Position numbers and translations under genes: made by a program. The notes under the pieces were generated by a model, which ran no database searches, was not told the origin of the DNA, and saw only the letters and a list, made by a program, of their open reading frames with translations. Of a DNA stretch of 64,000 nt, positions 1 through 64,000 are shown piece by piece. The DNA comes from Odiellus spinosus (lineage: Eukaryota > Arthropoda > Arachnida > Opiliones > Phalangiidae), in contig OY987228.1 in NCBI GenBank assembly GCA_963920705.1, positions 16,934,565-16,998,564 on the forward strand, given 5' to 3'. Each line of letters opens with the position of its first letter. Position 1 is the stretch's first letter.

Positions 1-521
1 TTTAAAATCACTGTTTTCAGTCTCGTCTAAGTATAATACCTTAAATTATACGGGGCGCAATCCTCATATCATAGAGTTAGGCTCTAGTATATAACCGGAC
101 TCCTGTAAATTAATTAAATAATGTTAGCCGAGCGTAAACCAAAATTTAATTAAAAATTTCGGCGTTAAAAACGACGTAAAAAAAGTGTATATGGAGTAAG
201 TCATAAATCTTCTATATTTAAAATTAAGAAAATATTAGTTCGTACTTCAACTATCCTACTCTCACGTTTTTAATATAGTTTATAAACGAAAATAAGCTGA
301 GAGTTTTTTTAATTAAAGTGAGACTGGTATGGAAATTGAGTAGTAGTTAAAAAACGATTCAATATATATATTTAAAAAAATTACAGCAACATTAAAAAAA
401 ACATTTTATAGCCGCCATTTTCGAAATTTAAAAAATTGAAAAATTCCACGCGATATTACGTCATTATCGCTATGGTCTCTTGGCTATTGTAGAGCTAATT
501 ACGTTCCAGAAATAAATTATA

Positions 522-806
522 GCCGCGTTCATACTAGACCTCGGAATCGATTTAATCCGTTTCAAAACGTTTCGCTAGAGTCGTGTGAATTCTCGACTCG
601 ATTTGATTCGATTTCTCGAAACTGCTTCGGGAACCATGTATTTTCATATCGATTCGGGCTTCAACAACCGATAGATGAAGCTACAATAAATCGATTTATA
701 AAGATAATGCGTGAACATGTGACGCTTAAAACAATTCCTGACGATTTGAATATCGGTTTGATTTAAACTTTTTAAATCGATTAAGAAATGCTAGTGTGAC
801 CGTAGC
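522..806. mobile_element. Candidate MITE-like element with imperfect inverted ends
   Basis: The left end GCCGCGTTCATACTAG and the reverse complement of the right end, GCTACGGTCACACTAG, align. The match runs on into a shared AATCGATTTAA, about 36 bases per arm at roughly 70 percent by eye with one indel. The interior is rich in TCGATT words. Flanks contain TTA on both sides but offset by two bases, so the target duplication is not settled. There is no coding capacity. Confidence 0.5.
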
Positions 807-3800
807 TTACGTCATATATCGGAAAAAATGCATGTATAGCTTCAGAACTAGAATTAGAAATAATGGAATTAGGCTTAACAAGATAGCAGAATATCCAGTT
901 ACGTAATCCTGTTGATTTATTAGCACGTATACAAAGATGTAGCAACATATCTTTATTCTCTATATAAGTAATCAAATCAATGAGATAACGATTTAACGTG
1001 TAATATCATACCAATAATATCAGTACTTTTACTTATTGGTGGACGCTCTGTCTTATATATGTTATATTATATATAATTAATTTAATTATTACGACCTAAC
1101 TGTTATTATATATATATATAATTTTCGTTCCTGTCCATCCTGGTCAGAAAGTTGGTATAGTAACGCGTCTATAATGGACATCGACCGACGTTATCCAGGA
1201 ACAGTATACGGCCGATGTTATCAAGGACCTTATCTCCTTCAGCTATAGGGAAGCTAGTCTCTAGTAAAAAACTGTATTGATACGACATCCTTATAGCTTA
1301 ACGTCTTCGGAAGTTGGTTGGTCTTATAAGCCAGTTTCTGTCAAACGGTGCCTGCGTCCCGTCAGTCGAGTTTAGTTTTAGAAGTTAGGCCTCGGTGGAT
1401 TACTGGATACAACTATACGAGACGCGCTTCGGCGCTTAATTCAATCCAGCTCCTCAGTGATTAGCAATTCCTCTCGATAGAATACGGACTGACAACTCTT
1501 TCCAAGTTAGTAGAGACCGTTTATAGACCCCCTTTCTCAACTCGTTTACATTAATAACGAAAATTCGGGGTTAACTCTTAGAAGTTTCGAGTATTAATTA
1601 ATCGAGTTTTAGACGTTTTCTCGATAATTTGTATAAATAAAAACGTACTAATGTTTAGAAAGTTTCAGATATAGTATATAGTTAAAATTAAATACGAAGG
1701 GATAATGTATATTTAACTTAAACAATATATACAGCCTTCAATTTAACTCGAAACGACCTGCTTGAAATATTTTTAAATTTAATCAATTCGTTATTTTTGC
1801 GAAGTATTTATATATTATCAATTATTTTAAATATTAATTATGATTGACGATCGAGTTTCAGGAGTAATAATGAGTGGAGACAATTAGAGTTGTAATTACT
1901 CTACTTGACATAATATCAAAATACCGCGAGTCGTATAAACTTTCGATAATAATTAAGTTTCAAGTTACACCTTTTTTATTTTTTTAAGTCGAATCCAATT
2001 TAAATTACTCGGGTTTCAAATTCCGATATTTTTTTGAAATGGTTTGAGGATTCAAAATCTTTAAAACTTCCAGTCACTGAATCAATTCGTTTTCTTGTTA
2101 CCACGCTTATAAGACTTGTTGAAAAATCGCGTGGGATGACGAAATAGAAAAGTTATAGAAAAGGGGCTTCGTTAAGACCGACGATCTATGAAGAGAGACA
2201 CTCTCAAATAACCATTTCGACTTTTGCCTTTTCGAGAAAGACTCTGAAAGGGGAGGGAGAAGAGTTAACGAGTTTCTACTCACGTCATCCTGGCGTAGAA
2301 ATTAGAGCCTCAGTCCTTCTTTTTAGTCCACACCCTCCCCCCCTCCATGCATGCCTCCTTTTTTTTTCCTCCTCGGGATGCCTAAGGGCGTCCTCTCTTA
2401 TTTCGAGATCCCAATCTCTGAAAAATTCTCCGCGGCGGTTACTTTTTTTGGGTACCGGGCACTCTGTTTTATCCGAACGTCGATGTGTAGAGCCAAAAGC
2501 TTCAGGATCTTCTCTCTTGGTTGCTGCAACTTGCATCCGGTAAAAACTTCGTTTTTCCTCCGGCATTCTTTCGCATTTTTTCTCAATTTTCTCATCTTTT
2601 TCTTCTTTCCACTTGCAGTTTATTTTTTTCTGGTCATTCATATTCCTATAGATCTAACTCGCTGTTGCGTCGATTCGTTCACGCAGTATACGTATAAGTT
2701 TTTGTCTACGAAGAATAACGATTTAAATGACCATTTCTTTTAGTTTCCCAATACTTTGTAACTTTTTTCTTTAATTTATAAACTAACTGATGATAGGAAT
2801 ATGTCGTGTAATTTTGAAATTAGAGTTCAATATCAGAAGAGGATGTTTGTAGGGGGATGCCAAGAAGATGACCTTATAAACTGACCCATTGGTTTAATTT
2901 ATTTTTATCTTAAAGAAATTGGATGGTATTTGGATACTATTACATATTGAAAACTCTAAATTGTTAATTAATTTTAATAATAAGCAAATTTTCACAATTT
3001 TTGTTTATTTTAATTGTGCCAAAAACAGTACCTGTATATAGTTTAGCCCATTTTTTTCTTATTCTAATTTCTTATTTAATTTAATAATGTGATACCAAAA
3101 ATATTTCCAAGGAGAAAAGTCCTGGAAGCTGGGATATAGTATGATTTTATATTATGTACGCGGATGGTTGGAGTGTAATTCGAACTCATCCCTCTCGATG
3201 AAACGAAAGGAAGAGGCTTGGGTTTTCAGGCGATGGACTCAAGTTAAGAGGATAAGGACTTTGGGTCTCGAAATTGCGCCGCAATATCGATTGATTCGAG
3301 AGAATCGGGACTATAACGAAAAGGCGTTGATTTTCGAAAGAGCCAAAATAAGCTATCCTCCTATCTTATTGATGACTTTTCTATTCTCGATAAAATTTAG
3401 CCCGAAAGGCGAATATGAAATACACATTTATATCACCCAAAATTCATCCACCCAACTTAATCAAGCTATGTAGCTTAATATTCGTATCTCATTCCTTCCC
3501 TCGCCCCCTAAATATTTGACTTATACCTCGTCCTATAGTCTTAGATAAGTTTAATTAATATTCAAGGAGGTCGCGAGAGCTATATAGGCAACGAGCCTCG
3601 ACCCAATAAGCCCCTTTAATCGATTCTACGCTCTCCATCTCCCTCTCTCTCCAACCTTCTCGTCCATTTGCGATGCAAATCCGTTTCAAAACTTTATAAG
3701 TCCTCCGTACACCCGTTTCCGGTGAGTTTCGAATTTATTTTAAACCTCTTCACCTTCTCGCGTCGAGTACCTGTATAAATTCCACGACCAGCATCGCTCG

Positions 3801-4692
3801 ACTTTTGGTAAATTGGGAATTGGATGGAAATCAACTGAAGAGCTAGTCTTGTCGGGACAGTCTAAAAATAAATCTTTAAACTTCTCAAACTAAACTATCG
3901 CCTACGCACCACGTATTTGGTCACGTATTCCCCCTCCCTCCCCCCACAATTATACTACAATTCCATCTTGATTTAGCTGTTTAGGCGCCAAATTATAGTC
4001 CCACGTTAGGTAACTTTTATCCTTTTACGTTGCACCAAATTGCGGGTGCAGGTATAAACCACCTGGAACGCGTGAACTTTGATGAAAGAAGAGTAAATAA
4101 TGCCATGACCTCCTTGCGAAGTTCTATTAAACCAGTAGAAGTACCAAAATTTGAATTCACGCGTTCTTGTACTATCGAAATGGTTCATTTTTATAGATAT
4201 TGTATATTATTCGTTCGAAGAATATCTCCTAAGAATTCTCTTTTGTAAAATTTATATACGAGATCGTTTTAAAGCTTGGAAAATTCCATATTACTTATCC
4301 GTTCGAGATATACGAAGCAACGTAGATAAGTTGGGGGAACGAGAAAAATGTCGTAGATAGACTCTTCGTAAATATAGATCTCTCTTTCGCTTCATACTCG
4401 TTTGATTGTTCGAACTATATGTATAACTTTTTTCTGACAGGATATTCGGAAAAATATAAAAGCCATCTTCTCGTCACTCGTTTTGATATTGTCCGTTCTC
4501 GCGAGCTTTTCCGTCAGTTTTCCAAGGTTTATATCGCGAGGAGAGAAAAACCTGTAGTACTCGTCCTAGGTTTGGGATTTCAACGCGTTATAAACTATAT
4601 ACGCCTACTCTTTTATCTTTATGATTGGTTTAAGAAGAGACAGTGGGAGCTTTTAGGTTTAAACCTACTGAAAACTCGACTTGACCGCGTCT
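807..4692. other. Intronic stretch, no recognised gene
   Basis: AT-rich sequence with short TA runs near 1060-1120. A strongly strand-asymmetric segment at about 2285-2640 (pyrimidine-rich on +) creates overlapping open frames on both strands. No splice-flanked coding match and no RNA gene seen. Confidence 0.6.
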
Positions 4693-4830
4693 ATTTAGTT
4701 TATTCCATCATCACTTGTCAACACGCGCGAAGGTATACGCTACCAGTTATCTCTTTGATTTGATTACTTCGAGATAATGGGAATGTAGCTTCGCTCGTGT
4801 TGACAAAACTAGGTGGGATAAACTATATCG
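4693..4830 (+). repeat. Family A foldback element, copy at 4.7 kb
   Basis: Outer arms TAGTTTATTCCA... and its partner (reverse complement TAGTTTATCCCA...) pair through TTGTCAACACG.GCGAAG.TA, about 32 of 42 positions by eye. An inner stem TTATCTC/GAGATAA closes a loop TTTGATTTGATTACTTC. The whole is one long imperfect hairpin of about 138 bases. The arm and loop sequences recur at 26.8, 42.0, 45.6-46.1 and 60.0 kb. Confidence 0.75.
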
Positions 4831-7800
4831 GTACTGGGATAGAAAACCCTCATTTTCACTATCCGTTTGCAGCAGACGTCTCTTCAACCTCTTCTCTATT
4901 TATCTATACTTCTTCTTTATATATAAAAAATGTGTGTGTGGGAGAAAGAAGATCGGATACTTCGTCGCGTCGTGAACGCGCGAGGATTGGGATTTAAATA
5001 TCATTTTGATATTGAAATGCGTTTCTTTCCTCTCGGGAGTTCATAGGAGAGCCTAGGCCTATATAGCTCTCTTCAACTTCAAGACGAACGGAGATGGTGC
5101 ATGGCGATTTTACGTTTTTCTTTTTTTTTTTCTCTCTTCTTCTCTAGAATCTTTTTTATTTTCTTCCCCCCCTGGATCTTTCCAGAGTTTTCTCCTAGTA
5201 TATACGAACGGACTTATCTTTTGAGACCTTCCATCGTATGTTTCTTGGAGAATATCGACATCCCACGGCGAAATATCCGGTTTCGGGATTATGAGTTTCT
5301 TTTCAAAGTCGCGCGATATATGCCAGCACCGTGGGCGTCTGAAGTTTCGGCTGGCTCTCGTAATAACGAGTAATGTTATTGCTACATTGGATTTATTGTA
5401 AGGGTTATTTCCGAAATCCAGGCCAATTACTTTATTTTTTTTTTTTGCGCCGGTCGCTTTTTGTCGAGCCAGATAAGCTGTGGTCCTATATAGGTGCGTT
5501 TGTGAACTTTCGGTGTCTAGATAGCTATTTTTACTGGACATTTTTCTTTTGCAAAACAAAATTAGATGTTATTCATTAATAAGTGAAAGTTAATTGATTC
5601 AATACCAATATATATTGGAACATCGATATAGAATATTTTTGAACTTTTTCATTCAAAATTGTCTTTTCTAAAATATTTTTATCGACACTGACTAAAATGA
5701 AAAGTTTAAAATAATTCTTTACTTTATATATTGAAACTATTTACTAATTTTATAATCGAATTCCGTTTAAATGTTTCTCACTAATTTACTTAATTTAGAA
5801 GATAAAATTATGATTAAAATATAATCTATAAATCTGGAAAAAAAACCACGTATCGGTTAGCTCAACGAACTAATTATAACGCGAATAAATTAAATAAGGG
5901 CAAGTTCCCTCCCTAAATTGAAAATGATATCTTAATGTTTATGGCGATAATTAAACTTGGTTAATAAACTTTAAGCCCAAAATATTTCCTTATAAAAGGC
6001 GTTTGGTTACAAATTCGAAGAATATCGAGGTAAAAATAATTTCCGAAAGAGATTATATAGAGATTTCGCTATAATTGCGCCTAGACTTTTAAACTTTGAA
6101 ACTTGACCGGTTGAGCCCTTCTCCCACCCTCATTCCTCCTTTATTTCCGGTATTTTCCCTTTTAAGTTGGCTTCGTTTTAATCTAGAGGTCCTTAGCCTA
6201 GCGTCAACAAACTCCACGAACCGGGTCCCGTTTAGATATAAAATTGAAACCTTAAACTTCACGTTGCTAGAATTTCATCAAAATCCCGGCTCCCTTATAT
6301 CCCTCATACCCTGTTTGAATTCCGCGCCCTCTACCATCTATCGCGATATAGGAAAGGGATCATCTCGTATTTCCCTAAAGTCTCCTAGCTCGCAAACAAA
6401 CGCTTATTGCCATAGAATTCCCCTATACCAACGTTTTATCCAATGGCCTGCTCGGTTTCTATAACAGCCTATCTTCCATCGCTCGCGATCCTATCTGTTC
6501 AAAATTTTACGAGGAGCGAATTGAAAAGTTGCTCCATTTATAATTCAAAATCCCGTAAAGGGCCAGAAAAATATTATTTCGAAAAGAGAGAGACAAAACG
6601 GGCAATTTCGCTAGGAAACAAATCTGTCGGTTTTGCTGTTAGGTTTTTATTTTCAATAATATATATTCGAGTCCCAATTTTTGCGAACTAGGGAAATCCG
6701 GCGCGGATTGATACACGATGTTAAATATCATACGAAAGATAAATAGTAGTAGCAAACTCTTCTTGAATAAAAGTATATAGATTTAACGAAAACTCTGAGA
6801 GTTCTAATAAAATATTTATGAAATCGGGCCCTTCGTAAAACATTTTTAATTTTTTAAAAAGACGATACTAGGCTTGGGGTTTGGGAAATAGTTTTGAAAA
6901 GCGTTATTATTAGGAAAAGGCTTTTTTTTTCGGAATCTATGTGGGCTATACCGTATCTTGTTTCTACCGGTTTTTTTGTTGAATTGTTTAAATGCCGACA
7001 AAGTACGAAAGGCGAGATGTAGAAAAATTCTATAAACGGAGAGGCTGGATAAATATAAAATGCCTGTCGTGTTATTGGATTTCACCTTTTTGCTTTGTTT
7101 GTTCGAAGAAGTTTTCGATGTTTTCTGTTTTTTTCCTTTTTCCTCGATAACCACTTGAGAGTACGTTTCTTTCATGATCCTATAATGGTTTTATTTACTT
7201 GAAGATTTGTTCCCATACTACACGCAGTTGTTTAAAAATGTATCATTCGTGCATTTTTATTGAAACCACGTTCAGTTATTCACTAGTCTCGACTACCTAT
7301 AGTATATTTCACCATGCATAGAGTATTATCTTGAATGGATACTAAACTCTGATTGTAAGATATTTTTGATCGATATGAACTGTTAAAATACGCGTAAAAA
7401 CCTTATAAATCGTCCCCAAAGATTAAAAATTATCGAAAAAAACTCAGTTGCAAATGACATATCTCATAAAAAGGGTGAATGAACTAATTTAATTGTAACA
7501 AACATATTTCGTTTCATGCGGCCTTTTCAAAGACGAACTCTCATTTGTATCAGAAACTGAGTCCTTTTGATTTATTCCTTTCTTCGGGACTTCGTTGTTT
7601 TTTAGGCCTTTTTTTAACCGTTTAAATCAATTAAAAATAAATTTTATCCAGAGTATAGTATATATCTTTAAAGATAAAGATATCCCTGGATTTTCGCGTG
7701 GTTACAATTGAAGGAAAAATATACTAACGCATATTTTCGTGATTTGGTTTGGTATTAAAACCCTGGAAGCCGGCTTCATCCAAAACACACTTGTATGACA

Positions 7801-10800
7801 CTTAAAACACTTCTACAGGAGCTCGTAGATAAAGCATTGCCGTTTTCATCCTACTCTTACGCTTTCCATCACACTTCTATAGGCGCGAATCATGATTTAA
7901 CAAAATATTTAAAAACGAAATTAAGTTTCTACGGGGTTCCGGTTTTTAGAATTCGCGTTTCTCTTATCTATACGTTAATCAATCTATACGTAAATACGAT
8001 TATACGTTTAACCCTAAAAATAAAATTCGATTGATGGAATCACGATGTTAGTAATATTTGTCCAATTAAGTTAGTCTTATTTTGAAGATTTCGACGAACT
8101 CTTTACTCCAAAACGAGAGTTTTCATTTTAAGAGTAATTCTTTACAACTTGTATGCGCTTAATAATTTATAAATATTAATCGAGCCTTTTGAAAAACTAA
8201 AACATTCTTAAGGGTCGGTGCCTTTTTCATTTGACGCTATTAAAGCTAAAAAGATGGGTTTTTCACGGATAATAAGAAATTATTTCCCCCTAAAATAAAA
8301 TTTGTTATAAGTTTGGCGCGGAGGTGCGTGGATTTATTTAACGTATTCTGATTCGTTGTACCATGATAGGCGAACGCCAAATATGGCATAATGAGGATGT
8401 AAATATCCTCGAATATTTTTCTTACGCCTTGTTTTCTTTTAATGTATTATACATTTTCTTTATGAATATGAATTGGGGGAATAGATGCGGGTGGAGAGAC
8501 GAAACCTTCATAAATATTCCTATTTTTGTCCGATGAAGCTTCATCTGCCGTGAAACTTTTCCAAAAGTATAGAATATATATATATTTATATGACACGACC
8601 AATGAGATAGCGGCGAAGATAAGGGAGAGAGAGAAAGGGGTATGATACAGGAGGTGGGAAAAGAGAAAACAACAAAAGGAAAATTCCAATTCGTTCTTGA
8701 ATAAATTCGACTGCTTTTATACGGATATATATGAAATAATACGCCTTTCTTTGGTCGAAGGGGGGAAAATATACGAACTTACAAAAGGATAGATCTTTGT
8801 AAAAGAGAATAAAACCGAGGAAAGAAGGTAAAAGAATAAGAAGAAAAAATATATATAGCAATCGTATAAAATCTCTATTCTCGTAATGGAAGCTATAATT
8901 TTAATTAAAGGAAACCCAAAGTCGAATAGAAGGGGAGAAATTCTCTCTTTTTGGCGCGAATGACGTCTACGGATATATGTTTAACTAACTTCCTTTGTTC
9001 CGTAGTAATACCCGCTCAATCGGGATCGCTGGCTTTCGCTCCCCTTTGAACCCCTTATTTCCATCTCTTTGATTCTAGAAGGAAGCACCAACCCCTTTCC
9101 TCTGTATAGATGGAAAGCTTTTTTTTAATATATTTCCCTTCTGATGCGCGTGTAAAAGAAAATCATCCTCTTTACCATTACCTAAGAAATAATAGAAAAA
9201 AGGGAATAGGGGAAATGGATAGGGAACAAAGTCCCATTTGAAGATATATATAAGGGTCCCAAAAAAAAATCGGTATTCCTTTCACTAAATAATATTAAAA
9301 TTTCGCTTTGTGAGGATTTTCTTCCTAATACCGTACTCGCGACCCCTCAACTTTTGATGGTAGCTATAAAGGAGGTTAGTTGAAGAGTGAATTTCTTTGC
9401 ACGCATCACCTTTGGAGTTTAATTTTAGAAATTTCACTCTGTTAAAGAATCTCCCTCCTCAATTGTGCCTACTTTTTTTCTCTTCTTCATCTCCGCGATC
9501 GTGATCCCCCTTTCTTTTTTTGTCGGTGAGTTTTTTATTTAATTTTTTTTTTAGATCTGTTCCTTTAGGGTTCTTTCGTGGATATTCCCATCCCAAGCTC
9601 CGTTTTTTTTTTCCTTCCTCTTTTATTGTTTTCCAATTAGAAAAGAGGCTCGAAGCTTTTCTTCATTCGAAAGAGCACGTACGTTTAATAGAGGCAAAAA
9701 AAAGTATAAGGTATTTTTCTTTCCAATTCGAATATGATTTACGCCGGTTGAAGTTATACGCTAAACCTATATACCTTAGAAAATATACCATTTAGTTTTG
9801 ATAGGAAGCTGGAGGATTTAGAACTTACGCGTTGATCTCTCGGAGTGGAACGAACTTGGTATACCATCATGCACCAATTCCTCACGATGCTTCTAACGAG
9901 TTTTCAAAGTAAAGAACGAAAAGAGAATATAAGGAACCGGTGGAAAAAAACTGATTTTTCTTTTCTCGCTTTTATACCAACGTCTCTCCCCGGTTTTCTT
10001 CCGGGTCTACTATACACGTATATAGGTCTTCTACTTACCGAGGTCGTGTGTGTTTTTTCGAGAGAGAAAAAGGCCCAACAAACCTTTGATAAGATCAACG
10101 ATGAAAAGGTGAGCAAATCCCGCCGTCGCCCGAGTTGGGCTAGCGAGAGCTCTCTTCCTACAGCCCCCGATCTTCCATAAAAGGACTATATCCTAGCGCC
10201 CTCTTGGAATTTAATTACGGCTAGAAGTATATAGAGGATAGGGAAAGGAGGTGGATGAGAAGACGATAGGGATTTTGCACCAAGTTGGGTACAGGTAATT
10301 GCGAACTAAACTTTTCCGACGCGCGGGGTTGGGCCTACACCTCTCTTTCCTTCTCTCCGTCTCTCGACTGTACGCGAGTGGATTGTAGGACCTCGTATCT
10401 CCGTGTTTTCTCGTTCATATTCTTACTCGGCCGTCTTGGAAATTCCTTCGCCGCTGCTATAGGAAACCCACTCGCCTCTTCTCTCCGTTCCACCTCCTAC
10501 GAATTTTCGCCCTCGGGCCATTTCGTCCCCTAGCTTTTAGGAAAGGAAATTCGGAATTCGAAAAATTCCGAAGATAACACCGAGGAGAGTGGGGTGTGTA
10601 AGGGTTTAAGAGAGGTTGGCTAAGACGACGGGATTCGCTTTTATTTTCTTCTCTCAACAGTATAATGTTCTTACGTACGCGTCGATATTACGAATGAACC
10701 GTGGCTTAGAAACTAGGGTTATTCTCTGTCTCAAAGTTGCTAAGAATGAGCCCTTCTCGAACCTTCAACGCTATTATTATTTCTATAAGTGGGCGGAAAC

Positions 10801-12730
10801 TAAGCTATATGGAATAAACTCGCACGTGGGAAGATGGAGCTATAGGAAAAGGAGCGTCAACATCCCCAATCTCTTTTGGTTGTCTCTCTCCCTCCATCGC
10901 TTCGTATATCTTCCTATACGCTTATAAGAGTCAGCTATCAGTTGGACGATTGACCCTGGATGTCGGACTAAGCAATTCCAAGCCAGGGTTGTCACGGTGC
11001 TATAGTCGTTTTCGAGGATGAGGGCGCTGGGAGCGACTCCGCGATTTTAATGGTCCTAAATTGTCTCTGTGTTTTCTCACTCTTTTAAAATAAAGCGCGG
11101 AAAATTCTTTCAAATCTACCGGATACGTTGCTGACTTTAAAGAATTGTGATTCTTTTCCCCCCTCATCACTCTAGATAGGGATTTTTTTTTTAAACCCGC
11201 AGACTTGAAAATTAATGATGTAAGCAAAGTTTGAAATTCTTCGAATTCCCTCGTTTCTTTTTTTTTCCCTTTTATTCTCCCGGTTTTAATTCTTCTATAT
11301 TTGGTTAGATTTTTCTCTTATTCGTATATAGCTCGGGTCGATTATATTATACCCGTTGAATTTCTTAATCCGCGAAAGGGCGAAAGGGATGGGACGTACC
11401 GAAGGGTGACGCGATTAAGTTTCATTAAACCTTTCCTTCTAGTCTTTTAATTTATAAAAGCTCTTAGAGCTGAAAGAGAAAGAGTGTGAGTGAAAATTCC
11501 CTCTTTCTTTATCTCTCAGGGAATTTTATATCACCATCCTTTCCATCCCGATATACATTTTCTCTTTTCTCCCCACGTTGGTAAGTGTATAGCGTTTCTT
11601 GTTGTTAAGCGTAAGTCTTATTAGAGATTTCAGCGAGTACTAAGATAAGATATCCTCAAACTCTTTATCGTACACGAGGACGTATAGATTTAAGGTATTG
11701 TACCTTCGCTCTAACTAAAATCTTAGACTGCAACTTGGACTATAGATATATAAATCGTTTCGAAAGCCTTTCTAATATATTTTTCTCCTTTTTCCCCATT
11801 TCGCGCGGGGTGTATATAGGTTTTTGGTCTTCACCTTCTAGTTCGAAACCTCGATATTTTAGGAAAACTTAACTAAGATAAAAGACGTAGGATTTTTCGT
11901 TGATATGGGCTTAAAATTCAACATTGAAAAAGCCAAAAGCTCGTACATTTAAACTTAGTTTGGAATTGAGATACCTCCGACTATTGTAGCGTATAGCAAA
12001 TTCTAATTGAAATATACTAAGCCTACATGTAGTCGTCGTCGAGTGTTGAAAGAGGGAAGCCAGTCCATGTACTCCCTTTTTTTGATCATCTACCTCTTTT
12101 TAAAGGAATGGTGAAAAGTAAAGTTATTTTTAATTAATTTCTCGCAACTTTTAACCAAATAAGAAACATTTCGTTATTTAAACAAGTGCCTGATTACTAT
12201 TACTCGAGAGCTAGCTAGCTTAGAAGATTATTAAATTTAGTTTTAAAAATTAAAACAAGATTAGTTAAAGGCGTATTTAATTCCGAAAAAGGGTGGAGGG
12301 AATAAAACACGTGGTACTTCGACATTATTATTATATTTTGAGGTTGGATTTCAAATTAACAATTGAAATATTAAAAGATTTAACGTTCAAATACGCGAAA
12401 TTTAATGTTTGGCAGTTAACACGAGTGTACGAAGCAATTAAGATCCAGAAATAGTGTCGTATTTTTTATAATTTCTATTAATAAAATAAGTTTGAATTTA
12501 TTTTCACCACCCCTTTAATCACAGCAGCTAGCGGGTTTACACTATATATATATTAGTGAAGAGAGTACTGTAAAACAAAGAAAAAAAATATTCCCTTTAG
12601 AGGAAAAGAGAGAGTTTCTAAAAGGTATTGGTTAGAGCGTAATGTTCGTATTGGGAATTAAACGCGCGGAGAACCATTCCTCCCATCTCGAAGGGAATCA
12701 AAAAGAAGTGTAACGGGTATAAAGGGGTAC

Positions 12731-12758
12731 AGAGAGAGAGAGAGAGATAGAGAGAGAG
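12731..12758. repeat. (GA)n microsatellite
   Basis: AGAGAGAG tract interrupted once by a T, in a purine-rich neighbourhood. Confidence 0.9.
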
Positions 12759-14455
12759 GCGGGGTTAGGTGATAGAAAAGTTGGTTGGAAACAAGGGCGA
12801 TTTGGACGTAATAAACTAAACCCTTTTCCCGCGGAGCGTATCCGACCGACAGACCTTTCTCTTAACTTCTCTCATTTTGCCGGGGCCCCGATACCCAAAA
12901 ATTCACTATAACCTAAAAGCGATCAGAGGCTAAGAATACCCCAATATATTCCTGGTCTTTATAGTCTCTGGTAAGGTTGATATCTTATATAAACAGGCGC
13001 TGATATACCTTTGATTGTTTTCTACTAAATGAACCTTTTGGACAGAAGCTAGGATTGGAAATATTGCTGGAAGGTCGCGACGAGGTTATCGGTGGTAGTG
13101 TTGGAAGATCTAACCTTTAACCCCCCATAGGCCAGACCGTCTTAAGTGGCGAGACGAAACCAGAGAAAAGTTTTCATCCTCGAGCTCCCTCTGTCGGCTT
13201 TCTCTCTCGGGAAAAACGATATAGCTTATATAGAAAAGTAAATAGAATAAAAAGCAGGGGGAAAGAGATACTCCCAAGGATGTTGATGCCCGTTTTTCAT
13301 TCTTCCCGCCTTTTTCTCTATTACCTTTAAGATAAATAGAATATATAGAGTCCGAGATTTTCTACTCTATCGAAATCCGCGCCGGTTTTTCGGTGTTTTT
13401 CAAAATTGGATGAGGACGGTATACACTATTTCGGTAGTTTTGAAACTCGCGGGGGAATTACCATGTGGGTTATATACACCGAAGATATCTTCCCATCCTC
13501 CTAACGGGTATAATCTAAATTATATTTCTCTTCTTTTTTTCGCGAAAGCTCCCTGCACCATTCTCGCGCACCAACCCTCTTGATTGATTGTTTAGAATTC
13601 CCTTCGGTTCGAACTCGCAGCTATAGGATGAAAAAAAAAAAAATCTCTGATAGCTTCAAAGTTGGTTTTTTCTTTTTAGTTTATCTTTGAAATTAATTAT
13701 TGAAATGGCTCAGGCTAAACCTGCAAGGGGCTGACAATTTTTTCTTTCTTCCTTGGTTTAGAATAACAATGAAGGATAGTGAACATCGTAATCAAAAACC
13801 GTTTTGGACTTTTTCGAAATTAAGGTTGTTTTTTTCCTATGGTCCTATAGGCCTAATTTATAATTAAAGTTTCAAAAAAAAAAAGTATTGAAACTTTATC
13901 CAATAAACAAGATTAGCATCATTGTTACATTTGAAACAGTACAAAATTACCAAATGCTGGCAAGAATGCTGTAAGTTTTCTTTTCGTATTTCCGTAATCT
14001 TGAACATCTTTTCTGCGCATTTCCTAGTGAATATTGATTTTAGTTATCATATTTCACATCAAACGTATTATTTAGATTCGGTATATGGTTTTTATTATAC
14101 GAATAACTACCAAATTAATTACCAAAAACTAAGGCTAAGTGAGATTAAATCATTGTATTTGACTTTCGGATAGTAATTCTACCTGATATACATTCATATA
14201 TAGACTTACCTTGAGTGAAACTATTTTAAAATTGAAACTTTCGACCGTGTTAGGGACTATCCAATCTCTATGTTTATTTTTCCCCTAACAACGAAAAGGA
14301 TTCTTCCTGTAGCTTTTCCGTTATTTTTTTCTTTCGGATCCAAAGAGGGGAAGTATGGTGAAGTAAGGGAGGCTGCCTGCCGCATTCCTGGCATCCAGGA
14401 ATCGCTAATAGGGGAACGGGGTGAAATTTCTTCGCGGAAAAGAAAGGCCCAAGCA

Positions 14456-14480
14456 GGCGGGGCAGCGAAAATGCCCCGCC
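14456..14480. other. Perfect GC-rich stem-loop
   Basis: GGCGGGGCA and TGCCCCGCC form a perfect 9-bp stem around GCGAAAA. It lies in a GC-rich pocket of an otherwise AT-rich intron. No T-run follows, so it is not terminator-like. Function unknown. Confidence 0.7.
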
Positions 14481-15760
14481 GTGGAAGACTAATTATTTTG
14501 CTCGGCGAGCTTTAATCGGCGCGTCACCAGTAATTAATTTAACTCGTTCGGCGTGTCGTATCTATCTCTCTCTCTCTCTCCTTCCTAGCTCTTCACGAGG
14601 GCTTCCTCTTTCTATCTCTCCGAAAGGCAGGCATGCAGGCATCCCATGGTCAACGTTCCAACCACCTCTTCCCACCGGGGGCAAACGTGGACTAAAACCA
14701 TGCGCGCGCGTTCGGACTTAAACACGATCCCTCAGGCTACAAAAAAATCTTCCTTCGATCCGCTTTCCAAATTAGATTAGTCTCGTAACTCTGGTTTCGC
14801 AGCTATGACGAATAAAAATCAAGAAATTTCCTTACTTTTTTTACGCTCTTTTACTAATCGAGTCATTGTAATCAATATTTCGCTGCGTTTTCATTTATAT
14901 ATCTCTCTCTATACCCAAAGGGTCTTTAGTCTTTATCCAAGTATTTTACATCTCATTCTTTCGGGATCGTCATAGCAATCAAAAAATTAAAGTTGTTACC
15001 AAGTTAATGGCGCTGATGAAATAGTAGGCTTAATTTGTTGCGGGAATTCTGTGTAATTTTAATTTCGTACTTTCGTCATCTGAGTGAAGTTTCAGGGCGT
15101 TTCAAAGCTGTACCCTCGTCATTAGAGAACTTGAGAAATGAGGAATCCATTTCACAAAGTTTTAAATATCTCTTTGAAACCAATATGTAAAATTTAAGCT
15201 ATACTATGTGAGCTAGATTAACGTGTATTGCTTTGTCGGGGTTTTCTATTGAATTAAAATACTTCCTGAAATTTCCAATCCCTAATTCTGTCTCTTACGT
15301 CTCGCGTTTAGTAATTTATTAACACAGAATCTACAAAGCAACGTGTCAACTACGTGTTCTTTAATTTTAAAATTGCAAAGCGGAATGACAAACTGTTTAA
15401 TATTATAATTATGAATATCGAATTCAACACCGTATAAATTCCATCTTCCAGTTTACTTCAATTAAAAACTTTCCATTGCGATCCCGAATGTTTCTTAGCT
15501 AGAGAATAGCGGTATATGATGCGAACGCGGCCAATCTACGTCTAATTCGATGTTGGGGTGACATATCAGTATATATATATAAGAATGTCTCCCGTATATA
15601 TACGAGAGGGAGGTTTTAATTAAAAGCGCCAACGAACGGCTCGACCTTCCAGCACTATATACGCTTGCTCCTTTTCTATATAATATAATATCCTATATAA
15701 CTTCATAGGGTAGACTTTGGTACTTGTAAGTTTAGGACTGCGTGGTGTCCATTCCCAGAC

Positions 15761-16280
15761 CACGGAGAAAGTATAAAGGGAGAGCCAGATGTAATGAAAT
15801 TGTATGATTTGGAACCGGTAAAATTTCTCCACCCCTTTCCATTTTTACCCCTTCCGCCTACGAGGTAATAACTTTGCAGACGAATAAAGTCGATGATGAG
15901 ATCGCTCTTCGAACAAGCCGGAGTATTTTAGTAAGGCGGAAGGTGTTGACTGTTGACCGGAAAGACAAAATGAGGACACACTGACAAGTTTGCTCCCGAA
16001 ACCTGCCTCAAGCACGGGGCAATTAGATTCTGGCACCCAAAATTATGAAAGGACATTTTATAATTTTGGGGCGAAGGACACGTACCACTATTGTTACATT
16101 CCCTGTAGTAGTCTGAACCTAAAACCGCGAAAGATATTACCGAGACTACATAACTGTGGGGACAAGAGGGAAAGCTTGTGAAAATGGGTCAAATAATTTC
16201 AAAAATAAATGTTTTTGACTTTTTCCCCCATCTCACCAGTGGCTGAGAGTGCATGGCTCTCCGTTTATACTTTCTCCATG
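15761..16280. mobile_element. Non-autonomous DNA transposon, 520 bp, 27-bp terminal inverted repeats
   Basis: The left end at 15761-15787 starts CACGGAGAAAGTATAAA. The right end at 16254-16280 is its reverse complement, beginning CATGGAGAAAGTATAAA, with 25 of 27 positions matching. It is flanked by CCCAGAC on the left and CCCGGAC on the right, a 7-bp target duplication with one difference. Known P-type ends begin CANRG with 7-8 bp duplications, which fits, but hAT kinship cannot be excluded. The interior (GC-richer, several overlapping short frames) shows no transposase. Confidence 0.75.
16036..16070. other. Internal hairpin within the 520-bp element
   Basis: CCCAAAATTAT and ATAATTTTGGG form a perfect 11-bp stem with a 13-nt loop, inside the transposon at 15761-16280. 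Confidence 0.7.
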
Positions 16281-19200
16281 CCCGGACCGAGACGAAGCGT
16301 ATAATTTAACAGCACAGCTGTTGGCTTCATCTTCTCCGTCGACCAAACTAGTCTATATCCTGTCCGTAAATCTAAGAGGATGTCCGATGTGGGCCAGAAA
16401 AAAATAATTTATTATTATCATTTTCTGAGCAGTATAGAGACTTTGTAACTTTTGTTATCTTGTACCATCAGATAAAGTTGGTTACGCGGACACTTGCCAT
16501 CAAATAGCTGTTCTTTGAATTACCGGTTACCCAGACTTTCTCAATTAGGATTTATTTACGAAACCAAGCTGGTAAATAAGGCCGTCTAAAATTGGGCAAA
16601 TGACTGTCAGTTTGAAAATAAAATGACTGAGGCGGGTTCTAGTGGTCATGTATCACTTGATTGTTATAATGTTTTATTGCCACAGTTTTTTCGTTTTGTA
16701 AAAAGTTTGGTTAGGATAGGTGGTCCATTATTGCTGATTCATCAAGTTAAGTGAAAATGTTGTATCGTCTGAACAAGGCTTAAGTTTCAAACCTAAATTA
16801 TTTGATTCAATTTGTGATGTTTTTTAAATGCGTTATGAATGAGAATTATAATTAATAATTTAAATAGCAATCCTACGTATACGTAGCCTGTCAATTTAAG
16901 AATTTTAGATAAAATTATAGGATTATACATGGTAGTCATATTTAATAAGCGCTATATCTCGGGTAGACTGAAATATGAAAAAAAAAGCCAAGTTCTTCCC
17001 CCACTTTTTTGTCAAAGGCTTAATGAAGAAATAATGATGCAGGGACGAGTTATTGTTTTCTGCTAAAAATTCTACTTAAGTAGTTTCTCTCGTTTGTAGA
17101 GACCCTCCTTCTTGCCGATGGTAGAGTGAAAAACTAAAAAGAAAAAGAAAGATCCTTAGATGAGAAGATGAAGAGCTCTTTTAGCAGCAACGTACACCCA
17201 TCCCCCTTATTCGCATCCCCATCTTATTAGCCATGCCCGTTTTCTTATACAGCAACAGCTACCATGGTGTATTTTTTCACTTTTTTTCTCGAGGCAAGGG
17301 CATCTTTAAGGAGGAAAAGAGAAAGGGGTGAGGGGAGCGCTCCAGAGTTTCTTCTGCTCGTGGCATCTAATTAATTGCTTTTACCCTACTCTGGTATAAA
17401 ACGTCTCCCTTAAACTTGTTAGCCCCGGTATTGAGGGGAAAGCTCTGGGGTCACGCGCTCTCAATCTTAAAAGGGAGCATGAAATAATACTACAAAGAAA
17501 GTGGTTTGAATTTGACAGCGAATGATAAGAAAAGTTTAAAATCATCAGTTAAAGATAACAGAACATCCAGCTAGCTATAAGTTACTTTTTCATGATATTT
17601 TGAAGTATTCAAGCTTTGGTTCAAAAAATCCTCTTCGAGATTCTCATTTTTAAGATATTTATCGACTGTTTCATCGTTCGCGTGATAAAGCCATATATGA
17701 GAACAAGATATTTACGCAAGATATGCCGAAACGTACTGAAAGACCCAACGCATTGATGCACTCGGTTTTCATAAGCCAATCAAGTACTTCAACACTTGTA
17801 GCGTAATCAAACATATCTAGCGGACACCCGTTAAAAGATTCAGTAAATTTATATGGTATATGATTTAAAATTAAAAACTCAGCGAGGCTTTTTTTGGTCT
17901 TTCATACTTCAAAAAATTAATTAAAAATTAACTATATATATTCTGATAAGTTTTCTTGATGGCCTTCTCTAGGACTAACAAATTGTTTCATTACTTCATT
18001 CTACCTTCTGATTTGTAACGGGAATAGACGGGTATTCTTCGTAGAACCTCGGCCAAGCAGTTTTTAACCTAAAAACCTAAACGTTTCTTTTGTATATTTA
18101 TTTCCTTTAGCTATAGAGTGAAAAACGCATTTTTTTCCCCTCGCTTCCGTCGTGTATCTTAAAAGGCTTTTCTTTTATAACCCTTACGGGTTTTTTAGCT
18201 CTTAGAAATTTTACGGGAATTCAAAATTAAGAGTTATATTTTGGTATATACATCTTAGCAAGGGATCGGGGAAATGGAAAATGCCTATCCATTAGAATAT
18301 ATAGGAAGGGCAAGACTAGAAAATAGCTTCTTTATTATTAATAATAAGTCAAGCATCATAATATTTTCCTTCTCCACCATCCAGCCTCGTAATATCTCGT
18401 TATTAATTGACCATATGTATATTTTTTTTTTTTGTCTCTTTTCTCACTATCATTAGTATTAATGGTAGGTTTATATCATTAGTGATAAAGTAGAATTTGT
18501 TCCGCAAGCTATCCTACCTATAACGCGTATAAATTTAGAAAATGGGCCACATTCGGGAGGGATTTAGGCCTAATATAATGATTGAGATGAGGTATGTGTC
18601 TCGACCAAATGTGACGGTCAAAAGGTTTTCGAAAAAACTAATTCATTTCAACCATGATACTGAAACGGTATACCGATTACGCTATTACTTAACATTCTAC
18701 AACCTTTCCCAATACTAATTCGTAGTCAGTCACGCAATCATCTTATAGTACAGTCAAAGCTACAGGCTTGTACACCGACTATAGGTCCATTCTTCAACCC
18801 CTCTCCACTTGAAAAAGTAACCTTGTGCGTAGTTTCTTACTTCTGAGATATAGGCAAGCGCTAAGGCGAGACGATATCACGATATCTGAGTTGGTTTTAT
18901 TTGGCTATCCTTCATTCTTTTGAAGAATGAGATGATCTTGAAGCAAAATCAAATAAAGGGGTGTATTTTAGTCACTAGAACCCAGTCATCGTGGCCCCTG
19001 CGTAGCCAAGTCTGCGACAGAATGTATCTCCATTTGACGGGTGGATTTAAAATTTTTTATTACCATTCCTGTTTAGAATAAGTTTTTTATATATATCATG
19101 ATTAGCCCTAACTTTGGTAAACGAAAGTTCTTATCTAAAAATAGCCGACCCAAGGGTTAAAAGTAGGGGGTGTTAATTTTATTATTTCAAAAGAATTCGA

Positions 19201-22192
19201 AAGTTTGAAACCATTCTTTCTTTTTATAAACGTTTCTACAAATGTTACTCTTTTTTTATATCCTCTGTTCCGTAGTTTAACATCCGTCAGCTCCCCGGAA
19301 TTCGTATCTTGATTTGATAGCGCGTACGAACCTAGACCACCCCTTATCTCTATCATTTGCGCGCGTACAATTAAAGGATTTAAAAATGAGCCTGACTTTA
19401 CGCACGCTGTCAAATCATTGTGGAATTTACTTAAGCAAGAAGCTTGGATTCACCGAATTGTTTTGTTAATATTAGCGTTGCTCGCGTTAAATTGCTCAGA
19501 AGAAAACGTTTGTGAGGCTGAAGGGATGTACAATGTTTGAGGCGCGTAGGAAAATTAGAGGCGAAGGAGGAAAAGAGTATAGAGCTTTATGAGCTTAAGA
19601 GGATGATGAGACTTTTTTTGATTCGTTTGGCCCAGTTGTGGGCGCCACATTTGGCGAAAAGAAAAGGAAGAAGAATCGTATAACTGTGTACGTGTGTGTG
19701 GAAAAAACCCCTCTCTGTTCACGCTCGAATGTTCTCACGCTATTTAAATCACAATACCCCCGGCCTGAGAATGAGGGAGAAGGAACTAAGAAGGGATAAA
19801 ACGCTGACTTTAACTCGAGTCTAGCAATAGGATTGGACACCCGAACCACGCGATTTCTTAAACTTTGTATATTTTTTCTGGAACGGAAAAACCTACGAAA
19901 TACTGATGGGGATGTTGAAGCACGAAAAGGGGGCATTCTAAAGTTTGCTGGGTTCGGCTAGGGCACTGATAAATAGTTCTTTCTACCCTTCTTGGTATAC
20001 TTTCGAGAAAGGAAAGAATGTGACTGCTCGGAACAATACTCGGGCAAATGCCGGATCGGATGAGAGCGAACGAACTTAAAGACCCCGCGTTTTTCTTTTT
20101 CTATTTTTTTTACTCGTCCTTCGTCACATTCCACAGTTTAGCTGACTCGTGTTGTCCGATTTTATGTCCAGATATAGCTAGACGAGCTATGAAGAGTTAG
20201 GCGCAACTCTTCTTGCTTATTAATATTACGTTTTATCGGAACACTTTTTCTCTGAAGTGTTCTTAGAGCCTTTAGGTAATAGCGCTAGAGTTGTACATAT
20301 ATTATATCCTTTTTCTTAAAAAAAAATCAACCAAAAGATCAAGTGAAAATGAATTCCCTAAAGCAGCAGCGGTATAAGTTTCAAATATATATGATATCAA
20401 AATCTTCTCATATTTTATTACACTTTTAAAAACTTAGGAATCGATTGAATTCGATTTCGGGTCTTTCGAAGTTGTTTCTATTACATCTTCATCCTTTGAA
20501 CTGAAAAGTTTCTCGTATAACTGTGGGTTGTAGGGTTGGGGGGGTGGGGCACCCATAAGCCCAAAGGGATAGAATGCAATAATGTACGGTATAATCTCGA
20601 AAGATAAACGTACAAGGTCCGCGCTTCACCAGCGCGCGAGGGGAAAATCAATCTACAACAAAAAAACCCTCGTCTATATCTAGAGCTTTAGCTTTCCCGA
20701 TTGGTGAAGGTTTATGTGGGTATAGGAGGGTAGTGGCATAGTTTCTTCATCGCCGAAAGGCCATAGAGATATCTAAAAGGGGCCTACTGTACAATAGTCC
20801 AATATTTTTCCTAGAAGGGGGTACGAAAAAAAGCCCGAAAAGATAGGAAACCTTGTGCAAAAAAAAAAAAATAAAATAAAATAAAGAAAAAAATAAAATT
20901 GGTGATAGAAAACCTCCAATTGATTTGAGCCGTATATAAAGGGCGAAGGGATAGGGGTTATTTCTCTATCGTAGACAATTTTCGATATTGTTTCTTTCTC
21001 TTTCTCAGTTTTTGTACGCGGTGAATCGATGAACGATGAACGAAAAACGAAAGGAGGGGATCTACAAAGGTGCCCTCAAAACTCGCGAAAGATTTTCCTT
21101 TAAGGGGAAACTTGGAGCTAAAAATGGAACAGGTTTTGAATTTATTTTCGGAATCACCATGCCGAAAAACGTATTCGATCATTTTTTCGCAATTTTTAGA
21201 CGCTTTTTTGGTGTTTAAATTAATTTTTGAAGTTGCAGGGTGACCAGATTTCCTATATTTCATATTTTTTCGTATATTTTCATTGCCTTCCTATACGTTC
21301 CTATAATTGACGGTTTTCTCCTATATTTTCCTATTTTTTCACTTTTTTCGGTTGTCAGGTTATTCATTTTCAAATAAAAGTATAATTAAGAATTTCCCAA
21401 AAATAAAGAACTCCCACCAAAGGCATAAAGTCAAAAACGGAAGAGATTGTCGCCGTTGTAGAATAATTTTGTTTATAAGTTAAGCCTTTTAGCGTCTAGC
21501 CTCGAATCCAAAGAGTCTCTCGCGAAAGTGTCTTAGCCTCACTTTAAAAACTACAAAAATAACCTGGGTTTGCTTATAATTAATTTAAATTAAAAATTAC
21601 AACATTTTATACCTTCTACTCCTATAGCTATTAGTGTTATTACTCCATGGGTACCCTATTTGTTTAATATTCGTTTTCAATTAATTTTTATCAATTTGAA
21701 ACATTTTATAACAATTATCGTATGTCAGGATAAATTTTAAAACTATTATAATTATTTTCAACCTTAGTTTAGCTTTAAAACACTTAAATTTTTTTTAATT
21801 ATTCATAGTTTTGCATATTTATTTCTTTTATTATTTTCAAATTTCCGCCCATAATACAACTCTAGATTATTTTTGCTTATTTCCAGTCATGCCGTCTCGT
21901 TACGCCCCCCTCGGGCCTCCCCTTTCTTCCCCGTGACCCCGTCTAGAGTAATATGGCGCCTTGACAGTAACGGTACGCCGGTGTTTTACTAAAATTAAAT
22001 TCGGTTTAATTCGCGTTTAAAATATCGTTAATCCTTGAAATACGTAAGCAAAGGATGTCTAAACTATCTGGAATTAAGGATGTAATCTCTTTTGGTCCCC
22101 CCTTATTCGGTGAGTTTAAAAAATTACATTTTTTTAGGGATAAGTGATGGGTGCCTTATTGATGATTACGATCTCTGACTTCGGCGATCTAC
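16281..22192. other. Intronic stretch, no recognised gene
   Basis: AT-rich. A T-rich, CTATATTTTC-like low-complexity patch at 21250-21350 follows CAGGGTGACCAGA, which looks like a hAT-type end, but no partner end was found. A GC-richer patch lies at 21890-21980. Nothing else recognised. Confidence 0.55.
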
Positions 22193-22208
22193 GGGGGGGG
22201 GGGGGGGG
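22193..22208. repeat. G16 homopolymer
   Basis: Sixteen consecutive G on the + strand in an AT-rich surround. Confidence 0.9.
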
Positions 22209-22401
22209 CGATGATTATTCGTTTCGCGGGAGTAGTTGACGAGGGAGGCGGGAAACGGCCAAGATACATTTTAGGGCTTCTTAATTATCAACGAGTTGAT
22301 TCAAAAAGCTTGCCATTTTTGCTAAAAATGGATTATAATGTCGCGGGGGTCTGGGGAACTTAAACACCTAGATGTAAGGTCATAATTATGATATAATTAT
22401 A

Positions 22402-22557
22402 GTTTTTAAATGATGAATTTTAGTTTTTAAATAATAAATTTTAGTTTTTAAATGATGAATTTTAGTTTTTAAATGATGAATTTTAGTTTTTAAATAATAA
22501 ATTTTAGTTTTTAAATGATAAATTTTAGTTTTTAAATGATACATTTTAGTTATTAAA
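22402..22557. repeat. 21-bp tandem repeat, about seven copies
   Basis: The unit is TTTTTAAATGATGAATTTTAG. It recurs in near-perfect phase, with copies alternating between ATGATGAA and ATAATAAA variants. Because 21 is a multiple of three it keeps a frame open on the minus strand (a seven-residue LKTKIHH-like repeat). That frame is a by-product and there is no reason to call it a gene. Confidence 0.9.
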
Positions 22558-22560
22558 TAA

Positions 22561-25158
22561 ATAAAGGGAGTTGACAGACCATGTTGTTTCCGTACTCCAG
22601 CTAATACAGGCAAATGCAGGGTGTTGGATATTCCCTATGGGACTATTTTTTTAATAATATAACTATTTTAATCTAGATATATCAATATTAACTACTATAT
22701 TAATAATTAAGTTAAATTTAATTTTTCAATATATATTATAGTAATTATGATACAATTATTTTAATACTGGTAATTATAATCTAGTATAATTATAATTAGA
22801 TTACAATTCAAGTTGGTAAAATTTGAAAAAGTAAATATAAATTCGGGCCATGCAATCGTATTATTTCAGCATTCAACAGTGTTTGTTTTGATCGACAATC
22901 TGAAAAATTCTAAATTCGAACAGGTTGTGTTTAAAGCTTTTTCGGGCGCTTGTGATGGCTCCTTAAGACAATAATTTAGATTTTGGGGAGGAATGTATTC
23001 ATTCGAATAGCCCTGAACTCAAGTCATTGTGTTACCACGAATACGTAAAAATAGTCAGCAAAAGTCAAAATAAGTTTGTTTTTTAGTTCTGATTCTGGAT
23101 TCGTAGAAAAATCTTTCTTGTTTGGTTAACTTTCTCATTTAGTCGTAAAAAAAGCTTTCAGACTCTTTCCTGACTCCCGTCTTCTCCCTACATTTTCTAT
23201 CGAATGTCTTGTAAGATTGGTCTCAGGATATAAGCCTAACTAGTATAGAGAGATTCGGTGGAGACTTCCTATAACGCTGCCCGCTTCTGTTTACCCGGCC
23301 AGTCCTTTTTAATATGGTATCGGTCTCCATGCAGTATTCTTTCATCCGATAAGACGTTCGGCTACTTCTCTTTTAATCATGGTCGCGGGTAAATATAGAC
23401 ATATACATCTATATCTCTCAATTTTATTCTATCTTATAGTACATATTACGCGGGATATATTCCTCGGAAACCCACGCATTCCCTTTTGGGAGATTCATCT
23501 TTACTCTAATGATACCGTTTATTCAAACAAGAGTAAAAAATAAAAAAACTCGTGAAATATAGTCATTCATGATTGACTTTGAAACCGGTGCAGTGAAACG
23601 TATGAAAATTAGGTTTTTGATAAACTAACTTACTCTTACTATAAAACTATATATATTCAAGTCGCATTCGAGTTTTTTAAGCATGCGCAAAGTTATTGTA
23701 CTTAACTCATGATTTGTTGACTTATAGAGGGAACTTGAAGCTAAAACTAAGGTAAATTCACATTGGTTTTGACGTAAATGCTACACTCTTGGCCAAAAAA
23801 ATCTTAAAAACGTGGCTTAATGATTCACACATTATATCAGAAAATAAAAATACATTTTAAGCTAATAGTATCCCTTTAAGGTTTATGAAACCCTAAACAT
23901 TCTCTCGATTCAATAAAGTCTATTGTAATAACTTCATAAACATCGTACTGGAAATATCCCATGGGCATATTCTATAAATTTTTCTTTGATAAAGATGGTG
24001 AGTGGGTGTAGATATTTTTACTTTTATTTTTCCACCCCCTTTTCCAGATAAGGTTTATAATATTCCTGAAGCTATCTTTCAGCGCGCAGACCGCAAAATT
24101 TAAGAGAAATTGGATCTTGGAGTTTCTCCGCCTTTATGCCCTAGTAATCTTCAGTTTTTTATATATATTTATTTGGTATATCGCGGTAAGGGTAGAGGTG
24201 AAGCCCCTCAAGCGGCTCGCGTATATATATATAGCCCCACTCTCGCCCTCTAATATCGTAAAGGGTAGAAGGCTCGAGGCTTCTGCGGTTGACAGCTTAT
24301 TTACGTGATTGGAAATTCTCTATTTTGGAATCTGAAGGGGTTTCGCTCGAAAATGGGAGAAAGAGAAGGTCGGAGGAGAAAGAGGGCATGGAGGGGTGAG
24401 CTCTAAATGGGACAGGCAACGGATTTATAATTGGAAAGGAGTAGTAAAGGCTGCGAGCTAGTATACGTACGCTGGCATCTTCCTTGTGTTCTCGGCTTTT
24501 CAATGGCAAGTCGGTTTTCCACTTTTCCCCATAAACCCCTTTTTCTCGAAAGACAGTCCCATTTGCTCCTTCGTTCTTCTAATACCGGTCTAAATCAGTT
24601 TGAAATTTCACCACGTACAGAATTAATACGCCTATCTTTTTACGGATTTATTTCTTAGGAAATCTAGCTTTATAAGTGTTGAAATCTCCGTTTTGATTCA
24701 GGGTAATATATCATATCTTTTTTTTTTTTATTCTTCATTTTTCTTCACGGGACGAACCGTGTCTCATTCCCAGTTGAATTGAAATTTAATTTTGGAATCC
24801 ACGCGCGATGAGAGCCAAGCTTTTCTTCTTCTTCTCTAAACTTTTCCATCTGTTGCTTTTGTTCCTAGTTTAGAATATACTGACGACTATAAAGTCTACT
24901 TGAGATTTTTAATTTTTACATTTTACCGGTATTATTTTTGAAATATGACTGTTGAATCAAATTACTTCTAAGCTAGAAAGATTTTTCGTGTTTATCTTGT
25001 TCACAGAGTTTAAAGAAAGAAGGTTTATTGGGATTGAAATAAAGCTAAGCCTTTTGAGGTATGGATTTCTGAAATTGCAAGCTGTTTGTTGAACATTATT
25101 TCAGAGACTTAAAACAATTAGAAATCGTATGGTTTGAGATTTTCAAGATAAACTTTGA
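22561..25158. other. Intronic stretch, no recognised gene
   Basis: AT-rich sequence with small inverted repeats (for example TAATCTA/TAGATTA near 22790). No coding or RNA gene seen. Confidence 0.6.
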
Positions 25159-25335
25159 GGAGAGAACTCAACCTAACAAACTATCGACTCCTTATCGTTT
25201 AACTAAGCCTAATCCACCAGTAAAAAAATTTAACAAACACATTAAACTAGAAATAAATTTTAAATTTACCCGGAAAATAGGTTTAGCTGGGAACCTGAAT
25301 TTCTTCGCTTTGATGTATCAGATATAGAGAGTTAT
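25159..25335 (+). mobile_element. TTAA-type foldback element, half copy
   Basis: Starts after TTGA (degenerate TTAA) with GGAGAGAACTCAACC and continues with TATCGACTCCTTATCGTTTA, AAGCCTAATCCACCAG and AAATAGGTTTAGCTGG. These match, in the same order, the left arms of the full copies at 33.4 and 48.9 kb. Similarity stops near 25335 and no right arm follows, so it is a truncated copy. Confidence 0.75.
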
Positions 25336-26330
25336 TCAAAGTATTCAGTGTTAATTCAACTCCTTTCTAGACTAATTTATTCTTAATTTTAATAATGAGT
25401 AACATGAAACGTTCATATCAATACCATACTCTTGTTCAGGAAGACATAGTCTCTCTATTAAATTAACGGACATCTAGGGATAACTTACATTTTTTCTTTA
25501 ATTACTCATTTAATTTGGTGTGGATTTAAGAAATGAATAATATATAACTTCAGTTAGAAAAAACCAACTATATAAGCGTACACTAGCGCTATAAGAGCCA
25601 ATATGCTCCAAAATGTGAACAAGATTTTCGAGGAAATCCCGGAATAAGGGATATAAAGGGGAAAGAGAGGAGGACTTCGTGACACAAAAGAGATCCCTAG
25701 GAAAATGTGATCGATGAGGGCGCCACAATCGTTCTATTGAAAAAAAGGGCGGCGGACGGGGGTTTGGGGGTCGCGAAACAAGGAGGCGTTTTCGCCCCTA
25801 GATCGGTCCTTTCTAGTGTATATGGCCTCTGATATGCCCTTCGCATTGATGGCCGAGAATTCTCCACCCATAGCATTATAGGAACCGACGTACAAAAAAC
25901 GCTAGAAAAAAAAAAAAAAAAAAGCTTGTTGGGAGATAGAAAGTGAAGGAAAAAAAAATCCATAAGATATAAAAAGACAGAGTAGATTTAAGAAGAGCGA
26001 ACAATTTTCTCGTAAAATAAGGCAGTCGGTATCATCTCTTTACCTTTCACGCGTCGGATCACTATGAGAAAGGAATTTTTATAACCAGATAGGTACCTAA
26101 AGAAAGAAAGAGAGAGGGAGAGCGAGAGGGGTTGAAATAGACCAAATTTAACCCCTTTTGGTCTACAACCATCGGGCTGCACTTTCAATCCCTTATGGAC
26201 GAAGAAGCTGATTTACTTAAAACTACCCTAAAACACGCCAAGGAGTGTGTAAAAAGTTTTCCCGATAACTATATATAGTTCGTGATCATATACGTTCTCA
26301 AATCCCTGTACCGAGTGAAAGAGATACCCG

Positions 26331-26344
26331 TAATGACGTCATTA
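26331..26344. promoter_or_regulatory. Palindromic CRE motif (first)
   Basis: TAATGACGTCATTA is a perfect 14-bp palindrome around TGACGTCA, the CREB/ATF consensus. A motif match only; no promoter is evident. Confidence 0.4.
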
Positions 26345-26515
26345 TTCCTAACTCTTTCGTCTACGCTTTTCAATCTTATTTCCTCTAAGCCAGTGGACAG
26401 TATAGGTATAAGAAAGTATAAACTTTAAATTGGATAAGTTGTTTTCTTCAACTACAATGTATAAAAGACTTTCTTAACACGACCTTGGAGGCAATGTAGC
26501 GAAAGGTAGGGAGTG

Positions 26516-26533
26516 CGTAATGACGTCATTACG
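26516..26533. promoter_or_regulatory. Palindromic CRE motif (second)
   Basis: CGTAATGACGTCATTACG is a perfect 18-bp palindrome around TGACGTCA. It lies about 185 bases after the first. Both are followed by pyrimidine-rich sequence and then a GCCAGT..ACA word, so the pair may be an old duplication. Confidence 0.4.
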
Positions 26534-26761
26534 AACTTCCTTTTCCCCCTATGCGCATCAATTGCTTCGACGCCAGTAAACACGAAGTTCGCTGGCTGGT
26601 TTTACTATATTGGAAAGTCCTGTTAATCTTGACTGGTCGTTTATTTTGACGATTTCGGACGTTTTTAAGTCAACATTATCAAAATCCGAAATGAGTGCAA
26701 TTTATATTAGTATAATGTCTTTCGACGTTTTTATCCTTTCCATATTTGTAACGTAAACTTT

Positions 26762-26883
26762 TAATTCCACCTTAAGTTGGTAGCTCGCCTAAATCCTAGC
26801 TCCATCTATATCTAAGCCTAAATATATACTAGAGATAACGTATAGTCTAGGTTTGTTCGCGCTGCCAACTCGAGGTGGAATTA
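26762..26883 (+). repeat. Family A foldback element, copy at 26.8 kb
   Basis: TAATTCCACCTTAAGTTGG at the left and CCAACTCGAGGTGGAATTA at the right pair over 20 of 23 positions including the adjoining GTAGC/GCTGC. Weaker pairing continues inward (AAATCCTAG / CTAGGTTTG). The arms match family A copies elsewhere. Confidence 0.7.
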
Positions 26884-27001
26884 TCTATAATGAATCGAAT
26901 GGACTATGGAAGGCTCATTCGACTGGTACTCTTTAGTCGAATGGGTATAGCGCGAATGAAGCTACGCTACGCGTTTCCTCCAAATAAACAAATCATAGCC
27001 G

Positions 27002-27053
27002 TAACGGGTATATAGTCTAGCTTTGTCTTCGTTGCCAGTTCTAGTTGAAATAC
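27002..27053 (+). repeat. Family A single arm, direct repeat of the preceding right arm
   Basis: Aligns with 26835-26883: TATAGTCTAGCTTTG then CGTTGCCAGTTCTAGTTG, against TATAGTCTAGGTTTG then GCTGCCAACTCGAGGTGG. The partner arm is missing or too diverged to see. Confidence 0.6.
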
Positions 27054-27427
27054 TGTATATTCTCTCTATATATACGAAGCTTTACCTAGTCGCGAAAAGC
27101 GAGGGAGCATTTGCATTCAATTACTTAGGCTCCGTGTTTATTCCAAACGCTATACTAAATATATACACGCACGAACACGCATTCGACTCTTATAGCTATC
27201 TCTATCTCTATTGAGAGGATAGAAGCGACTTCAATAATCCTGTTGATATAGTTTAAACTCGTATAGGTCCTTTATATTAACCCGAAGAACGACCCAATGT
27301 GTAAAGTTTGATCAGAAGTTAATAAAAACATGATTTTTGGTCGTTTGGCCTAAACGAACCCCTATAGTTTTCTATAAAGGGGCAAAAGAAAATTTTAACC
27401 CTCTTTCCCACCTTTTCTTTCATTGCA

Positions 27428-27535
27428 GAGTTGCCAGGAGCTTGTGAGCACAGTTCAGAACAAATCAGTTCCAAAACTGAACTGCTAGCTTTTCTATCTA
27501 CTTCAGTTTGCGCTCACAAGTGGTTGGCAACACTG
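27428..27535. repeat. Nested hairpin of about 108 bases
   Basis: The outer arm GAGTTGCCAGGAGCTTGTGAG pairs imperfectly with CTCACAAGTGGTTGGCAACAC. An inner CAGTTCAG/CTGAACTG stem is perfect. The outer ends carry a GTTGCCA word like family A arms, but the rest differs, so membership is doubtful. It could be a foldback element or a structured RNA. Confidence 0.6.
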
Positions 27536-28217
27536 GGGGAACGGCATTTACCCCTTTAGTGAAAACTAAGGATTTGAGAAATATTTCCCATACTTTCGGT
27601 CACCAAATTGCAATGAGCAGATTTTTCTAGTTTTAACTAAATAAAATCTTTCAGCAAACCACCTGCCGACAGTGCTCATTAATTCAGCCAATTCTAATGG
27701 TTTATTGTAACAATTGTTTGCGCAACCTAGTTTAAATGGATTTATTGGTTTCCCCCACCTACGAGTTTTTTTCTTATTTCCCAACATGATTTCATTGATA
27801 AGTTTAATGGACTGAATCTGTCCATTTACAGTGTTGACATTTTCGAAATTTACGAAAAGCTTCATCAGGGAAGTTCTATATTTGCATTCGATAGTTTAAA
27901 CCTTTTTTTCTTCTTTGCCCAAAGCCAAAAAGTATAGATAGGGGTGAGTTTCTCTTCTAGGTAACTTACTTAGTGGCGTGGGTTTCGTTGAAGGGTGGGT
28001 TTGGGGATGAAAATTCTCTCGGGAGAGAGAGTGGTAGAGCCCTAGCCCACGCGGTAGCACCATCGTCCTCGGTAATTGAGGCTCGTATCTGACGTTACGA
28101 TACCGAGGAGAAAACGAAGCTTTATGTCCCGTGGTCTAACGTAGTTTACCTGACGCGAAACCTATCGGGAATTGGTATATATACCTCGACGTTTCTCTTT
28201 ATACGTTACGAGTCCTC

Positions 28218-28254
28218 TCACTCACTCACTCTCTCTCTCTCGCTCGCTCGCTCG
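28218..28254. repeat. Compound microsatellite (TCAC)n-(TC)n-(TCGC)n
   Basis: Three abutting simple repeats related by single-base changes: CTCACTCACT, then CTCTCTCTCT, then CGCTCGCTCG. Confidence 0.9.
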
Positions 28255-30337
28255 ACCAGTCTTTCCACGTTAAAACTTTTCCAGCGACGCGTGCCCCCGT
28301 CAATTGTCAGTTTAGGCTCGGAGCGTCCATTAGCTTTTATCGACACGTACTTAAACGCTTTAAATGACTAGTTTGCCTACTCTTACGTATTCTACCTCTT
28401 GTCTCCTTCGTCAGTATACGAACCTCGTTTCTGACTTAATCTGGACACGAATTGGGGTACTGTCCCATCTCCCCCTCTTCACCCTAGCTTCGATGGTGAC
28501 GATAAAAGGTGGAATATGTTTTCCTCCATAATTAAGACCCGTAAAGTTTATAGTAAAGTTTTGCGAGACGCTTTATACGACGAATGTAAGTGGGGGATAC
28601 GAGGACGAGTGAAGTGGGTGCGATTGGGGAAAAGGTTTTGGTGAAAATTGGTAGAAACCCGAATTATCTATTAACGTACAATACTCTAATTAATGATGGG
28701 CCGTCTCTAATGCGTGTTCGACCCCCTTTTCTCTTATAGTTTGAATCGGTTCGAGCTTTCAACAGTTGGAACGCGCGCCCGGACTTAGGTCTTATCTTAT
28801 AGGAAACGAGTTCGTCTATAGATAATAAGGAATATTAAGCTTCGCGCGAGCTGGAAACTCGTAATGGATTGCGGGTATAGTTCTCTATATCTTATCCGGA
28901 ATTCCCTTGTTAGGTTCGCTTTCCAATTCTATCTCTATAAATAGAAACAGATGGGAATGCTTGGATGGAAGGTAGTCGATCTTAATCTGATGAAAAGTCC
29001 AAGCAATGGCGTAGAATTAAGGGATATATCTTAGTCACTTTATATACGTTATTGCAGCATGCTGTATAAGATTAAGTTGCTACATAATGTTAATTAAATT
29101 GGCGTTGCGCTTGTGTGATCAATGAGAATAACAAAAATGGCTAATTTTGTAAGATTTCTTGAAAAGATATGGCTAGATTCGCAAACACTAGTAAGATCAG
29201 GCGAGTGGGACGTCACTCTTGAATTCGTTGTACACTTAGATAGTCCCTACTCTATCTTTACGGTAAACCTTACCAGAGAGCAGCAGTGTTGCGTTTCAAA
29301 AATTCCATTTCATAGTTCAAAGCCTATATTGACGAATTTGCCTATATTTCGACGCGTTTTTGCGCAGGCGCTGTAGGGTATGAGGGATAACTGAAGGTGC
29401 CTCTCTTCTTAGCCTCGAAATGGCTGATATGAATTAAAATTTCCAAATTAAAATGGGAAGAGCAGAGCAACAGAGGTTGTGAAACCTCGTCGAGAAAAAC
29501 AAATTATTCCAAACTTCTCTGGAGCACGGTCTATAATCTACTCTTAAATTTCAAATCATTAATTATTTCCTTCCATTAGTACAATATAACTGTATCTTTA
29601 ATCCTAGATTAGTTTCCCCATTGATTATTTAAAATAAATTCTACCGAATTTGAAGGGAGGCAAAACACGAGTTAGGATCTTTTAAAACTAAAAATGCTCG
29701 CAGTAACGCTGTAGTTTAAGCCTATAATCTGAGTCTTATATCTTGTTGTTCCGAGTAACGTCTTTAAACTTGGCCTATTTGTAATACAATGAATCGGTTT
29801 ACCTCGGACTGAGAAAGAGTATAGGGAAAAACCCCCTTTAGTGAAATTTTCCTGGCCTTGTCTTTTCCAGGCGAGCTTAAGATCCCGGAATAACTTTTAT
29901 TTTTTTCTTCCTTTTTGCCACATTTGAGGTTTTGGGCGCATGCATGAATAAGCGAAGAAATCTTAGCCAGATGTTTTCTTCTTCTTCTCCGCAAGCTGGT
30001 CGCTAGTACCCTGCTAACCCCCCTTTTCCTCTCTCTAGTTTGGGGAAATTCGCGCAACCGGTCCCTCCCTTTTGCAAGAATCTCTTACGTAAAAAGATTG
30101 GTGGTGGATAGATCTTTTTGGCGAAGGAGAGCGCGAAATTGGGTTTGCCTTTGCCAATCGTAATAATTCTCATAAACTTGTATTGCCAAAGTCGACCAAA
30201 AAATAGCGCGGATCTTGTATCGAATTATAATGTATATTATTTCGCGATCTTGGATCAACAAATATTTTCCATTGAAAGATAGTTTCATAGGTAGATGTTT
30301 GATGTTCCCAAGCTGGCGAACAACTATACCGAAAACC

Positions 30338-30351
30338 GTTGCTATGGAAAC
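30338..30351. promoter_or_regulatory. X-box-like motif (RFX site)
   Basis: GTTGCTATGGAAAC fits the RYYNYY-N2-RRNRAC form of RFX binding sites. Sequence match only. Confidence 0.35.
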
Positions 30352-33228
30352 TGACGAGAATGCAGTTAGCGGATGGATCCTTGCCGGTATTCTCGGCGGT
30401 CGGCTTTTAAAGTTTACGACTACCTAAATACAATAACAAACAAAAATATTCTCCTCGCTTCCTCCTTTTAGTTTTAGTATAAACAATCTTACCTTCCCCT
30501 CCGTGGTCCTAAACTTTCGCGGGGAGCGAATGACGAAAATGACTTTTAAACTAAACAGTTTCGAGTCGCCGGGCCTGCGTAGTCTTGTTTTTTCTTTTTC
30601 GGGGTACCAAATTTGGTTCCCCTCTTCTTCTCTTAAGCCCTCTGGTATCCATAGCTGAAGGATAGCCGCGGGTCTATTCGGTGTTTAGATAGGATCTATA
30701 TATATACGTAAACAAAACTCTTTTCATCGTTTTACGTCATAAGTTTTCGTTCGTTTTGTCATGGAAAAGTTTCTTCGATCCTTTCCATCGCGTATCCAAC
30801 AGCCAGTTTGAGATTTATCCGACCGATATTTTTGAAAAATTGCATCGCGCAATCTTTTATATCCATCCGATTCTAGCTCCCTCTGCCTCGTTTTGGTAAA
30901 AAAATATCTATAAATATATATATGTCGGAATGTCTCGGTTAAAAATCCGATCGGGTTTTCGGACCCATCCATTTCGTTTCTCCAATAAATAATAGCGAAG
31001 CGAGTGAGAGAGAGAGAGAAAGAGAAAAGAGAACTCAATGGTTCGAATAATTCCTCGAGAAAATGTTTTTATTCGCCTTCTTTACTTTCGGCTATATTTC
31101 TCCGCATTATCGGTCAAATAATTTCCAAATAAATTTTCTTTCCATGATTTTTTTTTCCAATCGTTATATACTCGCTTTGTTTTTGTTTTCAAAACCTCTT
31201 GATCTATGAAGATATATATCCACTATTAATATCACATCCTTGGAATGGATAATATTTTCAGAGAAATATGTTTATCCATTGTTGAAAGAGGTCATTTCTA
31301 AGACGAAGAGTGTAACTAATATATGTTAGAAAGAAATACAATGGCTATTTTTCTACTTATCTTGAAAATGGGGCTTTACTAGTTTTGAAAATAATGATTG
31401 ACGTCCCAATTTCACGAGGATTTAAACCCAGGTTCTATAGAACTTTTAAAGATTTCTAGAAATGAGAACAAAGAGAATTTACAGGGGATTTTGAAGTTAT
31501 ATTTGTTAAACCTCAATATTTCTTACAAACGTTTGCTTTTGGTTGTCTATTGTTTTTATCTTGCCGAATTCGAAAAAGACTACTTGATATCTATTTTAGA
31601 GTCAAAATAAGTAGGTAGAGATCGTATTTAATTATATTTTTAATCCTTTTAACATTAATTATACCAAATATCGTATTCCAAGGGGAAAAAAGCAATTAGA
31701 TATATATAAGCTTACATTTTATTGCGTGTAATTTCATCACTGATGCATTGCGGGACGGCAATGCTACAAAATAACTCTGCAGTATAATGAAACACCCTGT
31801 ACAATCATCATGATTTATATAACGCGTAGTTTTTGCTAGATTATATTTGACCCTTAAACATACACTAGCAGAATCCCGCGGAGTTGTCTTCTCTCGGCGA
31901 AACTATATGATGCATAAATATATTGTTTCCATATAGTGGTACTTATTTTTACGGTTCAAATAACGTTAGACTGTTGACTTTATGGAGAAAATGCGGTTTT
32001 ATGTTTCCATTTTGAAATTTTCGACTTTCTTTGTTTCTGACCTAGAATGTGTAGTTCAACTACTTAGGATTAATTCTATGGAGTTTCCGAATGACATCCA
32101 GTTATGTTAGTTTCGTTTTAAGAAGAATTTGCAAAATAGAGAAACTGTGGGCGGAGTTATACGCAATATTAAGTCTAGTAAGGAAATAAAGAAGTTTTGT
32201 AAACTTCACCGGGAGTGCATTATAGTATACCTTTAGTTTTTTCCCATCGGTGACTTTTGGAGGGATTTTAGGCTCTATAACCCTTTTCGATAACAGTTTG
32301 CAAATCTATTTTTATCTTCTGTAAGTTTCAACAAGGTGTATTATACCGCCTCAAATATCATCTTGTTTGCAATTTAATCTTGGAAAAAAAAAAAAAAAAG
32401 TGTATATATAACCCTTTTTGAAAAAGTGTCGGAAATGAAAAATGATTCCAAGTACCATTATATGTAGGAAGTGTATCTTTTTAGATGCCAAGTAAGATTT
32501 TTCATATTGTTTTTCAAAACTGTTTGGAAAGAATATTCTTTCAACAGTTTAAAACGCGAAGAAAGAGCAACTAGTAAAATTGCAAAAGTGTATAAGGCTT
32601 TTTTCTGGAAGATGGACCGTAAAAAGGTTTTAAGTCTGATATGAAAAAAAGTTTCACGTCAAAGTTTTTCAATCATAGTATTCTTTTTTCTCATTCAATC
32701 TGGTTCGGTCTATATCATAATACAAGAGCTCAAGCTCTTTCTTTCAAGAAAAAGAAAATTGATTCGCATTTTAGTCCTCGTCCGTCCACTATCTTAGAGA
32801 CAATAGTGAGGAAGGGTGGGAAGATTGTAAGAGTAATGGTTTTCATTGAACGAATCTCTCTCCGTATATACCATTCTCAGTTTTGCTTTAAAACCTGTTA
32901 ACGTACTATAAGCACGAAGTCTAGACGAGTCTAGAATTTTGAAATGTATATATTTTTCTTCTCCCAAAATGATAAGCTTTGTATTAGTTTTATTTTTATT
33001 TTATTTATATACGTCGTAAATATTTTTTCAAACGGAATCTGTATATAATTTCTGTCCTTTTTGTCCAATTTTTTTTATCATTAATTTATTCATTGGGAAC
33101 ATTAATATTCAATATGATATCCAACGCTTACACTCCGTTACTGCATGGTTGTCTTCTTTACTCTAAACAGAACTTTAGAATTAGTTTGAAATTTGAGCAC
33201 GTACCAAAACTAGAAAGCCTCCATCATA

Positions 33229-33270
33229 TCAAAAGCTCATAATGTACGATGTTTCTATGAGCTTTTGATC
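33229..33270. other. Perfect 14-bp stem hairpin
   Basis: ATCAAAAGCTCATA and TATGAGCTTTTGAT pair without mismatch around a 14-nt loop. Pairing does not extend outward. Too short for a typical miRNA precursor. No role assigned. Confidence 0.7.
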
Positions 33271-33396
33271 TTATCTATAAATTTGGTTTTCCTCTTTAAA
33301 TTTTAAGGTTGAATGGAGTGATTTTATCTCCAAAATATGCTTATGAACAAATATGTTGGAAATCAATTTGGTTCTTGGGGTTTATTATCCCTTTAA

Positions 33397-33769
33397 AGAC
33401 AGAATTTAGCCTAACAAGTGATTTTTTTATCGATTCCTTGACGTTTAAAATAGGCCTAATTCGCCAGTAAAAAAAATATATATTAAACTAGAAATGAATT
33501 TGAAAATTAATGGAAAATAGGCTTAGCTGAGCTGAATTAATGGAACTCCTGAATATCTTCGTCAGTGAACAATGTGCAAAGGCCCGTCGCTAAGGCGAGA
33601 TTGGTTCAGGATCTCCGTGAATCCAGCTAAGCCTATTTGCAGAGAAAGTTTTAAATTTATTTGTAGTTTAATGTTTGTTTGTAATTTTTTTATTTCTGGT
33701 GGATAACTCTTATTTAAACGATTAAGGAATCGATAAAAAAAGCACTTGTTGTTTGGTTGCATTCTCCCT
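33397..33769 (+). mobile_element. TTAA-type foldback element, full copy (373 bp)
   Basis: Flanked by TTAA on the left and TTGA on the right. Ends read AGACAGAATTTAGCC and, in reverse complement, AGGGAGAATGCAACC. Both arms then carry TTATCGATTCCTT, a CCAG(T/A)AA word and AAATAGGCTTAGCTG, giving arms of more than 150 bases around a centre near 33580. Length and plan agree with the 48.9 kb copy. TTAA duplications are typical of piggyBac and Kolobok elements; no transposase is present. Confidence 0.8.
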
Positions 33770-35159
33770 TTGAAGCTTTTGTCAATACACTCGTGCATTT
33801 CTGTATAGTAGAAGTATTACGCTCTGCCTTTTGAAGTCCCAAAAGGGTTTGTAGAATAATATCACCTCGCATTTTGTCAGCAAAACTTCTGTTCAAAGGA
33901 ATTAACAAAATTGAAAAAGCTGAGATTGCCAACTTGAACACGAAGTTTTCAGAATATTTAAATTACAACCGTATCTCCGCGTTAAATTTAATTATTTCTG
34001 TTATATGGTAAACTAAAATCGCGAAGAATTTCTTGTATATATTAAAAGAATCTTGCGAAACATTCGAGGTACCAAGCGCCACTTTTAAAACTCTAGTTAA
34101 TTTTGAATAACACGAAAATTCTTTCAAAACGAAGCTCTTAAAAGTAAGTTTTAAGTCGTGAAAAGAATCTTCGAATTTTGTACTCTTCCCCGAGCCGTTC
34201 TAAATTTAGATAGTAGGCTCTTTATTTTTTCTCTGTTTTGAAAGCCTTAGTTTCCAAACTTATTAGGGGGCGAGGGAGGGAGTTCGGTGTTTTGTCTCAT
34301 AGAACAAAGTCCTTTTAGATATATATAGGACGCTAAAAGGTTCGGAGCGGGATTCCTATTGAAAATTCTCTTCTGCTTCTATATACTCGCGTTTTAAGTC
34401 GCGTGGTTCTCTTTGTAAGCGCGGACATCAAGGTGTACCCCCTTATAATAAGCCGCGACACATTTAGTCGTTTCCAAGTAAAGGTCCGACTTTTCTAAAG
34501 AGGGGGGAATGGCTTTTGTGCCTTTTAAAGTTACTATAGAGAGTAGAGAAGCCGTTTCTCGCATCCCCCCTCCTTTGAAGTAATCTCCCCCCCCCCCCCC
34601 CGAAGCGGTATTAAAGTATATGTAGGAGAAGCTCGCGTGCGGGATAAACTAGGGATCTAGAGTCGGAGGAGATTTTTTTCCTCCCTCCTTTTTTGTTACC
34701 CACCCTGTTTGTCAAAAAGAAGGTAGTCTCCGATATGAGTTCTTTTCCTTCTTCCCCCGCTCCTACTCTCTTGGACGATTTTTCCTTCCTGGTGAAAGTA
34801 AAACGCGAAGACCGTACAGGCTGTCGATGTCAAAATGACTATTTATCACTCCCACGAACGGCCTCTATTCTATCCAATTCCATTCTCTTCAAAACTGGCT
34901 TTTAATCCATTGTAAGACGACGGATCGAAACGAGCTATAGAACAGAGCGCGCGAGTAGGAAGGGAAAACATTGGAAAGCTGACGCCAAATCTTTCGAGTT
35001 TAATGATGGAATCAACAAATGTTGATCGCCTTAAGGGCTAAAACTGGGCAAACCTATAACGTTTGGTAGCCGGGGAGATTTCGCAAAATTCAAAAGAGGG
35101 GGAGACGGTGGGGATGTTAATTCATTTCCGGTTTGGCTGACGGTCCTCTTATACGAGGG
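33770..35159. other. Intronic stretch, no recognised gene
   Basis: AT-rich, with GC-richer patches after 34250 and a C15 run at 34587-34601. Nothing recognised. Confidence 0.55.
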
Positions 35160-36350
35160 AATGACGTTGTCCCGATAGCGCTAAAGTATTAGCTTCCCCC
35201 CTCCCCCGTTACTTCCGTTCCGTTCGTCTCCGGGTATTATCTTAGTTGTTTAATCTTGACGCGAGGCAAACTTTATAAATCACCCCTATATATATCGATT
35301 ATCTATCGCGAAACCCTTATTACGTCGCGTTTCCCTAGACTAGTCCATTTTCGGTGAGGTTGACGAGGGACCGTCCGTAAGCGAAATATTCGCGTTATAT
35401 ATATGTATGAACTATATTACAATCAGGCCCCCTGTTTTAAGTTTGACTAAGGGGGACGAACTCGTCACGCGGGCTTTTAAATCGAGAGTCGACCTCCGGT
35501 TCGTAAAAGGGGTGGTGGTAGGGTGTGGGGGGAGAATTGGTGTCAGCTGGCGACTAGCTAATCAAGCTCAGGCCTCTCGCGACTATAACTCTCTTCTCCG
35601 TAACAGGCAGGGTCGAGTGAGCGCGGCGGTCGGCTCTCGCAAGGTGTATACGATATGATTCACTCCGTTCGATTATTTTTATACCCTCGACAACCCCCTG
35701 GTTCTAGAGTTTTTCCGCGCGAAACGTTCGTCGGTTATCCCTCGAGGTTTTGAACTTGAAGCGTTTTTTTCCTCGTGAAAATCTACTGAAATTATAGCCT
35801 ATCGTTTTTTCCTCGCGATTTCTGACGTCGCGAGTTCTCTCTCTCGTAGTCTTCCATTACAAGTTTTCTTCCTCACCTCTTTCTGCCCCTCTCTCGCTCG
35901 GTTGTCGTTCCTCGGAGCGGCGTTAATCCTCGGAATCGCGACCTCCGCATCCTTTCGCCAGAGGTCTCCACTCTCCGGGAGCCTCCGAATGGAAAGGTAC
36001 CAGTTGCCATAGTAACGGTGAAAGATTTGTCGATTCGTTCCTCCGTCGGAAGGGGTCGCTCTTCCTCGGCGTCTGTGAGCTTTTTCGCGTTCGTTCGCGT
36101 CTCGGTTAAAGCGCAGTAAGCCAGCCGCCCCAAACTCTGGAAGAACGAAGAGTCGGAGAGAAAAGTACGGCGCGCGCGCGGAGATTCGCCACCAAGTTTT
36201 TAGCGGAGGACTTTAGGATAGGCCTAAAAGAGTAATTCCCGGTTTTTGTCCCGCCACCCGTAAAACGCGAAGAAAGTCCGACAAAAAAAAATCAACTTTA
36301 TCAACCTAAAAAAAAACTGTCGCCGCTTCGGAAACCCGACAGCTAGGATT
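35160..36350. other. GC-rich, CpG-dense block
   Basis: Visibly richer in G+C and CG dinucleotides than the surrounding intron, with a CGCGCGCGC run near 36170. It contains a canonical X-box at 36003-36016 and TGACGTCG words. It could be an internal promoter or regulatory island. No exon or transcript start can be assigned. Open frames on both strands follow from few stop codons in GC-rich DNA. Confidence 0.5.
36003..36016. promoter_or_regulatory. Canonical X-box (RFX binding site)
   Basis: GTTGCCATAGTAAC is a near-ideal palindromic X-box (GTTGCC-AT-AGTAAC). In animals such sites lie in promoters of ciliary genes and some neuronal genes controlled by RFX factors. It sits in a CpG-dense block, which makes a regulatory role more plausible. 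Confidence 0.5.
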
Positions 36351-39300
36351 GGCGTTGTAAAAGGAAATGGCCGTTGTTATTTCTAACAAACCATGCGTGA
36401 GTAACGAGATCATTTTGATTCTTTAATTCGTTAATAATTCCAAGAATCGTAGACTTTTATCGTAAATATTCCCTCCGGCTCGTATCGAACAGCTTCGTTC
36501 TAAAAATTTTATTACAACAGTTCTTTTTAAATCGCACGTGTTGCTTCATTTTCAAAGATTCCTTCCATCTAAAGTTTTAACGTTTATCGTCTTTACCCTT
36601 ACGTCTTCCTAAAGTCCGTGAATTAATATTATTTAAATGAGAGGTGGGGGGGCAACAATGACGTCGTCGCTTTTCAGACTCGAGATAAGTCATCCGAAGC
36701 GAATGGTCCTGACTCACGCCCACGAAACTAAAAATAAATCGACTTTGCACGCGCGTCGCTAGCTCGCCTTTCATTCCCTTGACTTTTAGAATGAGTGTTA
36801 GAGAAGAACAAAACCCTTTTTAGATCCAACAGTATGTTATGGTTTCGTACAATATCACGCGTTTAAGTTTGAGTGTCATTTTACAACTAGCCCTCTAGAA
36901 AAAATTTAAGTTATATTTATTGCCTCGCGTGTAGGTGAAACACCCTTTTGTCTATTAATACAAAAAATAATATGAACTAATGAATAGATAAAACTCTTAT
37001 TTACACAATGATTATAACACAATGAAAGAGGAAATCGCGTTTGAAATCGTAACGTCGACCCCCCTCCCCACCCACGTTTTTAGGGCCTCGAATAAAAAAA
37101 TGTTAACCGCGTATTTTTACCGTCCCAAGACATTGGCTCGCTAACGATTGGGGGTATAATTTCAGTCAGTAATTTGATTCTAGTTTATCCGAGTATAAAA
37201 GAGGGGATTCTTTTTAAACATTATCTTTTAATGAAGTTTAGCGAGAACGATCTGAACGCGAGAGAGAGGGAGAGAGCGAAATGGAAAAGGTTTTTAAGGG
37301 GAAATTTTTCTAGCGCGCTGTGGTGCCTCGACCCGACCTTTTTTTTAGTTTTTGAAAAATACGATTTTTACAACGTCGAAAACGATTCTCCTCGGATTCC
37401 CTGGACGGCAATTAAGTGGGTGGGTTGGAGTTTTGGAAAAACCATCATTTTTAACAACGAGGAAAGGCTAAGGCGCGTTGTCTATGGGTGCTCCGTAACG
37501 CTCGGAGTTTCTGACACATATACGACGGGGAAAAAATTATTTTTACGCTCTATAAAACTAACCAAGCTTTTCTGGATGAAAAGCGAGAGAAAAATGAGAA
37601 AAATTAGCTCTGTCTTTCTCTGGATGTTTGGTCCGACAATTGTCCTTTTTTTTTCGACCAAGGAGCCTTAGTCGTAATCGGAAGTTGCCTCCTCTTCCGT
37701 TCATCCATTCGTATGAGAAAAGGAAGAGACGGCACATCCTCGTTTTCGCCTCTCTACTAAATATTTCTAGCTCTTTTTATTCTTTTCCTAACGTTTAAAA
37801 TGAAATTATTGTTGTCTCCCGATTAAGCACCGAAAGCATTTGTAAAGGGGTATATTAATTTAAAAATTAATCATCCGAAATCTTTGTAGTTACGGAAAAA
37901 CTGATTTTTACTTAAGGAGCTTACACGAACCAGTCGTTAACAGACTTTAAGATTCAAATTGGCCGCGGTTTTAAATGTACACGCTGCCTGAACGAAATCC
38001 CTTAACTCTAAAAGCTTGGGCCACGGATTTAATTAGAACTTAACTTTGGCCGCAAAAACCAGTCGTAACTACCTTGGCTCCACGAACTATCTTGTTTAAA
38101 ACATTACCAGAGCATATACGTATACAAAATATGATTTCAAATCAAAACTTTATTATAGAAAATATAATTAGAGCAAAACTAGGACAGAAAACATAAATTC
38201 AGAGCAAAACTTCGATAGAAACAATTTCAGGACCGACATGAGTAACGGTAACAAATTATAATGCGAATTTTTCCCACATGATCATACAAATTAAGCCCCA
38301 GAATTGGCTATTAGCCAAAATAAATAACAGCACAAAGACTAAGATTAAACTGGCCGCCTCTGCCCGCAGAAATTAATGATATCCATAAATTAAAAATACA
38401 TTTCAATGAGACAATCTTTCCCAGGGAATATCTCGAGTCTGAAGACTCACGGCCTTGCATACGTAGAGCGAGGAAAAACTATCTCCCTTCTCTCCGTGCT
38501 CGCACACACGAACTTTTTAGAAGCGATTCCTCCAATGAATATCAAGGGTGATTGAATGAATGTATTTAAAGAACACTCTTCACAGAGACCCTCTTCTAGT
38601 ATTTTTCTTTTATTTATTCTCTTGTCATTATGCATTAAAACCAAAGATTTATAGTTATTTTTTAACTTTAAACAAATAAAAGCAGACCTTCATTAAACAT
38701 TTCAAACGCGTTTATCAAATTCACTCTGCTATTTACTACCTATTTCAACATAAATATTCCTCGGATGAAATATTAATATACAATTGTTATCTGTGTAGCT
38801 GGGATAATTTGCATCTGTTAGCTAAATGATAATATATAAAATATAATATAAAAGGCGACACTGTTGTCATCCATGAATAGTTCACTTCACGTGAACAGCC
38901 GTCCACCACGAGTCGTTATTAAAGGAAACGGAGGATTGTGGTGATATATCGTGTACTTAAAACCATACATGTCTCTCCGTTCCAATCATGGGGTAACTCT
39001 TAGTCAAATCAGACTCAATATTCACAACCTACAAAAATATATTCCCACCAATCTCTCTGAGAATACACATTAGGTTACTGTGGTAAAAAAGTCTTGGCAC
39101 TCTCTGAAAATTCAAAATGATTCAGCCCATACTCCAGATTAAGAATTAGAAGTATATTATTTGCAAAAAAAAAAATTACTTTTATCCCTATGATGTGTAT
39201 CAATACGGCTTACTTTACGCCTTGTGGCAAACTTTTTTTGAACAAATGTATTTATATTCGTCGGAAAGTTTGGCCTTTAAAAATTCGCAGATTTTTTTAT

Positions 39301-39824
39301 TCCCCTGGACAGAATCGTTAATTTTAACGTTTGATCCCGGAGAACTTGGGAATGAGTCAAGCCCTATTCACACGTATAATCCAACCATATAAAAATTGAT
39401 GATTAGAGACCAAATTTTAGAATAAGGTTCCAAGGTAGTTATAATTATAATTTGAAACTCTTAATAAACTCGTGGTGGTTACGGTGTAAATTTTTTTATC
39501 CAAAAAAAATTCATCCACACGCTTAAAAGCAGTAGCTCTCAAAGGTCCATGCTTGACCCTTTTTGGTTTAGTTCCTGTTATTGCCCGAACAAAAGCCAGT
39601 CGAGCTTGCTAACTGGAATAGTGTTTTATTAGACATCCATCAATTTTAATTATCCCTTGATCCAGAAAATTCGGACTGGCTTCTGTATACTATCTAGATC
39701 GCGTACTTTGTAGGAAAATCAATTTGCCAAAAGAACTAGATTATACTGCACATGGCGTTTCATTTTTTTCCTGAGACTATAGGCTTGAAGTTTCTCGCCA
39801 ATAATTTACGATTTTATTGTACTA
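36351..39824. other. Intronic stretch, no recognised gene
   Basis: The longest non-repetitive open frame of the window lies at 37174-37671 but resembles no family and can be explained by chance. A TTCACGTGAA palindrome lies near 38887. Otherwise AT-rich with no recognised feature. Confidence 0.55.
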
Positions 39825-40255
39825 TTTTTTATATTTATTTTATATTTTTTATATTTATTTTATATTTTTTATATTTATTTTATATTTTTTATATTTATTT
39901 TATATTTTTTATATTTATTTTATATTTTTTATATTTATTTTATATTTTTTATATTTATTTTATATTTTTTAAATTTATTTTATATTTTTTATATTTATTT
40001 TATATTTTTTATATTTATTTTATATTTTTTATATTTATTTTATATTTTTTATATTTATTTTATATTTTTTATATTTATTTTATATTTTTTATATTTATTT
40101 TATATTTTTTATATTTTATATTTTTTATATTTTTATTTTTTATATTTATTTTATATTTTTTATATTTATTTTATATTTTTTTATATTTATTTTATATTTT
40201 TTTATATTTATTTTATATTTTATATTTATTTTACATTTTTTTATTTCTTATTTTA
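39825..40255. repeat. 20-bp AT minisatellite
   Basis: The unit TATATTTTTTATATTTATTT repeats in exact 20-base phase from about 39829 to 40110 with a single visible substitution near 39971. It then decays into shorter or longer variants until about 40255. Because 20 is not a multiple of three the frame cycles, yet no stop arises on +, giving a long Phe/Ile/Tyr/Leu open frame that is not a gene. Confidence 0.95.
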
Positions 40256-41728
40256 AAATTTTAAGTAAGGATTGGTTTAGAATATTTTGACTTCCATGTT
40301 CTTTGCTCGGTGAGTTCTTGAAGCAGTAGCAAATAACGTTGCGTATAATAAATCTTCCTCATGAAACTGGGTTTATTATAAGTTCACTCTCTCATTTCAA
40401 AGGTTGTGAACCACTTTAAGCACTAGCATTAGTAGAAATAGTTTTATCATGTGAAACAGTCTTGAGTGTGTGAGTGTGGTAGGCTATAAGAACAGGAGAC
40501 ACGGTTCAGAGCCTTTTCCAATTCCAGGCTTCGTGTGCTAGATTTTATTTTTTTTTATTTCTCTCTCTCTCTCTTTTTTTTTTTTCCTGCTCGACGGTCT
40601 GTTGAACGGCAGTGCTATATGCTGTAACGTTGTTTCCCTTCTTGATTGCAATATCTGTATGAAAGCTTCGCTCTTTTTTCTTCTATTTGTCAAAAATGTC
40701 TCATAATATATATAATATATATCAAAATCAATGATTTTGAGTTTTCATAAGGTAAAAATAGAGGTTACCGTTGTTCTCTGGGATATTCTATCTTATATAT
40801 AACAAGGGAGACTAGCTTTGTTCATCTTGAATTCTCAAAGTGATTTAGATTTAGGTTTTTTTTTCTTCTTCTATATTGCACTCCTCCTTGTCCCTTGGCG
40901 AAACTATATCCTAGGCAATTTTCTTTTCCGTTATTAAAAACACGCCCATGTGCTTTTGTACAATATATATAGCTCAATGTACTCTCAGAGTATGTTACTA
41001 GGTAATTAGAAAGTGTAAATTTCTTCAAAAACATTTTTTTTAAAGGAGTGATGACAAGTAATAACTTTTGTCGTCTTGAAAATGAGTTACCTAACCTAAG
41101 ATCTAATATTTCTTATCAATAATAGATTCTTTTAGCTGAGGTGGAAACGAATTTTATTTATCTAAAAGATTAATGAGTTGGGTCCTATACTATTTTGAAA
41201 AAACAGATTGCCAAAATTTTCAAATTAAATCATATATAGATACTGGTTTGCACGAAATCATTTTGCAAACCAAATTTACATACCTTTTTAAAATCCTTTT
41301 AAAAGTTGCGTAGCATTTAGGCAAATATAATTTGAAAGGGGAGGGGATTTGGAAACAAATCATGTTAATATGTTCAATAATGTAGTAGTGAAACTAATGG
41401 ATTTAGTTGTAAACTGAGCTATAAAGCCGGAAATTATTGATTTCCACGCGCAATACTCGTGCGCAAACCCATTGTTTCCTATATTATTGAATACTACTAA
41501 CTGAAAATGCATGATATACTTCAATAATAAAAAAAACATTAGAGTGATCTTCCTTCTCCGAATCTCAATTAAATTTTTACGCTACGTTAAACAGAACGTA
41601 ATTTAACTATACCAGAGCTATGATATTGCGTAATCGTAACACGCGATTATAAATATAATTGCGAAGTGCTTAAAAAACTGTACCATTAAATTAGATTGCC
41701 GACCGGCGTCGTAACGAAATATTTAATT
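40256..41728. other. Intronic stretch, no recognised gene
   Basis: AT-rich with CT and T runs near 40560-40590. Nothing recognised. Confidence 0.6.
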
Positions 41729-41782
41729 ACTAAAAGTTTTTTGAAAAACACTCGATGAAAAGTTATTACATACGGCTAATGA
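41729..41782 (+). repeat. Partial copy of the 42.5 kb foldback element
   Basis: TTTAATTACT..TTTTTTGAAAAACACTCGATGAAAAGTT matches the left arm at 42480 onward (TTAATTACT..TTTTGCGAAGACACCCGATAAAAGTT) in order. No right arm seen. Confidence 0.45.
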
Positions 41783-42007
41783 TCTAAACTTAATACACAT
41801 TTTTCCCATTTGATTTAATGAGTATATAGTCGAGGTTGAAGAGAAGAAAGATTAGGCTAAGTAGTAAAAAAAACTAATTCAAAAGTGTATTTTTTAATTA
41901 TTTCGTCCACCTTTTTGATTACGCCGTAAATGTTACTCTACGACGTTATCGTTTTCAAAAATGCATCCCACACTATATATACTTGAATAAGGGTTGCTTT
42001 TTCTGCA

Positions 42008-42105
42008 CAGTTGACAAAGCTAGGTCCCTTTCTATTTCATTATTTTGATTGCTTCGAAGTTACTGCCTAACCTATAGCTTTTTACTTGCTGTAAACTAAT
42101 TTAAA
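42008..42105 (+). repeat. Family A foldback element, degraded copy at 42.0 kb
   Basis: CAGTTGACAAAGCTAGG (antisense arm) is followed by a loop-like TTTTGATTGCTTCGA and then CCTAACCTATAG...CTTGCTGTAAACT (sense arm). The order and words follow the better copies, but the left arm is shortened. Confidence 0.45.
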
Positions 42106-42479
42106 TTTTATAATCCCGTTGTTTTTGAAGCGTTGAGTGGCGAGCCTTCTTTGGTTTCGCGTGGAGACCGGAGTTAGCCAACTATGTCGGCAGCACGCTT
42201 TTCTGTCATTCTTCCTACCTACCCCCTGAACTCTCTCTCTCTCGATCTCTCTGGTTAAAAACGATGCAAAATATAGTTTTCATTGTTTCTCTCTCCGTAA
42301 TAATATGGCTTTATCGTCTGCGGCATACACTCGCAGGTGGTGGTCCAGTCCTAGTCATAGCTAAGTTTTATTTAGCGTTTGTTGAAATTAGGCCTCGCCC
42401 AATCATATAGAACGTGGCTTCATCCTCTCGGTGGTTTTTCTAAAGGAGAGTTTTCATAACCGTTTAAATTTTCTAAACA

Positions 42480-42678
42480 GTTAATTACTTGTTTTGCGAA
42501 GACACCCGATAAAAGTTTTAAATAAAAACGGGTTTTATTTATGCAAAAGCCATCGAGAACACTGTTTCAAACCGTATTAGATCGTTATTCAATTCTCCTC
42601 CTTTTGCATAAATAAAACCAGTTTTTATTTTAAACTTCTAAATTTATGTATTTCTTCGCACTGAAACAAGTTAATTAC
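42480..42678. mobile_element. 199-bp foldback element
   Basis: The inner arms at 42520-42549 and 42601-42630 match at 29 of 30 positions in inverted orientation (AAATAAAAAC.GGTTTTATTT). Outer arms GTTAATTACTTGTTTTGCGAAG and its partner are more diverged. The loop is about 50 bases. No target duplication could be fixed because the ends are TTAATTA-rich. Confidence 0.75.
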
Positions 42679-44061
42679 TAAAATTACGAATCTGTATTAA
42701 ACTTATTATTCACCATAGCTAATATATAGAGAAAACGGCATTATTAATCACCCTAAATAAAATTATAGACTTCATCGTGATACTGAATTTCGAAAACTCT
42801 TGGAAATCTTTAATTATAAATGCCTCTTGCGCCTTTTTTCTTGATTAACACTTCTGTAAAGTGATTAACTTTTGGCAAAAGACAAGCTTAGCAGAGTGTC
42901 TCCTATTTCTGACAAAAATAAGTTCTGATATAAGAAGTAATTTAGATAATAGGTTCTAAAGTTATTTATATTACGCATGTCCTTGTGAATGTGTCGATAT
43001 TGATTTCAATATATTTAGATATTTTCGCAAAATATTAAATTTAATGTAAAACTTAACAGTAAGCTAATTCCTAGCTATCTTAAATTTACATTAAACGAAA
43101 AATGACAAAATTGTTATAAGAAGAATATATTCGAAGAAAATTTTGATGTAAAGTTTATGTAATTGCGTTTAAACTTTAGTGAAAACGTGCCTTTATAACT
43201 CCTTTTCTTTTCCCCTGCCAATTTTGTCGAAGCACGGTTATAGCACGCCTTTGGACTTTAGATCAGATTGGCGAGACTCTATAGCTAGGCTCTATACCCA
43301 CATTATTGTTTTTCATTTTTACTTTTTTCGCGTCCAGCATATATATAGTCGCTAAACTGAAATATATTAGGCGTTGTATTGGTCATTTTAAAGGTTATAC
43401 GAGGTATGCGAGTGTTAACTGTTCGGTTATAGCGAGGCGGGTAAAGCGCGGGTCTTGTGTTACGGATGTTCGGTCAAGTCGGCGATTTGCGTAGCGAACC
43501 TCGCCCTAATTAGGTGATGAAGATTATGACGCGTTTAGTTTTAGAGAATGATATTCGTATTCATTTTACTCTCGTACTCGGAGCGTGTTCGGTTTGAATT
43601 ATTTATCGAGTATATCTCTGAAACGACACGGTCAAGCTAAATATACACTTCGTTATTCGTACGTTAAGCCTTTGTGAGAGATAAAAGCGGTATAGGCGAA
43701 CATTTAGTTGTAAATGTCAAATGTCTCGAGTGGCGAACGCGTTGCGGGACTCGTTTATATTTTGCGAACCGTCGCTCTTTCATTTGCTTTTTAATGTTTA
43801 TTATCCGGTGCCAGATTTGGCGGGTTATCAAATATGATTAGGTTTAATGTTATTCTTCGAAATGAGAGCGGAAAATATAGATTTGTGACGCGCGTATGAA
43901 GTGAATGAGTGTTTTGACGCGTTCTGTTCTGTCGAGGGCCTTTGTTATAGAGACAATAACACGAAGGGTGTTCATACAATATTACTAAAAAATATTTTAT
44001 ATTTGGCGCACTTTATCGGTGTTTTTTAAATAGTCCCTGGTTTAAGTTCTCGTCAAGCTTA
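42679..44061. other. Intronic stretch, no recognised gene
   Basis: AT-rich until about 43200, then CpG-dense to 44 kb. A small inverted pair AATTTAATGTAAA/TTTACATTAAAC lies near 43037-43095. No coding match. Confidence 0.55.
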
Positions 44062-44069
44062 GTTACCAC
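44062..44069. repeat. Target-site duplication, left of the 281-bp MITE
   Basis: GTTACCAC here is repeated at 44351-44358 directly after the element. The last C overlaps the first base expected of the inverted repeat, so the duplication is 7 or 8 bp. Confidence 0.8.
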
Positions 44070-44350
44070 AAGGAGGATTAGACAAGGAGAAGAAATGTGG
44101 GGACGGCGCGGTTCCTACTGCGTCGGCCTAAACTCCCACTCTGGGAGAACGGGGGTAGAGACGTTTCGTGGTAAAATGTTGTCGCGTGGGTAAAACGAAT
44201 CCTTTATGAGACGCGCTAGCTAGCGACCACGTGACAACAGTTTACCTCGAGAATTTCCTATCCCCCCCTTTCCACCCGAGTGGGAGGTTGGCTCTTCTCT
44301 CTCTAACTCAACGCAGCCCCACATTTCCTCTCCTTGTCTAATCCTCCTTG
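44070..44350. mobile_element. 281-bp palindromic MITE with target duplication
   Basis: The ends read (C)AAGGAGGATTAGACAAGGAG and its reverse complement, and continue into GAAATGTGGGG with one mismatch. Further matching blocks (CTCCCACTC, GGTAAAATGTTGTC.CGTGG versus GGTAAACTGTTGTCACGTGG) occur in both halves. The centre is the perfect palindrome CGCTAGCTAGCG at 44214-44225, so the entire element can fold on itself. A GTTACCA(C) duplication flanks it. Ends and duplication fit hAT (YARNG, 8 bp) or P-type (CANRG, 7-8 bp) elements. No coding capacity. Confidence 0.88.
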
Positions 44351-44358
44351 GTTACCAC
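44351..44358. repeat. Target-site duplication, right of the 281-bp MITE
   Basis: GTTACCAC, identical to 44062-44069. Confidence 0.8.
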
Positions 44359-45559
44359 TAGCTCGCGAAATAGCGCCCTTTTCATTACGTGCCAAAATTG
44401 AATAAGCGCCCGCTATTGGCCGATGCGTACTTAATACGTCGCTCGGGAAATTGGGTACACACTTGAAATTGGCACGCGCACTGACAAACGTTTCGAATCG
44501 AAATCAATCCACCTAATATGAGAAATTGTTATGCCAACTCGATTTAGAATAGATTTCGGAGTAGTTTTTTAAGCCTTGGTAATATTACCTTCTCTTGTAC
44601 TAGATACGAGGTTTCAATACTATTTTCCTATCCTTACAATCACTTTACATATATTATAAAATCATGTATCTCTTAAAATAGTCAAAAATGATAAAATATA
44701 CAATATCCCAAACATCTTAGACATAAATTTTAAATGGAATTCAACTATTGGTTTTTCAAACTCTTCCATCATCCGTATCTTAACCGCAAAACCCGATGAG
44801 TTTCCCTTGTTTTCCCACAGTTAGCGGAAGAAATATTTCACAGAAGGTTCAGGAAGTAAAAGTATGATGATAGTGCGTGTTATCGAGCGACCTAGGAATT
44901 TGATTAATAATAATTCTCCTTGAGCCGTTAATTTTTAGTACCTAACCCCGCGCCCTTTCGTACTAAAATCACGGTTGCGGGAAAGATTCAGACATACTAT
45001 AGCAGCCTACAGGCGTAGACAAGGACGTATCCATGGTGCGCGGAAGGGTGTCTCTTATCTACTCCTGACAGTCGCCATTCCGGCTAGGCTTCTAGAATTA
45101 ACAACTTATTATAAACACTCGTGAAAGGAAGCTTTATAGGAGCGAGAAGTTGAGAAAACATCGCGCTATAGACCTTCTAGATACATATTCGCGACACTTA
45201 ATCGTCACGCGGCCCTATAGTATTTTTCGGATAAATTTATGGGATATGTCACTAGCTAGTTCCGCCAACCGCTTCCCGTTAGCTGAACCCATATCCGCGA
45301 TCCGAATTTTTTTTTACACCTCGTCACGGATGTACGCGATGTTTGGAGAAATGGCGGGGGAAGTGGGCATCGATGTAATTTGGGAGATTCCAGGCGCGTA
45401 TACCGTATTATGTACCATCCTCCACCAGAATTAACTAAGCCTAATAAGGCGATAACGTTTGTTGGCAATAAAGCGACTCGGTAACGTGGTATAGTTTAGT
45501 TAGTCCATCGAATTAAAGGCGGTGCGCTGCATGGTTAAAGTCAATTCGAATGAACCTAT
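44359..45559. other. Intronic stretch, no recognised gene
   Basis: Mixed AT- and CpG-rich DNA, short overlapping open frames at 45150-45468 without family resemblance. Confidence 0.55.
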
Positions 45560-46110
45560 TCTTCATACATATCCAACGAGGTTAAATCCGGTAAAATTTT
45601 AGAAGGGCTTAGTAGTATACGTAGTGAACACTCCAATTGATTAAAACTACGCTGTAGAGTTATTTGATCAGTTTAATGTTTCAACGCGTACAAACCTACG
45701 TTCAATTTCATTTCAGCGAGATTTCGCGTCCATAGGGTAAAGGGAAACCTAACTATGTACGTCCTGCAAACTCTAAATGATTAGAACTATAGTTAATTCC
45801 ACTTCAAGTTCGCGGGACGCGTTAAACTAGGCTTCAGTTATTTCGATGATTTTGTTGACTTAGAGATCAAGGAAGCCTATGCATTTCGCTTGCTGCAAAC
45901 TGCAGATATACGTGAAATAGACTGTATACCTAAGCCGTTAGGTCATAAACTGTCCGAGATCTCACAACGTCCCAAACTATAGCCTTCTGGCTTAATATCT
46001 CTGATTGGATTCTGTCACTCTTACGAGGTTGAGAGAGGTGATTATACGTGTAGGTTGCGCGTGCTGAAATCTTAGACTAATTTTAACTATAACTATATTC
46101 TCCGGCTTTA
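45560..46110 (+). repeat. Array of diverged family A foldback units
   Basis: Arm-like segments recur in order: 45600-45660 (GTAGTATACGTAGTG..ACTCCAATTGATTAAAACTA), 45755-45795 (CTGCAAACTCTAAATGATTAGAACTATAG), 45791-45840 inverted (TTAATTCCACTTCAAGTT..GACGCG..AAACTAGGCTTC), a loop with GATGATTTTGTTGACTTAGAG, 45884-45935 (AAGCCTATG..CTTGCTGCAAACT) and 46040-46095 (GATTATACGTGTAGGTTGCGCGTGCTG..AACTATA). The 45791-45935 unit is the clearest hairpin. Others are recognisable but weak, and boundaries are approximate. Confidence 0.55.
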
Positions 46111-48917
46111 ATCAGCGTACCGAACCTCTCGTATACGTCCTTCCCTGTATGTATATACCTTTCGATCTGGAGCGGGAATCCTATATATATATATATATAC
46201 CGATTTAACTCCCGGATATACGCGATCCCCCCCAACCCTCCCTCGTTTTGGCTTAATGATGTTACCGTAAATTGCTAGACTGCAGCTTAGCTTCGCGGCC
46301 ATAATACGCGTAAACCGATTCTACGAAACTCTCCGCTAACTAGTTAGACCTATATAACGATATAATAATATAATATAGTTATATAGTATACTGATAAATG
46401 ATGTGTATATATGCGTAAGTCATTCGAGAAAGTTTTTGGCCCGATTTAATCCCGATGTTAGGATCGAAGTTAACGTTAAAACATCGTCTTAATAGGTAAA
46501 TATATTAGAATTATATACAATCGTGCATTATCACGGACTTCCTATGGTATTATAGGTAAAGTATTATAGGTTTGTTTGCGGTAATTCTAAATATCAACTT
46601 GTTAAAAGGGAAATTTCACCGTCGACGCGCAGTTATTTATAATTAACTCGTAACTTCCTAAAACGAAGGATACTTATTCTATGATATATATATCCTCATT
46701 AATTGCCGGCCAATGAAATCGTATTACTAGAACTTAAAATCTAATCGAGTTACGAGTTATCTGTTTTCAAACTCTGGGGCGTTAATTTTTCATTCGCGCG
46801 GCCGCGGGGTTCGCCGGTTTCGAGAGAGAACAAAGGAGTTTTCCATCGGCGATAACGCTTATTAATTAACGTTTCTACGCTAATCTTTGTCCAGAACGTT
46901 ATAATAAGCTTCTAGTTTCCTCTCCCGGACCCCTCGTCGTCCTCCTTTTCCTTCCATTTGCCTCCCGCCGCGAACTTTGGTTAGTATATATCACGCCTTA
47001 TATATTCGTTTTAGTTTTGCCATTTTGCCGAAGATGTAATCCGATGAAAGGAGGGGGTAACCTCTGGTTATAGACGCGGGTCCTCGTTCCGAACTCTCTC
47101 GGAGCGTGAAGTCGCGCGGCGCCTACTTTCTCATTAATCTCGTCAAACATTTCGGGCTAATTAACAAAGCGTGAATGATCCGCCCGACGACGATCTATAC
47201 CTTATACGTGTTGGTGCTCGGTGTAGCGCGATTGTTGAGTTCAATCGGCACGCTATTGTTACCCGCTCGTCATCATTCGTCCCCCACTATTTACGGCTAT
47301 TGGTACTTGTACACGAAAACTTGATGAATAAATCGGTATCGGAGGCTGATATAATTAACGATTAATTGGTATAAATACACCTCCAAACATCATCGATCGT
47401 TTTATTGAGATATATTAAGTATATTTTATCCCATTATCGCTTAACGCGACCAAATACTTCTCTAAAGTAACTGAATATTTCTCTAAATATATTTTGCCCA
47501 CGCATCATCTCGCGTTTATACTGATATAAGTTCACTTTTGACCAAAACATTTTTATATCATTTGTGGTTCTCGCTTCTCTCCAACTCGTTCGAAACCTAA
47601 TTTTGAGATTCTCTCGAATTCGTGTATGCCTCATTCCGGACGTCTTCTTCGATTAGTCGGCTCTGGTAAACACGACCAACTTTATATTCGGTTATATTAT
47701 ATGAGGAAACTGAGCCGCGGAAACTGTACAAATCAGTGAAATTCGGCGGAAACCTAATTTAGGAAGAGCGCGGGGGTGGGAGAAGGAGACCAGAGTCATC
47801 GCACCATCTCGAAGTTCATATCGTATATATAGCTTATTTCCAGTTTTATATAATATAGTCTCGAAGAATAGGAATAACGCCATGGAACGTGGGTATATTT
47901 ATATATGGTTGAACGTTTCGTAATTTCCGTCTTCTTCGCGTCTTTCGAAGCATCTCGTCTCCGAAATTCCTTCTCGGGACGTAATTTGCGGACTAAAATG
48001 ATATAGGAGGTTTTCATTAATATAATTGGTTTACAACGTGGCGTTCGCCGTTTTCTCTCGATATATATATATATATATATAAATATATGGCACGGGTTCT
48101 CTGGACTCCTGACCGAATCTTCTAAGATCGCTCGAATGTCTACGCCCCAATTCTTGCCCCCTTCCCCGTCTTTTCTTAATTTAATTAGATGTTGAATTCT
48201 ATTATATCGGCTTACGCTCGCTTCGAAAATTACGGCGTTGGGAAAAGGGAACTCGCGGCTTTAGCGAAATGAAGGGATGAAGTTATCGCGTTAGGTCACT
48301 GGATCGGATATCCTGGTACAGCAAACTCTCGTAACTGGCTTCTTTCCACTCGTAAGCCACGTGATTCTTCGTCCGTATATCGCTTATTAAACTGACTACG
48401 TATCAGTTTCCGCCCTATAGTTCGCTGATAAATTTCTAATTTATTATAAACTAATTTGACACCTAAAGAGTTGCGTATATAACGTGATTTATAATCCAGA
48501 GTTTTGCAATATTAACATAATTATTTTCGTTGAAATTTGTAGAGACAACCAAGTAGAAGGGAGGAAATATACTCTGAGAATAATACCAGCTGATACGCCT
48601 GTTTGAAGTTTCTAACCTTATTTCCTTCTATTTAAATATTGAAAAGTCTGTTTTCTTTTAGAAATTTATGCCCCTATAATTAGAAGCTTGGAAACTATAC
48701 CATAGTATTTTGTTTTAATAATGCGATGTTCGATACAAACCAGAGAAGCTTGAAAGAGCAATAATGTGTGTCGATTAAAAATAGTTAGGCTTAGCGACGT
48801 CTTGTTCGCTTGTAGCCTTCCGTTGTAATAATTCCTTAGCCATGGATAAAATCAAAACCTCATCCCATCGCGTGTAGATTAAGACGCGAAACGTTCACAA
48901 ATATTTAAAATTGTTAC
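46111..48917. other. Intronic stretch, no recognised gene
   Basis: TA microsatellites at about 46181-46200 and 48059-48080. A CpG-dense patch lies at about 46790-47160. A short hairpin CTATATAAC/GTTATATAG sits near 46350. No coding or RNA gene recognised. Confidence 0.55.
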
Positions 48918-49295
48918 ATGGAGAATTCTTCCGAACAACAAATATTTTTTACTGATTCCATGTTGTATAAATAAGCCTAATCCACCAGTAAAAAAATTAA
49001 ACCAATATTAACTAGAAATCAATTTAAAACTTACCCGGAAAATAGGCTTAGCTGGATTCATGAAGATCCTGAATTTCTTCACATCGATGGGTCAGCGACT
49101 AATGAGAAAAGGCACGTCGTTAAGACCAGATCTCCAGGAGACTTATAATAACATTCGATTGGTCGCTGACCCATCAAGGCAAAGATATTCAGGATCTCCA
49201 TGAATCCAGCTAAGCCTATTTTCTGGTGGATAAGGTCTATTTAAGTGATAAGGAATCGATAATAAAATCAGTTGTTGTTCGGTTGCATTCTCCCT
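48918..49295 (+). mobile_element. TTAA-type foldback element, full copy (378 bp)
   Basis: Bounded by TTAC (degenerate) on the left and TTAA on the right. The right end in reverse complement reads AGGGAGAATGCAACCGAACA; the left reads ATGGAGAATTCTTCCGAACA. The central arms at 49037-49099 and 49162-49223 match closely in inverted orientation (AAATAGGCTTAGCTGGATTC, GGGTCAGCGAC), around a loop of about 60 bases. Same plan and length as 33397-33769. No open frame of its own. Confidence 0.85.
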
Positions 49296-50759
49296 TTAAG
49301 GAGACGAAACTTTAAATTAATATACTTTCGAAATAATTAACGAGGTGTGGAAGATATTTGGCATGTTAATAGAGTAAAAAAAAAACCTGCTTCTACTTGA
49401 AATGTTTTCACAAAAATAAATGGGACATCCGGGTAATCCGATTACGAATGAGTTTTATTTTTAGCAAAAGGCACCTGCATTTTTCCGCGTCAAAATATTT
49501 GCAACGCGAACATTAAGATTCCAAAAAACTAGGAGAAAAATCTTTATGATTAACGAAAGTTGGTTTAGGTATGACCTATATTTTTAGATTTCTGTAGAAG
49601 AGATTTTTTTTTATAACTTTTAATCTGCAGCCAGGACTTTCGTTATTGTTTGCAAAAATTTGCTCTGGAATTAACAAAGGATTGGATTTAGGCTTTATCG
49701 AGCATTAACATATACATTTCTCTAGAATGTTTAAGAAAGGTTTGTTTATACTCATAAATAAATTATCATCTCTTTCTTAGTATATGAAAAAAGGGTTAGA
49801 AAATTTCGTTCTTTGGATGAAAGTAATTTTATAATGCACTTAAAAGTATAATATTTAACTTAGACGCTGTTATCTTTTTATAGGCCCCTAATACCGAGTC
49901 TACAAAACACCTAAAAGATTCTTTTTTAAGGCTAAATTTTCGAAGAAGTATGAGTAAACATGGGGCGGAAATGAAAAACCAACACGACTGTATATTTTGA
50001 TTCGTGATTCCCCTCGGGTTAGTCAACAAAATTGGAAACAAAAATTTGTTTACATAAAATTTTCTTCCAAAACTCGTATTAATATTATAGGACTGTAGAG
50101 ATAAGCGAGTGATAGAGTATGATTATGGCGATGTGGCTATGAGTAACAAGATGGTCCTTGGGGTTATGCTAGTTTCTCGACTAATTTTCACTGCCAAAGT
50201 TTTGGGTTGAGAGTGTTTGAAAAACTTTCTTGCGCATAGAAGGGTCATTAGTAGAGGTCGGGATTAGGGCCAGATAATCCATATATATATATATTTGATT
50301 AATCAGTTAAATATTCGCGATTACATTGCATTTATCATAGACTTGGCGTGGATAATTTCAAAATTTTGAATAAATATAAATCAAACAGATATTATCTTGT
50401 CCAAACTAGCATTTTGTGTAATATATTATAAATGATATTTTTAACATATCAATACTTGCTTGTTGTGCTAAATAAATATCTATAATACTCGAATTCCTAA
50501 ACAATTTTAGACCAAAAGTAGTTTCTGGTATACCGTTTCTCTAAAAACCCTATTTCAATATTATATTGATATTCGGTATCGCATGAAAAAAAATATACAA
50601 ATATTTTAAACCTTTTTTATTTTCGTTTTGAATTTAAGTTGTGAATATCGAAAAAATGTATATTTGTTTTTTTTCTTGTATTTCATACCCGAAATAGAAG
50701 AGGACGGTCTTTCAAAAACCCATTTCTACTTGAATCCTCACACCCACCACAGATGAGTT

Positions 50760-50787
50760 AAAAAAAAAAAAAATTTTTTTTTTTTTT
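50760..50787. repeat. A14T14 snap-back block
   Basis: Fourteen A directly followed by fourteen T, with GAGT before and ACTC after, forming a near-perfect self-complementary tract. Confidence 0.85.
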
Positions 50788-53513
50788 ACTCAAAGTTCCC
50801 CTCTCTTTTTTTATCCTAACTCTCTAAAAATCTTCTCCCTTTCCGAGAGTAAACAGGGATGTTTCTCTCTTTCGGTGGCAGGATAATTTGGGATGGTGAA
50901 CCACCACTGGGAAAACTTTTATCTTCCAGAATTTGAAAGGAAGGGGGCGATTTTTTTTTTTTTTTTTTTTTTTTTCCCTTTCAAAAAAATAAAAAATAAA
51001 ATTCTCTTACTCTTCCGATAACTTGGGCCCCTTTACTTCTCCATATATCGTCCCCCCCCCCCCCACCCCCCTTCAACCGAAAAAAGGCAGGAAAAATGAT
51101 TAATGAAGATAAATAGCTTTTAAAATTGAGCGTTAAAATCCGCACTAGCCCGGTATATCTACCGGTGTATTGTCCCTACGAGCGAGCGCGACTCTGTGAA
51201 GAAGAGAAAGCTTTAATTTATGCGCTTCATTAAACTTTTGGACACATATCTACTAGGTTTCGGCGTACAAAACTTTTATGGAAAACCTATTACGGCATGC
51301 ATAATTAAAAACTAGGGTGATAGCGAACGGGTGTTGTGTCACTAACTATACGAACTTATATAGTACTTCAAGTTAAACGAAATTTTAGTCGAGCGGAAGC
51401 TATCTTGTTTATACAGTTTTTAAGTATCAAGAGTAAACAGAAGGGCGCTTTTTAGAACCGGAATATGTATACAAGTACTTCAATTCTCGACATACTTGAC
51501 TAGCTACTCTCCTGGTAGACAATTTCCGTTGCCAAAATTCAAAATTTAGTTTTATAGATTTAAGAAAACTTCCTTTTGAGCTCGAATTAAACTATGAAAA
51601 GTGGAACAATAATTTAATACGGTATACAACGATCTCAATAGATGTTAGAAGAAATATTTGAGCATCAATTTTAAATAATTTCGTTTTATTATTTAAAATG
51701 TTCAACCATCCAGTCTTGAGTATTTTTTTTTAATCTAACCATTAGGAAAATGTATTTTGAAAGGGGAATTAAAGTTTAAAACGAAAATTCCTTATATTTC
51801 TACTATTACCTTAAACGCCTCGGTTGTTCGGCTTAAAATGAATATATTTTTGGCAATTAGTGTAACCAACCTATTTCAATACCTCTTCATTAAAATAGCC
51901 TTCAGGCTTGTATTGCTAGATGAACTCTTTTAAGTCCCACTCGAAAAATGTTTGACTAAGAGAGAATAGAATGATCGAGAGAAAGGACCCATATTTATAA
52001 TAGCATATATGACGAACTGAAGTATACGGTATGATACACCACTAGAGTACGCCAGCCCTGTACTCAAGCGAGTTCAATAAAAGTTGAAGACTATCTACTT
52101 TTTTGTATGAGGATTAACATTGCGTATCAATTCGCCTCAGTGCTTCCTATTTCGCCAAATTCTCTCGCACGCGCGAATGTTGTATCTCGCGTCGTCTTTA
52201 TACCCCAACTATCACCACGCATCTCGGCCGACGAATTTCTACGCAGGCACACTCATCCACCTATATACAGGCCTACACGCGCGTAAACCTCGTTCTTTTT
52301 CGACGTTCCCCTTTATTGCAACTCCCGGCAAATCAATTACCTGAGTCGGTAACAGCTGGGGCGCGACATCGCTCTCCTCCCCGATTCCTTTTTCCTACTA
52401 CAGCTCCTTTGGCGCTCAGCCTCTTACCATCGCCATCCCCATCCCCATCTTCATCCACCATCCCCATCCTTCCCGTTCCTCTTTCTCTTTTCCAAAAGCC
52501 GAGATTAAAGTCCTTGCTGCGTGTAACCGCGCTACCTTACCAAAACTGAGTCCGTATATCGGCGACATCTCCCTCTCTCTTCCATCCCCATCTCCATCCA
52601 ACCCGTAACCCCCAGTTCGTTCAATTTATTTCAGGCAACTAAACGATATTGGTGGAAGAAAGAGACGAAGGAAGTATAGGTGAACGTACTCGCTTTAACA
52701 TTACTACTCTACGTTGCTTCGAGAAAGTTTAACGCGACTTAGCTTCGAGCTTTTAGTTAATTTCACTCGAAGGTTATAGCGCGTTTGAAGGCAGAGCCTT
52801 ATGTATTTTGAAGAACACTCGATCGTAGAGATAACTTTGGTTTTAGGATATTTACGTTCCGCAATTTCGCGGTGAAAAATAGCCTTAACGAAGGCAGCGT
52901 CTTATAAACAGGAACAGGCTGTTTACGGAGGCATATAGTCTACCGCGGAAGATCGAGTTGAGAAGACAATGGGTATAAGTTTGCGGGTCCATCGCGTCTC
53001 TTTGTAATTTGTCATAGATGTCAACGGAAGCTTAGGACATTGCGCCTGGTGAAATCTCAATACGGTTATAAGTACGAGAGTTGGTGCGTGGGTTGGAATG
53101 GATCGTTGATATCGATGGCATTTTCGTTGGTGCATGGCCTGGCGGCCTTATCAAAACAACTCTTATATATAATTCCAATACGCCCCCGTGTCCCGCGATA
53201 CTCTTTCGGAATAACAATGGTATGCACCCTAATGTTTCTCCTCGCGGTCCACGCGCGTCCCTGTTCTCAGTTTCTCGAGAATCTTGCAGTCGATTTATGT
53301 TAAAACATGGCCCCCAGCTTTTCCATATCTATACGGCTATTGGAGTGTTTTTATCGTCGTTCGGACTATTCCGCCTCGAAGGCTAATTTATCTAAAATAC
53401 ATAGATTTGCCTGGAACAAATGTACCGCCTTGCCTCTTATTTCGAAGTATAATTTACTATATTCGGTTCGCCGACACAACGGCGGCAACATTTTCCCATA
53501 CATATTGGATTTT

Positions 53514-53529
53514 CTATCGCATGCGATAG
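53514..53529. other. 16-bp perfect palindrome
   Basis: CTATCGCATGCGATAG equals its own reverse complement. No known site recognised. Confidence 0.8.
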
Positions 53530-54773
53530 TCGCGGGAAATACATATTAATAATTCGCTTTTGATTATATACTTATAAATTACTTAACGCGTTTCTTCACC
53601 CTGTTTTAATATATTTTGGATTATCCTTATAGGGAAGACATATTTCTCACTGTTTCGTGAATAAAATATCTCTGTTATTTAGTAGCTTTGCTGAGAAAGA
53701 AACCCCCAAAAAAAGCAGTAGTACGTTATCGCAAAGCGCTGAAGCTCATAATTTTAAGAAAGTTTTAAAAAAGAAACTAAGGCAATTGTTGAGTTACTTT
53801 CTTTCTTATTCAATAAGGCAAAGTGCAATTGATACTTAGGCTTCAGCTTTTAATTTACTAAGAAGCGGGGAAAGCTTAAACGCGAGGATGAAGGGTCCGT
53901 ACCCATCTTCTCCGAATGAGTTTCGTCCATTTGCGGTCACTCAAAATACGTCTTGACAAAAAAAAAGTCTTCTCGGAAAATTCACCCGACCATTCTGTCA
54001 ATAAAGAGCCCGTATTCCAACCACGTATAAGACTCGATGGTCCTAGCGTCTCCTAACTCTCTCCGCCCTTTAGTCTCTTATGGGAATTCACTCTCTCCCC
54101 TTCTTTAACTTCTTCCTTCGCGAGTCGCTGGTCAAAATCGGGGATCGTTTTGAAAGCTTGAACAGTCGTCGAATCGTTTTCTTTGGGTTTAAATTCTTCC
54201 ATCCAAGTTTTTCACCGTCGGGAACTTTTTCCGCTCGTCTTCTTCTTTTTTATACTTCACTTAAAAGAGATTGAGAAAAATCTCTTCGAAAATCCATTAG
54301 AGAAAAATAAATAAATACCTTGCTATATATAGTCTTTTCCTCTCCTTCACCTACATGAGATGGTGAAATGAAATTGAAAAAGGCGGAGATTTGGCTTCCG
54401 TGGGAAAATGAACAGTTCGATTTTGTCTCTCGAGGATTTTTCTTTAATATTCGGGTCTTAAAGGTAGATTAGGCGTAACTATCTGATTTGCATAATTAAA
54501 TTAAATTGCATTAATTTTGATTTGAGGGGTTATATTAGCAGGAGTTTATAAGAAACGCCCTTTGTGGGAGGGACTATGATATTTCGAACTAATATATGTA
54601 TATTTGAAGATTTTTTTCAATGACCCGTTCTCTAAATTAAGAATTGTTAATTTGAAAACAAGGTTTCCTGATCCCTTTTAAGATGATGAGGTTAATTAAA
54701 TAGTATTATATGTTGCCTTTGACGATATACGTAACGTACTTCAACTCCGTCATCTGTATTTTAATCAAAATGA

Positions 54774-54800
54774 TTTTTTTTTTTTTTGTTATTTTTACAG
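54774..54800 (+). promoter_or_regulatory. 3' splice site of the CELF exon
   Basis: A run of 14 T is followed by GTTATTTTTACAG directly before the exon, giving a strong polypyrimidine tract and acceptor AG. A plausible branch-point A lies in the TTTTAATC stretch about 35-40 bases upstream of the AG. Confidence 0.85.
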
Positions 54801-54849
54801 ATGAACCGTCCAATCCAAGTAAAGCCAGCAGACAGTGAAAATCGAGGAG
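54801..54849 (+). CDS. bru3: CELF/Bruno-3 family RNA-binding protein, internal 49-nt exon
   Basis: The exon reads MNRPIQVKPADSENRG in frame 1, followed by one extra G, so it is 49 nt long, entered in phase 0 and left in phase 1. From memory of the family, this peptide is the last beta strand of RRM1 plus the start of the RRM1-RRM2 linker in CELF3-6 and fly Bruno-3. CELF1/2 and Bruno-1 have MHHPIQMKPAD at this place, so the MNRPIQVKPAD form points to the CELF3-6/Bru-3 branch. Vertebrate CELF genes also use a 49-nt exon here. The ATG is an internal methionine, not a start. These proteins bind GU-rich RNA and control splicing, stability and translation. The exon is bounded by TTTTTACAG and GAG|GTATGT. 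Neighbouring exons were not found in the window. The family call is near certain; the exact paralogue and the symbol are less so. Confidence 0.93.
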
Positions 54850-54855
54850 GTATGT
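54850..54855 (+). promoter_or_regulatory. 5' splice site of the CELF exon
   Basis: GAG|GTATGT matches the metazoan U1 donor consensus at all intron positions except the usual A or G variants. It fixes the exon end so that the reading frame leaves in phase 1, as expected for continuation into the (E)DRKLFVGM segment of RRM2. Confidence 0.85.
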
Positions 54856-55825
54856 TGTAAATTTTTAAAATTTAAAAATCTTTAGTTCAGTATACCTTTA
54901 AAACATTCGCCTTAGGCCTTACAAAATTTATACATTATACACTGAACGGTAATTTCAAAATTATGAACATTCTGGGGATATGTCAAATTTGTTTCTCATA
55001 TATTTGCTTATTATTCTCTTATACTTGCCGCAATCCGAAAATACACTCCGCGCGACGGAAAACTATTTTGGGGGGAGTTAATACCATAGTAGAAGCCGCG
55101 AGTGATGTAAAATGGCCGTTGGTGTTCTGATACTTTAGCGTTCATAGGCAAAAAGTTCATATCTTACTATAGACAAGAAATTTACGAATTTTGCTTTGAA
55201 ACTGTTGGGTGGATGTCTAGCATGCCGGGATTCAGTTCTCTCCGTTATTCCCTATCGGAAGCAGATAACAGAAGAGGTGTAGACTAATATTGGCAGTTAT
55301 ATAAAACGTTTGGCGCTATTAAAAGGCGGGGAAAATTAGCCGTAAGTGCAACAATTAAACATAAGTATACCATAATATTAATGAATGTCGAAAACCTAGT
55401 CACTACTGACCACATATCGGGACTTATAGTGCCAGATCCTTCTCCATAGAGATAGTGGATTTCCCCCTTGGGATCCCATAGCCGGGGAGACTTAATTGAC
55501 ATAATTATGTTTAATTATTGTACTTATTATATAGCTAATACATACGGAATTTAGTGACTGCGTTTGAATATAATTGGAGAAACGCCTCTGGGATAATTTT
55601 TGAGATATTAATATTTTTTTATCCATTGAGGATGAATATGGGTGATATTGGGTATAGATAGGGTCGCGAGGGTATTTCTTCGTGTGCAAAAACGTCCATG
55701 GAAACCTGTAAATAGAATTTACCGAAAATCTATCGTATCGTTTCCTCGACCCATCTCTTTTTCTTTTACATTCATTTATTATTGAAGGATGTTTCAGAAA
55801 CTGAAGCTTGCGAGGTTTCAATACT

Positions 55826-55841
55826 GGGGGGGGGGGGGGGG
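55826..55841. repeat. G16 homopolymer
   Basis: Sixteen consecutive G on the + strand, about 1 kb after the CELF exon and in the sense strand of the gene. Confidence 0.9.
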
Positions 55842-58800
55842 TTGTCGAGGATAAGATGGGGCTAGGACGATGTTGGACGATGTTCGTTCCATAATAGGGT
55901 CGAAATATGTCGACTTACATTATTGAATACGACGATTAAGTTCTCTGGGACACTAACTCAATTATTCCATACCAAAAAACGTATATTGGAAGAAACAAGA
56001 TCTTAATTATTTATTTAACCATATAACCCCGTCTTTGACGATCCCCGAATATTACGTGTGAAGGTGAAGCTAAGCTAAAGATAAACGCACGCCTATGCAT
56101 AATAAAAATCAACTCTTTTTATGGTACAGTATTTATATATTATCTGATAAATATGTTTTCGTGAGCGAATTTTACGTGGACTCATCTGCTGTAGGTTTAT
56201 GAGTTTACGAAATCAATCTAAAAAAATATTAGCTAAACTTAAACTGTGATTACTGGGTAATTAAATTTACATATTTAATAATGAGACTGATACTCAATCA
56301 TATTCGTCAAGAATTTCAGTTTTTTTTTTTTTATTTTTGTCAGTAACTATATCCTTTGCAAATTAGCATAAAGCTATCTGTGGTTATATTTTTAAATTTT
56401 AATACTAATTTTGCATCGAGAAACTTTTGAGTCTAATTACTAATGGGTTTTTTAACCTTACATTTAGAGAAATTGACGACTATTTCACTTATTTAGTGTA
56501 AAATTTCTATTCTTCACGTTATTTTTGGGAAGTTTGATTTCCACGATATTGCCATATAGACATAATTTAGGGTTAATATTAAATTGCATTGAAATTTGAT
56601 AAAAAGCATTTCTGAATAAATGGTATAAACCTCATTTTCCTTTTACCAAACCTCGCGCAAAATACCTTTCATATCAATTTAGGGATTTTAATCTACATTA
56701 TGACGCTTTTAGAACGATATTTTTCGCTTTGAAAGGGTACTCCGCTATTGAATGAACTCTAGAGTTTCAAATTATGTACAATATTTTGCGCATAACGTTA
56801 TATTAGCGTTGAATTCATTATATCGTATACGAATATATCTTCAAGAGTAATACTGGTGTAATGGAAAAAGCTAACGCGAATTGATACGCGATAGTAAATT
56901 TCGTAGAATTAAAAGTAGTCAGTTCAAAGTTGCCTTGAACTAGAGTATTCACGATTGATGTATATTATTCTTATTGATATTAGGCAGCAATGCAGGCTAT
57001 ATACATATACTCCAAATGATATACCGAAGTAGGTCCTAACATTTGAAAGATCCTTGTTGAAATTCACCCTCTTCTTGCCCTAGCCTGTCCATATATTCTC
57101 CATCGAATTTCTAGAAAGCGGATGCTTGTTAGGTTTTAATGACTCAAAAGTGAAGAGAAGCCCGAATATACGAGAAAGCCGCGGTACTCTTTGCAATAGA
57201 AAAGTCGGTGACAAAGGCTCGGAGCTGATTTCGAAATGGAATCCTTTTAATTTATTCCCTCGCGATTCTCTCTCTCTTTCTCTCTCCTTCAACAGAATGA
57301 GATAAGAGCTGAGAGGGCGTACGTAGTTAACGCAGTTTAAGTTTCCATTGGATTCAAAGCTGATAACCTCGAAGAATCTCTTGCAAAATAAATCGGAGAA
57401 TATAATTTAACCTAGCTTTGTAAGAACTGAAAACTCAATTTAGTTACGACTTCACTCATCTTCGCGAGAAACGTTTACGGAACTACTTTCATTCCACTTT
57501 AAAATTAACATTCGGTAATATTTCGACTCGGCTTTCGCCACTTTTGCAAATTTAAGCTGATATATACGCAAAACGGAGCTGTAACTATAGTAGATAGTAA
57601 AATGTCTTTTCATCGAGAAGTTAGAGAGAGAAAGAGAAAGAGAGCTCTGGCTAGCCTAAAATTCACTCGTGCCTATTAAAAGCTTGCCCCAAAAATTTTC
57701 TATCTTTAAGATGACGTATAAACGACGACAGAAAATAACTTTGCGCCTAGTCGAGCGCTTTTGTCACTGTCGCCGGCTAGTAATTATTTTCTCTTGAAAA
57801 TATCCACTTCTCTCCTTTTCTCATTTCTTCGTCTTGAGTTTGAAATAAGGGATGTCCGGGACAATCCTTATCGCTTCCACCCTTTAATTTATTCACCACT
57901 AGAGAGATAAATTTTTTAAAACGATTGTTCATTGACTTGTGTGGAATTAAAGTTAGAATGTGACGCAAATTACTTTAGAAATTATCATTTCGGAAGATGA
58001 AAGGCATGATTTAGCTATGTTATAATCTTTCAAACACTCCAAGAAAGATTTTTATTAAAATTTAAAAGAACTTGCATATTATTAAAAGAAACAAAGACAA
58101 ATATAATATCTTAATTTTGGGGATTTTATTATATCAAACGTCTATCATTTTATTCCATAAAAGTAAACAACGCCCCATATCTTAATACTATTATCAAAGG
58201 TCCAGATTTTGATTCTAGACACTCTCGCCCGACTCAAAATAGATATCGAGGAATAGTCCAAATCACTCTAGCCAGACAGTGGTGATGACTTTTTTGACTA
58301 TTTTTAAGTGATGGGGCTGTGGTCGCGACGTAGTGTTCGTTCTCTGAATTGTCATTCACCCATTTTTCGTGATCCCGCCATATACTTGGTTAGTTTTATT
58401 AGGGTTTTTTCCTCCTCTCACCTCTCAATTTTTATCAATTCGCCACCATCACCGATCAGCCGTCCACCATCTTCCATCTTCACAATTTTTAAAATATATT
58501 CTAGAAATAAAAAACGCTGATCAAACAGAAATCACTCGAAGTGTAGAGAAAGGTTTACTTAAAGGGGAGCTCCCTAATACTGAAGATGAAAGGCATATTC
58601 GGTTTAAAAATGCTTTATATTGAAAAAAAAAAAAGAATTGTTTGATCATTCTTTTGTCTCTTCGATCGTGTTCCCTTTCTTCTATATATAAACCCCCACG
58701 CATTTGCGTGTGTGACATTTACGTCTTAGTTTTCAACATGTAGAATTTCCATCCATTAAAAAGACCCAAGGTTCCGTTCGCCTATAAATCTAGTCTTACT

Positions 58801-58948
58801 CGTCTTGGGTTTTTAAATGGTTAGATGCATCTATAATATTTGGGTTTTTGCGAAATTCAAAACTTTAGTTTAATTCTTATTATAATAGATATTCGGTAGT
58901 TATTAAACGGGGATTAGGGTTCTCAAAATAAGAGTAAATGCAACCTGA

Positions 58949-58956
58949 TGACGTCA
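58949..58956. promoter_or_regulatory. CRE motif
   Basis: TGACGTCA within ATGACGTCATTA; the same core as the two near 26.4 kb. Motif match only. Confidence 0.3.
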
Positions 58957-60009
58957 TTAGTGTGTCGTATTTCTAAAATTTTAATTTCCTTTCTACTCAT
59001 CAAACATTTAACTTATTATTCAAAGATGTAATAATTGGGTTGCTTGATAGAACAAGGATTTAATTTAAATTTAGGGTAATTATTTGTAAGATGATTAATT
59101 ATATTCAGGGTAACTGACCCTTTAAGGTAAACCCTCTCCCTTCTTTTTTTCTTTTCTTATCTCGCAGTCTCTTTTGATAAAGCTTTTCATTCGTTACTTC
59201 GTTAATTAAAAAAATTATTCGCGAACTAATCACTTTTGCTCTTCGTTAGTTTAAATTAATCTCTTCGCGATTTTGATGAAGGGTGAATAAGAATCTTCTG
59301 GTCGTTTTACATTAGAAAATCTTTTGTCTATACGAAACCCACTTTTTATTTCCAAATAATCTTTCTTTTTGACGGTCAAAGGGAGCGCTGCGGATTATAA
59401 ATGGATTGTAGGCTGATTAACAAGATGATTTGCCGCTACACCGTTCATTTTTTTGCTCTTCCTATATATTGGTTTTCTTTAGAGTTTACACATTACGTCA
59501 ACTTGTAATTAATGATTAGGAATAAGGGAGAATGTGAATAAAGCGGTGTAAAATATGTTTTTTCAAGCATTATTCTATTATTCACTGTTATACAGTTTTC
59601 CGTACGTTCTCTCTCGATGAATTGGTATTAAAGGGGGTGAAAATAGACGGGAAGTTAAATGATTATCGTATATTCTTTGATGAGATCGCGCATTTGGTTA
59701 CATTTGCTATATCGGAATTGTTCAGGAATGAAGGATATGGCGGGAAAATGGTCAATATTAAATATCCCACGCTTTTGCGCTTTACATCCTATATTAATAG
59801 TCAAACCACGAATATTTTGTTACCCTTTTCTACTTCATTCGTTTCTCAAACTCAATGCGATAGGATCGCGTGATATGGTTTGGCATTGGCTATTTGTTAT
59901 ACTAGGTGTTACTATCGCTACAATTTTTTCTGTTTTGTTTTCCCTTTTTTTCTTTTGATTCGATGCCTTTCTTTATCTATCACGCTGCATGGCGCTTTCT
60001 ATATCCAAT

Positions 60010-60131
60010 TTCATCTCGAGTTGTTAGCACACGCAAAGGTACAGGATATCCGGTATCTCTATGGTTTGTTGACTTTTAGAAAAAGGCATCCTATAGTTTC
60101 GCGTGTGTTACCAACACTAGATGGAATAAAC
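60010..60131 (+). repeat. Family A foldback element, copy at 60.0 kb
   Basis: The arm TCATCTCGAGTTGTTAGCAC continuing to AGGAT pairs with ATCCTATAG...ACACTAGATGG, about 30 of 39 positions by eye. The loop TATCTCTATGGTTTGTTGAC resembles loops at 4.75 kb and 45.85 kb. The right arm GTTACCAACACTAGATGG..ATAAAC resembles GTTGACAAAACTAGGTGG..ATAAAC at 4.8 kb. Confidence 0.72.
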
Positions 60132-61336
60132 AACACGCGCCGGTTGCTCAAAATGAGAGAACCACAAAAGAATATTATATATATATTTTTTTATTTCTGA
60201 TATATCATATCAGAAAGACTGTGCCCGGTAGTGAAAATAGATCTGTACGCAGTTATATCTACAGGCAAGATTGTTCTCTAAGTTTCGTATAATATTTTGG
60301 CGTGTTAGAGACACTAGGGGGTGCTAGAATTCGCGCCTTTTTTTTCTTATATACGTGATATTACAGAGATACCTCGGTAATCGAATAATTTGTCTTTTCT
60401 GTCAAATACACAGGGTGCCATCGCTGCATGCCTAGTTTTATGGATATATATATATTATTTCTTTTTTCTGTGGTATTTTATCTTGAAGATCAAATAGTAG
60501 CTCTCAGAAAGATATAATTGTAGAAGAAAAAACACTATGATTCTATATAATGCTCAAATTAAGGTGTATGAACGGCCAGAAACAAAAGTCAAAATTATAT
60601 TCGATGCTTGTAAGATGGCCCTAATTTTCCCGCCTTTTCCCTGCCTTCACTTTTAAAATTCGTGAAAAATGATTTACATTTAAAATATATTGATATTGGT
60701 GAAAGTTCATAGTTTTAACCTTTAACCTTGACTTTATAATAAAACCATAGAAAATAGAGCAAAAAAAGTATTATCATTTGAGTCTTTGGGGCGCCTCTGA
60801 GATTTATATTTCCACTTCCGGCCGTCTGATAATGTTTTTTTTATCCTCTATGATAGCTTCTAAGACTTGTATTTAACTTGAGAATCAGACATATTAATTT
60901 TGTTTCTTTAAAACAAATATTCAGTCATTCCAACCAATAAGAGCCGCCGAGAATAAATAACAAAAAACCGGATCAAGATCTGTAAAACTGTTTAAATTAC
61001 ATTTCCGAAGTCTTAACCTTCTATTTCTCTTTTTATATTTTCTGGGTTAAAGCTAAGCTATAGGATAGTTTTTTATTTGTCTAAGGAGAATATAAAGTTT
61101 CCCCAGACTTTCATTATTTATAATACCGTATTACAGTCTGCTATTTTTGTATTTTTTTTGTTTTAAGCAAACTTTGACTAGACTTTTGATTTAAATTTAT
61201 ACCTTTATGCGATCTATATAATAGACCATGAAATGAAAAATGTTTGGAGTTGAAATTTATTTTAGTTTGCGCCTGTAAAAGTGCTCCAACCACTTCGCTT
61301 TAATGTGCAGGAAGAAGCCAGACTATAGGTGCTAAG

Positions 61337-61343
61337 CAAATAC
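61337..61343. repeat. Target-site duplication, left of the 337-bp MITE
   Basis: CAAATAC, repeated at 61681-61687. Confidence 0.8.
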
Positions 61344-61680
61344 CAGAAGCCGATGAAACCCTCCTTTGAAGTCTACTACTCCAATGTTCCATATTGCGCT
61401 CCTCTCAGTATGGGTAAAATTCCCAATTTTACGAGTTAGAAGGGGTCCTACTTCATCCCCCCTGTCTACGGAAAATTGGAAATTCTCTCTCTCCACAAAC
61501 GACGACGTTTTTTGGACGAACTCCAAGGCTGCTAGAGATATTCGCTCGACGAGCTCCCGCTCCGAAAACATCTATCGTTAGGAGGCGTACGGATCGCACC
61601 TTTTGAGAATAACCCATACAGAGAGGGGTAGACAAGACCCTGGAGTAATAGACTTCAAAGGAGGGTTTCATCGGCTTCTG
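61344..61680. mobile_element. 337-bp MITE with long terminal inverted repeats
   Basis: The ends are CAGAAGCCGATGAAACCCTC and its reverse complement, identical through TTTGAAGTCTA, one mismatch, then ACTCCA, about 38 of 39. Weaker matching (TATGGGT..ATT) extends the arms to about 75 bases. A perfect 7-bp duplication CAAATAC flanks the element. The short open frames on both strands inside it are non-coding by-products. The superfamily (hAT or P-like) is uncertain. Confidence 0.88.
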
Positions 61681-61687
61681 CAAATAC
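61681..61687. repeat. Target-site duplication, right of the 337-bp MITE
   Basis: CAAATAC, identical to 61337-61343. Confidence 0.8.
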
Positions 61688-64000
61688 CCTGTAGAATTCT
61701 GAAAAATCAAATCGAATTTAAGTTTTTAATTAAGACCGTTCCATTTAATAAAAATGTACGTTATTTATATTGGTAGCTTATTTTTAATTAGGCTTTGATA
61801 ATCTTCTCATATGATCAGAATTAGGACATAATTAGAAGTTTAAATAATAACTTATCTACTGGAATTCACAGCACCTTCTAAAAAATAAGATAATTACATG
61901 CGTGTTAAATCTAAAACGGGTAATATATATAGACAGTTAATTATTTCTAACCTTTTTTAAGTTGTAAACTTAACAACTATAACCTAGTAAATCGGTGGAT
62001 ATTAGTATTTAGCTCTCTAATTTAGACCACACACCAATATATGTCTCAGGTCGTTAAAGTTTTTGCTTTTAGGAGAGTAATGCGGGGTAATATAGAGCCT
62101 GGGAGGGATTTTAGTAAGTTACTGTAAATAATTAAAGGGCAAGACACGAGTAAAATTTTGTTTTTCCTGTAGTGTTAATTGTCATAAATTCAACAAAAGT
62201 TTAAATGAATCTTGCAACTTAAAGAATATTATTAAAATTAATTTATATCGTCGTGGTTAAGTTAAATAATATCATTTAAAAACATTTTAGGGGAGCTTTC
62301 GAACGTATTAGTCCTTTTTCAGTTCAGTACACCGATTACGTGGAGTAATCAGCCCCTCGTGGTTAAGTTCAAATTTTTATAAAATTTTAATTTTATCAGA
62401 AGTTCATTTCCCCACCCGAAGTTTTATTGCCATCGAAAATGCGTGCGAGAGAGTTGACCTTTAAGAAAAAAAACTAAAAGAGGGAGAATATAACTGGTCG
62501 TTTTCATCACGCTAATAACGTTAACAGTAGTTTTTCCGTTGGTAATTATTCCCCAGAGTTCTATCAAGGCGGCCGGGAGAGATTACTTTTAACTGTCTCG
62601 GACTATTTCCCAAAAGCAGTTAATGGTTCATTCGTCGGCACTTTGAAGAAGCGGCCCCGCGCTACAACATTTAGAGTAAAAGAGCTAAGCTACTATCCTC
62701 GACGTTTGATTCAAATATTACTGCCACATCAACTTAGCCAAATTAGGAGCGCTGGCTCGAGCCTCACTGGCGAAGATGGAGCCTACATTTTTATTTTTAG
62801 ATTAAGAGTGAGAGAGTTGCACCCCCAGTAATTTTCAACTTAATTTTCTAGCGATAATTACAAAACGCTCCTTTCCCCATCTTCTACCAGTACCTTGTAT
62901 CGATTCTTTTTTTTTTAACATCCTAAATATATATTTTCGTTAAGGGGCTAAGAAAGTAATTTTCTTTTTTTTTAGTTCATAGATACGTACATTTTTATAA
63001 TTAAAGAAAATCCCTTGAGGGGTCGGAAAGCTTAGTTCTTAACGAAAAGAAAATTTCAGATTTTTCTCCAAACATTTAATTAGAAAAAAAGGTTGTTATA
63101 TATTCTTAATTTCGCTTCAGGTAAAATACCATTTTTTTATATTTTTAATTGAAACTATACAAAGTTTTAATTGGAGAAGGTGCTGCATCGCTCGTTGGTT
63201 AAATCGCGGGGCAAGGTGATGTACCCTCTTGTAAAAAAAGACCATGCAGAATATGTAGACAAACTAATTTGGATAACAACGGAGTCAAGCTAGAACTTTA
63301 AGAAATAATTAGCGTAACTACTTTTTAAAGTAGTTTTGTTTGTAAAAAAATGTTCCGTTAGATTGGGCGTTCATAAATAAAGCTTTTTACTCTACGTGTA
63401 ACACATTTAAGGGTGATTTTTAGGATGATGAGCGCGTTCTTACAACCCTAGTGTAATTTTGCTCAACGTTGAATTTTTTTTTGGCACGGTCATTCCGAAA
63501 ATAACTTCAAAACTTTAGCTCCAAGTTTCCCTTTAATCTTTCAATCATGTATTGTAATGATTTAAAATGCAGGATATATTTTCGAATGTTATTGAATTTC
63601 TCTTTGATAGATATCGAAAATCGACATTGGTATTTGCATACAATCACTATATAATATCACTAAATAGGAAAGATACCTCGCGTATAAGGTCTCACATTCT
63701 CTAGTGTAACATTGTATATAGTTTAACGTGCGTGATTAATTTTCCCACGAGAGAGGATATTCTATTTCAACGGGGTTTTTATCTTCCTTTTTCTTTCTTT
63801 CATTTCGGTGCATGTGCGTTGTGTTGAGGAAAACAATCGTAAAGCTAAGATTGAAACGAGGTTTTCAACCGCTTTTCTAGTCGCTATTTTTCTATAAATG
63901 GAAATAGAAGGAATGGGGAAATAAAAGAAATATCCGACCCTATATACAAGGTTTTAAAAAAGGCATTTTTCTCCATGCACCTCTCTTTTTCCTCCTTTGT
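61688..64000. other. Intronic stretch, no recognised gene
   Basis: AT-rich. A 13-bp direct repeat TCGTGGTTAAGTT occurs at 62251 and 62357, and a short hairpin AACTACTTT/AAAGTAGTT at 63316-63335. Nothing coding recognised. Confidence 0.6.

Follow-up and report, generated by a model that had tools for sequence, protein, structure and literature searches.

A stretch of 64,000 nucleotides from the Odiellus spinosus genome (hereafter the window) holds hairpins at 4.7, 26.8, 45.8 and 60.0 kb, and a first-pass annotation added a degraded one at 42.0 kb. This raises the question of whether these hairpins belong to one dispersed family (family A), what kind of element they represent, and whether selection maintains their fold.

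When the five listed hairpins and 13 genome matches were aligned using MAFFT, a common plan emerged. The first consensus led to 481 candidate places in the genome; 40 of these were scored, with a top match 84% identical, and 30 loci were taken from them. A profile was built from 29 of the 30 fetched copies, excluding the window's own copy at 60 kb (L018). The circularity is weak, the 30 profile loci having been fetched by a consensus from 18 sequences with five window copies among them. At E<0.001, the profile detected 11 copies in the window, none overlapping another:

4610..4683, + strand: partial copy, 12 bp before the next copy (profile E=4.8e-6)
4696..4826, + strand: copy, the 4.7 kb hairpin, with foldback arms (profile E=5.9e-22)
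19306..19432, + strand: copy absent from the first-pass list (profile E=5.8e-17)
23654..23729, + strand: partial copy, weak (profile E=9.6e-4)
26761..26888, - strand: copy, the 26.8 kb hairpin, with foldback arms (profile E=1.5e-24)
26948..27052, - strand: copy, 59 bp from 26761..26888 on the same strand (profile E=2.2e-12)
28773..28869, - strand: decayed copy, weak (profile E=4.4e-4)
40739..40842, + strand: decayed copy, weak (profile E=2e-4)
45682..45780, - strand: copy, 8 bp before 45789..45923, on the opposite strand by profile score (E=2.5e-7)
45789..45923, + strand: copy, the 45.8 kb hairpin (profile E=1.1e-16)
60001..60132, + strand: copy, the 60.0 kb hairpin (profile without that copy, E=1.2e-24)

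The first-pass annotation was right to see one family of dispersed foldbacks whose arms and loop are related. The 20 dinucleotide shuffles of the window gave nine rows at E≤1, the best at 0.15 and none below 0.1. With the reversed window and 95 reversed loci as a second control, the best E was 0.64. The annotated hairpins at 4.7, 26.8, 45.8 and 60.0 kb are members of one family, and the profile search added the seven other copies listed above. The hairpin at 42.0 kb (42014-42097) drops out: it scores E=2.4 only, is missing from the list at E≤1 and has an off-plan fold of -22.0 kcal/mol. The density of family A in the window (0.17/kb) is about twice the 0.082/kb found in the flanks of other copies. 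An inverted-repeat search of the window located foldback arms at 4693-4735/4786-4828 and 26762-26787/26858-26883. With short flanks, the copies at 4.7, 26.8, 45.8 and 60.0 kb fold at -69.2, -49.5, -41.6 and -55.7 kcal/mol, respectively, the 45.8 kb copy showing plan-like pairing in its inner part only.

The consensus of family A is a 132-bp near-perfect palindrome with TATA ends, TATAGTCAATTCCACCTCGAGTTGGCAGCACGCGCAAAGCTAGGCTACCCGTTATCTCTATGATTTGTTGACTTAGAGATAAAGGGAGCCTAGCTTTGCGCGTGCTGCCAACTCGAGGTGGAATTGACTATA, too short to code. Its two arms are long inverted repeats that start TATAGTCAATTCCACCTCGAGTTGGCAGCACGCGCAAAGCTAGGCT, with the terminal sequence TATAGTCAATTCCACC, and fold into 58 pairs, interrupted by a mismatch and a single bulged base, around a 13-base loop. 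What the first-pass annotation wrote down for arm and loop comes close to this computed consensus. The loop region is asymmetric and reads differently on the two strands; therefore each copy has a strand. Outside the TATA, base frequencies drop to background at the left ends (99 copies) as well as at the right (104 copies).

Target duplications, a check proposed in the first-pass annotation, were sought in 95 copies, and none of 4-12 bp was found among the 333 settings tried, following an earlier scan of 2-8 bp with 60 settings. The highest z, ~3.3, corresponds to 33% identity at 8 bp, where we estimate that a true duplication in copies ~20% diverged would give ~60-65%. A 9-bp target duplication is characteristic of FB/Tetris-type elements; at 9 bp, the flanks of family A match at 0.32, compared to 0.28 in the control. 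A 2-bp TA duplication, typical of Tc1/mariner-type elements, is indistinguishable from the TATA ends and would stay hidden there, and the ends suggest a TA-type target for family A. The window also contains another inverted repeat at 27426-27535, with 27-nt arms 78% complementary and GTTGGCAACACTG-like, which lies outside the family A profile matches.

Altogether, family A is very probably a MITE, an extinct family of non-autonomous DNA transposons in a genome of arthropod type, a case that is anatomical. It shows these features of a MITE: a short element with terminal inverted repeats (the 132-bp consensus with its 58-pair stem), non-coding, in many dispersed copies of similar length, 84 of 118 covering at least 105 of the 132 positions. 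The first-pass annotation had noted a length that fits no standard element known to it, but a non-coding palindrome of 132 bp that ends in TATA and has many copies of equal age fits an ordinary MITE, and a new MITE family is the ordinary explanation; a literature search on words of the consensus gave no match. A SINE is unlikely because of the palindromic plan.

We propose that the ancestor was an element of ~132 bp with a 58-pair stem and a 13-base loop region, whose terminal repeats were most likely recognised by the transposase of another, full-length element, and which most likely moved into TA-rich sites in one old burst. Some copies may have been duplicated in tandem around the time of the burst. 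Since then the copies have mutated nearly independently, arm by arm, without detectable selection on the fold. A Tc1/mariner-type source is possible, though we put it at somewhat below even chances. No longer element sharing the arms was found in 21 short copies, which showed no similarity beyond the arm and loop. A genome search for Transposase_1 gave no match, its search controls being likewise silent, and DDE_3 gave 96 genome matches, candidate places for a partner element. Judged by eye, the open reading frame lists showed no gene that anchors family A.

The loop motif, allowing up to two mismatches, occurs at 210 places in the genome, compared to 0 for the reversed control; by the listing, 6 of them have no mismatch, 49 have one and the other 155 have two. 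The arm motif occurs at 585 places, compared to 0 for its control. For the loop motif, 100 of the 210 places were listed and 50 of those fetched; for the arm motif, 100 of the 585 were listed, and among the matches listed a young repeat supplies 19 of the 28 two-mismatch places. The copies are spread over contigs C1-C18 of a genome of 443 Mb in 286 contigs. The flanks of 66 loci (182 kb) hold 15 more copies more than 100 bp away, 6 of which belong to the L029, L044 and L070 clusters. These counts suggest a total of a few thousand to some tens of thousands of copies, the range being based on the flanks of known copies, a non-random sample of the genome.

Two sets of copies were analysed. The first comprised 134 located copies, reduced to 118 once twice-fetched loci were removed and to 84 in which 105 or more of the 132 positions aligned; the second, with zero overlap with the first, comprised 67 loci with 77 located pieces, 49 of which entered the pairing test. 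Conservation along the element is biased, because the first set was collected by whole-element similarity and the loop motif, and the second by the arm motif. Identity to the consensus has a mean of 0.794 with one peak (range 0.69-0.90, 84 copies) and shows no young subgroup; the second set has a mean of 0.798 (49 copies). Random pairs of copies share 0.673±0.047 identity, near the ~0.65 that we estimate for independent decay from one ancestor. The history is one old burst followed by decay.

In contig C1, one decayed copy of family A sits within a young near-identical repeat (L105-L109); a 2.2-kb piece adjoining this repeat has no reading frame of more than 73 residues. Elsewhere, a family A copy (L111:130-308) is split by an insert of ~160 bp with inverted ends CCGAGGGG; as read by eye, TTTTAT(CC) flanks the insert on both sides as a direct repeat of 6-8 bp. 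Both the interruption and the copy inside the young repeat fit old fossils.

The copies are not scattered at random. A second copy lies within 100 bp in 8 of 66 three-kb loci, in all eight with the same orientation according to profile score, and neighbour density within 100 bp is 0.61/kb versus 0.082/kb elsewhere in these loci. Four of the 67 further loci, 59 of which are 501 bp long, also have a neighbour within 100 bp (L140, L143, L169 and L171). Arrays reach three units in L029, four in L171 and six in L070, the largest seen. This clustering exceeds the expectation of random insertion and counts against simple MITE insertion. The strand calls by profile and alignment scores conflict on one unit each in L011 and L171, and are tied for one unit each in L040 and L143.

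Two readings start from these arrays. It is improbable that the amplification of a palindromic MITE itself produced head-to-tail arrays, multimers being inserted during the burst rather than formed by later unequal crossing-over; the hairpin might have given such multimers by, for example, circular or rolling replication. This reading arises because adjacent units, although mostly on the same strand, are for the most part no younger and no more alike than unrelated copies. Identity between neighbouring units is 0.59-0.81, for the most part inside the spread of random copies, the closer neighbours being those of L029 (0.75-0.77) and one pair in L070 (0.81). Also improbable is a dispersed satellite, with palindromic tandem units of ~135-160 bp as the primary form and single copies left over from arrays that broke up. 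The same-strand neighbours, their density and the arrays of three, four and six units are what such a satellite would offer, and the neighbours in the further, mostly 501-bp loci agree with it. Against it, no neighbour was detected within 100 bp in 58 of the 66 loci, and conservation stops at the TATA on both sides, as for single insertions. The spacers between units range from none to 75 bp and differ among arrays, and that of L029 repeats the local flank, as a tandem duplication after insertion would give. Moreover, the pair at 45.7/45.8 kb in the window lies on opposite strands by profile score, which, like the conflicting and tied units, speaks against a strict same-strand rule.

Other repeats accompany family A. 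A second, longer foldback family occurs in the window at 25182-25290, 33393-33775 and 48911-49302, and at L027:1000-1455 (~450 bp); it matches itself on both strands and recurs in the sequence flanking many of the fetched loci. The window also has a long AT-rich tandem array with a unit of ~20 bp at 39704-40250.

Free decay from a palindrome predicts that the arms within a copy match no better than arms of different copies of similar age. Watson-Crick pairing is 67.7% within copies and 66.6% between arms of different copies (84 copies). When arms were shuffled in age bins, double complementary changes numbered 143 versus 132.5±8.7 in the 84 copies, 59 versus 51.7±5.9 in the 49 new copies and 202 versus 183.8±11.3 in the pooled 133. 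Paired positions were 2909 of 4296 versus 2875±17 in shuffles (84 copies), and 4552 of 6706 versus 4498±25 (133 copies), an excess of less than 1 percentage point, ~2 SD above shuffles, of which subfamilies may be the cause.

The fold is inherited from a palindromic ancestor and is not detectably maintained. Diverged copies still fold because they were founded as palindromes, not because the fold was kept. The first-pass annotation had described copies diverged yet each still folding; the confirmed copies do fold, whereas the hint of a kept fold fails the compensatory-change test that this annotation had itself suggested.

It is accordingly very improbable, and already largely refuted, that the hairpins are structured RNAs (resembling pre-miRNAs, for example) in which selection preserves the fold while the sequence drifts. 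All confirmed copies fold, the pooled paired positions lie above the shuffles, and the 4.7 kb copy has six paired double changes against an expectation of 1.8 (p=0.03 in the comparison for that copy). However, double changes stay near the shuffles in the 84, 49 and pooled 133 copies, the whole excess is within that 1 percentage point of pairs, and the average copy has lost about one third of its stem pairs. Among the 84 copies, p<0.05 was reached by two, one of them the 4.7 kb copy in the window; this is no more than chance, and an Rfam scan of the 64-kb window found no family at the gathering threshold. Gene conversion between the palindrome halves, which would keep the arms alike and could draw on the slightly high within-copy pairing and the several shared changes in two copies (L072 and window 4696), has the least chance of all, the clear excess of matching changes that it predicts being absent from the tests of 84 and 133 copies.

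The MITE family shows that sets of diverged yet still-folding hairpins can arise without selection on the fold, and the comparison of within-copy with same-age cross-copy arm pairing is a simple control for such claims. It is also one more repeat family to mask in the host genome, and its mostly same-strand clusters pose a small testable question on the multiplication of short palindromic transposons.

Further features of this genome were recorded. Three of six fetched contig ends (L100, L102 and L104) are TTAGG repeats; insects and many other arthropods typically have such telomeres. A mitochondrial cox1 match has internal TGA codons, and its adjoining frame is cox2 under the invertebrate mitochondrial code. 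Several cox1 pieces with TGA codons lie at several places between 1.1 and 4.4 Mb of contig C17 and are probably nuclear copies of mitochondrial DNA.

Among known systems, family A is most readily set beside the TA-target MITEs of the Tc1/mariner group. They are likewise short and non-coding, with terminal inverted repeats, TA-rich ends, high copy number and a burst followed by decay; family A differs in being almost wholly inverted repeat and in having some tandem copies. A literature search by phrase on tandem MITE arrays gave no match. Published work already describes tandem repeats that stem from MITEs and from foldback elements (PMC9659126, PMC4079207). Tetris of Drosophila virilis has ~220-bp tandem repeats within its inverted repeats, in arrays of kb size, and the inverted repeats of foldback (FB/Tetris-type) elements are built of internal tandem subrepeats (PMC4079207). 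Family A does not match an FB/Tetris-type element, given the 9-bp flank match of 0.32 versus 0.28 and a consensus with no arm subrepeats by eye. Tetris and other tandem-unit foldback transposons resemble family A as non-autonomous foldback elements linked to tandem repeats (PMC4079207), whereas family A is a single 132-bp palindrome whose largest array has six units. MITE-derived satellites include miDNA4 of Xenopus tropicalis and those of Messor ants (PMC9659126). As in family A, a MITE is found there in tandem units as well, or is their source; compared to these satellites, the arrays of family A are short and dispersed, and most of their adjacent units are diverged like unrelated copies.
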